Assembly (NCBI RefSeq): GCF_003667825.1
Contig: NZ_CP033043.1
Span: forward strand, 1,303,001 to 1,367,000
Direction of reading: 5' to 3'
DNA: 64,000 nt
DNA from: Metabacillus litoralis
GTDB lineage: Bacteria; Bacillota; Bacilli; Bacillales; Bacillaceae
Below are positions 1-64,000 of this stretch, piece by piece. The position numbers were made by a program, and so were the translations under genes. The notes below the pieces were generated by a model, which was not told the origin of the DNA, did no database searches, and saw nothing but the letters and a program-made list of their open reading frames with translations. Position 1 is the stretch's first letter. Every line of letters starts with the position of its first letter.

Positions 1-620
1 GTGTATCGAGACATAAATCAGCAGAAAGAGCAAAGATGTGTCCCGATTAGGCCAGAATCGAGACAGAAATCAGCAGAAAGAGCAAAGATGTGTCCCGATA
101 AAGCGTGTATCGAGACATAAATCAGCTGTAAGAGCAAAGATGTGTCCCAATAAAGCGTGTATCGAGACAGAAATCAGCAGAAAGAGCAAAGATGTGTCTC
201 GATAAAGCGTGTATCGAGACAGAAATCAGCTGTAGGAGTTAATATGTGTCCCGATAAAGCGAGAATCGAGACAGAAATCAGCAGAAAGAGCAAAGATGTG
301 TCCAGATAACGCGGGTATCGAGACAAAAATCAGCTGCAAGGGCTAAGTTGTGTCCCGATAAAGCGAGAATCGAGACAAAAATCAGCAGAAAGAGCAAAGA
401 TGTGTCCAGATAACGCGGTAATCGAGACAAAAATCAGCAGAAAGAGCAAAGATGTGTCCAGATAACGCGGGTATCGAGACAAAAATCAGCTGTAAAAGCA
501 ATTTTGCGTCCCGATAAAGCGAGAATTGAGACAAAAATCAGCTGCAAACGCAAACTTGTGTCCCCCATTAACTCAAAATCGAGACAAAAGTTCTGCTCTG
601 TACCCCATTTCAGCAAACTA
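1..620. repeat. 52-bp tandem repeat array A (about 12 units)
   Basis: Units recur with ATCGAGACA starting at 5, 57, 109, 161, 213, 265, 317, 369, 421, 473 and 525, an exact 52-bp period, with a decayed last unit near 578. Each unit is a 45-bp segment bounded by 10-bp inverted arms (TATCGAGACA ... TGTCTCGATA is perfect at 160-204; most copies have one mismatch, TGTCCCGATA) followed by a 7-bp spacer such as AAGCGTG. The window opens inside a spacer, so the array probably continues to the left. The short open frames in it are products of the repeat, not genes. Positions 600-661 hold nothing recognisable. Confidence 0.95.
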
Positions 621-661
621 AGCCAATCAACCCCCTAACTCCTGGTCCGTGCCGGTTACAA

Positions 662-1127
662 CTAATCCCTCAAAGCTTCCTTCAAAACACCTATCGCATT
701 TATTACTTCTTCCATATTTCGCTTACTATTCATATTGTTCCTAGCATGAAGAAGAACCGGTCTAACCGACTCGACAGAACTCATAGCGTGGAACCATCCA
801 TGTGTGAAAATGGTGAGTTGTATCTTCGTTATAAAAATAATAAACATGCTCTATTCCTAATGTTTCTCTTTGAGCCTTTCTGATTTTGGATAAAACAGTG
901 ATATAATCGATTCTTTCTTCCTCGGTTAATTCATCTAAGCACTTAATATGTCGCTTAGATGCCAAAATGACTAATCCTTTTATCGGGTAGGCAACATCTT
1001 GATGTGCATGAAAGAATTCTGTTTCAATCACAATACCGCCCTCAGGCTCAATTAATCCACTTGTTAAGGCACAACTTAAGCATTCAACTTCTACGGTGTT
1101 TCCGTTGGATAGAGTTATTTTTCTCAT
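662..1127 (-). pseudogene. HIT (histidine triad) family protein, frameshifted
   Basis: The first frame (1127 down to about 780) encodes a HIT-like nucleotide-binding hydrolase domain with the triad motif HHFHTW near residue 109, followed by MVPRYE. Family members continue past this point into a helical tail. Here the frame runs into a stop after RYEFCRVG, and the expected tail (SSVESVRPVLLHARNN ... LKEALRD) appears in another frame ending at 662. A small indel near 776-790 therefore splits the gene. The start has a good ribosome binding site (GAGGGAGAACACA-ATG). The triad itself is intact, so a shortened product might still fold; sequencing error is an alternative. The gene is monocistronic and divergent from the peroxidase operon. 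Confidence 0.75.
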
Positions 1128-1305
1128 TGTGTTCTCCCTCTAAGTTAAATGATCTTCTATGTACATACCACAAGTAAATATATAACAAGCCTCCCATTAA
1201 ATAAACATCTTTTTCGAAAATCATTCCTCCCAAAAATACAAACATAAGCCCCCTCTTTTCTTATCCAAACAAAACAATATCATTGAAAGAACAAACTAAA
1301 TCTGG

Positions 1306-1320
1306 TACGATTTAATCGCA
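1306..1320 (+). promoter_or_regulatory. Putative OhrR operator upstream of gpx-ohrR
   Basis: TACGATTTAATCGCA is a near-perfect inverted repeat (TACGATT / AATCGCA) that resembles the known OhrR box (TACAATT-AATTGTA type). It lies about 30 bp before the peroxidase start, where a repressor would block the promoter. The linked regulator is OhrR-like, so autoregulation is inferred. Confidence 0.6.
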
Positions 1321-1351
1321 CACGATTTATATATACGAGGAGGAAATCAAG

Positions 1352-1828
1352 ATGAACACAGTATTTGATTTCACAGTTAAAAAACCAAACGGTGACACAA
1401 AATCTTTAAGTGATTATGAAGGAAAACCTTTACTTATTGTGAATACTGCAAGTAAATGCGGTTTAACGAATCAATTTAGTGGATTGCAAGAGCTTTATGA
1501 GAAATATAACAGTAAGGGCTTGGAGATTTTAGGATTTCCATGTGGTCAATTTAATGATCAGGAGTATGAAAATATTGAAGAAACAACTCAGTTTTGTCAG
1601 CTAAATTACGGTGTATCTTTTCCTATGTTTGCAAAGATCGATGTAAACGGTGATGCTGCTGATCCTCTCTTTTCATTTCTAAAAGAACAAAAGAAAGGCG
1701 TGCTATCCAAAGAAATCAAATGGAATTTCACAAAATTTCTTGTTGATAAGAACGGAAATGTCGTGAAACGCTATGCACCAACAACAGATCCAGCTAAAAT
1801 AGAAAAGGATATTGCTAGCCTATTATAA
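1352..1828 (+). CDS. bsaA: Glutathione peroxidase family thiol peroxidase
   Basis: This is a 158-residue GPx-fold enzyme expected to reduce hydroperoxides in the cytosol, using thioredoxin- or bacillithiol-type thiols rather than glutathione. The peroxidatic cysteine lies in NTASKCGLT (about residue 36). The family motifs LGFPCGQF (about 60-67, with the second, resolving-type Cys) and KWNFTKFLVD (about 130) are present. The length is typical of bacterial homologues. The start follows a strong GAGGAGG site. The gene is 21 bp upstream of an OhrR/MarR regulator in the same direction and has an OhrR-like box in its promoter, so induction by organic peroxide is likely. The symbol follows the B. 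subtilis name. Confidence 0.9.
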   Translation: MNTVFDFTVKKPNGDTKSLSDYEGKPLLIVNTASKCGLTNQFSGLQELYEKYNSKGLEILGFPCGQFNDQEYENIEETTQFCQLNYGVSFPMFAKIDVNGDAADPLFSFLKEQKKGVLSKEIKWNFTKFLVDKNGNVVKRYAPTTDPAKIEKDIASLL

Positions 1829-1849
1829 GTGTTGTGAAGGATGAGTTAG

Positions 1850-2293
1850 TTGAATGATTTTTTAACTTTAGAAAACCAGCTTTGTTTTGCTATTTATGAA
1901 ACAGGCAGCCAGTTTACAAAATTATATACAAAAGCACTAAAGGAATTTGGGGTCACATACCCTCAATATTTAGTGTTATTGGCTTTATGGGAAAAAGACG
2001 GACTTACAGTAAAAGAGCTTGGAGAAAAGTTGAACCTAGGTACCGGTACTTTAACACCAATGGTGAAAAGACTCGAAGCAAATGGCTGGGTTAAAAAAGA
2101 GCGCTCTTCAATAGACGAGAGAAAAGTTAGTATCTATCTTCAAGCTAAAGCAAAAGAAGAAAAAGAAGCCATTTCCGAAAAAATGACAAAAGAAATGGTG
2201 TTGTGCAATATTGAGCTGTCAGAATATGAACAATTAATGAAGAACTTAAAACTTCTTCAACATAAACTAGAAAAACGTAATAAAGGGCTTTAA
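1850..2293 (+). CDS. ohrR: MarR-family organic peroxide sensor, OhrR-like
   Basis: This is a 147-residue winged-helix regulator. The N-terminal segment LENQLCFAIYETG carries the cysteine at about residue 12 that matches the reactive Cys15 of B. subtilis OhrR. The DNA-binding helix region is LTVKELGEKLNLGTGTLTPMVKRLEANGWVKK in outline, followed by the wing SSIDERKV. The start codon is TTG, since the preceding ATG runs straight into a stop. It is co-transcribed with the upstream peroxidase instead of the usual ohrA gene. It is expected to repress this operon and release DNA when the cysteine is oxidised. Confidence 0.85.
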   Translation: MNDFLTLENQLCFAIYETGSQFTKLYTKALKEFGVTYPQYLVLLALWEKDGLTVKELGEKLNLGTGTLTPMVKRLEANGWVKKERSSIDERKVSIYLQAKAKEEKEAISEKMTKEMVLCNIELSEYEQLMKNLKLLQHKLEKRNKGL

Positions 2294-2342
2294 GCAGAAA
2301 ACTCGTCGATTAACGTAGTTGCTCGTATCCCTCATACTTAGA

Positions 2343-2380
2343 ATTGGCAGCTTTGGCCATTCATCGTCATAGCTGCCAAT
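2343..2380. terminator. Inverted repeat between convergent genes
   Basis: A perfect 10-bp inverted repeat (ATTGGCAGCT ... AGCTGCCAAT) lies between the ends of the ohrR-like and LysR genes. It lacks a clear U-tract on either strand, so termination is inferred from its position only. Confidence 0.5.
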
Positions 2381-2384
2381 GTAT

Positions 2385-3260
2385 TTAAATAAAACCTTGA
2401 TAATTTTTTATAAACTCAGTAAAGCTTCTCACTTCGTTTGTTTCTACTTTTGTTACCAAATAGGTTACTGAAACTGGTGGTGAAATTTGATCAGATACGA
2501 TTTCTGATAGAATGTTCTTTTTTAGATCATCCTTCACCATTGAAAATGGTAAATACGAAACGCCTAAGTTATTTTCTATGAATTTTTTTGTTACTTCAAC
2601 TTGATTCACAGTCATTGTACGAATTCTTGGATAATGCTTTTTCACTTCGTTCAACAAGGAATCCCAATAATCAGGATGATTATGTGTGATGAGTCGATAA
2701 TGTGATAAAGCATGCTGCTCATTTCTCAAGCTTCCTGCCCATTCATTTGGACCAACCAAAATAACCGGCTCCTCGTGGATGGCTTCACTTTTTACATTTG
2801 TTTGGACAGGAGTCATTCTTGATAATCCCAAGTCCGCTTTGCTACCACTTATTGCTTCTCCCACCTCATAAGAGTTTACAACGTCTACTATTACTTCAAT
2901 ATCAGGATAACTATTAATAAACTCTCTTAATAACCTAGGTAAAAAAGATGAGGCAATTTGCGGCGCTGTTGCAATGGTTAATTTGCGATGATAGCCCTGC
3001 TTCCATGACTCAAAATGGTCTATTCCTTGTTCATAAGTTGCTAAAAAATCTTTCGCATAAGAAAGAAATTTTTGACCTGCAGAAGTTAAAAAAACAGCTT
3101 TCCCTCTTCTTTCAAATAGGTGTACGTTTAAATGCTCTTCAAGACGTTTTATATGCTTTGTAATGGCTGGTTGAGTGAGAAATAGTTCTTCTGATGCTTG
3201 TCTAAAATTCTCAAACTTCGCACACACAATGAACGTTTTTAACCATCTTATCTCCATCAT
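2385..3260 (-). CDS. LysR-family transcriptional regulator
   Basis: This is a full-length 291-residue LysR protein. The N-terminal HTH (RWLKTFIVCAKFENFRQA..LFLTQPAITKHIKRLE, residues 5-45) is followed by the linker helix and a substrate-binding domain from about residue 90. The HTH is closest in feel to the CitR/CcpC-type group, but this is not secure. The start follows AAGGGGATT. It is divergent from the methyltransferase gene at 3394 across a 133-bp gap, which in this family often means it controls that gene. The inducer is unknown. Confidence 0.85.
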   Translation of the reverse strand: MMEIRWLKTFIVCAKFENFRQASEELFLTQPAITKHIKRLEEHLNVHLFERRGKAVFLTSAGQKFLSYAKDFLATYEQGIDHFESWKQGYHRKLTIATAPQIASSFLPRLLREFINSYPDIEVIVDVVNSYEVGEAISGSKADLGLSRMTPVQTNVKSEAIHEEPVILVGPNEWAGSLRNEQHALSHYRLITHNHPDYWDSLLNEVKKHYPRIRTMTVNQVEVTKKFIENNLGVSYLPFSMVKDDLKKNILSEIVSDQISPPVSVTYLVTKVETNEVRSFTEFIKNYQGFI

Positions 3261-3393
3261 AATCCCCTTATAACGAACCGTTATTAAAATTTTCCATTTT
3301 TGTTAATTTTAATTATAACTTTTATCCCCTATAATTCAATTACGTATTACAGATTTCTAGACTTATAGGTTGTTATAAAAAGGAGGATTTATC

Positions 3394-4164
3394 ATGAAGC
3401 AAGTTGTAAAGGATATGTGGGACGCACATTTATATGATGGAAAACATTCGTTTGTATCAGAGTTTGGTCATGACTTAATTAACATGTTATCTCCTAAAAA
3501 AGGAGAAAGAATTCTGGATATTGGCTGCGGAACAGGTGATTTGGCAGATAAGCTATTTCAATATGAGGTAGATGTGACGGGTATTGATAAGTCCGAGAAT
3601 ATGATCAATCAAGCATGTATGAAATACCCACATATACGTTTTATGGCCAAAGATGTTTTAGAAATGGAATATAACAATTCATTTGATGCCATTTTTTCTA
3701 ACGCAACTCTACATTGGATAAAAGAGCAGCAACAAGCACTTTCTCGGATATATACTAGTTTAAAGCCTGGAGGTAGATTTGTTGCAGAGTTTGGAGGAAA
3801 AGGCAATGTTCAAAAAATTACGGATGAAATCATCAATGCATTTCAACTTGCTGATATTGACTTTAACATGAAGCAATTCCCCTGGTATTTTCCGAGTGTA
3901 GGAGAATACACCTCATTAATGGAAAGAGTTGGATTTCATGTAACATTTGCTTGTCATTTTGATCGCCCAACTCCTTTAGATGAAGAAAGCGGCTTAAGGG
4001 ATTGGATCACGATGTTTGCGGGGGAAATGTTTAAGAATCAAAACGAATATGAAAAAGAGCGATTAATTAAACATGTAGAAAATAATCTAAGGGAATCTCT
4101 CTATCAAGATGGTTGTTGGATCGCAGATTATAAAAGAATTCGAGTTATTGGGATCAAGGAATAA
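3394..4164 (+). CDS. Class I SAM-dependent methyltransferase
   Basis: This is a 256-residue cytosolic protein with the Rossmann-type methyltransferase core. Motif I is ILDIGCGTGDLADKL (about 42-56), an acidic ribose-binding strand end follows at VTGIDKSENMI, motif II is FDAIFSNATLHWI (about 93-105) and motif III is LKPGGRFVAEFGG. The sequence resembles trans-aconitate or UbiE/Tam-like small-molecule methyltransferases. The substrate cannot be read from the sequence. It has an AAGGAGG start site, is divergent from the LysR gene and ends at a bidirectional terminator. Confidence 0.85.
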   Translation: MKQVVKDMWDAHLYDGKHSFVSEFGHDLINMLSPKKGERILDIGCGTGDLADKLFQYEVDVTGIDKSENMINQACMKYPHIRFMAKDVLEMEYNNSFDAIFSNATLHWIKEQQQALSRIYTSLKPGGRFVAEFGGKGNVQKITDEIINAFQLADIDFNMKQFPWYFPSVGEYTSLMERVGFHVTFACHFDRPTPLDEESGLRDWITMFAGEMFKNQNEYEKERLIKHVENNLRESLYQDGCWIADYKRIRVIGIKE

Positions 4165-4166
4165 GA

Positions 4167-4194
4167 AAAAGAAGAGACTTTGTTCTCTTCTTTT
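4167..4194. terminator. Bidirectional intrinsic terminator
   Basis: AAAAGAAGAGA and TCTCTTCTTTT form an 11-bp stem with U-rich flanks on both strands. It serves the convergent methyltransferase and modA genes. Confidence 0.8.
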
Positions 4195-4202
4195 CTGATA
4201 AG

Positions 4203-4982
4203 TTATAAATTCGAAAATCCATATTCCTCTAGAATCATCAAAGCCTTTTCTGATTTCATATAACTAAAGAAAGTCTTTGCTTCTTCTAAATTTTTACTCT
4301 CATTTATCACACCAATTGGATAAATGATTGGTGTATGTGTCCCTTCTTCTGCTGTTGCAATAACGTTGACTTTGGAAGAAACAAGTGCATCCGTATTGTA
4401 GACGATCCCAGCATCAACATTTCCTGTTTCTACATAGGTTAGTACTTGTCTTACATCTTTGGAATACACAATTTTATTCTCAATGTTTCCCCATTCCCCT
4501 ATTGCTTCAAGCATTTCTTTAGCATATTTTCCTGCAGGGACTGTTTCTGGAATACCGATTGAAATCTTATTTGCTTTTTCTTTTAAATCACTAAACGATC
4601 CGATCTTTTTCTGACTTTCTATAGGTGTTACTAAAACAAGTTTATTACTAACCAAATCAACCGCATTTTCTTCATCAATGAGCCCTTTTTTCACCAGTTC
4701 ATCAAACTTATCCTCTGCTGCTGAAAAAAATAAGTCCGCTGGTGCACCTTGCAAGATTTGTTGTTGTAATGTTCCGGAGCTTCCAAAATTAAACGTAACT
4801 TTGATGTTTGGATGCTCTTTCTCGAACTGACTTTTGATTTCATTCAGTGCATCTGTTAAGCTAGCGGCAGCAGAAACGGTTATCTCCACAACTTCCTGTG
4901 AATCTCCTTTTGTATCTTGTGCTGATGAGCTACACCCAGCTAAACAGGATAGAAAAACAAATAGTATAAATAGCTTTTTCAA
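4203..4982 (-). CDS. modA: Molybdate ABC transporter substrate-binding lipoprotein
   Basis: This is a 259-residue extracytoplasmic lipoprotein. The signal peptide LKKLFILFVFLSCLAGC ends in a lipobox. The mature part shows ModA family blocks: VSAAASLTDAL, NFGSSGTLQQQILQGAPADLFFSAA and GNVDAGIVYNTDA. The TTG at 4982 is the better start because AAGGAGAGAG sits 5 bp upstream; the in-frame ATG at 5018 would put this site inside the gene. No modB permease or modC ATPase gene adjoins it, so it is an orphan in this window and would need partners encoded elsewhere. Binding of molybdate or tungstate is inferred from family. Confidence 0.88.
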   Translation of the reverse strand: MKKLFILFVFLSCLAGCSSSAQDTKGDSQEVVEITVSAAASLTDALNEIKSQFEKEHPNIKVTFNFGSSGTLQQQILQGAPADLFFSAAEDKFDELVKKGLIDEENAVDLVSNKLVLVTPIESQKKIGSFSDLKEKANKISIGIPETVPAGKYAKEMLEAIGEWGNIENKIVYSKDVRQVLTYVETGNVDAGIVYNTDALVSSKVNVIATAEEGTHTPIIYPIGVINESKNLEEAKTFFSYMKSEKALMILEEYGFSNL

Positions 4983-5096
4983 GATGACTCTCTCTCCTTG
5001 ATATTTTTCATCATACAATCCATTTTAACTAATTGTCTTGGATATGTAATGAAAAACATCACACCTTATCAGATGTTTCTTAAAAGATTCACAATT

Positions 5097-5690
5097 TTAA
5101 TAATAAGAAGATGTATTTTTAGACATTTTCAGAAAAATATTTGTTATTAGTTTGGAGAAAAGAAAAATCAAGCAATAGCCTATGAAAAGATAAAAATAAT
5201 TCGCCCATTTATGAAGGAGAAAAAAATTGTGCATGACTAGTATCGGCTTACAAATAAATGACAAAAAGAGTGCTAAGACAATAGTGTACAAATAGAAGTT
5301 TTTATTATGATTTAATGTCCATTGGTAAACTAGAATAAACAGCACTGGTACTAGTGCAGTGTCTAAGGATAGATTACCTGGCACATAAGGAGTGAGTTCA
5401 TAAGGATATCCCCATAATCCCTGTTTATTTCCCCACGTATCTACTATTCCAAACCATACATTTATATTAAAACCATAAAACCCTAAGAGAAACATTTTTT
5501 TTCGATCAATAACAAAATATAATACTAATAATGGAGTCAAAAACATCAACAAAAATATCACCCAAAATTGCCAAGATTGAAAATTTGAATATTGGTGCCA
5601 ATATTCAACCCTTAAATCTGTAACATCCTTCATCAAAGAGTTTATTTTTTCATAAGCTTCCATTTGTTGTTGATCCATATTAATTTTCAA
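5097..5690 (-). CDS. CBO0543-like multi-pass membrane protein
   Basis: This is a 197-residue protein with a short charged N-terminus and about five membrane segments (roughly 43-61, 67-82, 108-126, 130-148 and 160-185). The block GIVDTWGNKQGLWGYPYELTPYVP between segments is typical of the CBO0543 family of uncharacterised Firmicute membrane proteins. No catalytic motif is visible and no function is proposed. It stands alone between modA and the propeller gene. Confidence 0.7.
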   Translation of the reverse strand: MKINMDQQQMEAYEKINSLMKDVTDLRVEYWHQYSNFQSWQFWVIFLLMFLTPLLVLYFVIDRKKMFLLGFYGFNINVWFGIVDTWGNKQGLWGYPYELTPYVPGNLSLDTALVPVLFILVYQWTLNHNKNFYLYTIVLALFLSFICKPILVMHNFFLLHKWANYFYLFIGYCLIFLFSKLITNIFLKMSKNTSSYY

Positions 5691-5799
5691 TCATAACACT
5701 CCACTCATCGTCATTGTTTCTATTTTTTGTTAAAAACAAGAAATAAATGCAAGAGTGGAAAAAAACTTTTTCATAGCAATCCTACCCTGTAGCTGAAAC

Positions 5800-7017
5800 T
5801 TACTCTATAAAGAAAACAGGTGCAGAATCAACATTTTTCAGCCATATTTCTTCTTTACTATCTAACCCCTTTTTCATCCAAACATCACCATGTGATTCCT
5901 CTGTTGATGCTTTACGAACCCAAGTGATATAAGAAGAAACCGCTTGAGGATCTATATCAAGCTCATTACTTCTCGGATTAGTTAATTGATATTGCTCGTT
6001 TGTTTTTAACGAAATCAGATAAAGAGCTGTTTTCATTGTAGGAACTGGTCCTTCCTCCCACTCTTTATTTTCTTTAGCACGAGCAACGATCATTTTTTCA
6101 GAAGAGTACCATTCTAAGTCAAGATCGACAAAACCTTTAGGTGTGTATTCTCTTTGGTTTGTAGAGGTAGGCATCTCTTTTATTTTGAGATTCTTGTTTT
6201 CTACGAAGAATCTCCCTTCTCCAGAAATATAAGCTAACTGTTCAGAAGCTGGAGCCCACTTCACCCAATCCGGATATCCTAGCATTTTCCCAACCTGTTG
6301 AAATTGTTCTCCTTGCTCGGAAAGTACACATAAAGTGTTACTGTCCATCGACCAGGACGCAGTTGGTACGCCTATAAAGCTTACCCATTTCCCATCATAA
6401 CTCCACTTAAAATAATCAGCATAAATGAAAAATAAATCAGGAACTTTTGTTTTAATCGTATAAAATGCTTTGATTTTATTTGAGTTTAGCTTTGCATCAA
6501 TAGGAATTCTAAATAGCTGTACTGGACCCCATCCTGTAGGAAGTAAGTTGGCTTGCGAAGAAACAATAAATTCTGTTCCATTTGGAAACCATTCAAAGCC
6601 GTTTACACCTAATGCGACATTTTCAAAACCGTGCGGGCGACTATTCTTCATTTTCGTTACATTTAACACGCCGCCAGAAGTATAGGCTAATTGATTGTTA
6701 ATTGGTGACCATTTAAAATCTGATGTTTCGACGACGACGTAAGGCTTGTAATTCTCTTTCTTTTTCATATCATAGATAAATAAATTTGATGCCTCGCCAA
6801 GCTTTTCACTTTTCAGATAAGCTAAAAATTGACCATCATGTGACCATTGAGGTGAATTTACATAGCCCTCATTTGTAAGCTGTATTTCTTGGTCACCGTT
6901 TTTGATCCACAGTTGATGGTCTCTAATAAATGCTGCTTTTAGTGGTATTTCAGCACTGGCAATCGTTGAAAAAAGAATACAGTTGAAAATAAGTAAAAAC
7001 AAAATTCGAAATCCCAT
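5800..7017 (-). CDS. Secreted TolB-like beta-propeller protein
   Basis: This is a 405-residue protein with an N-terminal signal peptide (about residues 1-22, ending TIASA). It then has repeated TolB/WD40-like blades, seen as recurring patterns such as SPQWSHDGQFLAYLKS, FKWSPINNQLAYTS, FEWFPNGTEFIVSS, FKWSYDGKWVSFIG and VKWAPASEQLAYIS. It is likely a cell-surface or extracellular binding protein with no catalytic motif. A terminator (7074-7102) separates it from the ECF sigma operon upstream, so it has its own promoter, though proximity leaves open that it is a sigma target. Confidence 0.75.
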   Translation of the reverse strand: MGFRILFLLIFNCILFSTIASAEIPLKAAFIRDHQLWIKNGDQEIQLTNEGYVNSPQWSHDGQFLAYLKSEKLGEASNLFIYDMKKKENYKPYVVVETSDFKWSPINNQLAYTSGGVLNVTKMKNSRPHGFENVALGVNGFEWFPNGTEFIVSSQANLLPTGWGPVQLFRIPIDAKLNSNKIKAFYTIKTKVPDLFFIYADYFKWSYDGKWVSFIGVPTASWSMDSNTLCVLSEQGEQFQQVGKMLGYPDWVKWAPASEQLAYISGEGRFFVENKNLKIKEMPTSTNQREYTPKGFVDLDLEWYSSEKMIVARAKENKEWEEGPVPTMKTALYLISLKTNEQYQLTNPRSNELDIDPQAVSSYITWVRKASTEESHGDVWMKKGLDSKEEIWLKNVDSAPVFFIE

Positions 7018-7073
7018 GACGACTCCCTCCTTTTTAGTAGGTTGTCCTAATCAAGTTTGAGAATTCGTATAAG

Positions 7074-7102
7074 AAAAAACAGCAAGGGGGTTATCCTTAC
7101 TG
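7074..7102 (-). terminator. Intrinsic terminator of the ECF sigma operon
   Basis: On the minus strand CAGTAAGG-ATAACCC-CCTTGCTG is followed by a run of six T. It lies just after the 78-codon gene. Confidence 0.75.
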
Positions 7103-7119
7103 TCTGTTTGATCATTCTC

Positions 7120-7356
7120 TCAAATAAAGAATATAGGTGTTATAAACACAACGAGTAGCAAAATAAACGGATATAACACAAGTCGTGTGATGGAATATCC
7201 TTTAATATTAAGTAGATCTATTGGACTTTTTGCAGGTGCATAAATCCAGTTTGCTATACGATCTACCTTACTTTTTTTAAAGGGGATGTCAGGTACTTTC
7301 ACATGAAATTCTTCCAAACGTTTTTGAAGCTCCTTTGGAATCTCGTTTCTACTCAT
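7120..7356 (-). CDS. Small membrane protein, possible anti-sigma factor
   Basis: This is a 78-residue protein with a soluble charged N-terminal half and a single C-terminal membrane helix (about 55-77). Its start overlaps the end of the ECF sigma gene by 4 bp, which suggests translational coupling. The position right after an ECF sigma gene and the topology (cytoplasmic N-terminus, membrane anchor) fit an anti-sigma role. There is no recognisable zinc-binding anti-sigma motif and it is short for the class. The function is inferred from context only. Confidence 0.5.
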   Translation of the reverse strand: MSRNEIPKELQKRLEEFHVKVPDIPFKKSKVDRIANWIYAPAKSPIDLLNIKGYSITRLVLYPFILLLVVFITPIFFI

Positions 7357-7877
7357 TCTTTTACCTCCAATATAACCTTTAATTTTTTCAAAGATGTATG
7401 CAGTCTTGATTTTACAGTACCTATTGGAATCTCAAGAATTTTAGAGATCTCCTTTTGTGTTTGATCGTGGTAATAGGTTAAGAGAATAACGGCACGTTGA
7501 TCATCGGGGAGCTGTTGAATGGCTGATTGAATCGTTAGTTTATCTTCTAGTGGTAATTCATGCTGGTCGTTTTGATGATATAAAAATGGCAAAAGCTTTT
7601 TAAAGCGACTTCGACGTTTCAGACGATTAATCATAATTTGATACGCCATACGAAATAAAAAGGTTTTTACACTAGATTTACTCTCGTCAAACGTTTCATG
7701 ATATTTATGAAACCTTATAAACGTATCCTGCACAATATCAATGCTAAGTTGTTCATCTTGACAATATCGATAAACGAATTGATAGATTGAAGGTTTATAG
7801 ATAACAAATAATTCCTCGATCGATTGTTCATCATGCTTTCCGTCATCAGCATATGAGAAATCTTTATTTAAACTCAT
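7353..7877 (-). CDS. ECF-type RNA polymerase sigma factor
   Basis: This is a 174-residue group 4 sigma factor. Region 2 covers about residues 18-90 (YKPSIYQFVYRYCQDEQLSIDIVQDTFIRFHK, then KTFLFRMAYQIMINRLKRR). Region 4 covers about 110-168 (IQQLPDDQRAVILLTYYHDQTQKEISKILEIPIGTVKSRLHTSLKKLK in outline). It overlaps the preceding membrane protein gene by 14 bp and the following small gene by 4 bp, so the three form a tight operon. The specific ECF subgroup and stimulus are not clear. Confidence 0.88.
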   Translation of the reverse strand: MSLNKDFSYADDGKHDEQSIEELFVIYKPSIYQFVYRYCQDEQLSIDIVQDTFIRFHKYHETFDESKSSVKTFLFRMAYQIMINRLKRRSRFKKLLPFLYHQNDQHELPLEDKLTIQSAIQQLPDDQRAVILLTYYHDQTQKEISKILEIPIGTVKSRLHTSLKKLKVILEVKE

Positions 7878-8235
7878 GAGACCACCGTTCTTTTATCCCT
7901 TTAAAAACAAAAGCAATTCTTGTGATAAACCAAATAAATGTAATTAAGGAAAAAACGAATGTTTGGTGTACAAAAAATTGAATCCACGGACTATCAATGT
8001 TGTCGCCACGTAGTAAAAAAACAAAAAGCCCTGTAATACATAAAAATGTGTAAGCAGCTGCTAAAATTATTGTATAATCCCATCTCGTCCAGTGAAAATA
8101 GATATCTGACTTACTAAAATCTATATCACCTTTATGGTTTTTTACCACTTTTTTATTCATTGTTGCGATTAACAAAGCAAATGTCGTACCAAGTAAACCA
8201 GCAACAATCGTACTAATAAGCCAACCTAATGCCAT
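7864..8235 (-). CDS. Three-helix membrane protein in the ECF sigma operon
   Basis: This is a 123-residue protein with membrane segments at about 5-25, 54-74 and 88-110, and no motif I recognise. It is the first gene of the sigma operon and overlaps the sigma start by 14 bp. It may be a sensor or a second regulatory partner of the sigma factor, as accessory membrane proteins in such operons often are. On the minus strand TGAACCTTTT (8295-8286) resembles an ECF -35 element and could mark an autoregulated promoter. Confidence 0.6.
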   Translation of the reverse strand: MALGWLISTIVAGLLGTTFALLIATMNKKVVKNHKGDIDFSKSDIYFHWTRWDYTIILAAAYTFLCITGLFVFLLRGDNIDSPWIQFFVHQTFVFSLITFIWFITRIAFVFKGIKERWSHEFK

Positions 8236-8292
8236 GTGCTACACTCCCTTTCATTCTTTTACTACCTTATACAATTGAATAGATGAAAAGGT

Positions 8293-8661
8293 TCATTTAA
8301 TATTCTCATTTAGATATTTTCTTATTTTCGAGGCTATTTCAGTGGGGTTAGGTACTTGAAAAATCACATATTTATATTTTACATGACCCTCTAACTCAAT
8401 AATAACCAGCGGTTCTAAACGTTCATAAGATAAAAAATACCATTCATTAGCAAACTTAAAACTGCCTTCATAAATATGTAATGGAGACAAAGAAGTGCCA
8501 GGCATTCTGAGCATCCACCGAGGCGCATCAAAATAATCAACTAAGACACTTTCGATTGTCTTGTAAGGAATGTGTACTTTTCGTTTTAAAGCAAAATACC
8601 CTGTTAAACCGGTTAAATGTAAAATTAGTTCATCTTCACCAAATTGAAGTTCTCTTCCCAT
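8293..8661 (-). CDS. Small PH-like domain protein
   Basis: This is a 122-residue soluble protein. The start at 8661 is chosen because GGAGGTG sits 5 bp before it; an upstream ATG at 8685 would contain that site. The pattern of beta strands (LILHLTGLTGYFALKRKVHIPYKTIESVLVD) ending in a helix (NPTEIASKIRKYLNE) resembles bacterial pleckstrin-homology-like domains. No function is known. It lies between the sigma operon and a DUF3951 gene on the same strand. Confidence 0.6.
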   Translation of the reverse strand: MGRELQFGEDELILHLTGLTGYFALKRKVHIPYKTIESVLVDYFDAPRWMLRMPGTSLSPLHIYEGSFKFANEWYFLSYERLEPLVIIELEGHVKYKYVIFQVPNPTEIASKIRKYLNENIK

Positions 8662-8716
8662 TTTAACACCTCCATAAAAGAACATTTTCCTTCAAACCAT
8701 TAACGCTATAAGATCA

Positions 8717-8929
8717 TCACTTTTTATTACCATCATCTTGTTTCTCATCTTCGGTTAGAATTTCTTGTTCTTCATGAAATGACACTTCTGTTTGTCCTGT
8801 GATTTCGTCAAAGGGTGTATAAAAAGGACTTGCACTTTTTTTCTTAATGAAAACCTTATAAAAACTGATTATAACTAACAAAACAATAACAATTGGAAAA
8901 CCTATTGTGATCATATTCATGGGATCCAT
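8717..8929 (-). CDS. DUF3951-type small membrane protein
   Basis: This is a 70-residue protein with one N-terminal membrane helix (about 5-27) and a conserved-looking tail SPFYTPFDEITGQTEVSFHEE that is the signature I associate with DUF3951 in Bacillus. The start at 8929 is chosen for the GGGGGGAAGCAG sequence just before it. Family members are small, spore-former-associated and of unknown role. Confidence 0.65.
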   Translation of the reverse strand: MDPMNMITIGFPIVIVLLVIISFYKVFIKKKSASPFYTPFDEITGQTEVSFHEEQEILTEDEKQDDGNKK

Positions 8930-9166
8930 CTGCTTCCCCCCAAATAGTTTTCGTCCTTTTCCTATGATAATAATACGGTAGTAAAAAATGTAAGTTTCAC
9001 TTTTTTTCCTGCCCAGTACCTTCCTACAAGGTGAATGCTGAGTTCTTTGCATCTCTGGTCATGGTGTACATTTCTGATTTTATCAGGAAGAATTCATACA
9101 GCCGTCCAATCAAAGCCTTAGTCAAATCATACTATATATTAACCTCATGAAAAGGAGGTGTAAGAT

Positions 9167-9283
9167 ATGAGTGGCGGATATGGTTACGGTTCTGGTGCAG
9201 GTTTTGCACTAATCGTTGTCCTATTTATCCTTTTAATCATCATTGGTGCTTCTTACGTAGGTGGAGGCTACGGTGGTTACTAA
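9167..9283 (+). CDS. YjcZ-family small glycine/tyrosine-rich protein
   Basis: This is a 38-residue protein, [20 protein letters not shown] onward, with a central hydrophobic helix and a GGGYGGY end. This is the hallmark of the YjcZ/TIGR01732 family of sporulation-associated small membrane proteins. It has a strong AAAGGAGG site 7 bp before the ATG and is followed by an intrinsic terminator. A paralogue lies at 24999-25154. Confidence 0.9.
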
Positions 9284-9301
9284 TAAATAGGATATTAAGT
9301 A

Positions 9302-9332
9302 AGGCAGACTATTTAAGTAGTCTGTCTTTTTT
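9302..9332 (+). terminator. Intrinsic terminator after the YjcZ gene
   Basis: AGGCAGACTA ... TAGTCTGTCT followed by a T-run, directly after the YjcZ stop. Confidence 0.85.
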
Positions 9333-9452
9333 AGTTTGACTGAACAATTTATTACTTGATCCTTCATTAATAAATAAAAGTTGACTTTATCATGATTCAA
9401 CCGAATAATTACCTTTTTTATATAAAAAAATAACGCAGAAAGGAGAATGTTC

Positions 9453-9629
9453 ATGAATGAAAAAAAAGAACCACAATTTTGCAGCGGTGAACTCCAACCT
9501 GATCAGTTAAAAGGCTATTATGGAATGGATCCAGAAATGAGTCTTCTATCTGTAAACTTTGCAACAACTGAAAATCCATATCTTAACGAGCATTACCAAT
9601 TAGATTCTAAAGAAAATGAAAAAGAATAA
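9453..9629 (+). CDS. Small hypothetical protein (58 residues)
   Basis: This is a short acidic soluble protein (MNEKKEPQFCSGELQPDQLK onward). The start at 9453 is chosen over the ATG at 9447 because AAGGAGA ends right at 9446, giving normal spacing only for the second ATG. It contains one cysteine and a PYLNEHYQLD stretch and resembles nothing I can name. The strong ribosome binding site and downstream terminator support a real gene. Confidence 0.6.
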   Translation: MNEKKEPQFCSGELQPDQLKGYYGMDPEMSLLSVNFATTENPYLNEHYQLDSKENEKE

Positions 9630-9639
9630 ATGACAAAAA

Positions 9640-9673
9640 GTCAGGCATTTGCTGTTACTAGTTCATGCCTGAC
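9640..9673. terminator. Inverted repeat between convergent genes
   Basis: GTCAGGCAT and ATGCCTGAC form a perfect 9-bp stem with a 16-nt loop between the small gene and the lipoprotein gene. Confidence 0.6.
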
Positions 9674-9683
9674 TGTAAGGGAC

Positions 9684-10454
9684 TTATTCATTTAGCAATT
9701 TTAATGTCTCTAACCCTACCTTATCATAGTGAACTTCTCCAAATTCACCAGACTTTGCATCCATGTTAATGATTATTCGATCTGCACCATCTTTGTGAAT
9801 TGCACGAAAAATAACTGTCCATATTCCATCGTTTAAAATGCTTTCTTCTGATTCAATAATCATCCCTTCACCTTCATGTTCCTCAAACCATTTTTTCACT
9901 TCATCCTTTTCCTTTGCCCTGTCTCTTGCTTGCTCAACAGTTAATATTTCAGGATCTTTATCAGTGTCCAACTCTATAGGGAATAATGATATGAAAGAAT
10001 CGTTATCATGCTTTTGGAAAGAAAAAGATACCTCATACATGCCACCTAGTGCTTGAACAGTACTTTGATCTGTTAAGTTTATTTCACGTTTAAAGGTAAC
10101 TTGCTTCTCAAATGTTTCATTAGGCTCCATTTTCTTTAAATCTTTCGGATCAAGAACACTTTCACAATTCATTTCTTCTCCATTACTGTTAAGATATATA
10201 TGTGCATCATCTTTTTTTATAGAAATACTAAAAGGAATACCACATCGATCGTTATAAACAATTGCCTCTTTACTCGTATTGGTGATTGATGCATTTATGT
10301 TTATCTCTTTTTCCATCTCTATAGTAGCTTGTAAGGCAATGCCATTCTGTTCAACATCATGTGTGAGCACCTGTGTGTCACTAGATGATGATGGCTCTTT
10401 TATATCACAACCACTTATGATTAGAATAAAAAGGATAACCGCTAACTTTTTCAT
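9684..10454 (-). CDS. Lipoprotein with an N-terminal BsuPI-like domain
   Basis: This is a 256-residue lipoprotein: signal peptide MKKLAVILFILIISGC with a lipobox at Cys16. Residues 35-160 form a beta-rich domain (IEMEKEININASITNTSKEAIVYNDRC, ending at MYEVSFSF) similar in pattern to intracellular proteinase inhibitor BsuPI-type domains. The C-terminal third (WTVIFRAIHKDGADRIIINMDAKSGEFGEV) resembles a PepSY-like fold. It is anchored outside the membrane and its function is unknown. It is monocistronic. Confidence 0.65.
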   Translation of the reverse strand: MKKLAVILFILIISGCDIKEPSSSSDTQVLTHDVEQNGIALQATIEMEKEININASITNTSKEAIVYNDRCGIPFSISIKKDDAHIYLNSNGEEMNCESVLDPKDLKKMEPNETFEKQVTFKREINLTDQSTVQALGGMYEVSFSFQKHDNDSFISLFPIELDTDKDPEILTVEQARDRAKEKDEVKKWFEEHEGEGMIIESEESILNDGIWTVIFRAIHKDGADRIIINMDAKSGEFGEVHYDKVGLETLKLLNE

Positions 10455-10641
10455 TTCATCCCCCTTTAATAAATTGTCTTTCCCCTATCATAAAACAAAT
10501 GGTAGTAAATGGTAAGGGTTTAAGCGGGAAAATTGACAAAAAAATTTATTTATGCTATAATTTACCAAATAACTATTTGTGTGTATAATAAGGTTCTCCT
10601 GGCCAGGGGAATCTTATTTTTGTTATATCGGAGGAAAAGTG

Positions 10642-11547
10642 ATGAAGAAAAATGAATCCAGTGTAACTTCCTTGATTACAGCCTTTAGTCGAGCCTACCA
10701 TAGTATGTATGATACACCCCATATTTTTAATGACTATATTGCCAAAAACTTACTTACCCAAGAAGAATTTATAGATATTCGCGAAAACCTGATAAATAGT
10801 ATTGAGCTTTTCAATCAAGACATTGCTGAAAAGTTAAAAAATAAACCGGATGAAATTTTAAAATGGATCACGCAAATCCAACTTTCTCCTACGCCTCTAT
10901 CACGTGCGGCTTATTGTGAACAAGTATTAAAAAATGAAATCGCTCTAGGTGTTCAACAATATGTTATTTTAGGAGCTGGATTTGATTCCTTCTGTCTGCG
11001 AAACCAGGAATTACATTTAGAAGTATTTGAGGTTGATCATCCTGCAACACAGGAAAATAAAAAGAGTCGGTTAGCAAATGATGAAATTCCAGATACTCTT
11101 CATTTTGTTCCGGGTGATTTTACAAAGGACTTTACGATACAAAGTCTTGTGAAAGAAGGGTTTCATCCTGAACATAAAACATTTTTTAGTCTGTTAGGTG
11201 TTTCTTATTATTTAACAAAACAAGAAAATGCTAATTTGATTTCTACATTATTTAGTAAAGTCCCTCAAGGAAGTTCCATCGTTTTTGATTATGGAGATGA
11301 ACATCTTTTCGAAGAAAAAGGAAAGTTTAATAGAGTTCAAAATATGGTGAAAATGGCATCTGCTAGTGGTGAACAGATGAAATCATCTTTTACTTATGAA
11401 GAAATGGAGAAAATGTTAGAACAGTCTGGTTTACTCATTTATGAGCATTTATCACCTGAAACGATACAACAGCAATTTTTTAGTAATCGTTCAGATTATT
11501 TGTCTGCGTTTGAGACAATTCATTATATTCATGCTGTAAAAAAATAG
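10642..11547 (+). CDS. Leucine carboxyl methyltransferase-fold SAM methyltransferase
   Basis: This is a 301-residue protein of the TIGR00027/Ppm1-LCMT family. Diagnostic blocks are SRAYHSMYDTPHIFNDYIAKNLL near the start, YVILGAGFDSFCLR (SAM-binding motif I, about 112-125), FEVDHPATQENKK and SLLGVSYYLT. The start at 10642 is chosen for the CGGAGGAAAAG site. Homologues act on small molecules or in polyketide clusters, but the substrate here is unknown. It is monocistronic with a terminator after it. Confidence 0.85.
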   Translation: MKKNESSVTSLITAFSRAYHSMYDTPHIFNDYIAKNLLTQEEFIDIRENLINSIELFNQDIAEKLKNKPDEILKWITQIQLSPTPLSRAAYCEQVLKNEIALGVQQYVILGAGFDSFCLRNQELHLEVFEVDHPATQENKKSRLANDEIPDTLHFVPGDFTKDFTIQSLVKEGFHPEHKTFFSLLGVSYYLTKQENANLISTLFSKVPQGSSIVFDYGDEHLFEEKGKFNRVQNMVKMASASGEQMKSSFTYEEMEKMLEQSGLLIYEHLSPETIQQQFFSNRSDYLSAFETIHYIHAVKK

Positions 11548-11558
11548 AGTTCTTAGTA

Positions 11559-11589
11559 GAAACCTCCCATACTTTACATGGGAGGTTTC
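11559..11589 (+). terminator. Intrinsic terminator
   Basis: GAAACCTCCCAT and ATGGGAGGTTTC form a perfect 12-bp stem followed by a T-rich stretch. Confidence 0.85.
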
Positions 11590-11726
11590 CTCTTTCTATC
11601 TCTTAAAAATCGCCTTTGTCCACATTTTTACAAAAAAATAAAGACTTAAAAACTTATCTTCTTTATTTTAAAGTTATAAATAAGGGAAAAAGATAAAAAC
11701 CATAGTTCAGAGAGGGAATTTTAATA

Positions 11727-12368
11727 ATGAAAATTGAATCACCTAAAATACAAAATCAAGATAGCTTACCATTGAAAAATTTTACTGATATTTTCTATGA
11801 AGAAGACTTAGAACTAGAAATGTGTCAAATTAATGATGCTTTATTTGATAATGAAGTACTTCCTAGAGCTCGATTTTATAAGATGCTCTTTAAAAATTGC
11901 AAGTTTAACTCTACAGACTTTTCTAAAATTGATATCACAGATGTTATTTTTGAAAACTGTGATTTTTCCAATGCAAAAATGAATTCTTCTTCTATACACA
12001 GAGTTGAATTTAAAAATTGTAAGCTACTTGGTGTAGATCTAACTGAATCTAGCTTTGGAAATGTTCACTTTCAAAATAATTTACTTAACTTATCAGGTTT
12101 TGGGAATTCAAAACTAGAAAAAGTCATCTTTCAAGATACATCATTAGAAAGCGCCGATTTTTATGAATGCAAATTTAAAAAGGTCGATTTTACAACGTGT
12201 AACATAAACAGTGCAAGCTTTGAAAGCACATCTCTCAAAGGAATAGATATTAGTACGTCTTCCTTTGATTCACTCACTGTGTCATTATCTGATCTTCAGG
12301 GCTGTAAAGTTTCTTCCTATCAGGCCGTTCAATTTGCGGCAATCTTAGGATTAGTTATTGCGGATTAA
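11727..12368 (+). CDS. Pentapeptide repeat protein, Qnr-like
   Basis: This 213-residue protein is built from A(D/N)LXX-type repeats (CKFNSTDFSKIDITDVIFENCDFS and so on) that should fold as a right-handed quadrilateral beta helix. Its length (Qnr proteins are about 214-218 residues) and its C-terminal block (SDLQGCKVSSYQAVQFAAILGLVI) align in pattern with the Qnr end (GVxLDxYQAxLLxERLGI). Qnr proteins mimic DNA and protect gyrase from quinolones. That activity is plausible but unproven here, and chromosomal Bacillaceae homologues are often intrinsic. The start follows GAGAGGG. Confidence 0.75.
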   Translation: MKIESPKIQNQDSLPLKNFTDIFYEEDLELEMCQINDALFDNEVLPRARFYKMLFKNCKFNSTDFSKIDITDVIFENCDFSNAKMNSSSIHRVEFKNCKLLGVDLTESSFGNVHFQNNLLNLSGFGNSKLEKVIFQDTSLESADFYECKFKKVDFTTCNINSASFESTSLKGIDISTSSFDSLTVSLSDLQGCKVSSYQAVQFAAILGLVIAD

Positions 12369-12382
12369 GACACTACCTACAA

Positions 12383-12415
12383 CCAAAGCCACATTCGCGA
12401 TGAATGTGGCTTTGG
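12383..12415. terminator. Bidirectional terminator
   Basis: CCAAAGCCACATT and AATGTGGCTTTGG form a perfect 13-bp stem between convergent genes. Confidence 0.8.
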
Positions 12416-12421
12416 AAATCG

Positions 12422-14665
12422 TTATGATATTTTCTCTAAAAATTTCTTTTCAAACTCGATTGAATTCACTGCTTGTGAAAAGAGATAGCCTTGTCCAATT
12501 TTACAACCATTTTCAAGTAGAATTCTTACTTGATTTTCCTTCTCTATTCCCTCAGCTACAACATTTAAATTCATGTTGTTTCCCAAATCAATAATGGTTT
12601 TGATCATCATCTGTTGGTTATGATCGTCTGGATTTTTAATAAAAGACTTATCAATTTTTATCGTATCGATCGGTAGCTGCTGAAGCACATGTAAGGAGGA
12701 GTATCCAGTTCCAAAATCATCTATAGAAATTTTAATTCCTAACTTTCTTAGACGATTTAAAATATGAATACTAACATTTATCTCTTGCATAATGCTTTCT
12801 GTAATTTCTAATTCTAAAAATTGTGGCTCTAGCCTTGACTCTTGTAGAGCTTGACTGACAATTTCAACAAAATCTTTATTTTTAAGTTGCCTTACAGAAA
12901 CATTGATTGAAACACATAAAGATGGATAGCCTTTTTCCTGCCATGCTTTACTCTGCTTACATGCTGTCTTTAGCACCCATTCTCCAATAGAGATAATTTG
13001 TCCTGTTTCTTCCGCAATGGGAATAAATTCAACAGGCGAAATTATACCTAATTCAGGGTGATTCCAACGCAGCAACGCTTCCATGCCATTGATCTTATTA
13101 GTCTCTAAATCTACCTTTGGCTGATAAGAAAGAGAAAAGTGATTTTTTTCGATAGCACATCGCAGTTCATTTTCTATTTTCATTTTTCTAGTATTTATTT
13201 TTTCTAGTTCCGTGTTATAAAATTTAAAGTTGTTTTTCCCATTTTCCTTCGCTAGATACATGGCAGCATCAGCATTTTTAAGAAGGTCCTCACCATTATC
13301 TCCATGATCAGGATATCTACTAATCCCTATACTTGGTGTGACGATAATTTCATGTTCATCTATTCGAAATGGCTGCGTAAATTCATTTAATATCCTATGG
13401 GCTATCATTGAACATTGTTCTTCTAAACCTTCAGAAACGATGATGACAAACTCGTCTCCGCCTAGTCTATAAATTTGAGCAGAATCATCTAAAGCGTCGC
13501 TAAGTCGTTCTGCTGTTTTTATCAAAACGTGATCTCCGCGATAATGTCCTAGTGTATCATTTATTACTTTAAATCGATCAAGGTCTAATAATAAGACAGC
13601 CATGCTTTTATTAGTAGCATGATTCAATCTTTCACTTAAATCCTCTTGAAAGCTAGCTCGATTATTTAAACCAGTCAATGGATCATGATAAGCCAAAAAT
13701 TTATACTCTTCCACAAGCTTTTTATTTTTAGTTAAAACTCTAAGTTGGCGAGCTATAATCAAGTTCATAACAATGACCAAACCTAAACTAAGAAGATTTA
13801 GTTTCCATTCATAACTATGTGTAACTAAAACAATCAGAACGATTACACTAAAGTATGGAAAAATTCTTTCTCTAGTATCGAATGGATTCATAATGTGCAA
13901 TCTTGTTTCGGCCCTATTATTCTTAGCGTAATAGCCTCCAATTCCTATCAATAAGATTGACACCATCCATAGAAAATCCGACAAACCTCCAGGCTGATAC
14001 GTTTCCATCGTCGCTTGATATGCGTAATAAGAATCAGCTATTACTTGCAAAAAGAACCCAATAATAAGATATAAAAACATATTCTCTTCTTGTTTAACTT
14101 GTTGAATTAAATAGTAAAGAATCGTTATAACAAATAATATACTTAAACTTATAATAGGATAGGCAATATTTGTGATAATCATGATAAAAGATTCCGATTT
14201 TAAGATATTCGGTCTTATTAAATAATGTGCACTAACGGCTGTAGCTGATATCATAAAAACAACGATATTAAATATGTAGGAGCTAGTTGATGCAATAAGA
14301 CTAAATTCTCTTACTTTATAAATCAAGGCCGATAAATAGAACATATAAGCTAAAAGCCAAATGAAATAAGAGTTATCAGGAAACAGGGTTGTACTTTCAA
14401 ACAATTGGTGCTTAAACCATAAAGTATTTGATAGTATTGTCAGAATGACACCGATTCCTAATAAAAGCCAAAAGTATTTACTTTTCTTACTCATACTTTT
14501 ATAAGCTTTTATGAGCCAAATCAAGCTAAGAATTCCAACAATGATTTGAACGAAAGTAAGTCCTAAAGATTCTAGTAAAGGATCATGTATAAAGATCTTC
14601 CAAGTGAAATAAATGAAAGCGGATACAAAAAGTGTGGTTGTAGGTAGTCGACCAATCTTTAGCAT
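12422..14665 (-). CDS. Membrane-bound GGDEF-EAL c-di-GMP enzyme
   Basis: This is a 747-residue protein. About nine membrane helices fill residues 1-310. A GGDEF domain (about 325-485) has the intact active site RLGGDEFVII and no RxxD inhibitory site just before it. An EAL domain (about 500-745) has GMEALLRWNHP and DDFGTGYSSL intact, plus VAEGIE. It can in principle both make and degrade c-di-GMP. A c-di-GMP-I riboswitch (14745-14832) lies in its leader, so its own product or substrate probably controls its expression. The start follows GTGGGGGATT. The membrane part has no named sensor domain. Confidence 0.92.
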   Translation of the reverse strand: MLKIGRLPTTTLFVSAFIYFTWKIFIHDPLLESLGLTFVQIIVGILSLIWLIKAYKSMSKKSKYFWLLLGIGVILTILSNTLWFKHQLFESTTLFPDNSYFIWLLAYMFYLSALIYKVREFSLIASTSSYIFNIVVFMISATAVSAHYLIRPNILKSESFIMIITNIAYPIISLSILFVITILYYLIQQVKQEENMFLYLIIGFFLQVIADSYYAYQATMETYQPGGLSDFLWMVSILLIGIGGYYAKNNRAETRLHIMNPFDTRERIFPYFSVIVLIVLVTHSYEWKLNLLSLGLVIVMNLIIARQLRVLTKNKKLVEEYKFLAYHDPLTGLNNRASFQEDLSERLNHATNKSMAVLLLDLDRFKVINDTLGHYRGDHVLIKTAERLSDALDDSAQIYRLGGDEFVIIVSEGLEEQCSMIAHRILNEFTQPFRIDEHEIIVTPSIGISRYPDHGDNGEDLLKNADAAMYLAKENGKNNFKFYNTELEKINTRKMKIENELRCAIEKNHFSLSYQPKVDLETNKINGMEALLRWNHPELGIISPVEFIPIAEETGQIISIGEWVLKTACKQSKAWQEKGYPSLCVSINVSVRQLKNKDFVEIVSQALQESRLEPQFLELEITESIMQEINVSIHILNRLRKLGIKISIDDFGTGYSSLHVLQQLPIDTIKIDKSFIKNPDDHNQQMMIKTIIDLGNNMNLNVVAEGIEKENQVRILLENGCKIGQGYLFSQAVNSIEFEKKFLEKIS

Positions 14666-14744
14666 AGCAATCCCCCACTTAATTAAAAATAAAAGCTTTA
14701 TAAAAATAAAAGGCTACTTCCAAATGGAAATAACCTTAAATCGT

Positions 14745-14832
14745 TATTCCTTTGGAAACTCAGCCACCATAGGTTTCCCCGTAGGTCTGTAGCTTTGCGT
14801 CATCATTTTTCAATGATTTTGCCTTTTCAGTG
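14745..14832 (-). ncRNA. c-di-GMP-I (GEMM) riboswitch
   Basis: The minus strand reads GGCAAAATCATTG, then GACGCAAAGCTACAGACC, then ACGGGGAAACCTATGGTGG and CTGAGTTTCC. These are the conserved GEMM-I elements: the GGCAAA start, the ACGCAAAGC internal loop and the GAAA tetraloop with its receptor side. A long hairpin follows (TTCCAAAGGAATAAC / GGTTATTTCCATTTGGAA), whose left arm overlaps the aptamer 3' end, a plausible expression platform. It precedes the GGDEF-EAL gene by about 80 bp. Confidence 0.88.
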
Positions 14833-15020
14833 AATTTTTTTTAATTATTTCATTTATTTTATCATGTTTACCTTGTAAAAAATAGTCCTTTTTAACTATG
14901 AGAATCGTTTTGTGGAACGTTATGTCGAACATGCATGGAAATGGTTCCAATTTCATAAAGACAGGGCTTTCAAAAATGACTATACTTCTTTTACAACTAT
15001 TATTTCGAGGTGAACACAGA

Positions 15021-16031
15021 GTGAAGGTATTTAGAAGCGCAATTGGTTTCATGTTTCTCCTATTTGTAGCGTTTTACCCTATTAATGCAAGTGCAGCAAC
15101 GTTAAATGAAGCCCAACTTGCTGTGAAGAAAGCAGAAAGCTATGGAGGATCATTAAAATGGCAAATGTCTGTGGAAAGAAACAATGGAATTAGAGACATA
15201 GATATGAAGCTTTATAATGATACGAAAACTTATTATCAAAAAGCAGTCACTATTGTTTCTTCCTTAAAGAAAAGCACAGCTAAAACTCAATTAGAAGCTA
15301 GATTATCTAGTAATGTGAAACAACAAATTGATAAATCAGCCACTTATATTGATGCTTTAAAAGTTGGACAATCTGTAGAGGCAAAAAGATTAGAGCTTAA
15401 AAAACGCAATGATTCTCTTGTCATGAATCATGAGACAGTTATTCTTTATAACAATCTCTCTGCAGAAATCAAAAAGCTAGACCGAGTTGTTTCACGAGTG
15501 TATGGAAAGCCAAATCGTGATGCCTTTCGTGAAAAGTTTGTAAATCCAGCAAGATTAGAGCAAAACAGAATTATTTATCCTGTATCTGCCTTTATTGAAC
15601 TGGAACGGGCAAAACAAGAATTGGCTAAAAATGAAGTGAATGTTGATTATGTTCTAGATCGATTTATTTTGATTGATCGCTTTCTAGAAAAAATCGAACA
15701 GGAATCTATTTACTTAAACATTGCGAGTAATCTTCACATCCTAGAAATGGAATTGGCTGACATGAATACCTTTGATGGACCAAGAGTCATTTCTGTTGAG
15801 GTGGTTGAAGACGCAGCTAATACGATTCGTGTTCTATTCAAAGGCGGAGAGGCAGATCCTGTAGAAGAGGAATACTATGAAATCGAGATACCATACGAGG
15901 TTGGGAAAAACAGTGTTATTGGCTTTGAGCATGGTGGCTATGAGTATTTGGTGAATATCTATTGGAATGAAGGTCAATTTGGCGGTTTATTTGCACATGT
16001 TATTGAGCTTGATTCTAGAATAATAGAATAG
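15021..16031 (+). CDS. Secreted helical protein, SbsC-like
   Basis: This is a 336-residue exported protein. The GTG at 15021 is chosen because CGAGGTG lies 8 bp before it and a signal peptide follows at once (VKVFRSAIGFMFLLFVAFYP, ending NASA). The mature part is mainly helical with paired-helix repeats (ATLNEAQLAVKKAESYGGSLK; YYQKAVTIVSSLKK) like S-layer SbsC-type stretches, then a beta-rich C-terminal domain (ISVEVVEDAANTIRVLFKGG). No enzyme motif is seen. A wall or surface structural role is inferred. Confidence 0.65.
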   Translation: MKVFRSAIGFMFLLFVAFYPINASAATLNEAQLAVKKAESYGGSLKWQMSVERNNGIRDIDMKLYNDTKTYYQKAVTIVSSLKKSTAKTQLEARLSSNVKQQIDKSATYIDALKVGQSVEAKRLELKKRNDSLVMNHETVILYNNLSAEIKKLDRVVSRVYGKPNRDAFREKFVNPARLEQNRIIYPVSAFIELERAKQELAKNEVNVDYVLDRFILIDRFLEKIEQESIYLNIASNLHILEMELADMNTFDGPRVISVEVVEDAANTIRVLFKGGEADPVEEEYYEIEIPYEVGKNSVIGFEHGGYEYLVNIYWNEGQFGGLFAHVIELDSRIIE

Positions 16032-16040
16032 GTTCTAAGC

Positions 16041-16077
16041 AAAAAAGAGAAATCCTCATTCGGATATCTCTTTTTTT
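16041..16077. terminator. Bidirectional terminator
   Basis: AAAAAAGAGA-ATCC and GGAT-ATCTCTTTTTTT pair between convergent genes. The right arm overlaps the 3' end of the hydrolase gene. Confidence 0.75.
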
Positions 16078-16886
16078 AGTTTACTAGATAGTAACCAGTC
16101 TTTAAATAAACTCTGAACGACCGCTCTTTTTTCAATCGTCATCAAGTGACCCGCCTGATCAAGGACTGAAAAGGAAAGATTAGAAAACATATCCAGAAAA
16201 GGAAGATAATCACGATAACCGCAAATAGAATCCTGTTTCCCTAAAATAAAAAGTGTAGGAGTATGTAAATTGTTCATGTCGCTAAACGGGTCATTCTTCA
16301 AGTAATACCCCTCTTCCCTCCAATTAGACAAAAGAAACTCGCGATCTGCTAATAAACGACCTGGCTGAATTGTACGGAGAAAGGATTCAATATTTTCCTT
16401 TGTTTGATAAACAAGTAAAGTGTTAATAGCACCTCTAACCTCGGGATCTATTGTTTTCAATACATCCTCATCTACTTCTCTTACCACTTTTATTGGTAAG
16501 GTTCTTTCTTTTTTATGGATGGCAGGTGCAAGTAAACACAAGCTCTTTACGGAATCTCTTTTTCTACTAAAAATTCCTTGAGCTAAATACCCTCCATAAG
16601 AATGACCTACTAACGAAAATGTGTGAACTTTTAACTCAGTCTCTATAAAAGAAAGAATTATATCTAAGAAATCTTGAGTAGACTTTAGACTTTTCCCAAT
16701 CTTACTTTTCCCGTGAGCTGGAATGTCTATATAAATTCGCTGAAAGCCTTTCATATTGTGAAAAATAGGCTCGATCCAGGCTGTCATGGAGCGATGATCT
16801 GTTCCCATAGCATGTAAAATAAGAATAGGATGTCCCTCTCCATACGTTTCATAAAATAATTGACTATCTTTAAAATGAACGATCAT
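16056..16886 (-). CDS. Alpha/beta hydrolase
   Basis: This is a 276-residue cytosolic alpha/beta-hydrolase. The oxyanion block is ILHAMGTDHRSM (about 23-34), the nucleophile elbow is LVGHSYGGYLAQ (Ser about 96), the acid is in FILGKQDSICGY (about 215-220) and the base is in DQAGHLMTIEK (His about 247). The sequence fits the small-molecule esterase/haloperoxidase-like group. The substrate is unknown. It is monocistronic. Confidence 0.85.
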   Translation of the reverse strand: MIVHFKDSQLFYETYGEGHPILILHAMGTDHRSMTAWIEPIFHNMKGFQRIYIDIPAHGKSKIGKSLKSTQDFLDIILSFIETELKVHTFSLVGHSYGGYLAQGIFSRKRDSVKSLCLLAPAIHKKERTLPIKVVREVDEDVLKTIDPEVRGAINTLLVYQTKENIESFLRTIQPGRLLADREFLLSNWREEGYYLKNDPFSDMNNLHTPTLFILGKQDSICGYRDYLPFLDMFSNLSFSVLDQAGHLMTIEKRAVVQSLFKDWLLSSKLKKEISE

Positions 16887-16965
16887 CTATCATTCACCCT
16901 TTCATTATTGGTTATCTAAGAGCTGGATACTTTATCTAGAAACACAGAAGAATCATATGGATTAA

Positions 16966-17619
16966 CTATAAAATGCGAATGTCCTCTCCCTCTATTAACT
17001 TAATATGAATACCCGTTGAGGTTCCCCCACCAATAGGATTCGGCACATCTGTTAGGTCAAGTAACGCTTTTACTTCAATCGTTTCTTCACTATTTCCTTC
17101 TATTGTAAATATGTGAGGGCCATTCAAATTCATGAGCGACTCCATTCGTACTTCATCTTCAGGGAAAAAAGAATCTAAAAATTCTATTTCAAATGAAACA
17201 GATTCACTGCTGCGATTATGCAAAACGATTGAGCATTCCCCATTTAATAGATCTTCGCTCACATGATCAAATTGACAGGTACCACTTCCATCATACGAAA
17301 TGGCTGCTATCCCCTTAGCTAAGGTTTCTTGATACATGGTAATCAAAAGTGTTGGTAGAATTGAATAGACCAATATAACGATGATCATCGTTCTTACACG
17401 ATATTTCTTTAAACCAATACCAAGTAAAATCATTGCCAGAATAAACAAGAAAGATCCAATGATTCCGAGTACAACGTACCCATCTTGGTCTCGAATTGGT
17501 AACATCATGAATGAAGCCCGTGCGTCAATTGTTTTATTAGTAGGATATGGAAAATAGAAGCTCATACATATACATAAAATCACAGCTGAACCAATGAGTG
17601 CTAGTTTGCTTTTTACCAT
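16966..17619 (-). CDS. Membrane protein with an external beta domain
   Basis: This is a 217-residue protein using the ATG at 17619 (AAAGAGGGATAGC just before it). It has three membrane helices (about 5-22, 50-70 and 78-98), followed by an extracytoplasmic C-terminal region (SIVLHNRSSESVSFEIEFLDSF) with the look of a beta-sandwich. The ending GTSTGIHIKLIEGEDIRIL has no known match to me. Function unknown. Confidence 0.55.
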   Translation of the reverse strand: MVKSKLALIGSAVILCICMSFYFPYPTNKTIDARASFMMLPIRDQDGYVVLGIIGSFLFILAMILLGIGLKKYRVRTMIIVILVYSILPTLLITMYQETLAKGIAAISYDGSGTCQFDHVSEDLLNGECSIVLHNRSSESVSFEIEFLDSFFPEDEVRMESLMNLNGPHIFTIEGNSEETIEVKALLDLTDVPNPIGGGTSTGIHIKLIEGEDIRIL

Positions 17620-17646
17620 GCTATCCCTCTTTAAATAAGTTTTCAT

Positions 17647-18080
17647 TTTTATCTTGATAAGTTAAAGCTCAAAGGCAGTCACTACCTTCTGAATGCGCCT
17701 GCTCTCTATTGTTAGAGATAGATATGGTTCATTAGAATTCGTCTTACTCAGTTTCATGCAAACCATTCAGTTCGGAATGACGTTTTATCAGGTTGACGAG
17801 CTCTTGCTTTTGATTGTGTGATAGTTCATCCATAAGTTTCACGTCATAGTTTTTGACCTTATACTTATTATAATACAGGCTTCTCGTATTACGTAAGTGC
17901 TTGTGATAGGATTAGGCAATCATTTGATATGAATAGGGATAGCGTTTTGACTGTTTGAGCATTTGTAACAAAGATCGGTGAATTCACTCTTAGGTTATGA
18001 ATGAGGAGAAAATAAGCCTTCTTCGATACAGCAAATATTTAGCAGACATAATAATCTATTGCTGTAATGAATGGAAAATA
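17647..18080. other. Intergenic region with a possible gene remnant
   Basis: No intact gene is visible. On the minus strand a short frame (ATG at 17833, stop at 17744) encodes MDELSHNQKQELVNLIKRHS..., and the frame stays open upstream to about 17910 (HLRNTRSLYYNKYKV) without a start. It may be the 3' remnant of a lost gene. I cannot identify the family. Confidence 0.35.
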
Positions 18081-18119
18081 AAAAAACAATCAACTCTATT
18101 AGAGTAATGATTGTTTTTT
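18081..18119 (-). terminator. Intrinsic terminator of the chemoreceptor gene
   Basis: AAAAAACAATCA and TGATTGTTTTTT form a perfect 12-bp stem with a U-tract on the minus strand. Confidence 0.85.
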
Positions 18120-18127
18120 CGGAAAAA

Positions 18128-19435
18128 TCAAATTTTAAATTTACTTATTTCTACTCTTAGGTCATTTGCCATTTCACTTAACAACTGGGCAGAAGAAGTG
18201 ATTTCTTCATTTGAAGCAGATTGCTCTTCTACAGTAGCTGCAACATTTTGGACACTAGATGAGGCTTGCACTGCAATGTCATCTATTTCTCTGATGCTTT
18301 CGGTCGTTGTCTTTGTTCTCTCATCAACCATGACCATAGCTTTAATTGCTGAGTCTGACTTATTTCCTATGTTGTGAACATATTGAACAATGTCTTTAAA
18401 CGCTTCACCACTCTTATAAACCATGCCTCTTCCATCTTCGACAATGATCGTCCCACTATTTATAGAATCAACAGCCTCAGTGGTTTGAAGTTGTATCTCA
18501 TTTACCAATTTTCTAATTTCTTCACCGGCTTTAGAGGAACCCTCTGCTAGCTTTCTAACCTCTTCGGCCACTACAGCAAATCCTTTACCTGCATCCCCAG
18601 CTCGTGCGGCTTCGATTGAAGCATTTAAAGCTAGTAAGTTTGTTTGATCCGCAATGTTAGTTATTAAGGAAACAATTTGACTGATTTCCTTAGATTTTTC
18701 TCCCAAAGTATTCATTTTTTGCGAAGAGGACAGAACTGAATGTTGTATTGTATCCATTTTATTAATCGTTTCATCTATTAACTTTAATCCAGAATCTGCC
18801 TTATCGTTTGTTACATTAGCTAAATCGGAAATCGTTTGAATAGAAGCTGCAACATTGTTTAATTCGTCACTAACTAATTTAGAAGATTTAAAGAGTTCGG
18901 ATGTTTTCGCTGTTTGTAGTTCTGAACCAGATACAATAGCTTGAATGGCATTTGATATTTGCTCAACTGAAGCACTGCTTTGTTCGGTACTAACTTTAAA
19001 ATCTTCTGAATACGAAGCAACTTTAGCAGATGTATCATTAGTTTTTGTCACTACTTTATGTAAATTACTGATCATTAAATTAAATGATGATGCTAATTGA
19101 CCGATTTCATCTTTTGAGTTTTCTTCTATAATAATTGTCAAATCCCCATTTGCAGCTAATTTTGTTGCCTCTAGTACTTTTTTAATTCGATTAATAATTA
19201 AAAATCTCGTAGCTAATGATATGATGACAGTTGCAACTAAAAGAGTAATAGAGGTGTTGACGAAAACTCCAAAACTACCGTCCACATATTCTTTTAATAA
19301 AAGGTTTATATATTGAGAAATTGGCGAACTAATTACTAAACTTACGATTACCACTACGATCATTTTAAGTCTTATACTTACTTTAACATCCATTTTATCG
19401 GTGATTTTACTTTTTGTATTTTTCTTGAAGTCCAT
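18128..19435 (-). CDS. Methyl-accepting chemotaxis protein without a large sensor domain
   Basis: This is a 435-residue chemoreceptor. Two membrane helices (about 23-40 and 56-81) enclose only about 15 outside residues, so it lacks a normal ligand domain. A HAMP domain follows ([18 protein letters not shown] to about residue 135). Then comes the MA signalling domain, with the conserved tip [20 protein letters not shown] and [16 protein letters not shown] near 280-310. The ATG at 19435 has GGAGAT in front. It may sense membrane state or work through a partner protein. It is an orphan outside any chemotaxis operon. Confidence 0.88.
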
Positions 19436-19949
19436 CTTTCTTATCTCCATTCTTAGGTGGTTAAAAAGTTAAAACAACAAATCTATTTTCATTTTATTTA
19501 TGGGAACACATGTCAATACCTCCTCTTAGTACTTTTAACCCCTGTCCTATACCCTATTCACGCTAATTAAAAACCTCTAAATCATTTATTTTTTAAAAAA
19601 GTTATTTTTTTGTGGAATTATGAGGATTATTTATGGCAAATTTACGATCCATTGAAACGTTCTGATAGAAGGGCTTTCTTTATTGATTTTTAAATATAAT
19701 AATAGATCACATTACCCTTTAAAGATGTATTGGTTCACACTTACATTTGAGTTTGACAACCTTACTTTTAATAATGACCAATATATTTGTCACTCAAGGT
19801 GAAAAAAAATTCGTTTTTTGATTTAAGAGTCATAATTATGAAATTAACTCAAGTAATAAAAATAAAAAATAAGAGGAACCCATGAATTCCTCTTATTTTT
19901 TATTGAAACTTTTCTGAAAATTAGATACCTTTCTTAAAGAGGTGGTTTT
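19436..19949. other. Long intergenic region with an orphan terminator
   Basis: This 500-bp AT-rich stretch separates divergent genes and carries no reading frame I can support. A strong terminator at 19864-19901 has no gene ending before it on either strand, so a small untranslated or very short transcript may end there. Confidence 0.4.
19864..19901. terminator. Orphan bidirectional intrinsic terminator
   Basis: AAAAAATAAGAGGAA and TTCCTCTTATTTTTT form a perfect 15-bp stem with U-tracts on both strands. It lies 49 bp before the start of the 133-codon gene. Confidence 0.8.
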
Positions 19950-20351
19950 TTGCAACAATACACGGGGTTTTTCATTTTATTAGGCCTTATTTTGATCATT
20001 GTCATTTCCAGCAGGTCATTAAGATGGTGGATAAAAACGACAATGATCACCTATTATTTCGTACTGTCCTATATCTTTATTTCAACCAAAAATAAAATTG
20101 ATAAACAATTCGAAAACATCCTCCCTGTTCCTGATGAATACTGGGATAAAAATTCAGAATGGGTTAGTACGATTGCGGGTTTTCTATTCTGGCCATTAGC
20201 GTTTATTTTGATCTTCCTTTACTTTAAATGGTTTACTAAGGCTAATACTCGGATTGCTAAGGTCTTAGTATTCACAAGCATGATTCCTGCAGCAGCTATC
20301 TTTATCTTTTTTGCATTTTTATTTGATTTTTCTTATGGGTACAGACCTTAA
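19950..20351 (+). CDS. Small multi-pass membrane protein
   Basis: This is a 133-residue protein starting at a TTG preceded by AAAGAGGTGG. It has four membrane helices (about 6-20, 29-45, 72-92 and 104-125). No conserved motif is recognised. It lies 46 bp before the PPOX-family gene on the same strand. Confidence 0.55.
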   Translation: MQQYTGFFILLGLILIIVISSRSLRWWIKTTMITYYFVLSYIFISTKNKIDKQFENILPVPDEYWDKNSEWVSTIAGFLFWPLAFILIFLYFKWFTKANTRIAKVLVFTSMIPAAAIFIFFAFLFDFSYGYRP

Positions 20352-20397
20352 CTTTCTCATGATATGATGTATTATTCCAATTTGGAAAGGTGATTAC

Positions 20398-21039
20398 ATG
20401 ACAACTACATATAAAAACATTATCTCTACAAAAGAGGAATTTGAAGAGTTTCGCTCCTTTATTGGCACTCCTAGCCAAAGAGCTGCAAATAAAGTGATTT
20501 CCTTTATTGACGAACATTGTGTTGATTTTATCTCAAAATCTCCATTTCTATCTCTCGCTACTTCTAATGCAGAAGGAGAATGTGATGTAACTCCAAGAGG
20601 AGATGCTCCAGGGTTTGTGATGGTATTAGATGAACAACATTTATTTATTCCAGAAAGACCAGGAAATAAACGAATGGATTCCGTTCATAACATAATTTCC
20701 AATCCTAATATTGGACTCCTTTTTTTGATTCCTGGTTTAGGAGAAACATTAAGAATAAACGGGAAAGCTTATATTTGTCGTGATCCTGAACTTCTTGAAA
20801 AAAGTGCGGTAAATGGAAAAAGTCCTTTATTTGGTTTATTAGTAGAAGTGAAAGAATGCTATGTACACTGTGCGAAAGCTTTTATACGATCACAGTTATG
20901 GGATGCTGAATCATGGTTAGCAAAAGAAGCCCTTCCCTCAGCTCCACAAATGCTGGTTGCTCACGCCAAATTACCAAATGCTACATCAGATCAAGTGGCA
21001 AAGGATTTAAAGGAAAGCTATACACAACGATTGTATTAA
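20398..21039 (+). CDS. Pyridoxamine 5'-phosphate oxidase family flavoprotein
   Basis: This is a 213-residue split-barrel protein of the MSMEG_1061-like type (about 200 residues is usual). Blocks include FLSLATSNAEGECDVTPRGDAPGFV (residues 50-74), LFIPERPGNKRMDSVHNI (binding FMN phosphate), IGLLFLIPGLGETLRINGKA and VKECYVHCAKAFIRSQLW. It probably binds FMN or F420-like flavin and acts as an oxidoreductase of unknown substrate. It has a GAAAGGTG start site and a terminator follows. Confidence 0.85.
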   Translation: MTTTYKNIISTKEEFEEFRSFIGTPSQRAANKVISFIDEHCVDFISKSPFLSLATSNAEGECDVTPRGDAPGFVMVLDEQHLFIPERPGNKRMDSVHNIISNPNIGLLFLIPGLGETLRINGKAYICRDPELLEKSAVNGKSPLFGLLVEVKECYVHCAKAFIRSQLWDAESWLAKEALPSAPQMLVAHAKLPNATSDQVAKDLKESYTQRLY

Positions 21040-21065
21040 ACCAATTAAACTAGTTAACTAAGCTT

Positions 21066-21094
21066 AACACCCCATTAAACATGGGGTGTTTTAT
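21066..21094 (+). terminator. Intrinsic terminator
   Basis: AACACCCCAT and ATGGGGTGTT form a perfect 10-bp stem followed by TTATTTT. Confidence 0.85.
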
Positions 21095-21122
21095 TTTCGT
21101 TTATTCTACTGCCACTTCCCTA

Positions 21123-21791
21123 CTAATTTCTTAGTTTCTCAGCAAGTTCTTCTAACAGGTTTGGCTGCACGATCCGATAGTGGCGTCCGTCCTTTTGCAG
21201 GTAGCCCTTCTCGCAAAATTGTGAAAGAACATGTAAGAGATGTCGATAGGATACGCCTAAAAAGTCACAAACGGTAACGTGCTTTTCTTTATAAATTTCT
21301 TCATCTGCTGTTTGTAAAATAAAATCTGCCAGTCTATTTTCGAGCGGGAAGGCAAAGCTTTGCGAGGATTTTGCAGCCATCTTTGTTGCTTTTGAACTAA
21401 GAAATTTGCTTAATTCACGAAGAAATGTCGCATCTTCCATCATCAGTGATCGGCAGTGCTGAAAAGGAATGGCAAAGCAGATCGTCTTTGATGAGGTTTG
21501 AATTCCTTTTGTATAGTAGACTTCATGTAATAATTCCATTTCCCCGATATAATCATTCTCATGAATAAAATTGAGTAATGAAACTTTTCCGTTTTGATGT
21601 GTAACATATATTTTTGCTTTTCCTTCAATCACATAAAATAAAAAATCTGGTCGATTTCCTTCCTGGATGATCCACTCCCCGCGTTTATATTCATGAACTT
21701 CTATAAACTCTTCTATAGGAAAAGAAAATAAGTGAGTAATCGGGTATGAATCTAAATAGTGTTGTTTTTCCTCTTTATTATAAATTTTCAT
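21123..21791 (-). CDS. Crp/Fnr-family regulator, YeiL-like
   Basis: This is a 222-residue protein starting at 21791. The cyclic-nucleotide-binding-type beta barrel occupies about residues 15-125 (YKRGEWIIQEGNRPDFLFYVIEGKAKIYV). A winged helix occupies about 150-215 (LENRLADFILQ ... VTVCDFLGVSYRHLLHVLSQFCEKGYLQKDGRHYRI in outline). There is no Fe-S cysteine cluster at the N-terminus, so it is unlikely to be a true Fnr. It is divergent from the MFS gene, and a TGTGA-N6-TCATA site lies between them, so it likely controls both. Confidence 0.85.
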   Translation of the reverse strand: MKIYNKEEKQHYLDSYPITHLFSFPIEEFIEVHEYKRGEWIIQEGNRPDFLFYVIEGKAKIYVTHQNGKVSLLNFIHENDYIGEMELLHEVYYTKGIQTSSKTICFAIPFQHCRSLMMEDATFLRELSKFLSSKATKMAAKSSQSFAFPLENRLADFILQTADEEIYKEKHVTVCDFLGVSYRHLLHVLSQFCEKGYLQKDGRHYRIVQPNLLEELAEKLRN

Positions 21792-21805
21792 CCTACACCT
21801 CAAAA

Positions 21806-21821
21806 TGTGAGATTTCTCATA
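21806..21821. promoter_or_regulatory. Crp/Fnr-type operator
   Basis: TGTGAGATTTCTCATA matches the Crp/Fnr pattern TGTGA-N6-TCACA in nine of ten defined bases. It lies in the 79-bp gap between the Crp/Fnr-like gene and the MFS gene. Confidence 0.6.
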
Positions 21822-21870
21822 TTATTGTACCTATCTCCATGATAACATGTAAACAATGGAGGGAAACAAA

Positions 21871-23064
21871 ATGAATACATACCGCTGGATGAGTAAACGT
21901 TTTTTTATTTTTTATATGACTTGGGGCATTTTTCTTCCATACTGGACCGGATGGATGATTATCGAAAAAGGAATTACAGTCTCTCAAGCTAGTTTCATAA
22001 TGAGCCTCGGCCTTGTAGCAAGAGGACTTTCTACTTTATTTGCCTTTCCTTATTTATCCGAAAAATTTAGCGCAAAGACCATATTGAATGGAATGGCGAT
22101 TGGAACATTTATAGCCATTCTATGCTATATCCCAGCGAATTCCTTTACTAGCTTACTTGCTGTTACGTTTTTACTGCATATATTTTATCCAACCTTAATG
22201 CCTGCTTTAGATAGTGCGGCTGGACACCTTGTGCAAAGCAAGCAATTAAAGCATTATGGAAAAAGTCGTTCATGGGGGTCAATTGGATTCGTAGTGGCGG
22301 GTCTAATTTTAACCGTTTTAACTGGGTCATTTGGTGATTCAGTTATTTTATGGATCTTATTGCTTGGAATCATGGTGTTCATTGTGCTTGTCTTTCTGCG
22401 CGCACCAGTCATACTATCTGAAAAACCAAAAAATGACCCTACTAAAAAAGGTGGGATACGAGAATTATTTCGAATCAAGTATTTTGGGTTAGTACTAACA
22501 ATCGTGATCCTACTGCAAGCAGCACACGCCTCTTATTACAACTATGGGTACATTTATTTGCAAGAAATTGGTGCACCAAAATATTTAATTGGTGTGATAA
22601 TCAATATTGGGGTTATTGCAGAAATCATTTTCTTCTTAATTGCAGATAAGAAATTTCAAAGGTTTTCAGTAGGCTCATTACTAGCATTAGCAGCATTCGG
22701 TTCAACGATTCGTTGGATTCTAGTATTTGCCTTTCCTAATGTGATTGTTTTTAGTATTTCGCAAACCTTACATGCGTTTTCATTTGCAATGGGTCACTAT
22801 GCTTTTATGAAATACTTAATAAATAACATCCCACAAACAAAGATTCCAAGGGCACAAGGCATATATTCTGCGCTTGCTCTGAGCTGGAGCACTGCTGTCT
22901 TTACGATTTTTGGAGGATTTTTATACGAAATCGAGCCAAAATACGCATTTATCGGGATGATTATCTGTACAATCCCTTCCATGCTATTTGCCCTTCTGTT
23001 TCGCTATTTAGCAAATAAAAAGGAAGTGGCGATCGTTCGTAATGATGCGATGGTTGATCATTAA
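21871..23064 (+). CDS. MFS transporter, HcaT/LacY-like group
   Basis: This is a 397-residue 12-helix carrier. The N-terminal RFFIFYMTWGIFLPYWTGWMI and the loop GKSRSWGSIGFVVAGLIL (about 130-150) are typical of the phenylpropionate/nucleoside-type MFS branch. The start at 21871 follows TGGAGGGAAACAAA. The substrate is not readable from sequence. Transcription probably responds to the divergent Crp/Fnr-like protein through the shared operator. Confidence 0.85.
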   Translation: MNTYRWMSKRFFIFYMTWGIFLPYWTGWMIIEKGITVSQASFIMSLGLVARGLSTLFAFPYLSEKFSAKTILNGMAIGTFIAILCYIPANSFTSLLAVTFLLHIFYPTLMPALDSAAGHLVQSKQLKHYGKSRSWGSIGFVVAGLILTVLTGSFGDSVILWILLLGIMVFIVLVFLRAPVILSEKPKNDPTKKGGIRELFRIKYFGLVLTIVILLQAAHASYYNYGYIYLQEIGAPKYLIGVIINIGVIAEIIFFLIADKKFQRFSVGSLLALAAFGSTIRWILVFAFPNVIVFSISQTLHAFSFAMGHYAFMKYLINNIPQTKIPRAQGIYSALALSWSTAVFTIFGGFLYEIEPKYAFIGMIICTIPSMLFALLFRYLANKKEVAIVRNDAMVDH

Positions 23065-23079
23065 CATTTATTGCATACA

Positions 23080-23114
23080 AAAAAACCAAATGAGACTGCT
23101 CATTTGGTTTTTTT
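23080..23114 (+). terminator. Intrinsic terminator
   Basis: AAAAAACCAAATGAG and CTCATTTGGTTTTTT form a perfect stem with a U-tract. Confidence 0.9.
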
Positions 23115-23181
23115 CATACTTCCTTCTATATGGGCAGCCCGAGAGATCACCTCTATATTGGTTTAACACGATATTGAGCAC

Positions 23182-23655
23182 TTATTCTAAATATTTCACA
23201 AATAAAATTCGATCTTGATTTGGCCCATCATAGTCAGAGTTTACTGAAACACCTTCTATTTCTTTATCTCCCCTCTCAATTTCAAAGCCCATTTTGGTAT
23301 GATACGCAATTGACCCTTTATTAACTGGGGACGTAACACAACGAACAATGTTTCTCCCATTTTGCTTTACCACTTCAAAAAAGGACTTGTATAATTGATT
23401 TCCGATCTTATGTTTTCTGTATTCTGGATGAACTCCAACAAAATGAATATATGCCTCATTTAGATGAGTTTGAGAAAGGAATCCGATAAGAAAACCAACA
23501 ATATGATGATCCTGTTCTGCAATAAAACTAGTTTGTGTAAAATGGTCAAAGAATAGCTTTGGTAACATATCAGACATATTTCTGCCACCCCACCAATCAT
23601 TAATTAATGGAGAAATAACATCATAATCTGAGCCTTTTACTGGGCGAATGTTCAT
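23182..23655 (-). CDS. GNAT-family N-acetyltransferase
   Basis: This is a 157-residue protein. The acetyl-CoA binding motif is VHPEYRKHKIGNQLYKSFFE (about 78-97), preceded by the strand IAEQDHHIVGFLIGF and followed by VTSPVNKGSIAYHTKMGFE. The ATG at 23655 has TAGGTGATT before it. The substrate, whether small molecule or protein, is unknown. It lies 40 bp after the deacetylase gene's stop side, but the two genes run in the same direction with the deacetylase downstream in coordinate terms only upstream in transcription, so co-transcription is possible. Confidence 0.85.
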   Translation of the reverse strand: MNIRPVKGSDYDVISPLINDWWGGRNMSDMLPKLFFDHFTQTSFIAEQDHHIVGFLIGFLSQTHLNEAYIHFVGVHPEYRKHKIGNQLYKSFFEVVKQNGRNIVRCVTSPVNKGSIAYHTKMGFEIERGDKEIEGVSVNSDYDGPNQDRILFVKYLE

Positions 23656-23695
23656 TTTAATCACCTACATTATGTAATATCTTAATATCTTCAAA

Positions 23696-24433
23696 TCACT
23701 TTCTTTCTACTATTTTAGCAAAATCATCAAGTGTAGTTGAATATTTAACATAAATACGTGGTAAAAGATAAAGTTCATTTTTAATGCCTTTTTTAGAAAA
23801 GTATTCAGGAGTTGTTGTGAGGCCAAAAGAGTAATATTTCTTTGTTTCTTCTATAACTTTGTTATTGGTATTTCCGTAGGGATACGCAAGTGCTATAACT
23901 GGTTCTCCGGTTATGTTAAAAATTTTATCTTTCGAATCTTTCAGTTCATGTTCAAACATCGATATTTTCGTTAAATCAGGATGTGTTGCTGTATGAGATT
24001 GGATGGAGATGATCCCCGAGTCAGACAGCATGTTTAAATCTGCTGGTGATAATCGGTTCGTACGTCCGATAAAGTCACTTATCACAAAAATAGTAGCCGC
24101 GGGTTTAAAGCGTTCATTAGCCAGCATTTTTAATATGGCAAATGCATTCAAATTATTTTTGTATCCATCATCAAAGGTGATGAAAATCGGTTTCTCTACG
24201 TTATCAAGATCTTGCCATTGTTCAAAGGTTAGTAAGGTGAATCCATTGTCTCGTAAATACCTCATTTGTTTTTCAAAATTTTCAGGAGTTACATACAACT
24301 CCTTGTCACCAAGTCCTTTAAACTCGTCAATGGAATGATAAATTAAAATCGGAACTTGTTGTTGAGCTGAAATATGTAATGGAAGTACTAATGTGACAAC
24401 GTACAAAACTATGGTCGTTGTGATTGTTTTCAT
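23696..24433 (-). CDS. Secreted polysaccharide deacetylase (NodB domain)
   Basis: This is a 245-residue exported protein with a signal peptide (about 1-23). NodB homology motifs are seen: TFDDGYKNN (metal Asp and catalytic Asp, about 89-97), QSHTATHPDL (metal-binding H-x3-H, about 145-154) and ALAYPYGNTN. The overall form YHSIDEF..YVTPENFEKQMRYLRDNGFTLLTF resembles YxkH/PgaB-type deacetylases that act on cell-wall or extracellular N-acetylated polymers. The gene is upstream of the GNAT gene on the same strand. Confidence 0.88.
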   Translation of the reverse strand: MKTITTTIVLYVVTLVLPLHISAQQQVPILIYHSIDEFKGLGDKELYVTPENFEKQMRYLRDNGFTLLTFEQWQDLDNVEKPIFITFDDGYKNNLNAFAILKMLANERFKPAATIFVISDFIGRTNRLSPADLNMLSDSGIISIQSHTATHPDLTKISMFEHELKDSKDKIFNITGEPVIALAYPYGNTNNKVIEETKKYYSFGLTTTPEYFSKKGIKNELYLLPRIYVKYSTTLDDFAKIVERK

Positions 24434-24483
24434 CCTATTCCTCGCTTTACAGTCTTTTACCTTTTATTGTTCCTAAAAAAATG

Positions 24484-24514
24484 AAAAAACACCTCTTCAT
24501 TCCATGAGGAGGTG
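24484..24514 (-). terminator. Intrinsic terminator
   Basis: CACCTCCTC and GAGGTG arms with a run of six T on the minus strand, after the 98-codon gene. Confidence 0.75.
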
Positions 24515-24522
24515 CATCATGC

Positions 24523-24819
24523 TTATGTGAGTGAAAAATACTGATACCGCATTTTCCTTTGTTGGTTTTCCTTGCTAGCTTTAAAGACAACAGCTACGAT
24601 GACTAATAAAATGAATAGCACAGCAATCAGAATCATGTCTGAAACTCGATTATTTTTTTTATTTGTATAAAGAACTGGTTTCGGGAGTTCCGAAGTAGTT
24701 GGTTTGTGAACGACTAATCTACGATAAGAAATAACTCCAATGATCATGAGCAAAACAAATAAAACGATAACAAGAACCCATTGAATACCTTTTGGAACTT
24801 GAGGATGGTGATTCATCAT
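24523..24819 (-). CDS. Small two-helix membrane protein
   Basis: This is a 98-residue protein with membrane helices at about 13-32 and 60-79 and short charged loops (RRLVVHKPTTSELPKPVLYTNKK in outline). It has an AAGGGGG-type site upstream and its own terminator. No family is recognised. It follows the YjcZ paralogue. Confidence 0.55.
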   Translation of the reverse strand: MMNHHPQVPKGIQWVLVIVLFVLLMIIGVISYRRLVVHKPTTSELPKPVLYTNKKNNRVSDMILIAVLFILLVIVAVVFKASKENQQRKMRYQYFSLT

Positions 24820-24942
24820 GTTTTCTTCCCCCTTCTTATGTAAAGGGTCCTTCTCTGCAGCACGGTATGACTAATATGTTAGATTGTTTACTGTAATATA
24901 TGATGGAAATGGTTATTATGTATAGACGATGCTTTAAATAAA

Positions 24943-24973
24943 GCAGAAAGACTCCTATATAGGAGCCTTCTGC
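24943..24973 (-). terminator. Intrinsic terminator of the YjcZ paralogue
   Basis: GCAGAAGGCTCCT and AGGAGTCTTTCTGC pair on the minus strand, followed by TTTATTT. Confidence 0.85.
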
Positions 24974-24998
24974 ATAAAATCCGTTCATTTTTCTAGTC

Positions 24999-25154
24999 TT
25001 AGAACCAAGGAGTTCCGTATCCGTAACCACCGTAACCATATCCTCCGTCAACATAACCACCTGTTGTGTAGCTAGCTCCAACAATGATTAGAAGGATAAA
25101 CAAAACAACAATCAGTGCAAAGCCTGCACCATAACCGCCTACTGCTTCACTCAT
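24999..25154 (-). CDS. YjcZ-family small protein
   Basis: This is a 51-residue protein, [19 protein letters not shown] onward, with the same hydrophobic core as the 9167 gene and a longer glycine/tyrosine tail (GGYGYGGYGYGTPWF). It has a GGAGGTGAAGG site just before the ATG. It belongs to the YjcZ/TIGR01732 family, small membrane proteins found in spore formers. Confidence 0.9.
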   Translation of the reverse strand: MSEAVGGYGAGFALIVVLFILLIIVGASYTTGGYVDGGYGYGGYGYGTPWF

Positions 25155-25537
25155 TTACCTTCACCTCCCAAACTTCTCAATTCTCATAGTATGTTGCACG
25201 AATAAATTCGTTTGGGCATTTTGATTATTTTTTTAAATGGATTGAATAACTGGGCTTATTCCTATTGTGAATTCCCTGAAATTTGTAATTGTGATGCCTA
25301 TCTTTGTCTTTTTGAAATACTTTAGAAACGGAAAAGTGTAAGCGGTTTCTGGTGTGTAGTTTAGCATTTCAATGGTCATGCAAGCATAAATAACTTTTTA
25401 ATATCATTTTCCGTGAAATCATCTTAAATTAATATTGGTTTAATCTCATTTTGAGATATATAATGATACCAAGAAGTTCAAGAAAGGGTTACAAAGCATA
25501 ACCATCTCGCTACTTCTTTACATAAGGAGGATGTCAA
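25155..25537. other. Intergenic region and leader of the 48-codon gene
   Basis: No gene is visible. From about 25400 the sequence closely matches the leader of the second 48-codon gene (from about 31820), including TTGGTTTAATCTCATTTTGA and a TATAAT (25451-25460 region) that make a likely promoter (18-bp spacer). The element ATCTCATTTTGAGAT inside the spacer is a palindrome that could bind a regulator. Confidence 0.6.
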
Positions 25538-25684
25538 ATGAGCCAACAAGTTAGAGATTTCAAAGTGAATGATTTACTAAAAAAACACAAATTTAACGAA
25601 AAAGAAATTGCTGAAATGGATGATTCACAAATTGAATATTTTCACTGGCTCTACTTCGAAGATTCTGTTTACGACTATATGTAA
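25538..25684 (+). CDS. 48-residue acidic protein, copy 1
   Basis: The product starts MSQQVRDFKVNDLLKKHKFN and ends EDSVYDYM. It has a basic first half and an acidic, aromatic second half (DDSQIEYFHWLYF), probably two helices. The start follows AAGGAGG. It resembles BH0509-type small Bacillus proteins in size and feel only. A second copy at 31954-32100 differs at one residue (V5 to A). Both are followed by the same terminator and then by a 52-bp repeat array. Confidence 0.8.
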   Translation: MSQQVRDFKVNDLLKKHKFNEKEIAEMDDSQIEYFHWLYFEDSVYDYM

Positions 25685-25706
25685 GTATTACTATATAAAA
25701 TAGTTA

Positions 25707-25738
25707 AGCTATTGTGCTTGTGGCACAATAGCTTTTTT
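25707..25738 (+). terminator. Intrinsic terminator after 48-codon gene copy 1
   Basis: AGCTATTGTGC and GCACAATAGCT form a perfect 11-bp stem followed by TTTTTT. Confidence 0.9.
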
Positions 25739-25770
25739 AGTAGTTAAATTTATAAGTTTTGGTCCTTAAT

Positions 25771-25950
25771 GGGTTGTTAGTCATCATCGGGGTTATGAAG
25801 ACTGTTAGTGTGAGATTTTATTGGGTTGTTGGTCATCATCGGGGTTATGAAGACTGTTAGAGTGAGATTTTATTGGGTTGTTGGTCATCATCGGGGTTAT
25901 GAAGACTGTTAGAGTGAGATTTTATTGGGTTGTTGGTCATCATCGGGGTT
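25771..25950. repeat. 52-bp tandem repeat array B1 (3 units)
   Basis: ATGAAGACT recurs at 25795, 25847 and 25899 and GGGTTGTTGGTC at 25823, 25875 and 25927, an exact 52-bp period. The arms are decayed (ATGAAGACTG against TGGTCATCAT, 7 of 10 paired), but the 45 + 7 layout holds (spacer CGGGGTT at 25840-25846). It runs straight into array B2. Confidence 0.92.
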
Positions 25951-26356
25951 ATGAACGACAATCCGAGCTCGATTCTCCCCCAAAATGTCGTTCATCTACC
26001 TTATGAACGACAATCTACGCTCGATTCTACTCCCAAATGTCGTTCATCCACCTTATGAACGACAATCCAAGCTTGATTCTAGCCCCAAATGTCGTTCATC
26101 CACCTTATGAACGACAATCCAAGCTTGATTCTCCCCCAAAATGTCGTTCATCCACCTTATGAACGACAATCCAAGCTCGATTCTAGCCCAAAATGTCGTT
26201 CATCTACCTTATGAACGACAATCCACGCTCGATTCTACTCCCAAATGTCGTTCATCCACCTTATGAACGACAATCCGAGCTCGATTCTCCCCCCAAATGT
26301 CGTTCATCCACCTATGAACAACAATACAAGCTTAATCCACTCCACTTTTGTCGTTA
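25951..26356. repeat. 52-bp tandem repeat array B2 (8 units)
   Basis: ATGAACGACA recurs at 25951, 26003, 26055, 26107, 26159, 26211 and 26263, with a last decayed unit at 26314. Each 45-bp body ends in TGTCGTTCAT, a perfect 10-bp inverted partner, then a 7-bp spacer (CTACCTT or CCACCTT). The body centre holds a variable inner palindrome (CGAGCTCG or CAAGCTTG in different units). Some changes keep the pairing. Confidence 0.95.
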
Positions 26357-26372
26357 TCACCATTTGATGGGT

Positions 26373-26436
26373 GGGACAAGGAACCTGTCCCCACGGCCCA
26401 CCCACGGCCCACCCAAGCACACGGCCCACCCACGGC
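26373..26436. repeat. GGGACA palindrome and short CACGGCCCACC repeats
   Basis: GGGACAAGGAACCTGTCCCC (26373-26392) is one of four related palindromes in the window. It is followed by four copies of an ACGGCCCACC-type short repeat up to the end of the pectin enzyme gene. Confidence 0.75.
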
Positions 26437-26439
26437 CAA

Positions 26440-29400
26440 TTAGTTCATCAATTCTTCTGTAAATTGAATAAGATAGTTTGCTTGATCTGTTGTTAGTTCT
26501 TTTTCTGTTTTAGCTTTCACATGGTTGATAAATGCATTTAATTGTCCATTTCTTGCTTTTGTATTATTTTTTTCGTCTGACTTTTTAGCAGCTTCTATTT
26601 TTGTAAGATATGGTTGGAGATTAGCTTCTTCTCCGTTTTCTTTGAGAAATTGTTGTGTTAAGTTTGCTAAGCTATCATAATCTACTACGACTTTTATAGA
26701 AATGGAACTGTTTGTTTTGTTTCCGGCTAGGTCAATTGCTTCAGCAGTAAACTCATGATTTCCTACTCCTAGTTGATAGGCAGGCTGTGAGTTCTCTTTA
26801 CAGGTAGAAGATTCTATACCTGATAGAGCATCAACAGCTTCACAAGTGACGGTTATTTCTTGATCGATGCCAAATTCTGTTCCATCTTCAAGGTTAAAGG
26901 TAATGATTGGTGAAGTTGTGTCAAGGTTTATTGCTACTTCTTTCATGTCTTCAACATTACCTGCTGCATCCTCACTCCAATAGTGAATGATATGCTTGCC
27001 GTCGTCTTGAATTGTTACCGATGTTCCAGTTTGTTCGGAGCCGTTATTTACTTTATAGTAGGTATTCTCTACTTCAGTCTCATTGTCAACTGCAGTAAGC
27101 TTAATTTGAACAGCTTCATTGTACCAATTGTTCTGAGCTTCTCCAATAATTTCATGGGTTGTTTCAGGTGCGTTTTCATCTTTTTTCTCAGCAGATACTA
27201 AATAGATATTAGGTGTTGGTGGTTCTTCCATTCCTTCACCAATATAAAAACTAGGGTGTGGCGGTTGGTTGTAGCCAACATTTTGCCATGCGATCGATTG
27301 TCGATATTGAGCATCATGCATGAGAGTATAGATTTTATGATCCGTTACAGCTGTTGTTGTATACAGGCGTAAGGCACTGCTGTCTTCTGTTCTCCAAATG
27401 GCTTCTTCTCTCCAGTCACCTAAAAGATCAGCCTGTAAAGAAGGAGTACCCTTTGTTGAGTTATTTGAGTAAGTACCTTCAGCAAGTAATAGATTTTCAA
27501 GTTTTTTGTCTTCATAATTCCATTTTGCAATTGTTCCGGTTCCTACACCTTTATTGGCATCCCATTTATGATCGAGCAATTCTCGTAAAAGATCTCCATC
27601 CCACCAAATACCGAAGTTTGAAGATGGAATATTTTCTGAGATTTTTTCACCAGTAGCTGAATACAATCCACCAGTTGTACTATTCCATTCACCTGAAATG
27701 GCCCAAGCTTCAGCGCCCTCATAATTAGGATCAATATCAGCAGTCATACCACGGCCTGTATCTTCACCAGTTTGTACTCCCCAGATGAATTCACCCGTTT
27801 CTGCATCACGAAGATCAAAGCCATATTTCGCATTCTTATTTTCTTGAACAGAGAAAATTTCAAGTCCCGGTCTATTAGGGTCTAAATCACTAACATGAAG
27901 CGCGTCACCATGACCTAATCCTGAGTTATAAAGGCCAGAGCCGTCATCATCAATCGTTATTTGACCATAAACAATCTCATCTTTTCCATCATGATCAACA
28001 TCAGCTACACTTAAGCTATGATAGCCTTGACCAGCCCAGCTACTATAGCCTTCGTTATTTGTATCAAATGTCCATTCTTTTGTTAGCTTACTATCTCTAA
28101 AGTTATAAGCTGTTACAACGGTTCTAGTGTAATAGCCTCTTGCCATAATAAGACTAGGTTTTTCACCGTCAAGATACGCTACTCCAGCAAGGAAACGATC
28201 GACACGGTTGCCATAGGAATCACCCCAAGATGCAACATCACCGCGTTGTGGGTCATAATCTGTCGTTACAAGTTCCTTACCTGTTTCACCCTCAAATACG
28301 GTGAGATACTCTGAGCCTTGAAGGATATAACCTGATGAATTTCGATGATCCGCGTCTTTCTTACCAATGACGTTTCCTTGACCATCCACTGTTCCATCGG
28401 CCGTTTTAAAGGCAATCTCTGCTTTACCATTTCCATCAAAATCGTAAACGATAAACTGAGTATAATGAGCACCTGCGCGAATATTTTTACCAAGATCTAT
28501 TCTCCACAGTCTTTTGCCATCCAACTTGTATGCATCGATATACACGTTACCAGTGTATCCAGCTTGCGAGTTGTCTTTTGCGTTTGATGGATTCCATTTT
28601 ACAATGGTTTCATACTCGCCATCGCCATCAAGATCTCCAACACTTGCATCATTTGCAGAATACGTGTAAGGATCTCCTAATGGAGTAACACCATCCTTTG
28701 GCTTATCAAGTGGAATGTCTAAGAAGTTATTGCTTAACACATTTGTGCGATCTTTTGTTTTCTTTTCTTTCCCATCTAAAACTGCCCTTACCTCATAAAC
28801 ATCATTTACGCTTCCTTCTTTGTCAACAAAGTTTGTGCTATCTGAAATAGGTGAAGAATTCATTTTTTCATTATTACGATAGAGATTGAATGACACATCT
28901 TTAGGGTCTGTGCCTAATAATCTCCAACCTAGATAAACGCCTTCGTCCGTTTTAACAGCTACTAGACCTCGATCAATTGTTTCCATTTGTCTTTTTAAAA
29001 CTGTAACTGCCGGTGTTTCAAGGCTTTCAGATTTTTCGGAGATTCCACCGGCATTAACTGCTGCAACTTTGTAGTAATACTTAATAGTGGTTAAAACCGT
29101 TTTATCTGTATATTTCGACTCACTTGTTTTCCCAACTAATTGATATGTGCCATCTTTCTTTTCAGATCGATACACATTATATGTTTTTGCTCCTTCCGTT
29201 TTATCCCAGCTAAATGTAAGATCGTTTTTATTCACATCTCCAAGCTTAAGATTAACAGGTGCATTTGGAACAGAAACAGATGGGTCAATCATTGATACAG
29301 CTAATGGCATAGAAGGAACAGTTTCAACATTGGCACGATCAATCGTCGTAATTGTGTACTCATAGTCCATTCCAACATCGATGCTAGTATCTTTGTATGA

Positions 29401-31524
29401 ATTCGTTGCCGATGTATCAATAAGCTCTATTTCATTAGTTCCAGCAACTTTTCGGTAAATATTATACTTTGCTGCATCTTCTACAGCTTTCCATGATAGA
29501 GAAACAGACGGATTTTCAGGGTCAATTATTACTTCTTCAGCCTTCAATTCTGATGGTGCAAGTAAAATTGGCGTAAGCTCAAGACCATTGGCAATGCCTG
29601 TTGATCCTTTGAAATTTACATTCATTTGACCATCTGTTACAGAAACATCAGAAAACACCTTCGAGGTATAATTTCGACTTGGAGCATTTACAGGACCAAG
29701 ATCTTTCCCTTCGATTGATACGTCTGTTCTAGCACTTCCAAGGAAATCAGCGACATGAACCTTTACAGCATACAATCCATTTGGTACATCCACTTTGAAT
29801 TCCCAGCCATTGTTAAAATATCCTAGCCAATCACGCGTTACATCTCGAAGTGGTGTATCTCCATCTCCACGGTCACGTGTAATCATACCTGTGTTATCTT
29901 TAATGCCATATCCTCTTTCTTCGGTATATACAGTATTAAGATCAACATTCGTATACCCTTCAGCAACAGGACTACCAACTGGTCCGAAGTCAAACTTTAA
30001 GTTTGCTTCTTTTGTTTTAATTTCAACAACATCTGAACGCTCGGACTCTCCTTTTCCGTTTACAGCAACCACTTGCAGATGATAGGTTTTTCCTTCATCC
30101 ATACCTGATAAGCTGATTCTAGGAATAGTTGAGGTACCAGCTAAAACATAATTTTCTTCAGTTGAGAGTTTACGATAAATTTTATAAATATCGGTATTCT
30201 CTACTTCATCCCATGTTAACACTGCCCCGGCATTACTGATGCTGTTTGCTGTTACACCAGTAGGTTTGTTTGGAACATTTGCTGGAAGCTCAACATCTGT
30301 TACATATGAAGCTAGCGGACTACTTAACTCTTTAATTCCAGACGATAGAAGGCGTGCAATTTGAATCGCTCCATACTCCTGGAAGTGCGTATTATCTTGT
30401 GAGCCATTTGGAAATGCTTGATAAATTCCTGGTTCTGTATGAAGGAATACAGAAAGAGTCCCAATAGGTCCAATAGAGTCATAATATTCACGGCTAAGTG
30501 TACTTAAATCAACCAACTCTACGTCTAGTTCTGCTGCCACTTCTTTCATACCTTCTACATATTCAGGAAAACTCACATTGAAAATGCCAGTATCTGGATT
30601 GAAATCACGTCGGCCAACAGGTGTAACTAAGATTGGAGTGGCACCACGTTGGCGGGCTCCATTGATATAGGTTTTTAAGTAATTTTTATAATCCGGAACT
30701 GATGCATATCGCTCAGGTCTGCTGATCGTTGCATCGTTATGTCCAAATTGAATAAGAAAATAATCATCAGGACGGATTTTCGTCAAAATATTATCTAATC
30801 TTCCTTCGAAAATAAACGACTTAGAACTTCTTCCTCCAATCGCATGATTGTCGAATAGAATGTCATCATTAAAGTAGCGTGGAATCATCTGACCCCAACC
30901 TGCTTCAGGCTTCCAATATTCATCATATGTTTGAACAGTAGAATCACCTGCAATATAGACGGTAGGCTTATCACCTGCTTCACGTTTAGCAAGCTTTTTA
31001 ATAACAAGGCCATTAATTTTTGGATTACTTCCAGTTAACTCAACATTTAATTGTCCATCTACTAAAGCAATTGAAAAGCTGCGGTCTATAAATTCCCCTG
31101 CTGCAACAGGTGTATCCTGAACCTTTTGTATGATTTCAGCTTTCACACCTATATTAGTAGCTTCCTTCGAATCTCCGGCAATAACGGAAACAGTATAATC
31201 TCCATTTGGTAAATCTACATTAAAACTTGTTTCTTGTGTTGAAATGAAATCGGACTGTAAAGCATCAGAAGTGCCATTATCTCCTGAAACGACCTTGGAT
31301 GGATCTTGAAAACCATATCCAATTTCCTCGCTATAAGAGGACTCCTCTGAAACCTTGCTATATCCATCTTTTACCGCACTTGATGAGGTTCCAAAATCAA
31401 ATTTTTTCGTTACTACATTTTCCTCTGCCTTTGCAGCTTGAAAACTAATAGGAAAATTAGATAATACTAGCATGGCACTTAATAAGATTGCAGCCTGCTT
31501 CCTACCTCTTCTCTTACCTTTCAT
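26440..31524 (-). CDS. Secreted rhamnogalacturonan acetylesterase / PL11 rhamnogalacturonan lyase fusion
   Basis: This is a 1694-residue exported pectin enzyme. The signal peptide is about 1-34. A beta domain (35-180, FDFGTSSSAVKDGYSKV) precedes an SGNH esterase (about 185-405: YIAGDSTVQTYD, IGGRSSKSF, FGHNDA, DNTHFQEYG), like CE12 acetylesterases. FN3 (about 415-505), a second FDFG beta domain (510-650) and two more FN3 domains lead to a PL11 propeller (about 850-1430: IDRGLVAVKTDEGVYLGWRLL, GDLDGDGEYETIVKW, DFDGNGKAEIAFKTADGT, ADLLGDWREEAIWRTED). Ig-like/OmpL47-type domains and a helical FIVAR-like tail close it. It should remove acetyl groups and cleave the rhamnogalacturonan I backbone. 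No LPXTG sorting signal is seen. It is monocistronic. Confidence 0.93.
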   Translation of the reverse strand: MKGKRRGRKQAAILLSAMLVLSNFPISFQAAKAEENVVTKKFDFGTSSSAVKDGYSKVSEESSYSEEIGYGFQDPSKVVSGDNGTSDALQSDFISTQETSFNVDLPNGDYTVSVIAGDSKEATNIGVKAEIIQKVQDTPVAAGEFIDRSFSIALVDGQLNVELTGSNPKINGLVIKKLAKREAGDKPTVYIAGDSTVQTYDEYWKPEAGWGQMIPRYFNDDILFDNHAIGGRSSKSFIFEGRLDNILTKIRPDDYFLIQFGHNDATISRPERYASVPDYKNYLKTYINGARQRGATPILVTPVGRRDFNPDTGIFNVSFPEYVEGMKEVAAELDVELVDLSTLSREYYDSIGPIGTLSVFLHTEPGIYQAFPNGSQDNTHFQEYGAIQIARLLSSGIKELSSPLASYVTDVELPANVPNKPTGVTANSISNAGAVLTWDEVENTDIYKIYRKLSTEENYVLAGTSTIPRISLSGMDEGKTYHLQVVAVNGKGESERSDVVEIKTKEANLKFDFGPVGSPVAEGYTNVDLNTVYTEERGYGIKDNTGMITRDRGDGDTPLRDVTRDWLGYFNNGWEFKVDVPNGLYAVKVHVADFLGSARTDVSIEGKDLGPVNAPSRNYTSKVFSDVSVTDGQMNVNFKGSTGIANGLELTPILLAPSELKAEEVIIDPENPSVSLSWKAVEDAAKYNIYRKVAGTNEIELIDTSATNSYKDTSIDVGMDYEYTITTIDRANVETVPSMPLAVSMIDPSVSVPNAPVNLKLGDVNKNDLTFSWDKTEGAKTYNVYRSEKKDGTYQLVGKTSESKYTDKTVLTTIKYYYKVAAVNAGGISEKSESLETPAVTVLKRQMETIDRGLVAVKTDEGVYLGWRLLGTDPKDVSFNLYRNNEKMNSSPISDSTNFVDKEGSVNDVYEVRAVLDGKEKKTKDRTNVLSNNFLDIPLDKPKDGVTPLGDPYTYSANDASVGDLDGDGEYETIVKWNPSNAKDNSQAGYTGNVYIDAYKLDGKRLWRIDLGKNIRAGAHYTQFIVYDFDGNGKAEIAFKTADGTVDGQGNVIGKKDADHRNSSGYILQGSEYLTVFEGETGKELVTTDYDPQRGDVASWGDSYGNRVDRFLAGVAYLDGEKPSLIMARGYYTRTVVTAYNFRDSKLTKEWTFDTNNEGYSSWAGQGYHSLSVADVDHDGKDEIVYGQITIDDDGSGLYNSGLGHGDALHVSDLDPNRPGLEIFSVQENKNAKYGFDLRDAETGEFIWGVQTGEDTGRGMTADIDPNYEGAEAWAISGEWNSTTGGLYSATGEKISENIPSSNFGIWWDGDLLRELLDHKWDANKGVGTGTIAKWNYEDKKLENLLLAEGTYSNNSTKGTPSLQADLLGDWREEAIWRTEDSSALRLYTTTAVTDHKIYTLMHDAQYRQSIAWQNVGYNQPPHPSFYIGEGMEEPPTPNIYLVSAEKKDENAPETTHEIIGEAQNNWYNEAVQIKLTAVDNETEVENTYYKVNNGSEQTGTSVTIQDDGKHIIHYWSEDAAGNVEDMKEVAINLDTTSPIITFNLEDGTEFGIDQEITVTCEAVDALSGIESSTCKENSQPAYQLGVGNHEFTAEAIDLAGNKTNSSISIKVVVDYDSLANLTQQFLKENGEEANLQPYLTKIEAAKKSDEKNNTKARNGQLNAFINHVKAKTEKELTTDQANYLIQFTEELMN

Positions 31525-31953
31525 AATTTCACTACCTTTCGTTATTGAAAATAGTCGCCTTATGCCTTGTCGTGATGAACGTATCCCTCCCTTTATTCCA
31601 TTTTGAAAACCCTTACAATTTTACATGATAGATGTTGTCAGAATTTTAAGATATATAAATTTCAGACATTCTCGTTTAAAAAACAGATATGATTTTTATG
31701 TAGTTCTTTATACCTCCCTATATTTCGCTGTATTGTAAATCCTTTTTCTTGGTAACTTTGAAAATATCATGACAAAAGGCTGATTAAAAAGTTAAACGTA
31801 TAGGTATTTTGTTTACATCCCTTTTTTATATCATTTTCTGGTAAATCATCTCAAATTAATATTGGTTTAATCTCATTTTGAGATATATAATAAAACCAAG
31901 AAGTTCAGGAAAGGTTTACACAGCGTAACTTCTTTAAATTAGGAGGATGTAAA
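31525..31953. other. Intergenic region between the pectin enzyme and 48-codon gene copy 2
   Basis: It holds the promoter region of the pectin enzyme (minus strand) and, from about 31820, a leader nearly identical to that of 48-codon gene copy 1, with the same ATCTCATTTTGAGAT palindrome and a TATAA(T/A) element. No gene is visible between 31525 and 31800. Confidence 0.6.
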
Positions 31954-32100
31954 ATGAGCCAACAAGCTAGAGATTTCAAAGTGAATGATTTACTAAAAAA
32001 ACATAAATTCAACGAAAAAGAAATTGCTGAAATGGATGATTCACAAATCGAATATTTTCACTGGCTCTACTTTGAAGATTCTGTTTACGATTATATGTAA
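31954..32100 (+). CDS. 48-residue acidic protein, copy 2
   Basis: The product starts MSQQARDFKVNDLLKKHKFN and is the same as copy 1 at 25538 except for alanine at position 5. The leader, ribosome binding site (TAGGAGG) and terminator are also duplicated. The copies lie in direct orientation on either side of the pectin enzyme gene. Most base differences are synonymous or outside the frame, which supports a translated, selected peptide. Function unknown. Confidence 0.8.
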   Translation: MSQQARDFKVNDLLKKHKFNEKEIAEMDDSQIEYFHWLYFEDSVYDYM

Positions 32101-32122
32101 GTGTTAATATAGTAGATAATGA

Positions 32123-32153
32123 AGCTATTGTGCTCTGGCACAATAGCTTTTTT
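32123..32153 (+). terminator. Intrinsic terminator after 48-codon gene copy 2
   Basis: AGCTATTGTGC and GCACAATAGCT form the same stem as in copy 1, with the loop shortened to TCTG, followed by TTTTTT. Confidence 0.9.
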
Positions 32154-32189
32154 AGTTTTAAATTAATAATTTTGGTCTTTGTTGTGGAT

Positions 32190-32575
32190 ATGAAGACCAT
32201 TTGCGGTGGTATTGATCGGAGTTTTGGTCTTCATCGAGGTTATGAAGACCATTTGCGGTGGTTTTGATCGGAGTTTTGGTCTTCATGAAGGTTATGAAGA
32301 CCATTTGCGGTGGTTTTGATTGGAGTTTTGGTCTTCATTGAGGTTATGAAGACCATTTGTGGTGGTTTTGATCGGAGTTATGGTCTTCATCGAGGTTATG
32401 AAGACCATTTGCGGTGGTATTGATCGGAGTTTTGGTCTTCATGAAGGTTATGAAGACCATTTGCGGTGGTTTTGATTGGAGTTATGGTCTTCATCGAGGT
32501 TATGAAGACCATTTGTGGTGGTTTTGATCGGAGTTATGGTCTTCATCACGGTTATGAAAACCATTAATAGCTGTT
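32190..32575. repeat. 52-bp tandem repeat array C (7 units plus a partial)
   Basis: ATGAAGACCA recurs at 32190, 32242, 32294, 32346, 32398, 32450 and 32502, with a decayed unit at 32554. Each 45-bp body ends in TGGTCTTCAT, a perfect 10-bp inverted partner (for example 32242-32286), followed by 7 bp (CGAGGTT or GAAGGTT). The body centre is ATTTGCGGTGGTTTTGATCG-like. Positions 32580-32777 hold no gene that I can see. Confidence 0.95.
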
Positions 32576-32777
32576 CCGAATAAAGTATTGGTTATCATTA
32601 ACTCGATCAACGACAGTACAACCTCTTCCCTTCCCTCATTCGTTGTTCATTATCCGACAGGACGTGCTTTACCCATCTAGCTTTGTAAACAAGTAAGACT
32701 ACTATTCTCTTTAAACAAATGAAAAAAGACCAGACCCCCAGTTAACTAGATAACTAAGATTCCGGCCCTGAATAGAT

Positions 32778-34289
32778 TCATTTTCTCAACTTCACACCAT
32801 GCTTTTCTTCATACATCCTTTTATCTGCTACACTATATAGTTCATCCATGATTTCTCCATCAAGAGGATAACGACTAATACCAATACTAGCCGAAAGAGT
32901 TATTTGTTCTGAATCTGATCGTTTCATGGGGATAGCTAATTGCTTGCGGATTTGTTTGATAATGGATTCTGTTTTATCAATCGTTAGTAATAAAACAAAT
33001 TCATCACCGCCTAGTCTTGCGGTATGATGCTCATTTCCAGCTGCTTCTTGTAAAATTGTTGCAAGGTATCGTATCGCATGATCACCTGCTTGATGACCTA
33101 ATGTATCATTTATTTTCTTTAATTTATTAAGATCTAGCAAAACAAGGTCAAACATTTCTTTTCTGCTTATAAGCTCTTGAATTTTCATCTCAAAAGCAGC
33201 ACGGTTTGATAAGCCTGTTAAAGTGTCATGATATGCAAGATAATTCTCATGCTTCACCTTGTTTCTGGCTTCTGTAACATCTTTTACAATAACAAACTGA
33301 AGTGTTTTTCCTTCTAGTAAAATAAAATCGGAGTCAAACGATAAAATTATTTCTTGCCCTTCTTTATTCACAAATGTTAGTTCTTCGTTTGTAAGTCTAA
33401 TTCGTTTTTGAAAAAATGTTTGATGTGCTTTTATAAACGTTTCCTTATCAACTCCACTTAAAAAAGTTAGGATCGAATTTTGAATAAGTTCCTTGTTACT
33501 AACACCTAAATAATTGGATACCTGAGGGCTAGCCTCATGAACAATCGCATCTTCATCCATAAGGAGGATCCCAAGTGGAGATCGCTGAAACAAGATGTTA
33601 TATCGTTTCTCATACGATGATAAATAATCATATTTTGCCATACTAAGGAAAATGGCGTATGCCCAAAATAATGAACCGTGCGGAATCAAGAAAGTGATAA
33701 AATTAAATTTCGTATGCTGTAAAAGAATGGAGCCCACTAGCATCGTTATTGTCCATACAAAAAATGAGAGCATTCCTCTGAACCATAGTTTTGCTGCTTG
33801 ATTTCCCTTTTTCATTTCCTTTACGGCTAAGAATAGGTTTACAGCAAGATAAGCAAAATCAACAATCCATAATATAATTAAGCCAGGACCCGGAATAAAT
33901 GAATTTTCAACCTCTTTTAACATCCATGAATCAATTGGAATCGTTGCGATCATAACTATTCCTGGAATAAATAATAGCTTAAAGAATTTCCCGTTTTTTC
34001 CCTTATACATATTTGCATTCATTAAAATGAGATGTAAGGATAACAAAGCACCAATGGCTATAGATCCATTTATCCAATAAACAACAATTTCATTAATATA
34101 TTTAGGAAAAATTAGGGAAGCAGTAAATACTCCGGAAAACCAGAGAGACGAAGATAGAAATAATAAGCTACATGTCATATGCTTCGAACTGTGGCGATTA
34201 TGACTATAGACCATACCTGCCAGAAAAATAAAGATTGTTGCCGGAATAAGATACATTATACTAAAAAATAAAATTTGCAGAGTCCTCAC
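32778..34289 (-). CDS. Diguanylate cyclase with 7TM sensor and PAS domain
   Basis: This is a 503-residue protein. Seven membrane helices fill residues 1-215 (histidine-kinase-type 7TM module). A PAS domain follows (about 230-340, FQRSPLGILLMDEDAIVHEASPQ in outline), then a GGDEF domain (about 345-500) with the intact active site ARLGGDEFVLLL and no RxxD site immediately before. It should make c-di-GMP. The start is uncertain: the frame opens with GTG at 34289 next to AGGTGAGG, and ATG at 34253 is an alternative. The leader contains a c-di-GMP-I riboswitch and terminator, pointing to feedback control. Confidence 0.9.
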   Translation of the reverse strand: MRTLQILFFSIMYLIPATIFIFLAGMVYSHNRHSSKHMTCSLLFLSSSLWFSGVFTASLIFPKYINEIVVYWINGSIAIGALLSLHLILMNANMYKGKNGKFFKLLFIPGIVMIATIPIDSWMLKEVENSFIPGPGLIILWIVDFAYLAVNLFLAVKEMKKGNQAAKLWFRGMLSFFVWTITMLVGSILLQHTKFNFITFLIPHGSLFWAYAIFLSMAKYDYLSSYEKRYNILFQRSPLGILLMDEDAIVHEASPQVSNYLGVSNKELIQNSILTFLSGVDKETFIKAHQTFFQKRIRLTNEELTFVNKEGQEIILSFDSDFILLEGKTLQFVIVKDVTEARNKVKHENYLAYHDTLTGLSNRAAFEMKIQELISRKEMFDLVLLDLNKLKKINDTLGHQAGDHAIRYLATILQEAAGNEHHTARLGGDEFVLLLTIDKTESIIKQIRKQLAIPMKRSDSEQITLSASIGISRYPLDGEIMDELYSVADKRMYEEKHGVKLRK

Positions 34290-34413
34290 CTACTAATTAT
34301 CGCTAAATGGTGTTAAAACCTGTCGGCACTAACCATATATCCCTCTAAGAAACCGATTTAATTAAACAAGTTAGTTGAATATTCTTAGAATCTCATTACA
34401 AGAAAGCCAACAC

Positions 34414-34445
34414 AAAACAAAAAAACTGCTTAGCACAGCAGTTTT
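34414..34445 (-). terminator. Riboswitch-associated intrinsic terminator
   Basis: AAAACTGCT and AAGCAGTTTT pair on the minus strand, followed by a run of T. It lies just after the c-di-GMP aptamer and before the GGDEF gene, the expected place for a transcription-control platform. Confidence 0.8.
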
Positions 34446-34454
34446 ATGTAAAGA

Positions 34455-34527
34455 TATGTAACCCGGCTGTCGTGCTGTGCGTAGACCCGTGGCTTTGCGT
34501 CCTATGCTTTCACATAGTTTGCCAAAA
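34455..34527 (-). ncRNA. c-di-GMP-I (GEMM) riboswitch
   Basis: The minus strand reads TTTGGCAAACTATGTGAAAG, then GGACGCAAAGCCACGGGTC, then GACAGCCGGGTTAC. This matches the GEMM-I aptamer closely, including the P3 closing pair (CCACGGGTC and the GCCGGGTTAC receptor). A terminator follows at 34414-34445, and the GGDEF gene starts about 125 bp further on. Confidence 0.93.
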
Positions 34528-34742
34528 AATATTCTTTTAAAGTAGTATAGTCTATTATTACTAGAAATGAAATAGCTATTTTTTTACATATATGAGTCCT
34601 CTTTACCATAATTAACTAAGAGTATAGCGAACGATGTCGAATTGTTATTGTTTACTTCACAATGGTTACGACTTATTATTAAGTCAAAGATAAATAATCA
34701 ACGTTGAGTAAACAATATTAAATATCGAGGGAGAATGATTAA

Positions 34743-35453
34743 ATGGCGTATATTAAAGCGGATAATATCCAAAAAAGCTATGGTAATAGAAAGGTTGTAA
34801 ATGGTATTACACTTGACATTAAGAAAAATGAAATTCTTGCTGTAATTGGCCCTAATGGTGCCGGAAAGTCAACAACCATTGAAATGATCGTTGGGTTGCG
34901 GAAAGCTGATCAAGGAAACGTTAGGTATTGGGATGAAAAATATAAAACACAAATTGGCGTTCAACTTCAATCTGTTCCCTTCTTCCCTGGCTTAACCGCA
35001 CTTGAGAATTTACAGCTGTTTGCAGCATTTTATAAAATACAGTTATCAAAGGAAGAAACAATGGAATTGCTAACTCAATGTGGCTTAGCCGACTGTAGTC
35101 ATACCGATGCATCAAAATTATCTGGTGGTCAACAAAAAAGATTGGCGATCGCTGCAGTACTTGTTCATGATCCTACCATTGTCTTTCTAGATGAACCTTC
35201 AGCTTCATTAGATCCAAGGTCACGATTAGACATCCATCAAATCATTCGCAACCTTCATACAAAAGGAAAAACAGTTGTGTTTAGTTCGCATGATATGGAT
35301 GAAGTTATCAAGCTAGCAACAAGAATCATCATGATCGATCAAGGTCGAGTTATCGCTGAAGGTGATGCTTTACACTTATGTGAAACATATAAAGTCAACA
35401 ATCTTGATTCGCTTTATTTAAAACTCACTTCGAAGGAGGAAGTAGCATGGTAA
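34743..35453 (+). CDS. ABC transporter ATP-binding protein
   Basis: This is a 236-residue ABC ATPase. Walker A is GPNGAGKST (about 38-46), the Q-loop is at GVQLQSVPF, the signature is LSGGQQKRLAIA (about 125-136), Walker B is TIVFLDEPSASLDP and the switch His is in VFSSHDMDE. It pairs with the permease that overlaps its end by 7 bp and with a PadR regulator downstream, an arrangement common for drug or antibiotic export systems. The cargo is unknown. The start follows GAGGGAG. Confidence 0.93.
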   Translation: MAYIKADNIQKSYGNRKVVNGITLDIKKNEILAVIGPNGAGKSTTIEMIVGLRKADQGNVRYWDEKYKTQIGVQLQSVPFFPGLTALENLQLFAAFYKIQLSKEETMELLTQCGLADCSHTDASKLSGGQQKRLAIAAVLVHDPTIVFLDEPSASLDPRSRLDIHQIIRNLHTKGKTVVFSSHDMDEVIKLATRIIMIDQGRVIAEGDALHLCETYKVNNLDSLYLKLTSKEEVAW

Positions 35454-36199
35454 ACACAATTTTTCGATCCATGTTAGTGACATCATTAAGAGATAAAATT
35501 ACGTTGTTCTATTCATTTATGTTTCCACTTGCCCTCATCATTGGATTAGGATTTTATTTCAATGATGGTGAAATGCCGGTCAAAATTGTTTCTGGAGTCA
35601 CCGCTATTAGTACGATTTTTTGGGGTATGCAAGGAATTGCCTTTCAAGTTCATTTTCAACGAAATAAAGGCGTGTACAAATTTTTAAAGCTCACACCAAT
35701 GCCAACGATGTTATTTGTTTCAATCATGATCCTTGCAAGAACAGTCATTGGGATAGTCGTGAACATGGTTGTTTGGGGATTTGGAATGTTGTTTTTACAA
35801 ATTGATATTACCTTTGGTTCCTTCTTAACAACATTTCTACTAATTGTGATTGGCACCCTTTGTTTTACAAGTATAGGCTTTGTTATTTCAAACCTTGCGA
35901 ACAATGAAGGACAAATCAATATGTTCTCAAACCTGCTACAATTACCGATGATTTTTATGAGTCAGTCGTTCTATTCGTTGCAAAACGCACCAGACTGGGT
36001 CAAAATAATTGGAAAACTGTTACCTTTTGAACATTACGTTAAAGGATTAAGAAACGCTATTACGTTAGATGGAAGCATTACTCTAGCACTCATCATCCCA
36101 CTAGCTTTTATGATTGGCTCACTAGTCTTGTCTACTTACACATTCAAGTGGGAGTCGAGCACAACGACAATGAGTAAGAAATCAAAGAAGCTTGCCTAA
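35447..36199 (+). CDS. ABC-2 type permease
   Basis: This is a 250-residue protein with six membrane segments in ABC-2 layout (about 21-38, 50-68, 95-118, 128-150, 162-182 and 215-238). The block IISNLANNEGQINMFSNLLQLPMIFMSQSFYS resembles family members in which a hydrophobic pair and a proline-linked helix follow the NN motif. It overlaps the ATPase gene, so the two are translated together as one exporter. Confidence 0.9.
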   Translation: MVNTIFRSMLVTSLRDKITLFYSFMFPLALIIGLGFYFNDGEMPVKIVSGVTAISTIFWGMQGIAFQVHFQRNKGVYKFLKLTPMPTMLFVSIMILARTVIGIVVNMVVWGFGMLFLQIDITFGSFLTTFLLIVIGTLCFTSIGFVISNLANNEGQINMFSNLLQLPMIFMSQSFYSLQNAPDWVKIIGKLLPFEHYVKGLRNAITLDGSITLALIIPLAFMIGSLVLSTYTFKWESSTTTMSKKSKKLA

Positions 36200-36234
36200 T
36201 CTTCTTTACCTCTTACATTGGATAATGCTATACT

Positions 36235-36254
36235 AATACTCAATATTGAGTATT
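36235..36254. promoter_or_regulatory. Perfect 20-bp palindrome upstream of padR
   Basis: AATACTCAATATTGAGTATT is a perfect 20-bp inverted repeat that abuts a TATACT -10-like element (36229-36234; TTTACC at 36205-36210 as -35). It lies 20 bp before the GTG start of the PadR gene, so it is a strong candidate for the autoregulatory operator. A TTGAGTA half-site also lies before the ABC operon. Confidence 0.65.
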
Positions 36255-36273
36255 TTGCGTTGAGGTGAAAGAA

Positions 36274-36804
36274 GTGGCACGTTTAATGGTATTAGGCATT
36301 CTACGAACAAAGCCAATGTCTGGCTATGAAATACAACAAGTTTTACAAGTAAGTCAAACAGATCGTTGGGCTGGGATCCTTCCTGGCTCCATCTATCATG
36401 CATTAAAGAAAATGGAAAAAGAAGAATTAGTAGAGATTGACTCAATGGAGCAAACAGGACATCGAACGAAGGCCATCTACAAAATCACGTCTAAAGGTGA
36501 AGAAGAATTTGTGAATTTGTTGAAGGAATCTTTATCAGCCCCTTCTGTTCAGCTACCAACACAGCTTTATACAGGGTTGAGCTTTATTGCAAGCCTAGAT
36601 AAACATGCTGTGCTTGAAGCACTTCACTCACAAAAGCAAATCATCGAAAAGGAACTCGAGCAACAAAAACAAGGAATGCGATCAAAAAAGCAATATATTG
36701 AGATTGACGAGATCACTTCGTTAACGTTTCAAAGCATTTTTAAGCAATATGAGCTGCAACTTGAGTTTCTTGAATCATTAATTAATGTTTATGAGAAAAA
36801 GTAA
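36274..36804 (+). CDS. PadR-family transcriptional regulator
   Basis: This is a 176-residue protein. The PadR winged helix covers about residues 3-80 (MVLGILRTKPMSGYEIQQVL, PGSIYHALKKMEKEELVE, then the wing), followed by a helical dimerisation tail. The GTG at 36274 is preferred to the one at 36265 because GAGGTG (36262-36267) serves as its ribosome binding site. It lies 65 bp downstream of the ABC permease in the same direction, with its own promoter and palindromic operator. It probably represses itself and the exporter. Confidence 0.88.
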   Translation: MARLMVLGILRTKPMSGYEIQQVLQVSQTDRWAGILPGSIYHALKKMEKEELVEIDSMEQTGHRTKAIYKITSKGEEEFVNLLKESLSAPSVQLPTQLYTGLSFIASLDKHAVLEALHSQKQIIEKELEQQKQGMRSKKQYIEIDEITSLTFQSIFKQYELQLEFLESLINVYEKK

Positions 36805-36805
36805 A

Positions 36806-36831
36806 AAAGGGAAGAATCCGCTCTTCCCTTT
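36806..36831. terminator. Bidirectional terminator
   Basis: AAAGGGAAGA and TCTTCCCTTT form a 10-bp stem between the convergent padR and CDF genes. Confidence 0.8.
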
Positions 36832-36832
36832 C

Positions 36833-37693
36833 TTAGTGTGGCTCTATATGGATATGAACTCTTTCAATATTATACATATCTCGAAGTCTTTCCTCGATTT
36901 TATCTGTAATGCCATGTCCCTCCACTACTGAAAGAGTGGATTTCACAAAAACGATCGCATCAACTGTGGTTTGATTTCCAGAAACGCGAGCCTTTATATC
37001 TTTTACGAACGTAACTCCTGGTGTATTTTTAATCGTTTCTTCTATTTCTTTTAATTTCTCCGCATCATAGCCATCTGTTAAATCATGAACAGCTTCTTTA
37101 AATATTCCGTATGCAGTATGAATAATGATTAGCCCCACAATCCCTGCAACAATAGGATCTAAAAAGCCCCAACCTAAATAAGCTCCAACAATCCCGATTA
37201 CGGCACCTATACTCACTAAGGCATCAGAACGGTTATCCTGTGAAGCAGCATAAAGTGCCTTACTTTCAAGTTTTTTGGATAAATTACGATTATATCGATA
37301 AACAAAAAACATGAAAATCGCACAAAATAAAGCAACAAACGCTGTAAACAGCTGTGGTGTAGTCTCTGCCGGAGATCTTAGATTATTAAAAGCATCGACA
37401 ATAACTTGTATACCAACTGTAAACATAATGATCGAAGCAATTAACGAAGCAATTGTTTCTGCTCTAGAATGACCATATTTATGATTCTCATCAGCAGGCT
37501 TTTGGGCAAACCTTAGTCCGACTAAAACAGTTACAGATGCAATGACGTCCGTTAAGTTATTTAATCCATCAGCTTTTAAGGCATCTGAATTTCCCATATA
37601 ACCGGAAATTAGCTTAACTGTAGATAGAAAAACATAAGCGGCTATGCTGATCCATACACCTTTCTCGGCTTTCTTTAAATTAGTATTTTCCAT
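36833..37693 (-). CDS. Cation diffusion facilitator exporter, MneS/MneP-like
   Basis: This is a 286-residue CDF protein with six membrane helices (1-205) and a cytosolic C-terminal domain (about 210-286, ending IERVHIHIEPH). The metal site in helix 2 reads ADGLNNLTDVIAS: asparagine replaces the histidine of zinc exporters. The helix 5 partner is AASQDNRSDALVS. This N/D-type site is what I associate with the manganese exporters MneP and MneS of Bacillus subtilis, so Mn(II) efflux is the best call. No Mn riboswitch was seen in its short leader. Confidence 0.82.
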   Translation of the reverse strand: MENTNLKKAEKGVWISIAAYVFLSTVKLISGYMGNSDALKADGLNNLTDVIASVTVLVGLRFAQKPADENHKYGHSRAETIASLIASIIMFTVGIQVIVDAFNNLRSPAETTPQLFTAFVALFCAIFMFFVYRYNRNLSKKLESKALYAASQDNRSDALVSIGAVIGIVGAYLGWGFLDPIVAGIVGLIIIHTAYGIFKEAVHDLTDGYDAEKLKEIEETIKNTPGVTFVKDIKARVSGNQTTVDAIVFVKSTLSVVEGHGITDKIEERLRDMYNIERVHIHIEPH

Positions 37694-37784
37694 CTTTTCC
37701 TCCCACTACGACCTAAAACTTATGTAAGTATATATAGTCATTAGCTTTTATTGGGTATTTTATTACTTGAAGGAAAGGGAGAAA

Positions 37785-37824
37785 AAAATAAAAAACTGCT
37801 TGGTGAATGAAACACCAAACAGTT
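37785..37824 (-). terminator. Intrinsic terminator
   Basis: AACTGTTTGGTG and CACCAAGCAGTT pair on the minus strand, followed by TTTTTATTTTTTT, after the 194-codon gene. Confidence 0.85.
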
Positions 37825-37839
37825 AAGGTGAAATTTACT

Positions 37840-38424
37840 TTAAACTTTTTTACGTAGTTCCCTTTTTTGAAATAAATTTAATGCCAGTGTAACTCCCGTA
37901 ACCCATATCCAACTATAAACAATGGAAAAAAGAAGAATAGATAAAATAACACTCCACCCAATATTCGGTCCTACAGATGGTCCTAACACAGGAAATTGTG
38001 CAACAGTAAGAATAAAAATAATGCCCAAGAAAAGTGCAATTCCTGAAGATAAAGCAATAGTCATTTGTTTTTTACATACCTTAAAACCTATCCCCATTAC
38101 AACGCCTAATAGTCCTTGTGTCATTAGATAAACATATGCCTCACTTGGCTGTATCACGCACAATAAAAGGAAAATAATGAAATAGGATATCGCTCCACTA
38201 CCTATAGACACCAGTGATGCTAAGATGATGGGAAGTGTTGCTAAAGCACTAATAATGAATCCGAATCCTCCCAGCATACCGAAAGCACAGCAAATGGCTC
38301 CAACAACCCCTGATCCTACACCGTATAAAACCATTTTTAGTAAGCTTGTTTGTTGATTTTTCCAAGGGTTAACCAAATGTAAATCACTTTTAACCCTACC
38401 CATCCTATAACACCACCTATTCAT
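37840..38424 (-). CDS. Multi-pass membrane protein of unknown function
   Basis: This is a 194-residue protein (the start could also be the GTG/ATG codons nearer MGRVKSDLHL). About five hydrophobic helices run from residue 27 to 185, with a small polar start. The glycine-rich second helix pair (GVGSGVVGAICCAFGMLGGFGFIISALATL) suggests tight packing, as in small transporters. No recognised family. It stands alone upstream of the aco operon's end. Confidence 0.5.
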   Translation of the reverse strand: MNRWCYRMGRVKSDLHLVNPWKNQQTSLLKMVLYGVGSGVVGAICCAFGMLGGFGFIISALATLPIILASLVSIGSGAISYFIIFLLLCVIQPSEAYVYLMTQGLLGVVMGIGFKVCKKQMTIALSSGIALFLGIIFILTVAQFPVLGPSVGPNIGWSVILSILLFSIVYSWIWVTGVTLALNLFQKRELRKKV

Positions 38425-38548
38425 TTTTTCTGGTGTGTTTAAATCTCCATCAATAAGGTATGAAGAAGTTGGGTGAAATAGAATGACTCTAGAAAAGGTT
38501 CAGCCTTGCATTGTAAATATGCAAGAAGGATGATATCGAAACAAAGTT

Positions 38549-38590
38549 ACATGAAAAAAGAAACTGTAATCGACAGTTTCTTTTTCATGT
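38549..38590 (-). terminator. Intrinsic terminator of the aco operon
   Basis: ACATGAAAAAAGAAACTGT and ACAGTTTCTTTTTCATGT pair closely across a 5-nt loop, just after acoC. Confidence 0.85.
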
Positions 38591-38618
38591 AAAACAATTT
38601 GCAACGATATTTACATTT

Positions 38619-39860
38619 CTATAAGATAAGTAAATAAGGATTTTCTAAATAATAAATAATTCTTCCCAAAAACTCAGCAGCTGGTGCTCCATCGATGATT
38701 TGATGATCAAACGTTAAGCTTAGTGGCAGTTCTTTGCTCTTCATTACTTGACCTTCATCATCAAGAGTGAGTTTTTCTTGAAGACTTCCCACCCCTAAAA
38801 TACCTGATTCAGGTGTATTTAGAATTGGAGTGAAATATTCGACACCACTTTGCCCTAGGTTTGTTATAGTGAATGTTGAACCTGTTATTTGTTCGTTTGA
38901 AAGGCTGCCTTCTCGTGCAGATTGAGTTGTTCTTGAAATGTTTGCACTTAATTCTTTTAAGCTCATTTGATGAGCATTCTTTATGACTGGTACCATAAGT
39001 CCATCTGATAAAGCTGTTGCCATACCAAGATGAACTTCTTCAAAGGTTCTAAGTCCATTTGTATCCTGTTCATACCAACTATTTATTTCAGGGTACTCCT
39101 TTAATGCAAGAATTGTTGCTTTGGCGACATAAACAGTAAGACTAAGACTACCTGCGATTTCTGTTTCGGTCAGATGATTCTGTATATTGTTTTTAAATTT
39201 TGAGAATGCAGTCAAATCAGCTTTTCGATGTATCGTTAACTGTGCGGATTGAGCTAAACTACTCCTCATTCGTTTGGCAATCACCTTTCGCATTCCTGTA
39301 AGTCCTGCCCCAAGGTTTGTCTCAATTGTGTTGACTGGAGTTGAAATGATTTCAGTCGTAGGAGCTATCTCCCTAGAAGAAGTCATTTCATACGCTTCAA
39401 TATCTCTTTTTGTAATTCGGTTATTTCCACCTGTTCCTTGAACTAAAGCGAGATTTATATTTTTGTCTTTTGCTAATTTCCTAGCAAGTGGACTTGCAAA
39501 CACACGTCCTGATTGTGTTTCTATTTGTTCTTTGGTCAATATTACATTCTTCTGTTCTTTTTCTCGTTTTTCAAGTGTACGATCAGGGGATGAGTTGGCA
39601 GGTTGAGTATGGATGGTTTCACCTTGTTGAGCCACAATGCCAATTACCTCTTTAACTGGCACTTCAGCTCCCTGCTGTGCGATCACTTTTACTAACACCC
39701 CATCATCTGGTGCTTCTACATCCATCGTTAATTTTTCCGAACTAATGGAGCAAATCGGCTCTCCCTTTTTTACAGCTTCACCTTCTTGTTTGAACCATTC
39801 ATCGACATTACCACTCGTCATGGTTAAGCCTAACTTGGGCATTAAAACATCTGTTGGCAT
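38619..39860 (-). CDS. acoC: Acetoin dehydrogenase E2 (dihydrolipoamide acetyltransferase)
   Basis: This is a 413-residue E2 subunit. The lipoyl domain covers about 1-78 with the lipoyl lysine in SSEKLTMDVEAP (about 43). A peripheral subunit-binding domain is at about 113-150 (VFASPLARKLAKDKNI). The catalytic core runs from about 185 to the end, with the active-site motif DHQIIDGAPAAEF. It transfers acetyl groups from cleaved acetoin to CoA. It is the last gene of acoL-A-B-C, 14 bp after acoB, and ends at a terminator. Confidence 0.92.
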   Translation of the reverse strand: MPTDVLMPKLGLTMTSGNVDEWFKQEGEAVKKGEPICSISSEKLTMDVEAPDDGVLVKVIAQQGAEVPVKEVIGIVAQQGETIHTQPANSSPDRTLEKREKEQKNVILTKEQIETQSGRVFASPLARKLAKDKNINLALVQGTGGNNRITKRDIEAYEMTSSREIAPTTEIISTPVNTIETNLGAGLTGMRKVIAKRMRSSLAQSAQLTIHRKADLTAFSKFKNNIQNHLTETEIAGSLSLTVYVAKATILALKEYPEINSWYEQDTNGLRTFEEVHLGMATALSDGLMVPVIKNAHQMSLKELSANISRTTQSAREGSLSNEQITGSTFTITNLGQSGVEYFTPILNTPESGILGVGSLQEKLTLDDEGQVMKSKELPLSLTFDHQIIDGAPAAEFLGRIIYYLENPYLLIL

Positions 39861-39874
39861 GATTGTTCACCACC

Positions 39875-40912
39875 TTATACTAAGATTCTCTTTTTTAAAT
39901 CAAAGATAATATCTTCTGCTACTTTTAAGACTTTATCTGCATTTGGAATATAAAGCTCTTCAAGGTTCTTTGCAAAAGGAACAGGTGTGTTCGGTGCACA
40001 AATACATTTAACTGGCGCATCTAAAAAATCAAATGCCTTGTCTGAAACAACGCTTGCAATGTCTGTAGCTGTATTATTGTGAGGATTCGATTCATCAATA
40101 ACAATTAACCGGTTTGTTTTTTTAACAGAATCTATGACAGTCTCCTGATCCCATGGAGCGACTGTTAACAGATCAATCACTTCGACAGAGACGTCTTGTT
40201 CTGCTAAACGATTTGCGACCTCTTCTGCTACATACAACATTTTTCCGATTGAAACAATTGTTAAGTCAGTACCTTCTCTTTTTACTTTTGCTTTACCAAT
40301 TTCGACAGTATAATGACCCTCCGGAACTTCCCCCTTCATTCCGTAAATGGTTTTATCCTCTGAGAATACAACAATGTTATCATCTTCAATAGAAGAAAGA
40401 AGCAATCCTTTTGCATCGTATGGATTAGACGGAACAACCACTTTGATTCCTGGTATAGAACCAAGAATTCCGTAATATGACCCTGAATGCTGTGCTGCAG
40501 CTGATGCACCGGCTCCATGATTAGTCCGGACTGTCATCGGAATTGTTGCTTTCCCCCCAAACATATAACGCATTTTTGATCCTTGTCCTAGGATCGTATC
40601 AAAGCAGAACCCAAGAAAATCATTAAACATTAATTCAGGAATAGGTCGTAGCCCTGTTGCTGCTGCCCCAACAGCTGCGCCCATATAACCCATCTCAGAA
40701 ATCGGTGTGTCAATGACGCGTTCTATTCCGTATTTTTCCACTAATCCTCTTGTTAAACCAAAAACACCACCCCATGCTCCTGTTTCGTTTAAGTGCTCAA
40801 CAGTGGTACCACCTGCGATATCTTCACCCAGTAGGATCACTCGCTCGTCTTGGGCCATTGCGATATCCAATGCCTCGTTAATTGCTTGCATCATCGTTAT
40901 TTTTCTTTCCAT
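39875..40912 (-). CDS. acoB: Acetoin dehydrogenase E1 beta subunit
   Basis: This is a 345-residue transketolase-type beta chain. Blocks are LGEDIAGGTTVEHLNETGAWGGVFGLT, DTPISEMGYMGAAVGAAATGLRPI and HGAGASAAAQHSGSYYGILGSIPGIKVVVPS in outline, with a C-terminal domain from about 210. With AcoA it binds thiamine diphosphate and cleaves acetoin. The gene lies 24 bp after acoA. Confidence 0.92.
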   Translation of the reverse strand: MERKITMMQAINEALDIAMAQDERVILLGEDIAGGTTVEHLNETGAWGGVFGLTRGLVEKYGIERVIDTPISEMGYMGAAVGAAATGLRPIPELMFNDFLGFCFDTILGQGSKMRYMFGGKATIPMTVRTNHGAGASAAAQHSGSYYGILGSIPGIKVVVPSNPYDAKGLLLSSIEDDNIVVFSEDKTIYGMKGEVPEGHYTVEIGKAKVKREGTDLTIVSIGKMLYVAEEVANRLAEQDVSVEVIDLLTVAPWDQETVIDSVKKTNRLIVIDESNPHNNTATDIASVVSDKAFDFLDAPVKCICAPNTPVPFAKNLEELYIPNADKVLKVAEDIIFDLKKRILV

Positions 40913-40936
40913 TTCACATCACTCCTTTTCATCATT

Positions 40937-41893
40937 TTAAGAAAATACATCTTCGTATAAAGCTTCTGGTCTTGGTTCCGGACTTTCCTCAGCAAATTTA
41001 ATTGCTTTTATGATTTTTTCTTCTGAAATTTTTTCAATTTCATCTGCTTCGATTTCAGAAATAAGGTGATGATCGATCGCATATTGACGGAAAAGGGAAA
41101 TACAATCCTTTTCGGCAAGCTCTTTTTCTGCTCCGTCTTTTGCTTTGTATGTTTGTGCATCACCTTCAAAATGACCATAGTTACGATAGGTGACACATTC
41201 AATTAATGAAGGGCCTTCTCCATTTCTAGCTCGCTTGATGGCTTTTTCTGCTTCTTTATACACTTCAACCACATCTTTTCCATCAATTCTTACACCAGGT
41301 ATGTTATAAGCAGCGCTTCGTTCTGCAATTGTTTTAGAACCTGAAGCATAGGTTTGTGGGGTTGCCTCTGCGAACATATTGTTTTCACAAACAAAAATAA
41401 CAGGTAGTTTCCAAATGGCCGCTAAATTAAGTCCCTCATGAAATGTCCCCTCATTTGCAGCACCATCACCAAAGAAACAAACAACAACAGAATCTGTTTT
41501 TAAATATTTATTTCTAAGTCCTGCTCCGACAGCTAGTGGAATGCCTCCGCCAACCATTCCATTTGCTCCGAGCATGCCTTTGTCAATATCCGCAATGTGC
41601 ATGGAACCGCCTTTTCCTTTGCAAAGTCCTGTTTCTTTGCCATATATTTCAGCCATCATTCCATCTAAATCACATTCCTTGGCAATACAATGTCCATGTC
41701 CACGATGGGTGCTTGTAATGTAATCGCTATCACTTAAATGCGCACAAAAGCCAGTAGCAACAGCTTCTTCGCCTGCATATAAGTGCACAAACCCAGGTAT
41801 TTCACCCTTTGCAAAAATATCATGTACTTTGTCTTCAAATTGACGAATTTCGTTCATTTTTTGATAAATCCATAATGCATCTTTCTTTTTCAT
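40937..41893 (-). CDS. acoA: Acetoin dehydrogenase E1 alpha subunit
   Basis: This is a 318-residue TPP-dependent alpha chain. The ThDP/Mg motif is FFGDGAANEGTFHEGLNLAA (about 139-158) ending near CENN, preceded by the substrate-side block STHRGHGHCIAKECD and KGGSMHIAD. Acetoin rather than pyruvate or branched-chain acids is inferred from the sigma-54 promoter and AcoR gene next to the operon. The start follows GAGGAGGAACAAGC. Confidence 0.92.
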   Translation of the reverse strand: MKKKDALWIYQKMNEIRQFEDKVHDIFAKGEIPGFVHLYAGEEAVATGFCAHLSDSDYITSTHRGHGHCIAKECDLDGMMAEIYGKETGLCKGKGGSMHIADIDKGMLGANGMVGGGIPLAVGAGLRNKYLKTDSVVVCFFGDGAANEGTFHEGLNLAAIWKLPVIFVCENNMFAEATPQTYASGSKTIAERSAAYNIPGVRIDGKDVVEVYKEAEKAIKRARNGEGPSLIECVTYRNYGHFEGDAQTYKAKDGAEKELAEKDCISLFRQYAIDHHLISEIEADEIEKISEEKIIKAIKFAEESPEPRPEALYEDVFS

Positions 41894-41911
41894 GCTTGTT
41901 CCTCCTCTTCA

Positions 41912-43264
41912 TTATTCATGTATCGCTTTAAACAACATACTTTCAGCTGTTTCACCAATTGTTTCTGATAAGTTTGGATGTCCATATATAAGGCTGCATA
42001 ACTCTTCGATCCTACCCTCTGAATGCTTTACAGCCAGTATTTGATTGAGTAACTCAGTTGCATTTGCTCCAACGACAACTGCTCCAAGTATTTCATGATT
42101 GCTTTTCTCAGTAACTAGTTTGACAAATCCTACAGTTTCATCCATTGCAATGGCTCTACCATTTGTTTTAAACGTCATTTTCTTTGTTAACACATTGTAT
42201 CCTTTATCCTTTGCTTGCTCCTCATTAAGGCCAAAAGAGGCAATTCCAGGATGGGTGTAAACAGCTCTGGGAATTTCCTCTTGATTTAATGCAGAATGAC
42301 TTTCATTAAGAATGGCTGCGACAGCTACTAATCCTTCTTGACTTGCTGCATGTGCAAGCTGGTAGCCTCCTATTACATCACCAATGGCATACACATGATT
42401 TTTACTAGTTAAATAGTTACGATTTACCTTTATGAATCTTTGACTTTCATCTAATTCTAAGTGCAAAGCATTCGCAATATCGATATTTGCTTTTCTACCT
42501 GTTGTAACAAGTAGGTGTGTATATGGGACCTTTAGTTGATCTAAAAGTACTTCGTTTCGTGTGACCTCAACTATTTGTGCTTTTGTATAGTAAGTAATCT
42601 CAAGTTGATCCATTTTCTTTTTGATGATCGTGCGAGCTTCATCATCTTCGGTTAAAAGAATATCATCTGCTGCTTCAATAACTGTTACCTTTGTTCCAAG
42701 TGGAGCCATCGCAAAGGCAAGCTCTATTCCAATAACTCCACCACCGATAATGATCAGTTCTTTAGGCTGTTCCTTCATATCAAAAAACGTATCTGTTGTA
42801 TAGTAAGCCACGTTGTCTAGTCCCTTAATAGGTGGAACAAACGGTCTACTTCCCGTTGCTAGAATTACATCTTTGCCCTTGAACTCTTCATTATTTACCA
42901 ACACAATCATGCTTTTTAAAATGGTTGCTTCACCTTTTATTAACGTGATGTTGTTTTTTTGTAGCAAATGTTCAATTCCATGTGCCAACGTACTAACAAC
43001 CTTATTTTTACGTTCCACAAGCTTTTCGTAATGAATCTCCTGTACTTCAGCAGATATCCCGTGAAAATTTGCTTTTTTAATGTTTTCAATCCATTCGCTG
43101 TGCTGTAAAAATGTCTTTGATGGAATACACCCAACATTTAAACATGTTCCACCTAGTGATGATTTTTCAATGATGGCAACTTTTTTTCCTTTCTGTGCAG
43201 CTCTAATTGCTGCCACATAGCCTCCTGGACCTGCTCCAATCACAATTAAATCAAAGTGCTGCAA
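41912..43264 (-). CDS. acoL: Dihydrolipoyl dehydrogenase (E3) of the acetoin complex
   Basis: This is a 450-residue flavoprotein disulfide reductase. FAD motif GAGPGGYVAA (about 8-17), redox disulfide GGTCLNVGCIPSK (about 38-50), NAD motif IIGGGVIGIELAFAMAPLG and the C-terminal GHPNLSETIGE with the catalytic His. It reoxidises the lipoyl arm of AcoC. It is the first gene of the operon here, whereas in B. subtilis acoL is last, and the sigma-54 promoter lies about 100 bp upstream. Confidence 0.92.
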   Translation of the reverse strand: MQHFDLIVIGAGPGGYVAAIRAAQKGKKVAIIEKSSLGGTCLNVGCIPSKTFLQHSEWIENIKKANFHGISAEVQEIHYEKLVERKNKVVSTLAHGIEHLLQKNNITLIKGEATILKSMIVLVNNEEFKGKDVILATGSRPFVPPIKGLDNVAYYTTDTFFDMKEQPKELIIIGGGVIGIELAFAMAPLGTKVTVIEAADDILLTEDDEARTIIKKKMDQLEITYYTKAQIVEVTRNEVLLDQLKVPYTHLLVTTGRKANIDIANALHLELDESQRFIKVNRNYLTSKNHVYAIGDVIGGYQLAHAASQEGLVAVAAILNESHSALNQEEIPRAVYTHPGIASFGLNEEQAKDKGYNVLTKKMTFKTNGRAIAMDETVGFVKLVTEKSNHEILGAVVVGANATELLNQILAVKHSEGRIEELCSLIYGHPNLSETIGETAESMLFKAIHE

Positions 43265-43360
43265 GATTACTTCCCTCCTATCGTGAAAAAATGTGGCATT
43301 TATGAGTGTTTTGCAATAAAGACATCAATAATTGTTGTATTGATGATCTTATATTTATAT

Positions 43361-43378
43361 AAGCAATTACCGTGCCAA
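43361..43378 (-). promoter_or_regulatory. Sigma-54 (-24/-12) promoter of the aco operon
   Basis: The minus strand reads TTGGCACGGTAATTGCTT, an excellent match to the consensus TGGCAC-N5-TTGCW. It lies between acoR and acoL, about 95 bp before the acoL start, which matches activation of this operon by AcoR. Confidence 0.9.
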
Positions 43379-43423
43379 CAAAAAACCTCAATAATAGTGG
43401 GGCTATAGAGCATAAAAAAAATA

Positions 43424-43457
43424 AAAATGCGACAATCGTTTCAAATCGTCGCATTTT
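43424..43457 (-). terminator. Intrinsic terminator of acoR
   Basis: AAAATGCGACGA and TCGCATTTTTAT arms pair on the minus strand just after acoR and before the sigma-54 promoter. Confidence 0.8.
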
Positions 43458-43465
43458 GTTTCATA

Positions 43466-45265
43466 TTAGTTCAAATGATATTTTTTCATTTTCCGATAAA
43501 GTGTACTTTTAGACATGGATAGTTGTTCAGCAGTTAAAGGAATATTCCCATTGTGTTGAAGCAGTGCATTCTTTATCTGTTCTTTTTCAATTTGATCTTT
43601 AAAGTTTGTCGTGTCGCCCTCTGTTTCAGCTTGTGTGTTCAAACCACCTTTGTGAATCAATTCGACCAACTGTTCCTTAGAGGGGATTCTTTCTCTATAG
43701 TACACATAACATCTTTCCAAAAAATTATTCAGCTCTCGTATATTGCCATTCCATTGATTTTGTTCAGCTACTTCTATTAAGGTGTTTTCCCAGTGTGGAA
43801 ACCAAGAGTTACTTTCTTCAAATGCCTTGATGAACTCACATATATCTTCCTTACGTTCTCTTAAAGGAGGAATGTGAAGTGGACAAACATATATTCGATA
43901 AAATAAATCCTCCCGAAATTGACCTTCCATTACGAGCTTTTTTAAGTTTTGATTGCTTGCTGTGATGAGCCGAAAATGTAGTGGAATTTCTTTGCTGCCA
44001 CCAATTCTAGTTATCTTTTTTTCTTGAAGAACCCGCAACAAATCAGATTGCATGGATGCGGGCATATCCTCTATTTCGTCAAGAAATAAGGTCCCATTAT
44101 GAGCTTGCTCAATTTTCCCTTGATAGCCATTAGCATGTGCGCCTGTAAATGCACCCTTTTCATAGCCAAATAATTCACTTTCCATTAAATTTTCTGGTAG
44201 GGCCCCACAATTGACACAAACGAGTCTACCATTTGAAAAAGGACTATTCACATGGATGGTTTTTGCTAAAACTTCCTTCCCTGTTCCTGTTTCACCGAAT
44301 AAATGAATAGGAGCTGACGTAGGGGCAACAATTTTTACTTCCTCAATTAAGTCACGATACGTTTGACTTCGGCCAGCGATATAGGGAAAGTGAAACGTTT
44401 TATTTTTAGTTTCATGTTTTAAAACAGAAACAAAATAGCCTACACATTCCTGTTCTTTCCAAATGGGCTCCTCTTTTACAAGCAACCATTCACTTTTTGA
44501 TAGATGTGTAAGCTTTTTTCCTATCATATTTTCAGGGTTTTCAATTAAATCTGGGGATATATGTAGAATTGTCATGCTGGAGTCGCACAGAATACCCACT
44601 TGTTTTTTTGTTGAATAAAATTGCAACATATACTTCTGGTCTTCATATGCTTTTTTTTGCAGAGCTTCTGAAATATAATCGGCAATTAGTTGGACTCTTA
44701 CTAAAAAATCAATTTTCTTTGGGTAATGAGAAGGCATGGATAAGTCTACGACCCCTTTCACTTGGCTGTTTTCTCCAAGAATAGGTGATGACACACAACT
44801 CCATTGCTGAGAGGCTTTAGCAAAATGCTCGTATCCATGAATGATGTTTGCTTCTTTTGTTCGTAAGGCAATACCAATGGCATTGGTTCCAACCACCGAT
44901 TCGGTCCATTGAGATCCTTGCAAAAAACCCATCTCTCTCGCAATACCTTGTAAGCTCTCAGGTCCTGCTTGCCATAAAATATACCCATCTGCATCTGTTA
45001 GGACTAAAATAAAATCCATATTTTTAAATAACATGCCAAATCGGTCTAAACTTCTTTTTGCCAATGAAATAAGAGTCTCGTTTTCTTTTAATCTTTTTTG
45101 AAAATCGCTTGTTGTAAGAATTTTGTTGCCAATTCCCTCATTCGGGTTTACTTTAAACTTCTTACTAAGCTTCCAAGAATCAATGATCATCTTATCCATT
45201 TTTGAGGAATCTAGTTTATTTTCAAAGATATACCTCTCCCACATTTGCCGAATCTCCGAACTCAT
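43466..45265 (-). CDS. acoR: Sigma-54-dependent activator of acetoin catabolism
   Basis: This is a 599-residue enhancer-binding protein. An N-terminal GAF-type sensor region covers about 60-230 (DGYILWQAGPESLQGIAREMGFLQGSQWTESVVGTNAIG in outline). A PAS-like linker follows, then the AAA+ domain (about 300-530) with Walker A GETGTGKEVLAK, the sigma-54 contact loop GAFTGA intact, and Walker B GTLFLDEIEDM. A Fis-type HTH ends it (LTAEQLSMSKSTLYRKMKKY). The start at 45265 follows AAGGGGGATGTAT. The acoL-A-B-C operon behind it starts at a consensus sigma-54 promoter. Confidence 0.92.
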   Translation of the reverse strand: MSSEIRQMWERYIFENKLDSSKMDKMIIDSWKLSKKFKVNPNEGIGNKILTTSDFQKRLKENETLISLAKRSLDRFGMLFKNMDFILVLTDADGYILWQAGPESLQGIAREMGFLQGSQWTESVVGTNAIGIALRTKEANIIHGYEHFAKASQQWSCVSSPILGENSQVKGVVDLSMPSHYPKKIDFLVRVQLIADYISEALQKKAYEDQKYMLQFYSTKKQVGILCDSSMTILHISPDLIENPENMIGKKLTHLSKSEWLLVKEEPIWKEQECVGYFVSVLKHETKNKTFHFPYIAGRSQTYRDLIEEVKIVAPTSAPIHLFGETGTGKEVLAKTIHVNSPFSNGRLVCVNCGALPENLMESELFGYEKGAFTGAHANGYQGKIEQAHNGTLFLDEIEDMPASMQSDLLRVLQEKKITRIGGSKEIPLHFRLITASNQNLKKLVMEGQFREDLFYRIYVCPLHIPPLRERKEDICEFIKAFEESNSWFPHWENTLIEVAEQNQWNGNIRELNNFLERCYVYYRERIPSKEQLVELIHKGGLNTQAETEGDTTNFKDQIEKEQIKNALLQHNGNIPLTAEQLSMSKSTLYRKMKKYHLN

Positions 45266-45322
45266 ATACATCCCCCTTTGTATACCCTTTTATTATATAA
45301 TTGTCAGAAGTTGGATTCAACT

Positions 45323-45350
45323 GGGACAAAGGGTCAGGTTCCTTGTCCCA
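45323..45350. repeat. GGGACA dispersed palindrome
   Basis: GGGACAAAGGGTCAGGTTCC followed by TTGTCCCA. It is one of four related elements in the window (also 26373, 60413 and 61897). Confidence 0.7.
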
Positions 45351-45460
45351 TCTCAATAAAAAACAGAAGGGGTTTAGTCATTGTGTTGGAAGCAGATTTA
45401 GAGTTATACTCAAAAATAAATGCTGAGGAAAGTGTAATGAAGGACGTTCAATTAGGCTAA

Positions 45461-45498
45461 AAAAAGGGAAAACATGTTGAAGTTTCCCCTGATTTTTT
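45461..45498 (-). terminator. Intrinsic terminator of the DUF2264 gene
   Basis: GGGGAAAC and GTTTTCCC arms pair on the minus strand, with a run of seven T. Confidence 0.75.
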
Positions 45499-45548
45499 AC
45501 TACCTCATTCTCTTTTCATTGGTCATAAATGTATGGCGAAAGCCAGTT

Positions 45549-46703
45549 TCATGTTAAGCATTGGTCAATCGGAAATTCCTTGCCAGACCAAGCTCTCTGT
45601 GATGTCCATTCCATCGGCGGATGACTCCAAAATGGATCAGATTCTTCTAAACCTAGAGGGAGAAATGCTGCTGCACATAAATAGACGCTGCCTGTAGAAA
45701 TATACCCTTCTCCAATATTAGGTTGATGACCACAGAATCCGATTGTAAGCCATCCTGAATCAGTAAATGTACCAGGAGCCTCAAGCATTCGTTTTATCAC
45801 TTGCGTTAGAGCACTCCTAACTTGTGCAGGAGCTAGTTCAGTTGGTAAATCTTTGCGGAGTGTATGATGCGCTAGTGTTTGGAAGACACCAAAACGGTAA
45901 GCAATAGATCTACCTACAGGTGGAAATGTCCCTTCTGGTGAAATCTTTCGCTCTTGGATGACCGCATATCTTTTAGATCTTTTAATAATCGTTTCTTTCT
46001 TTTCTTCCCATTCATTGTATTGATGACCAATCGTTTCAACTAAATCAACAAGCATGGGATGAATAACAAAGCTATTATAATAATCATAATGAAACTCAGG
46101 ACCATCACTGTAGACCCCATCTCCGAGATACCATTGATCAAATTGTCTGATCGCATAGTCTATTCTCATCGGATCCCAGTCTTCTTCTCCTGCTTTGTAT
46201 AAAAATGCCTCAATAATGGCTGAAAATAATAACCAGTTAGAATAAACAGGCTTTCTTGAACGTGTAGCTTTCATCGCTAGAATCACATTGTTTTTTACTC
46301 TCGGCTCGAGTTTCTCCCATAATTCGTTTGGAGCTCTAAGAAAGGTATGAGCAAGAAAGGCGGTATCAACGATTGGCTGAAAATCATTTGAAAAATTCAT
46401 ATAATCGGGTGAATCAGGATTTGTTCCAGAATCGATGGCCACTCTGGCTAGCTCACAGTATGGAGTGCGAAGGTTTTCTTCTTCATTATTTTCACATTTC
46501 TTTTCAAGCCAAGGAGCCATACCTACCAGCAAACGTGACAATACTTCTAAATGAGAAAATTGCTCACGTTTGGTGTTTTCCTTCATTTCAACCGGCATTT
46601 CTTTTTTTAATGTTCCATCCTTTAAATGTTGAAGAACTGGGCTTGCTATTTTTAACATAGATTGAAGCCAGTATGTTCGATCCTTATTAATAACCACGCT
46701 CAT
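45549..46703 (-). CDS. DUF2264 family carbohydrate-active protein
   Basis: This is a 384-residue soluble protein of the DUF2264 family, with an alpha/alpha-barrel look throughout. Blocks include FSHLEVLSRLLVGMAPWLE, SNWLLFSAIIEAFLYKAG, YAIRQFDQWYLGDGVYSDGPEFHYDYYNSFVIHPML (in outline) and RRIGRSIAYRFGVFQ-type sequence. Related proteins have been linked to uronic acid-containing glycans such as rhamnogalacturonan. It is divergent from an AraC regulator across 239 bp, so it is probably induced by a sugar. It is cytosolic, with no signal peptide. Confidence 0.8.
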   Translation of the reverse strand: MSVVINKDRTYWLQSMLKIASPVLQHLKDGTLKKEMPVEMKENTKREQFSHLEVLSRLLVGMAPWLEKKCENNEEENLRTPYCELARVAIDSGTNPDSPDYMNFSNDFQPIVDTAFLAHTFLRAPNELWEKLEPRVKNNVILAMKATRSRKPVYSNWLLFSAIIEAFLYKAGEEDWDPMRIDYAIRQFDQWYLGDGVYSDGPEFHYDYYNSFVIHPMLVDLVETIGHQYNEWEEKKETIIKRSKRYAVIQERKISPEGTFPPVGRSIAYRFGVFQTLAHHTLRKDLPTELAPAQVRSALTQVIKRMLEAPGTFTDSGWLTIGFCGHQPNIGEGYISTGSVYLCAAAFLPLGLEESDPFWSHPPMEWTSQRAWSGKEFPIDQCLT

Positions 46704-46942
46704 TTTTACGCCTTCTTTCTATTATTTTAAAAATTTGTGTCAAATTGAATACTCTTCTAAAAAAAATTTAGTGTATTTTTCTCATGATTGTTGTGAATCA
46801 ATTATAACCTGCCAACTCTCCGAAAAGTTGTTGTATAATAATCAAAAATATCATTCTATTGTTCTGGAGTCTTTTAATGAATAATCAATAAGTTTTTCAC
46901 GATATAATTTTTTCATGATGGAATATTATACGGAGGGAGTTT

Positions 46943-47806
46943 ATGAATCATTTATTTGAGCAAATTGACTTAAAGCCATTTCATTGGATTTACCGTAGGG
47001 TTTCGGAAAAGAATTTTCAAGGCTTCTATCACTGGCATCAAGGCTGTGAATTATTATTTGTATACCGCGGAAAAGGGCGTGTTATTGTTAACCAGCAGAC
47101 GTATGAACTGAAAAAAGGCATGCTTTTCTTTTTCCAACCCTTTCAATTACATAAGGTACATGTTGAAGTGTCCCCTCAAACTCCATATGAGCGTAGTATT
47201 ATGCACTTTGATCCACTAACTCTTGACAGTTTGTCTTTATTTCCAGGTCTTAATGCTTTTTTTAAGCAATTACAGAATGGTGTAAATGCCCTTCATGCAT
47301 TTGATCTAGAAAATGATTATGAATATATATATGAGACTTGCGAGATCTTTCATAAATCTTTGCAAAAAAGCAACTGGGAGGAAGATAGTCAGCTCTTTCT
47401 GCTGCAATTGCTTTCTTGTATTCGATCAAACATTCCCGAACCTAGGATTGAGCTTTCCTCAACTAAAACGTTTCGTCCACTTTACTATTCGGAAAGAATC
47501 ATGCAATGGATAGAAGACCATTATATGGAACCCTTTGACTTAGAGCGACTATCAGATGAGCTTCATTTATCAAAGTCATATGTTTCCAGAATTTTTAAAC
47601 GTGAAACGGGTAGTAGCTTAACAGAGTATCTGACTATTCGGAGAATCAAGCAAGCTTGTCAATTACTGAAGATGACAAATAAACCGATCGAATTCATTGG
47701 TGAAAACGTAGGCTTTGGAAGTGTCTCCTATTTTATTCAAGTGTTTAAAAAAATGGTAGGAACAACTCCGCACCAATATAGACGCTCCTTATTAGAAGAG
47801 TCATAA
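46943..47806 (+). CDS. AraC-family transcriptional regulator
   Basis: This is a 287-residue regulator. The N-terminal cupin covers about 10-140 (YHWHQGCELLFVYRGKGRVIVN; FFFQPFQLHKVHVE). The C-terminal double HTH covers about 185-285 (IMQWIEDHYMEPFDLERLSDELHLSKSYVSRIFKRETG in outline; GFGSVSYFIQVFKKMVGTTPHQYRR). It probably senses a sugar released from plant polymer and controls the divergent DUF2264 gene. The start follows CGGAGGGAG. Confidence 0.9.
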   Translation: MNHLFEQIDLKPFHWIYRRVSEKNFQGFYHWHQGCELLFVYRGKGRVIVNQQTYELKKGMLFFFQPFQLHKVHVEVSPQTPYERSIMHFDPLTLDSLSLFPGLNAFFKQLQNGVNALHAFDLENDYEYIYETCEIFHKSLQKSNWEEDSQLFLLQLLSCIRSNIPEPRIELSSTKTFRPLYYSERIMQWIEDHYMEPFDLERLSDELHLSKSYVSRIFKRETGSSLTEYLTIRRIKQACQLLKMTNKPIEFIGENVGFGSVSYFIQVFKKMVGTTPHQYRRSLLEES

Positions 47807-48550
47807 ATTGAAAGATGGTTATGATGATGCGGATAGAGATGAAGAAAGAAGCTGGTTGTGCCTTTGATGATGTGAATGGATTTATACTGTCTATATGTGC
47901 AAAAGCATACGTATTTCTTATTTTCGTATGCTATATTTCCTTTTTCCAAATAATATGATACACAAATGGATAATTATTGGGGTTTTGACGAATTAAGCAT
48001 CGGTTTTTCCCTATTTATGGATGATGCGAATGGATTTATACTGTCTACTTGTGCAAAAGCATACGTATTTCTTATTTTCGTATGCTTTTTTTCCATTTTC
48101 CCAATAATATGATACACAAATGGATAATTATTGAGATTTTGACGAATTAAGCATCGGTTTTTCCTATTTATGGATGATGTGAATGGATTTATACTGTCTA
48201 CTTGTGCAAAAGCATACGTATTTTTTATTTTCGTATGCTTTTTTCCATTTTCCCAATAATATGATGCACAAATGGATAATTATTGGGATTTTGACGGATT
48301 AAGCATCGGTTTTTCCCTATTTATGGATGATGCGAATGGATTTATACTGTCTACTTATGCAAAAGCATACATATTTCTTATTTTCGTATGCTTTTTTTCC
48401 ATTTTCCCAATAATATGATACACAAATGGATAATTATTGGGATTTTGACGGATTAAGCATCGGTTTTTCCCTATTTATGGATGATGCGAATGGATTTATA
48501 CTGTCTACTTATGCAAAGCATACAAAAGTAATGAATGTGTATGCTTTTTT
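47807..48550. repeat. 153-bp tandem array of terminator-like hairpins
   Basis: ATGATG(T/C)GAATGG recurs at 47867, 48020, 48174, 48327 and 48481, a 153-154 bp period, giving four full units and one partial. Each full unit holds AAAAGCATACG ... CGTATGCTTTT, an 11-bp stem with flanking A and T runs, so each can end transcription from both sides. One unit has a broken arm (CATACATA) and the last has a rebuilt stem. The array lies between the convergent AraC gene and the toxin operon. Confidence 0.9.
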
Positions 48551-48732
48551 CACCTAACTACTAATAAACGATATAACGATAAACAATACACTTTGACTAG
48601 TGTTAGTCATTCATCAGATATAAACGGAACCGTCATGACCAGACAGACTATTCATAAAAAAGGTGCAGGTATAATATAATACCCCTTCCCAAAATAAAAA
48701 GGCCCTACAATAATGTAAGTCCTAACGTGTCA

Positions 48733-49065
48733 TCATGCTTCTGTTTTATAAGCATGGTATGTATAGTAAAGTGTAACATCCTGTGTTCTCATATCATTTA
48801 CAATGTCAGTATAGTTGTTTGTCATGCTTGTGATTGTGTCTTCTAAGTATTCTAGAATAAGAGTATGATTTTTGTGTTGATCCATCATTTCTTTATTGAT
48901 GGCATCTACTAGGTCTCCATTTTGTGTTTCCATTTCGTTTTTCATGAATGTGGTAAAATCTGTGCTTAAACCTCGTATTTCACTAATTGTATTTTTGAGA
49001 ATAGTGGCTTTATAACTTAGTTCCTTTGAATCTGCAAAATGATGGCTTATTGTAAAAGAACCCAT
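48733..49065 (-). CDS. Small helical protein, probable T7SS partner of the lipase toxin
   Basis: This is a 110-residue protein with no membrane helix or signal peptide. After a short polar start it is predicted to be almost all helix (SKELSYKATILKNTISEIRG; NKEMMDQHKNHTLILEYLED), with a break near residue 55, as in helical hairpins of the WXG100/LXG-partner type. No WXG motif is present. It lies 6 bp after the toxin gene, with GGAGGT overlapping the toxin's last codons, so the two are translated together. By analogy with TlaA/TlaB of S. aureus TslA it may bind the toxin's helical C-terminus for export. The role is inferred. Confidence 0.6.
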   Translation of the reverse strand: MGSFTISHHFADSKELSYKATILKNTISEIRGLSTDFTTFMKNEMETQNGDLVDAINKEMMDQHKNHTLILEYLEDTITSMTNNYTDIVNDMRTQDVTLYYTYHAYKTEA

Positions 49066-49071
49066 ATTGCG

Positions 49072-51204
49072 TTAACCTCCATATTGATAATCAAACATTT
49101 TTGCTATTTTTTCTTCTTCTGAAAACAATTCTTCGATGGAATCTCTTATTTTCTTCACAAGTACCTTTTCTTTTTCGATTTCTCCTTCGATTGTTTCAAT
49201 CATATGTGAGAACGATTCATTTATTTTTGATGGGAAAGGAAAAAGCTGTTCATTTACATTAATTGTTGTTAGAGTATAATAGCCGCCAGCAGGGTTCCAT
49301 AAGGTCCTATATAATAGGTAGGAATACTGACTTGGATTCGATTCCATCGTATGGATCTTTGTCACAATCTCTCGTTGTCGATTTTGATAATCCTCCAAAT
49401 ACTCAATATCAAATAATGCTTTTAATTTTTTTACATTGCTTTCTTTTTCCTCAGTGATGGCGAGGCCTTTTTGATAAATACGAACAGATGAGGAAATATT
49501 GACTTTTATCTCACCGCTGCCGCTTGGCGACATGTACATATCATTATTTTTGTAGCTAATATTTTTATTCACAGCTAGTGCATTAATAACAGCATCAAGT
49601 CCATGTGCATGAGCACTCACACTGAAATGTTCCATAAAACTTGTATCGACATTTTTTAATCCTTCAAATGCTTCTTGAATATCACTTATTTCTGATTGGA
49701 TTTTTTGAAAAGCAGTAACAATCTCTATGATCTCTTCTATTTGACTTTTTGGATCTTTGGAGTTCAACGCTAAAAGAAGCGAAGGATCTAATGATTCATC
49801 AATTGTCGTTTGAATGGCGACTAAACTAGTTTCAATTTCTTTTATATATGAGACGATTTCATCCTTTTCTATCTGACTAATAAAACCAACATCAACAAAA
49901 GCCTGGAGAATTGGGTCAAGATTTTCATATAAAACTTTCACACTTCTAATTACCTCAGGCAATTTCTTAGTCATTTCAATGATCATCGGAACAGCTTTAA
50001 CAATAAGCTCTGTTATGTTACCAATTGTTTGAAAAAGTCCACTGAGCAGCTCATTTTGAAAATTAATATTCGCACCAACTACATCAAAGGGAAGTGTGAC
50101 CGATTCCTTTACAACTGACCAAAAATTATCTGCCTCGGTAATATCAGTAAATGGTTTCCCTAAATCATTCATTGACTTCTGAACCTTCTCAACCGTTTCA
50201 GAAAAATCACTTCGAGCATTAAGAACAGAATCAACAACAGCAGGATTAAAGCCAGTAAGCTCTTTTATAAACCCATCAAACCCATCATTATTATATGTCG
50301 TTGAATAGTTTGAAAGAAACATTTGAATCGTTCGCAAATCTTTATCAGGAATTTTATCGACTAACTCACGAATGCCAGAAAATATAGGATCTGTATCAAG
50401 AAAGCCATCACGGCCTCCTATTTCAAGAAATCCCCTAACACTACTCGCTCCGTAAAGCATATCCTCTTCAGCTGTAAGATGATGAATGGTTGTTTCGTCG
50501 ATTTTATTTTTGTAGTATTCTTCGGTGAAGGCTTTTAGTTCATCGGGTGGGATGGTGTAGATGTCTTGTTCATTCTTTAATTGATATTCCCTATTTATTA
50601 ACCATCTGAAATCAGAGTCTATTACTGCAAGTTGATATGCTGTAGGCGCTGCATCATTTATAGCATATACGTTTTTAAATCTTAACTCTCCTTTATCATC
50701 TGGTATCAACTGTAAAATTGAAATGTTGTTTCCTCCAAGAGAATGGCCAAAACCATATTTTTCTAAAGTAGGTAATGTATTTCTTTGATTTTGAATTATA
50801 TTTTTTACTTTATCATCAAATCTTCTTGCATCTTGATATTGATTATCAGTTCCTCCAACAAAAATTCCAATCAAATTATAAGTCCAATCAATAGGCTTCC
50901 AAGTGTTCTTTTCTCCTAGTTCGCTTCCTCTAGTTATTGTAATCGCTTGATTGATTTTCAGTTCTTCACTTTGAAAGTGAATGATAGTTCCATCAAAGCC
51001 ACTATCTATATTTGTTTTCCTATGTTCTTTGAGAATATCGTCAGAACGATATATATTCACATCTGCAGTTAACATCTTTCCAGTTTCCTCAAAATAAATA
51101 CGCTTTATTTCACTTTTAATTTCCTTTTCTGAAAGATTTTCATACTCTAGATCCATAATCCTTGCTCTAAGAATATCAGAATTAAGAAGTTCCTCATTAC
51201 TCAT
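49072..51204 (-). CDS. Probable T7SS lipase toxin with reverse domain order (TslA-like)
   Basis: This is a 710-residue protein without a signal peptide. The N-terminal half (about 1-300) is an alpha/beta lipase-like domain: lid/strand blocks IIHFQSEELKINQAITITRG and WTYNLIGIFVGGTDNQYQDA, then the nucleophile elbow GFGHSLGGNN (Ser about 155) and YAINDAAPTAYQ. The C-terminal part (about 330-710) is long amphipathic helices (EKVQKSMNDLGKPF, IQTTIDESLD, MIETIEGEIEKEKVLVKKI). This matches TslA, a phospholipase exported by T7SS with the toxin domain first and the LXG-like targeting domain last. The start at 51204 follows AGAGGTATTAAA; it overlaps the upstream lipoprotein gene. No T7SS core gene is in the window. 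Confidence 0.75.
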   Translation of the reverse strand: MSNEELLNSDILRARIMDLEYENLSEKEIKSEIKRIYFEETGKMLTADVNIYRSDDILKEHRKTNIDSGFDGTIIHFQSEELKINQAITITRGSELGEKNTWKPIDWTYNLIGIFVGGTDNQYQDARRFDDKVKNIIQNQRNTLPTLEKYGFGHSLGGNNISILQLIPDDKGELRFKNVYAINDAAPTAYQLAVIDSDFRWLINREYQLKNEQDIYTIPPDELKAFTEEYYKNKIDETTIHHLTAEEDMLYGASSVRGFLEIGGRDGFLDTDPIFSGIRELVDKIPDKDLRTIQMFLSNYSTTYNNDGFDGFIKELTGFNPAVVDSVLNARSDFSETVEKVQKSMNDLGKPFTDITEADNFWSVVKESVTLPFDVVGANINFQNELLSGLFQTIGNITELIVKAVPMIIEMTKKLPEVIRSVKVLYENLDPILQAFVDVGFISQIEKDEIVSYIKEIETSLVAIQTTIDESLDPSLLLALNSKDPKSQIEEIIEIVTAFQKIQSEISDIQEAFEGLKNVDTSFMEHFSVSAHAHGLDAVINALAVNKNISYKNNDMYMSPSGSGEIKVNISSSVRIYQKGLAITEEKESNVKKLKALFDIEYLEDYQNRQREIVTKIHTMESNPSQYSYLLYRTLWNPAGGYYTLTTINVNEQLFPFPSKINESFSHMIETIEGEIEKEKVLVKKIRDSIEELFSEEEKIAKMFDYQYGG

Positions 51205-51214
51205 TTTAATACCT

Positions 51215-51862
51215 CTATTCATCTTTATAGAATTTTACTGATTTCATATAATGTAAAGCCTTCTGTTCTTCTTTTTTAATATCAATATCACAATTAGAGT
51301 TGGAGTAATCTATACATTCAGCTGAGTATATATATTCTAATCCTTTCTGACTTTCTTTTGAAGTAATGTAGCTAAAGAAAAAGTAACCTTTTGCACCTTC
51401 ATAAGATTTTTCAGATTTTGCAAAGTAAATTATAGTTTTGTCTGTTTCTATTTTTTTGTATTCTCCAAAGTAACTTACTCCACTACTTAATAGGTTAAGA
51501 CTGGAATCAATTGCACTCTCACCATATGTTGAATAAGTTGTGCTAAAAGAGTATCTATAATTTTCTTTTTCATTTCTATCGTTAAAAATAATTTTTTCAA
51601 AGCTATTTTTTGTTCGCTGATAAAATGGTGGTCCTTCATTTATTGCATTTTCAGGCCAAAGCATCGAGTATCCACCTGTTTTTGACTCGAATAAATAGTG
51701 TCCATCTTCAACTTCCTCCGGTGAATCTAACAAACTACGAGTAAACTCATCCTGAAATGCTGCTGTATTTGGTAATTCCTTAGAATCTGCTTCTTTTTTC
51801 ATACTACATCCTCCTGTAAATACCACAGTAAAAATAAGGGCATAAATTAGCCATGATCGCAT
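51215..51862 (-). CDS. Lipoprotein, probable immunity protein (copy 7, next to the toxin)
   Basis: This is a 215-residue lipoprotein: MRSWLIYALIFTVVFTGGC with a lipobox, then KKEADSKELPNTAAFQDEF. The mature part has about 190 residues, mixed alpha/beta, with GGYSMLWPENA, FSTTYSTYGESAIDSSL and a pair of late cysteines (AECIDYSNSNCDID). Its stop overlaps the toxin gene start region by a few bases, so toxin and this lipoprotein are one translational unit. By analogy with TilA, it would sit on the outer membrane face and protect the producer from lipase. The start follows AAAGGGGTCACACTA. Confidence 0.75.
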   Translation of the reverse strand: MRSWLIYALIFTVVFTGGCSMKKEADSKELPNTAAFQDEFTRSLLDSPEEVEDGHYLFESKTGGYSMLWPENAINEGPPFYQRTKNSFEKIIFNDRNEKENYRYSFSTTYSTYGESAIDSSLNLLSSGVSYFGEYKKIETDKTIIYFAKSEKSYEGAKGYFFFSYITSKESQKGLEYIYSAECIDYSNSNCDIDIKKEEQKALHYMKSVKFYKDE

Positions 51863-52472
51863 TAGTGTGACCCCTTTCGATTTCCTTGAACACTCCATTA
51901 TTATCATATTTTTCCATATGGATACAATAAAGAATTGGAATTTTTTAAAATTGAGGAGTTATTTACTATTTGAGATGTAGGTATGATGTATTATAGTTGG
52001 ATCATTTTTACTAGTGAGGAATAAGGGGATTGTAATGAGTTATATATGTAGTAATATATGTAGTAATAGTTTGAAAGAAAGATTTGAATCGTTAGGAATA
52101 CCTAATACCTTTCACGTATTTTATCGACTTACTCACGAATGCCAGAAAATATTGGATCTGTATCAAGAAAGCCATCTCGGCAACCTATTTCAAGAAATAC
52201 CCTTACACTACTCGCTCCGTTTAGAATATCCTCTTCGGCTGTAAGATGATGAATTGTTGTTTCGTCGATTTTATTTTTGTAGTATTCTTCGGTGAAGGTT
52301 TTTAGTTCGTTGGGTGGGATGGTGTAGATGTCTTCGTAGTTTTTAAAGTCAAAGTTTATTTTAAGTTCATTATAAAACTGTTCATCTATATTAGAAAGTT
52401 GATAAGCTGTTGAAAAGCATCGTTTATCGAAGTTTTCTACAACAAGTTCTATTATTCATGTAGTTTACCTCA
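51863..52472 (-). pseudogene. Remnant of a toxin gene between lipoprotein copies 6 and 7
   Basis: From about 52080 to 52340 the sequence is about 90% like the toxin gene at 50318-50580 (toxin residues about 210-295, KAFTEEYYKNKIDETTIHHL and on), but it is shifted in frame and cut at both ends. A further toxin-like piece follows to about 52460. Positions 51940-52030 repeat the upstream flank of copy 6 (53200-53285). No open gene remains. Confidence 0.75.
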
Positions 52473-53123
52473 CTACTTTTTAAATTCTATAGATTTCATT
52501 AATTTTAATGCTTTGTCTTCTTCTTTTTTCGGATCAATATTACATTCAATATTTGATTCATCGAAACACATCGCTGTATATATGTACTCTATACTTTTTT
52601 TAGAATTTGTTGATACAATATAACTGAAAAATTTATAAGCTGTCGCTCTCCTATTTTCAGTTTCTATAGGTTGTTCAGTTTTAGCATAATAAATTTTACT
52701 ATCACCAAACTCTAGTTCATTAAAATCACCACTATATCCTACTGACATAGATAAAATTTTCAAGCTGGTTTCAAGTAAGGCATCACCATATGTTTCATAA
52801 GTTGTTCTGAAAACATAATTATAATTGTTCTTCCTATTATTTTCTTCGAATATTACACTCTCAAACTGCTTCCCATTCTTTTCATAAGGAATTTCTGATA
52901 TTTTTGCATTTGAAGGATAGAGCATCGTATATCCGTCTGTTTTAGATCTAAACAAATAATATCCATCTTCTACTTCTTTCGTTGAATCCATAAATTCCCT
53001 AGTAAACTCATCCTGAAACGCCGCTGTATTTGGTAATTCCTCAGAATCCGCTTCTTTTTTCATACTACATCCTCCTGTAAATACCAGAGTAAAAATAAGG
53101 GCATAAATTAGCCATGATCGCAT
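52473..53123 (-). CDS. Lipoprotein, probable immunity family (copy 6)
   Basis: This is a 216-residue member of the array. The leader MRSWLIYALIFTLVFTGGC is nearly identical to the others, but the mature domain has diverged (KTDGYTMLYPSNAKISEIPY; SVGYSGDFNELEFGDSKIYY). The late cysteine pair is kept (AMCFDESNIECNIDPK). It is about as long as its paralogues and looks intact. It is separated from copy 7 by a toxin remnant, and a toxin 5' remnant precedes it. Confidence 0.75.
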   Translation of the reverse strand: MRSWLIYALIFTLVFTGGCSMKKEADSEELPNTAAFQDEFTREFMDSTKEVEDGYYLFRSKTDGYTMLYPSNAKISEIPYEKNGKQFESVIFEENNRKNNYNYVFRTTYETYGDALLETSLKILSMSVGYSGDFNELEFGDSKIYYAKTEQPIETENRRATAYKFFSYIVSTNSKKSIEYIYTAMCFDESNIECNIDPKKEEDKALKLMKSIEFKK

Positions 53124-53285
53124 TAGTGTGACCCCTTTCGATTTTTGAACACTCCATCATTATCATATTTTTCCAGATGGACACAATAAAGAATTGGGAT
53201 TTTTTAAAATTGAGGAGTTATTTACTATTTGAGATGTAGGTATGATGTATTATGGGTGAATCATTTTTACTAGTGAGGAATAAGG

Positions 53286-53436
53286 TGAGCGTATTATTAT
53301 CTATGTACATTATTCTTCATAAGTACATATAAAATAGTAACATTTTGGGCTTCCATAATCATTTTGAAATCAATCTTCATAATCTTTGCTCCAGAAATAA
53401 AGTATTAGCAGTACTTCATTACACATTTTAATACTT
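53286..53436 (-). pseudogene. Remnant of a toxin gene 5' end after lipoprotein copy 5
   Basis: On the minus strand the sequence after copy 5 reads ATGAATAGAAGTATTAAAAT and encodes MNRSIKMCNEV-like residues, matching the toxin start MNRGIKMSNEE. A short AT-rich piece that resembles toxin sequence follows, then the leader of copy 6. The toxin body is missing. Confidence 0.6.
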
Positions 53437-54084
53437 CTATTCATCTGTACTAAATTCTACTGACTTCATATAATGTAAAGCCTTCTTTTCTTCTTTTTTA
53501 ATATCAATATTACAGTTAGACTTGGTATTATCTAAACATTCAGCTGAAAATATATATTCTAATACTTTCTGATTACCTTTAGAAGTAATGTATCCAAAGA
53601 AAAAATATGCTATCGAGTCTTCAAAAACCTTTTCAGATTTCGCAAAGTAAATACGAGTTTTATTTGTTTCTATTTTTTCATATTCACCATCGTATCGAAC
53701 TGAATCACTTAAAATGCCTAGACTAGAATCAATTGCACTCTCACCGTATGTCGAATAAGTCGTGCTAAATGAGTAATCATAATTTTCTTTTTCATTTCTA
53801 TCATAAAAAATAATTTTTTCAAAACTATCTTTTGTTCTTTGATAGTATGGTGGACCATCTGTTACTGCATTTTCAGGCCAAAGCATCGAATATCCACCTG
53901 TTTTTGACTCGAATAAATAGTGACCATCTTCAACTTCCTCCGGAGAATCTAACAAACTACGAGTAAACTCATCCCGAAAAGCCGCTGTATTTGGTAATTC
54001 CTTAGAATCTGCTTCTTTTTTCATACTACATCCTCCTGTAAATACCACAGTAAAAATAAGGGCATAAATTAGCCATGATCGCAT
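53437..54084 (-). CDS. Lipoprotein, probable immunity family (copy 5)
   Basis: This is a 215-residue lipoprotein, the closest relative of copy 7 (SKTGGYSMLWPENAVTDGPPYYQ; FSTTYSTYGESAIDSSLGIL). The leader is MRSWLIYALIFTVVFTGGC. The cysteine pair reads AECLDNTKSNCNID. The first residues of the frame upstream of 54084 are an untranslated extension; AAAGGGGTCACACTA precedes the chosen ATG. Confidence 0.75.
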   Translation of the reverse strand: MRSWLIYALIFTVVFTGGCSMKKEADSKELPNTAAFRDEFTRSLLDSPEEVEDGHYLFESKTGGYSMLWPENAVTDGPPYYQRTKDSFEKIIFYDRNEKENYDYSFSTTYSTYGESAIDSSLGILSDSVRYDGEYEKIETNKTRIYFAKSEKVFEDSIAYFFFGYITSKGNQKVLEYIFSAECLDNTKSNCNIDIKKEEKKALHYMKSVEFSTDE

Positions 54085-54232
54085 TAGTGTGACCCCTTTC
54101 AATTTCCTTGAACACTTCATTATTACCATATTTTTACATATAACTTCAATACCATATTTATTTAATTTAGGTAAATTGTGGTGAATATTTATTATTTCTC
54201 ATTGTACATATTAACCCTTGTTTAAGAATATT

Positions 54233-54880
54233 TTAATCTATAAATTCTACATTTTTCATTAACATCAGTGCTCGTTTTTCTTCATTTTCTAGGTTTATTT
54301 TACAATCTTTATGTTTGGCATCTAAACATCTGACTGAATATATGTATTCAAGCCCTTTACCACTTGATCTATCTTTTATATAACTAAAAAAGAGATTAAA
54401 TGTCACTTTATTATTATCTGTTTGAACAAGATCCTCAGTTTTCGCATAGTATATTATTTTATCATTATTCTTTATTTCTCTATATTCGCCATCATAACCT
54501 ATATAATTAGACAATACTTTTAGACTTGCATTTAATAACAAGTCCGTTTCGCCTCTATTTTCAAAGGTAGTTGTTATTTCATTACTATAATTTTTTTCTT
54601 CATCACTTTCTTCGAAAATAAAACGTTCATAGTTTTGGCCATTGTTGTCATAATATTGTTTGGTTGCATTTTCAGGCCAAAACATGTTGTATTCTTTAGT
54701 ATTTGACTTAAATAAATAATATCCGGCCTTAACTTCATTTGATGATTCTAATAATTCTCTTGTTGAGGTATCTTGAAACGCCTCTGTATTTGGTACCTTA
54801 GAATCCGGTTCTTTTTTCATACTACATCCTCCGGTAAATACCAGAGTAAAAATAAGGGCATAAATTAGCCATGATCGCAT
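54233..54880 (-). CDS. Lipoprotein, probable immunity family (copy 4, most diverged)
   Basis: This is a 215-residue lipoprotein with the shared leader, but a one-residue-shorter linker (KKEPDSKVPNTEAF) and a strongly diverged body (NTKEYNMFWPENATKQYYDNNG; TTFENRGETDLLLNASLKVL). The cysteine pair is VRCLDAKHKDCKIN. The open frame extends upstream to 54967 through a piece of a degraded toxin gene (MLFKSEDLMI), so the ATG at 54880, after a CTTTT/GGAGT-like site, is the real start. Confidence 0.72.
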   Translation of the reverse strand: MRSWLIYALIFTLVFTGGCSMKKEPDSKVPNTEAFQDTSTRELLESSNEVKAGYYLFKSNTKEYNMFWPENATKQYYDNNGQNYERFIFEESDEEKNYSNEITTTFENRGETDLLLNASLKVLSNYIGYDGEYREIKNNDKIIYYAKTEDLVQTDNNKVTFNLFFSYIKDRSSGKGLEYIYSVRCLDAKHKDCKINLENEEKRALMLMKNVEFID

Positions 54881-54939
54881 TAGTGTGACTCCTTTTCGAT
54901 TTCCTTGAAACACTCCATTATGATTATATTTTCCAAGAA

Positions 54940-55175
54940 TCATTAGATCTTCACTTTTAAAGAGCATAATCGTTCCATCAAAGCCACTATCTATATTAAT
55001 TTTCCTATGTTTTTTAGGACGATAAATGGAAACATTTGTTGCTAGCTCTACTCAGTTTCTTCAAAATAATACGCTTTATTTCACTTTCTAGTTCGATTTC
55101 GTTTAGATTTTCATATTCTAAATTCATAATTCTAGGTCTAAGAATATTAGTGTTAAACAATTCTTCATTATTCAT
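54940..55175 (-). pseudogene. Toxin gene 5' remnant between lipoprotein copies 3 and 4
   Basis: The ATG at 55175 opens a frame MNNEELFNTNILRPRIMNLE, aligned with the toxin start MSNEELLNSDILRARIMDLE. After about 40 codons (EIKRI) the frame shifts, and a second piece reads KHRKINIDSGFDGTIMLFKSE, matching toxin residues 60-80. It then breaks into the leader region of copy 4. The lipase active site is lost. Confidence 0.85.
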
Positions 55176-55179
55176 TTTT

Positions 55180-55845
55180 TCACCTACTTTCCTCAACATC
55201 AAAAGTAACATTTTTCATATAATTTAATGCCTTTTCTTCTTGTTCGCTAACATTTATGTTACAATTTCCGTTCGACTCATCTAAGCATTTAGCGATATAA
55301 ACATATTCTAATCCCTTTTGACTTTCTTTAGAGACAATATAACTGAAAAAACGATAGGAAGTTGTACTCCTTCCTTCAGCTTCGAGTTTTTTCTGGGATT
55401 TAGCATAATAAATTCGAGTTTTACTTGTTTCAATTTTTTGAAACTCGCCATTGTATCCTATTGAAGAGCTTAAAAGACTTAAGCTAGAATCAATTACACT
55501 ATCACCATAAGTTGTATATGTCGTACTAAAAGAATAATGATAATTTTCTATTTCATTTAGTTCATCAAATAAAATTTTTTCATAACCATCTTTATTTCTT
55601 TGATAAAAAGGAGGTCCGTCTGTTACTGCATTTTTAGGCCAAAGCATAGAATATCCACCTGTTTTTGACTTAAATAAGTAGTGTCCTTCTTTGACTTCCT
55701 CCGGAGAATCTAACAAACTACGAGTAAACTCATCCTGAAACGCAGCTGTAATTGGTAATTCCTTAGAATCTGCTTCTTTTTTCATACTACATCCTCCTGT
55801 AAATACCAGAGTAAAAATAAGGACATAAATTGGCCATGTTCGCAT
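55180..55845 (-). CDS. Lipoprotein, probable immunity family (copy 3)
   Basis: This is a 221-residue lipoprotein starting at 55845. Its leader is altered (MRTWPIYVLIFTLVFTGGC), and the linker reads ELPITAAF. The body keeps GGYSMLWPKNA, FSTTYTTYGDSVIDSSL and the cysteine pair AKCLDESNGNCNIN. It ends 5 bp before the start of the toxin 5' remnant, as copy 7 does with the intact toxin. The open frame upstream to 56073 is toxin remnant sequence. Confidence 0.75.
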   Translation of the reverse strand: MRTWPIYVLIFTLVFTGGCSMKKEADSKELPITAAFQDEFTRSLLDSPEEVKEGHYLFKSKTGGYSMLWPKNAVTDGPPFYQRNKDGYEKILFDELNEIENYHYSFSTTYTTYGDSVIDSSLSLLSSSIGYNGEFQKIETSKTRIYYAKSQKKLEAEGRSTTSYRFFSYIVSKESQKGLEYVYIAKCLDESNGNCNINVSEQEEKALNYMKNVTFDVEESR

Positions 55846-55919
55846 TAGTAGTGTGACCCCTTTCGATTTCCTTGAACATTCCATTATTATCATATTTTTA
55901 CAGATGGACATAATAAAGA

Positions 55920-56073
55920 ATTGGGACTTTTTAATCTTTATAAGGAATTTTATCGAGTAACTTATGCAATCCAGAAAAAACCTCTTCGGTAGTGAGATGA
56001 TGAATGATTGTTTCGTCGCTAGTAATATTAGTATTGAGATTTCTTCATTGCTCTTCTTTACTCCCCTATCCAT
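55920..56073 (-). pseudogene. Internally deleted toxin remnant between lipoprotein copies 2 and 3
   Basis: The ATG at 56073 gives MDRGVKKSNEEISILILLA, matching the toxin start. In another frame TIIHHLTTEEVFSGLHKLL follows, matching toxin TTIHHLTAEE joined to IFSGIRELVDKIP. Most of the lipase domain is thus deleted. The start overlaps the end of copy 2 by 8 bp, the same overlap as at the intact toxin. Confidence 0.82.
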
Positions 56074-56725
56074 CTGTTCTGAATGTTACATTCTTCATTT
56101 GAATTAGTGCTTTCTCTTCCTCCACTTTTGGATCTATGTTACATACGCTATTTAGTTCAGCAAAACAATTTGCTGTAAATATATATTCGATTCCTTTTTT
56201 ACTATCTTTTGAGACGATATAACTAAAGTAATTGTATGAAGTTACCATTTCATTTTCTGTTCCAATTTTATCTTCAAGTTTTGCATAGTAAATGATAGTT
56301 TTGTCTGTTTGTATTATTTCATATTGTCCATTGTATCCAACTGAAGCACTTAGCATATTTAAACTAGTCCCAATTAGACTTTCACCGTAGGTTGTATATG
56401 TTGTACTGAAGGCATAATTATAATTTTCTTCTTCATCTATTTCAGAAAATAAGATTTTTTCAAAACCATTTTTGTTCCTTTGATAAAATGGAGGTCCATC
56501 CGTTGTTGCATTTTTGGGCCAAAGCATAGAATATCCACCTGTTTTTGACTTAAATAAGTAGTATCCTTCTTTGACTTCCTTCGGTGAATCTAACAAACTA
56601 CGAGTAAATTCATCCTGAAATGCTGCTGTATTTGGTAATTCCTTAGAATCTGCTTCTTTTTTCATGCTACATCCTCCTGTAAATACCAGATTAAAAATAA
56701 GGGCATAAATTAGCCATGATCGCAT
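56066..56725 (-). CDS. Lipoprotein, probable immunity family (copy 2)
   Basis: This is a 219-residue lipoprotein with the leader MRSWLIYALIFNLVFTGGC. The body has GGYSMLWPKNATTDGPPFYQ, FSTTYTTYGESLIGTSLNML and the cysteine pair ANCFAELNSVCNID. The stop overlaps the start of a toxin remnant by 8 bp. The start follows AAAGGGGTCACACTA. Confidence 0.75.
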   Translation of the reverse strand: MRSWLIYALIFNLVFTGGCSMKKEADSKELPNTAAFQDEFTRSLLDSPKEVKEGYYLFKSKTGGYSMLWPKNATTDGPPFYQRNKNGFEKILFSEIDEEENYNYAFSTTYTTYGESLIGTSLNMLSASVGYNGQYEIIQTDKTIIYYAKLEDKIGTENEMVTSYNYFSYIVSKDSKKGIEYIFTANCFAELNSVCNIDPKVEEEKALIQMKNVTFRTDG

Positions 56726-56761
56726 TAGTGTGACCCCTTTCGCTTTCTTCGAACACTCCAT

Positions 56762-56818
56762 TTTTCATCATGGTTAAAGATGCTTACAATAAGAAATGGC
56801 ATTCTCATTTTGGTACTT
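56762..56818 (-). pseudogene. Minimal toxin start remnant after lipoprotein copy 1
   Basis: Directly after copy 1 the minus strand reads ATAAATAGAAGTACCAAAAT and encodes (I)NRSTKMR-like residues, matching MNRGIKMSN at the toxin start. Only a few codons survive before the leader of copy 2. The assignment rests on position and short similarity. Confidence 0.45.
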
Positions 56819-57466
56819 CTATTTATCCGTATTAAATTTTACTGATTTCATATAATGTAAAGCTTTGTCTTCTTCTTTTTCAATATCTATATCACAATTA
56901 GACTGAGACTCATCCAAGCATTGCGCTGAATAAACAAATTCTACCCCTCTCTGACTTCCTTTCGAAGCAATGTAAGAAAAGAATCTGTAAGATGTAGAAT
57001 TTGTTAATTTTGCTTGGGATCTCGCAAAGTAAATACGAGTATTTTCTGTTTCTATTTTTTCATATTCTCCATTGTAACGAACTGAATCACTCAAAATACC
57101 TAGGCTGGATTCAATTACACTTTCGCCATATGTTGAATATGTACTACTAAATGAATATCTATAATTTCCTTTTTCATTTGTTTCATAAAAAATAATTTTT
57201 TCAAAGCTATCTTTTGTTCTTTGATAGAATGGTGGTCCGTCTGTTACCGCATTTTTAGGCCAAAGCATAGAATATCCACCTGTTTTTGACTCGAATAAAT
57301 AGTGTCCATCTTCAACTTCCTCCGGAGAATCTAACAAACTACGAGTAAATTCATCCTGAAATGCTGCTGTATTTGGTAATTCCTTAGAATCTGCTTCTTT
57401 TTTCATACTACATCCTCCTGTAAATACCAGGGTACATACTAGGACATATATTACTAGTGATCGCAT
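56819..57466 (-). CDS. Lipoprotein, probable immunity family (copy 1, first in the array)
   Basis: This is a 215-residue lipoprotein with a variant leader (MRSLVIYVLVCTLVFTGGC) and then the common KKEADSKELPNTAAFQDEF. The body is close to copies 5 and 7 (GGYSMLWPKNAVTDGPPFYQ; FSSTYSTYGESVIESSLGIL), with the cysteine pair AQCLDESQSNCDID. The array promoter probably lies in the 57500-57700 gap. The start follows AAAGGGGAACCCTCAA. Confidence 0.75.
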   Translation of the reverse strand: MRSLVIYVLVCTLVFTGGCSMKKEADSKELPNTAAFQDEFTRSLLDSPEEVEDGHYLFESKTGGYSMLWPKNAVTDGPPFYQRTKDSFEKIIFYETNEKGNYRYSFSSTYSTYGESVIESSLGILSDSVRYNGEYEKIETENTRIYFARSQAKLTNSTSYRFFSYIASKGSQRGVEFVYSAQCLDESQSNCDIDIEKEEDKALHYMKSVKFNTDK

Positions 57467-57731
57467 TTGAGGGTTCCCCTTTCCCTTGAACACTCCATTA
57501 TTATCATATTTTTCCAGAAGGATACAATATAGAAATGGATTTCCTGAAAAATAGGGAATAATATACTATTCGTAATATTGGTGCCAAGTACCGTATGTAA
57601 TTCTTTTTAACTAGTGCGAGCATGAATGTCTACATCTACATTTATTTATATAGCCAAAGGAATACACCTCTTTTGTCGTACAGAGTTTTATCCTGTCTAC
57701 TCATCACCTAAATGAATACCCCTAAATCTAC

Positions 57732-57763
57732 AAAAAAAGAGCAACTATCATAGTTACTCTTTT
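57732..57763 (-). terminator. Intrinsic terminator of the GntR/ABC operon
   Basis: AAGAGTAACTA and TAGTTGCTCTT pair on the minus strand, followed by TTTTTTT. Confidence 0.85.
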
Positions 57764-57771
57764 GACCCTTG

Positions 57772-58644
57772 TTATTTTTCTAAAATATATTCAACGATTT
57801 CTTCGAGGGTTAACCGGTCCATGTGATGAACAGAAATGTCGTTTCTTGTTAAATCACTTTCTAGGCTAAGAAAATGGTTCGTTACCACTTCAATTGATGT
57901 GCTATTAATCGTGTTCACACTCACAATATGAGGATGATTTTTCAACTCATTTGGTAGTTCAGTAACCCACACTCTCGCCCATTTGTCATGAATTTCATCT
58001 TTTTCAAAAGAATGAAGAATGTTTCCTTTTTCTACTATTGTAATATAATCACAGATTTGTCTTACATCGTCCATATTGTGAGTTGCCAAAACAATGCTTT
58101 TCTCTCCGTCCTCCATATAGTGAATCAAATCTTCTTTTAGCTTTCTTTGTGACACAATATCAAGGTTTGCTGAAGGTTCGTCTAATAAAAGGATATCTGG
58201 GTTATGACAGATTGAAAATACAAATTCTATTTTCTTTTTCGTCCCTTTCGAACATTTACCATATTTCTCATTTTCGTTAATGTTATATCTGTTGATGAAA
58301 TGAGAATAACGGTCATGATCCCAATTTGGATACCAACGAGAAACCAGTTTGGCAAGATCTTTCACTTTATGCGAGGAGAATGGATCAAATAAATCACCTG
58401 TGTACCCTATTCTTCTCTTTAGTTCAGCTTCATTTTCGATCATTTTTTCTCCAAAAACAGTGATCGTACCTGCTTCTTTTTGCAAAATATTCATTAGCAA
58501 TCTAAAAAATGTGCTCTTACCGGATCCATTTCCACCTAATAACGCCACAGCTGTTCCTTTTTCCAAGCTGAAATTAAGAGGACCTAGCTTAAAATGTTTA
58601 AACTTCTTTTCTAATCCTTTTACTTCTAAAACTGAGGTATTCAT
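57772..58644 (-). CDS. ABC transporter ATP-binding protein (YtrB-like)
   Basis: This is a 290-residue ABC ATPase. Walker A is LGGNGSGKST (about 35-44). The signature is unusual (YGKCSKGTKKKIEFV, with CSKGT instead of LSGGQ), as in the YtrB/EcsA-like subgroup. Walker B is ILLLDEPSANLD and the switch His is ATHNMDD. A C-terminal extension (230-290) is typical of the subgroup. It is the last gene of permease-gntR-ATPase, 15 bp after the GntR gene. Confidence 0.9.
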   Translation of the reverse strand: MNTSVLEVKGLEKKFKHFKLGPLNFSLEKGTAVALLGGNGSGKSTFFRLLMNILQKEAGTITVFGEKMIENEAELKRRIGYTGDLFDPFSSHKVKDLAKLVSRWYPNWDHDRYSHFINRYNINENEKYGKCSKGTKKKIEFVFSICHNPDILLLDEPSANLDIVSQRKLKEDLIHYMEDGEKSIVLATHNMDDVRQICDYITIVEKGNILHSFEKDEIHDKWARVWVTELPNELKNHPHIVSVNTINSTSIEVVTNHFLSLESDLTRNDISVHHMDRLTLEEIVEYILEK

Positions 58645-58659
58645 CTTTCATTCCCCCAT

Positions 58660-59040
58660 CTAAAAATCTTTTAACACATCTTCAAAAATAACCCGAAGCT
58701 CTTCCTTTGTTGCCCCTAATTGCATTCCTTGTTCGATTGCTTTCTGTAGTGCGTCATAGACAACTTTTTCCTTTGTTTCTTTTTTATGTGGTTCCTCTAT
58801 TTCTCTAACAAACGTCCCTTTACCCTGGACAGTTTTAATATATCCACTTGTTTCAAGGTTTTGGTAGGCTCTTCTTGTTGTAATCACACTGCATGATAGG
58901 TCACCGGCCAATACTCTAATAGATGGCAGAGGAGTCCCAGGTGGTAGCTGGCCACCAACAATTAATGTTTTTAGCTGGTATTCGATTTGATGATAAATGG
59001 GCTCTCGACTATCCTCTGATACACGAATAGGAAGCTTCAT
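58660..59040 (-). CDS. GntR-family regulator, YtrA-like
   Basis: This is a 126-residue short GntR protein. The winged helix (about 10-75, EPIYHQIEYQLKTLIVGGQLPPGTPLPSIRVLAGDLSCS in outline, then GYIKTVQGKGTFV) is followed by only about 45 residues of helix, as in the YtrA subfamily. It is in an ABC operon, which is the usual setting for these regulators, which respond to cell-wall antibiotics in B. subtilis. It starts after TGGAGGAG. Confidence 0.9.
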   Translation of the reverse strand: MKLPIRVSEDSREPIYHQIEYQLKTLIVGGQLPPGTPLPSIRVLAGDLSCSVITTRRAYQNLETSGYIKTVQGKGTFVREIEEPHKKETKEKVVYDALQKAIEQGMQLGATKEELRVIFEDVLKDF

Positions 59041-59054
59041 GCTACTCCTCCATC

Positions 59055-59801
59055 CTATAAATAATCCTTAGTAGATAAGCGTTTTGTTAACAAAGTATGC
59101 CATAAAACGCAACCTACCATTCCAATGATAAGAAAGAGAAAGGCAATTGGCCAACCAATATTGATTGAGAGGAGGATGGTGTATTCAACAATTCCTTTTT
59201 CAACAAATGAATAAAAAAGATAAAAGACAAATACTAGTAGAAAGATTAAGATATAAGGAAAAAGATGCAGCACCTTTCCATTAGTACCATACTCCAAATA
59301 AGTGTGAGCTCCTCCTAAAGACAGAGCATAGCCTAACCAAATGACGATAAATACAAGGTATTCACTTATAGTGAGATACTCAAATAAACGATCTGGCAGT
59401 AAAAACGTAATCGTCGTATAAAATACGATGCTCAGCAGAAATAACGTCATAAGCATCAAAATCGTCCGACTTAAAGCAAGAACCTTAATTGGAATTGGAA
59501 GAGAACGATAAACAGCCATGCGCTTACTAAAAGGATCTTCTTTGATTGTCTTATAGTTCAAATATGGCCCAGACATAAAGATCGTTGCTAATACTGGTGT
59601 AAACACAATAAACATAAAATCACTAAGAAAAAATCTGTCATTCATTCTTTCGATATCCAGTACATTCATAATCGATTGTTCTAGACTAAGAGATGATATA
59701 CCCGCGAATAGGATAGTGGCTAAAATGGAAGCTCCTAGCTGAAGCTTATTAAACTGAAATTCTTTAAGAGCTAGCCAAAGGGCATCTTTAAACAATTTCA
59801 T
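59055..59801 (-). CDS. ABC-2 type permease of the GntR-linked exporter
   Basis: This is a 248-residue membrane protein with six hydrophobic segments (about 20-38, 55-75, 100-128, 138-158, 172-195 and 210-235). It starts MKLFKDALWLALKEFQFNK, as ABC-2 permeases often do. It is the first gene of the operon, followed within 15 bp by the GntR gene. With the ATPase it should form one export complex with unknown cargo. Confidence 0.82.
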   Translation of the reverse strand: MKLFKDALWLALKEFQFNKLQLGASILATILFAGISSLSLEQSIMNVLDIERMNDRFFLSDFMFIVFTPVLATIFMSGPYLNYKTIKEDPFSKRMAVYRSLPIPIKVLALSRTILMLMTLFLLSIVFYTTITFLLPDRLFEYLTISEYLVFIVIWLGYALSLGGAHTYLEYGTNGKVLHLFPYILIFLLVFVFYLFYSFVEKGIVEYTILLSINIGWPIAFLFLIIGMVGCVLWHTLLTKRLSTKDYL

Positions 59802-59825
59802 CTCTCCTTTCTATCAAATTACAAA

Positions 59826-60326
59826 TCAATTTTTCTCAATTAACTCTTTAAAAAAGCCTTTGTCCTCATAGCCTAAGAAATCTACACCAAAATGAGATAA
59901 TACCGCAAACACTATGCCCCACACGACAATACTAGCAACCATCCAGATCGACGTTTTTTTCTTTGTCCCACCAAATGAAAGACTCATAAAAGCAGTTAGG
60001 TGACTTCCAACAAATAATGGCCCAATGAAGGCTAAACCAGGTAAACCGTATTTTTTCCATAAACTTTGAGCACGTAATGCCCTTTTACTTGGATTTTTCT
60101 CCTCACCTTCACCTTTTCTTTTTCTTCTCCACTCTTTAATTTTGTTCACAAAAAGGATGAGCAATAAAACTGTTAAGATGTTACCGAATAATGCGATTAA
60201 TATGGAAGGCACTGCTGGTAATCCAGCGATAATCGCTAACGCAATCACTCCGTACCCTTCAAAAAATGGGACTGCAGCCAATACAAAAACGACTAAATAT
60301 GCCCAAAGCAACTCCATGAATTCCAT
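59826..60326 (-). CDS. Small multi-drug export family membrane protein
   Basis: This is a 166-residue protein with about four helices. Family blocks: AAVPFFEGYGVIALAIIAGLP (about 16-36), FGNILTVLLLILFVNKIKEW and GLPGLAFIGPLFVGSHLTAFMSLSFGGTKKK, typical of PF06695-type proteins. The start at 60326 follows GGGGGATTTTTTATT. Despite the family name, drug transport has not been shown widely. It lies 24 bp before the ABC operon, so the genes could be co-transcribed. Confidence 0.82.
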   Translation of the reverse strand: MEFMELLWAYLVVFVLAAVPFFEGYGVIALAIIAGLPAVPSILIALFGNILTVLLLILFVNKIKEWRRKRKGEGEEKNPSKRALRAQSLWKKYGLPGLAFIGPLFVGSHLTAFMSLSFGGTKKKTSIWMVASIVVWGIVFAVLSHFGVDFLGYEDKGFFKELIEKN

Positions 60327-60412
60327 AATAAAAAATCCCCCAATACTGTTATGGTGTGTATATCTATATATACACTTTAACACCACAACAAACAAAACAC
60401 AAGGAAAACCAG

Positions 60413-60433
60413 AGGGACAGGTCCCTTGTCCCT
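60413..60433. repeat. GGGACA dispersed palindrome
   Basis: AGGGACAGGTCCCTTGTCCC plus T, related to the elements at 26373, 45323 and 61897. Confidence 0.7.
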
Positions 60434-60576
60434 CAATCTATATGAACTCTGAACGCCAGATTCTCTTCAAACATCTCTTCTTACAATTATTTAACATCGC
60501 AAAAAAATCTAGAAGAAGCTAATATCGTCCTTAAGTTAAATTTTCACAGTTAAACACTTTATACACCATCTATTAA

Positions 60577-60619
60577 TAAAAAAAGCTTCCTAAATGTCTA
60601 GTTCCCATTTAGAAAGCTT
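60577..60619 (-). terminator. Intrinsic terminator of the GH88 gene
   Basis: AAGCTTTCTAAATG and CATTTAGGAAGCTT pair on the minus strand, followed by TTTTTT. Confidence 0.85.
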
Positions 60620-60681
60620 CATAATTTCATAATCTTTTAAAAGGTTCGGACTTTCCCTCTACTATACACAACTTTCAACCT

Positions 60682-61794
60682 TTAAAAAATACGCCTCTCC
60701 CACCCATTTACCTTAGCGATAGCTTCTATATAATAATAATCACCATAAATAAGCGATACATTAATATTCTCATTAGCCGGCTTATGCCCTGTTCCTTCGA
60801 CTAGAATGCCCTGATGCTCTGGCTGATCCCAAGTCGCATAATTCTCAGTTAAAGAAGCTAAAATGTTTGTTGCAGCATCTGCATATAGTCGTTTTTCATT
60901 ACTAGGTACCACTTCTGCAATTTCTAATAAACCCGAAGCGGCAATTGCAGCTGCAGAACTATCTCTAGGTTCATTTTCTATTGAATTCAAGCGGAAATCC
61001 CAATAAGGAACATAATCTTCTGGTAAACCTGCGATAAAGTGATGTGCGACCCGTTTGGCTGCATGTAAATAACGAGCATCTCCTGTATGGCGGTATGTAT
61101 TAGCAAATCCATATAATGCCCATGCATTTCCCCTGCTCCATGCTGAATCTGGTGCGTTACCTTGACCACCAATCGATTCGATAAAATCACCTGATACAGG
61201 ATCAAATGATAAAATATGACAAACCGATCCATCTTCTCTTATTCCATGCTTCAATATAGTGTCCGCATGAAGAGTTGCAATTTGTTTATATCGAGGATCT
61301 CCAGTTACACGGCTTGCCCAGAATAACAACGAAAGATTCATCATACAATCAATAATTGCCCAACCGATTTTATCGCCGTTCCATGCACGGATAAATTGTC
61401 CGGCCGGGTTAAAGCGTCCCGCTAAATAGTTGGCTGCTTCCAACCCTATCTCAAAGCTACTTTCGCTTTTAAGAATGTTATGTTTCATCACTGCAGTTAA
61501 TAAAAACTGAAAGCCTACATCATGATCAAATTTATTAGGATATTCGGAAAAGCATGTTTGTAATTCCTCATCCCAATGCATCGCAGCATCCTTAAACTTC
61601 TCGTTATCAGTCATATCATATAGTACCCACAATATTCCCGGCCAAAAGCCTGATGTCCACCAAACATGGGGCATATCATCATAAACTCCATCCGCTCTCG
61701 CAACATGTGGTGATTTCTCGCCAATTTGCTCAACCATACGCTCAACTTTTTCTTCAAGCCTCTTTACTAATTCTTTTTCATTAAATTTGTACAT
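60682..61794 (-). CDS. Glycoside hydrolase family 88 (unsaturated uronyl hydrolase)
   Basis: This is a 370-residue cytosolic alpha6/alpha6-barrel enzyme. Catalytic aspartates are in NKFDHDVGFQF (D92) and GWAIIDCMMNL (D149), matching the two acids of Bacillus UGL. Other blocks are WWTSGFWPGILWVLYD, DSAWSRGNAWALYGFANTYRHTGD and HKPANENINVSLIYGDYYYIEA. It hydrates and cleaves the unsaturated uronic acid left on oligosaccharides by polysaccharide lyases, so it could act downstream of the PL11 lyase at 26440 or on glycosaminoglycan products. It has no signal peptide. Confidence 0.9.
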   Translation of the reverse strand: MYKFNEKELVKRLEEKVERMVEQIGEKSPHVARADGVYDDMPHVWWTSGFWPGILWVLYDMTDNEKFKDAAMHWDEELQTCFSEYPNKFDHDVGFQFLLTAVMKHNILKSESSFEIGLEAANYLAGRFNPAGQFIRAWNGDKIGWAIIDCMMNLSLLFWASRVTGDPRYKQIATLHADTILKHGIREDGSVCHILSFDPVSGDFIESIGGQGNAPDSAWSRGNAWALYGFANTYRHTGDARYLHAAKRVAHHFIAGLPEDYVPYWDFRLNSIENEPRDSSAAAIAASGLLEIAEVVPSNEKRLYADAATNILASLTENYATWDQPEHQGILVEGTGHKPANENINVSLIYGDYYYIEAIAKVNGWERRIF

Positions 61795-61896
61795 GCAAGT
61801 TATCCCTCCATTTAACTAATAAATAAAGTATACTCGCGTAATTTGACTGAAAGTTGTTTTATGATAGCTAATAATATTAATCTGTTGTTCTATTAG

Positions 61897-61923
61897 TGGG
61901 ACAAGGGGTCTCGTTCTTTGTCA
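61897..61923. repeat. GGGACA dispersed palindrome (decayed)
   Basis: GTGGGACAAGGGGTCTCGTT followed by CTTTGTC; the weakest of four related elements. Confidence 0.55.
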
Positions 61924-61944
61924 ATCATGCTCCATGAACACACA

Positions 61945-62850
61945 TCAATTCTTAAACTCATCTAACCTTGCAAAAAATTCAATCAGAAACTCATAAAATA
62001 ACTTTTCTGTTGGTAAAAGTACTCGGTCTTTAGGTGTAATGACTCCAACAGTTCTAGTCACATTTGGTTCAGCTAACGGTATTTTGACCGTTGATCGCGG
62101 CAGGCTATCAACCAATGTGACTTCTGGCATAAGAGTAACCCCTAACCCTGCGGAAACAAGTCCCTTCAACGCATCAATATCATCTCCTTCAAAAGCAACA
62201 TTCGGCTTAAAACCAAGATTTTGACACGCATTAACGACCATATCGCGAAAAACAAATCCTTTTGGCAATAACACAAAAGGCTCGTCCACAAGTTCTAGTA
62301 GTTTTATCGACTTTTTGTTTGCAAGACGATGGTTAATGGGCAACAATGCCACGACATTTTCTGTAAACAATGCTTTTCGTTGAATTTTCTTTTCATCTTG
62401 AGGTAAAGGCCCGATCAGCGCAAGATTAAAATCCCCTTTTACTACACCTTCGATTAAATCACGATAAAGGGCTTGTTTAAGCTGAAACTTAGCCTCTGGA
62501 TAACGTATGCGAAATGCATAAATCACTGTTGGTAATGTGTACGCGGCTAAACTAATCGGAAATGTAATCCTGATCGTTCCTTTCTCAGGATCTAAATATT
62601 CCTCAACCTCTCGTCTCGCTTCATCCACGACATTCATGGCATGCTTCATTCGCTCATAGAATATTTTGCCAATCGGCGTTAAATGAACTCTTCTCCCTTC
62701 CCTAATAAATAAATCAACACCAAGCTCACTTTCTAAATTAACAATTTGTCTGCTTACAGAAGATTGGGCAACATGTAAAAAATCTGCAGCTTCTGTTACA
62801 TGCTCACGATTAGCAACCTCCATAAAATATCGGATTTGTCTAAAATCCAT
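61945..62850 (-). CDS. LysR-family regulator, GltC-like
   Basis: This is a 301-residue LysR protein. The start at 62850 follows AAAGGAGGATACAG. The HTH (MDFRQIRYFMEVANREHVTE, FLHVAQSSVSRQIVNLE) and the block VEEYLDPEKGTIRITFPISLAAYTLPTVI in outline are closely like GltC of B. subtilis, the activator of glutamate synthase. It is divergent from a glutamate dehydrogenase gene across a 154-bp gap, which supports a role in glutamate metabolism, here perhaps controlling the dehydrogenase. Confidence 0.85.
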   Translation of the reverse strand: MDFRQIRYFMEVANREHVTEAADFLHVAQSSVSRQIVNLESELGVDLFIREGRRVHLTPIGKIFYERMKHAMNVVDEARREVEEYLDPEKGTIRITFPISLAAYTLPTVIYAFRIRYPEAKFQLKQALYRDLIEGVVKGDFNLALIGPLPQDEKKIQRKALFTENVVALLPINHRLANKKSIKLLELVDEPFVLLPKGFVFRDMVVNACQNLGFKPNVAFEGDDIDALKGLVSAGLGVTLMPEVTLVDSLPRSTVKIPLAEPNVTRTVGVITPKDRVLLPTEKLFYEFLIEFFARLDEFKN

Positions 62851-63004
62851 TCTGTATCCTCCTTTATTCATTCATGCAAAAAACGCATTAATATTATCGT
62901 TTCTTTATATTGATTCGATTAATTCTTTAATTATAAAATATTTCATAATACCAATTCTGTAAATATGAAGAATAATTTGAAAATAAATATTAGGGGAGTT
63001 ATAG

Positions 63005-64000
<996 letters not shown>

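Follow-up and report, generated by a model that had tools for sequence, protein, structure and literature searches.

What keeps the length of a tandem repeat constant when its sequence is free to change? The question was raised by four arrays, A, B1, B2 and C, located in a stretch of 64,000 nucleotides of the Metabacillus litoralis genome (hereafter the window; the genome is a single contig of 5.23 Mb).

Organisation of the window arrays

A period of 52 was detected by TRF at window positions 5-564, 25766-25955, 25949-26332 and 32170-32565, corresponding to 10.8 copies in A, 3.7 in B1, 7.4 in B2 and 7.6 in C. All four arrays could be parsed into a 10-bp arm, a 25-bp insert, an inverted 10-bp arm and a 7-bp spacer, which bears out the common period of 52 and the 45 + 7 design described in the initial annotation. 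Array A (4..586, + strand) is built of 52-bp units with TATCGAGACA-class arms; its stem is imperfect (TATCGAGACA versus TGTCCCGATA) and its right end is decaying. Array B1 (25766..25955, - strand) carries the mismatched arms ATGAAGACTG / TGGTCATCAT of the GAC class and meets B2 at a 7-bp spacer, the period being unbroken. The arms of B2 (25949..26357, - strand) are ATGAACGACA / TGTCGTTCAT, of the CGA class, and its final spacer is 6 bp instead of 7. Array C (32170..32565, - strand), with arms ATGAAGACCA / TGGTCTTCAT of the GAC class, is decayed at both ends. The strand assigned to B2 and C is the one with the purine-richer sequence (the insert in the case of B2), a weak call in both (0.57 and 0.56, respectively).

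The window arrays are non-coding, since they sit between genes called by a simple ORF and hexamer script and 52 is not divisible by three. No Rfam family was matched at any of them at the gathering threshold. Elsewhere in the window, two c-di-GMP-I riboswitches (Rfam RF01051) were found at 14751-14833 (-) and 34454-34533 (-). An ORF of 48 aa, of no assigned family, lies upstream of array B (25538..25684, +), and a near-identical second copy upstream of array C (31954..32100, +). A terminator-like hairpin comes after each of them, and the 52-bp array lies beyond it; a Pfam search with one of the two gave no match. Palindromes of the GGGACA...TGTCCC type adjoin array B at about 26370-26437.

Relation to published repeats

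Tandem repeats of 52 nt in Bacillus were reportedly first described in J Bacteriol in 2020. In the available part of PMC8161180 (Subirana and Messeguer, IJMS 2021) they are presented as constant in length and variable in sequence, with 176 Bacillus genomes yielding 1886 arrays of 51-53 nt and most species devoid of them; DNA-protein filaments or small RNAs were proposed as their role. The four arrays are members of these Bacillaceae satellites, a class already known, and the initial annotation, which knew of no such report, has to be corrected on this point. Among the consensuses in that part of PMC8161180, that of the B. litoralis family 42_52_9 agrees with array L038 of the present genome (46 of 48 defined positions), and the best match for array A is family 77_52_5 (31 of 50 positions). 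The arrays share with the class a length of 51-53, at least four repeats, inverted signals, a consensus match and a non-coding location; B1 by itself (3.7 copies) is just under four repeats, but it runs on into B2. As in the available text of PMC8161180, length is constant while sequence varies between the arrays of one genome, several families occur per genome, carriers are some Bacillus but not others, and short signals are found together with their reverse within one repeat. The 10-25-10-7 layout, the AAA/GAAA insert ends, the placement at convergent gene tails and the growth in place at orthologous sites were not found stated in the same portion of the article.

The period is more widespread than the layout. 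Each of the 27 consensuses of Table 1 in PMC8161180, as available, was compared with 200 base shuffles: at p < 0.05, nine have significant arms with a loop of 5-9 bp, in six the significant arms are separated by 13-17 bp, and in 12 no arms reach significance. The 45 + 7 design thus holds within the family of the present arrays and does not extend across the published class. To the same repeat class belongs the B. coagulans family 8_52_18, which, in the accessible part of PMC8625621, has a TGTCCTTCAT / ATGAAaGACA dyad and matches its best counterpart among the fetched arrays at 39 of 51 positions. The B. coagulans 52-nt repeats are transcribed according to RNA-seq of that species (PMC8161180 and PMC8625621, as far as available).

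Two other assignments were considered and rejected. Read along the purine strand, a stem gives way to AAA or to the 7-bp spacer and not to the immediate U run of an intrinsic terminator. CRISPR loci are also regular arrays with dyad arms, in which unique spacers separate constant repeats; here, the 25-bp inserts repeat within each array.

Abundance and distribution

A query made from array B2 gave 42 matches in this genome. The exact CGA-class palindrome TGTCGTTCAT-N7-ATGAACGACA occurred 131 times and its reversed control 0 times, which excludes chance. TRF detected 52-bp arrays in two of 20 evenly spaced 20-kb stretches (L025 and L026), so the arrays are distributed genome-wide. Another 20 stretches, picked from the B2-query matches, were also parsed, and in all 26 arrays were parsed in this genome (the four of the window and those in the stretches read).

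Of the 80 genomes of the family, 15 matched a broader palindrome pattern, eight of them at least six times. In the genome_contigs scan at least 120 stretches matched. Those among the matches listed came from Bacillus and related genera, the lone exception being one single match in Thiohalocapsa, and an array was confirmed by the parser at 101 of the 120 loci listed. Viral contigs scanned with the pattern gave 0 matches. A second intergenic tandem family, with a period of 154, was observed at window positions 47866-48523 and at 14942-15607 of L026 (4.3 copies, 95% and 89% match); its unit contains a hairpin and then a T run.

Constancy of length and divergence of the inserts

The proposal that a conserved length is combined with free sequence, and the 45/7 layout itself, were evaluated by a scan of this and related genomes. 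Many more arrays lie in this genome, and from it and its relatives 141 were retained without a spacing filter, each with at least six arms having at most one mismatch to one of eight listed arms. The modal insert was 25 bp in 134 of them, 24 bp in four, 26 bp in two and 13 bp in one. The modal spacer was 7 bp in 141 of 141; since the loci from G002, G003, G007, G018, G022 and genome_contigs had been fetched with patterns that fix this spacer, only the 25-bp insert is an independent result outside this genome. Individual gaps measured exactly 25 bp in 905 of 991 cases and exactly 7 bp in 919 of 966. In contrast to the lengths, identity between arrays in the core of the insert, taken as positions 14-32 in 177 block consensuses, was 0.329, compared with 0.281 expected from composition. 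Unit length is therefore kept though the insert sequence is near saturation, as the initial annotation had supposed. A constant length with a free sequence is a rare signature.

Arm classes and shared insert ends

The arms fall into the classes ATGAACGACA (CGA), ATGAAGACCA and ATGATGACCA (GAC), ATGAAGGACA (GGA), ATGAAGAACA (GAA) and TATCGGGACA / TATCGAGACA. The purine-rich strand was compared in 65 array consensuses of six genomes and in a further 89 taken from the genome_contigs loci listed. Common to them were AAA at insert positions 1-3, an A-rich GAAA end and a spacer near AAGGGNG. Sorting by purine content aids this alignment, yet it does not force AAA at both ends. Because the arm classes and insert ends are shared across genera, the arrays are better described as one family with fast-changing inserts than as the "unrelated" families of the initial annotation.

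The two arms of a module co-vary: pairing in the variable core was 0.898, against 0.663 with shuffled partners (maximum of 2000 shuffles, 0.718). Pairing exceeded within-array shuffles for both the 25-bp and the 7-bp loop (z 10.4 and 8.5), the better-paired partner lying across the 25 bp in 166 cases and across the 7 bp in 147. Switches between the CGA and GAC classes occurred 14 times across the 7-bp spacer and once across the 25-bp insert; several are orthologous, and the independent sites number about 10 versus 1. This location of the switches indicates that the 45-bp module is kept whole. The left arms of the G018 arrays L074-L081 are consistently of another class than the right arms, ATGAAGACCA being combined with TGTCCTTCAT or TGTTCTTCAT. 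These fixed stem mismatches show that full pairing is not required.

Turnover at orthologous sites

The flanks of orthologous arrays were 82-98% identical, and the best insert identity between units ranged from 0.52 to 1.00 across 15 orthologous pairs. At the L037 site, whose flanks are 88-94% identical between genomes, one 45-bp module is present in G002, two in G007 and 11 in the present genome (G000), from which it follows that arrays grow in place by whole units. At the L040 site, which has a mixed start, CGA units were expanded in G000 and GAC units in G007. Single sites thus show arrays growing where one or two modules stood, the unit type that expanded differing between species.

Compensatory arm change was considered for L040 / L071 / L102 and rejected: all three species hold both arm classes with a different one expanded, so the difference reflects differential amplification. 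The sole site that still resembles arm replacement is L035 / L068, where the G002 array is also of the GAC class. L035 could not be taken as a clean empty site, as at least seven relatives without the array also lack the neighbouring 303-aa gene.

Position relative to genes

The arrays are intergenic, with a preference for places where gene tails converge and an avoidance of divergent promoters. When both neighbours were called, these were convergent for 20 of 63 arrays and for 19 of 220 control gaps, and divergent for 3 of 63 and 53 of 220, respectively. Similar values were obtained in other genera among the matches listed (convergent, 28 of 78 versus 30 of 299 control gaps; divergent, 5 of 78 versus 84 of 299). 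The counts rely on script gene calls, and they are not independent, since both array sets include orthologous or same-genome arrays, each counted. As raw counts for 32 arrays from G000, G002 and G007, 21 had a terminator-like site separating the stop codon from the array and three had one beyond the array.

With tandem neighbours, the purine strand was the sense strand in 28 cases of the first set and the opposite one in 10. This bias vanished in other genera among the matches listed (23 same and 21 opposite), and a general sense-strand orientation was rejected. At arrays between convergent genes, the purine-rich strand as deposited was '-' in 35 and '+' in 11, in a tally that counts orthologous arrays several times; the sign is expected to be arbitrary.

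Nature of the constraint

The possible explanations were ranked as follows: a constraint on the DNA, a functionless expanding repeat, and an RNA. Our best guess, held tentatively and at somewhat less than an even chance, is that spacing is constrained at the level of double-stranded DNA and that the arrays would form nucleoprotein structures at gene tails. The unit, in which a 25-bp insert and the inverted 10-bp arms on either side of it make up a 45-bp module and a 7-bp spacer completes the 52 bp, would offer two dyads at fixed spacing. The 52 bp correspond to about five helical turns, in agreement with an earlier suggestion, and all units would be placed on one helix face, which roughly phased A-tracts may help to maintain. 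A putative dimeric or architectural protein could bind the array as a regular structure, although we know of no protein that binds it. The DNA level is favoured because an exact length of 25 bp would be needless for a free RNA linker. With provisional wedge tables, consensus units were predicted to be more curved than their block-permuted versions in 41 of 55 and 65 of 72 cases by an AA-wedge model, but in no more than 31 of 55 and 47 of 72 by the BMHT model, a slight excess that counts against this reading; the curvature peak near a period of 52-53 in both models is given by the helical repeat. Arm covariation does not discriminate, since a dyad DNA site, a hairpin and template-switch correction fit it equally. 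Against a DNA-level constraint, a single genome contains arms of more than one class, which is difficult to reconcile with one sequence-specific protein; the strand asymmetry of the insert (AAA / GAAA ends) is left unexplained by a symmetric site; many 52-nt families in the available part of PMC8161180 lack the 7/25 arms; and the B. coagulans repeats are transcribed, as the accessible text of PMC8161180 and PMC8625621 reports.

More speculatively, and with a rather low probability, the arrays may be the DNA component of a bacterial satellite-chromatin system that has so far escaped recognition, in which dyads repeated every five turns on one helix face would recruit a dedicated protein that polymerises or bridges DNA at gene tails. 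If so, selection would act on spacing, arm symmetry and A-tract phase only while the sequence turns over. Finding a protein would, for the first time, give bacterial satellites a role. The sites with 1, 2 and 11 modules and the 10-25-10-7 layout, with its conserved AAA and GAAA ends and its 45-bp module intact at junctions, are concrete starting points for tests of binding and deletion.

Alternatively, although we consider it less likely, a selfish, hairpin-forming 52-bp unit may spread and expand through slippage during replication, through unequal exchange and through template switching, with no host function, arm symmetry being maintained through palindrome correction. The fast local turnover at the L037 site, the different unit types expanded at L040, a location where harm is least and the patchy presence in the family (at least six pattern matches in only eight of 80 genomes) are all in line with such a repeat. 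Copying alone, however, would hardly explain why the insert, nearly saturated in sequence, is 25 bp long in 134 of the 141 arrays, or why published families in the available part of PMC8161180 keep the same 52 bp with arms elsewhere or none. In addition, the viral contigs scanned contained no match. Less probable again is an RNA function, in which transcribed arrays would form a string of 10-bp hairpins with 7-nt or 25-nt loops, acting as a sponge or a source of small RNAs. Folding was far below shuffles on both strands (z of -13.1 and -13.8 for B2, -6.6 for A and -13.6 for L029), but this is expected for any inverted repeat. The purine-rich insert strand with AAA and GAAA ends across genera, an asymmetry not anticipated for a symmetric DNA site, the 28 versus 10 sense orientation of the first set and the B. 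coagulans transcription (PMC8161180 and PMC8625621, as available) speak for RNA; the loss of that orientation in other genera, the terminator-like sites located before rather than after the arrays and the lack of an Rfam match at the window arrays speak against it, as does the exact 25 bp. Arm mismatches comprised 178 G-T and 185 A-C among 10320 cells, and this lack of a wobble preference disfavours an RNA stem, as one formed from a single strand should favour G-U. Of the two options originally offered for the conserved period, an array of hairpins or five helical turns per unit for protein binding, the five turns agree with the unit length and a hairpin acting as RNA is weakened.

A relation to RAYT, a Y1 transposase, appears very improbable. 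REP/BIME elements are intergenic palindromes arrayed near gene ends and are associated with RAYT. The 52-bp arrays are placed alike, but form strict tandems and lack the RAYT linkage. Y1_Tnp (PF01797) was present in seven of the eight genomes in which the pattern matched at least six times, compared with 26 of the 72 others, an association confounded by kinship. Arrays occur in G066, where Y1 gave no match, and the idea that the arrays are cognate repeats of RAYT was largely refuted by the flank test, in which 20 of 20 fetched Y1 loci were devoid of 52-bp arrays. A different repeat, GGGAC...GTCCC palindromes, flanks the Y1 gene at seven of these 20 loci (L229, L230, L233, L234, L237, L239 and L244), and these palindromes look like the cognate repeats of the RAYT-like Y1 genes of relatives.
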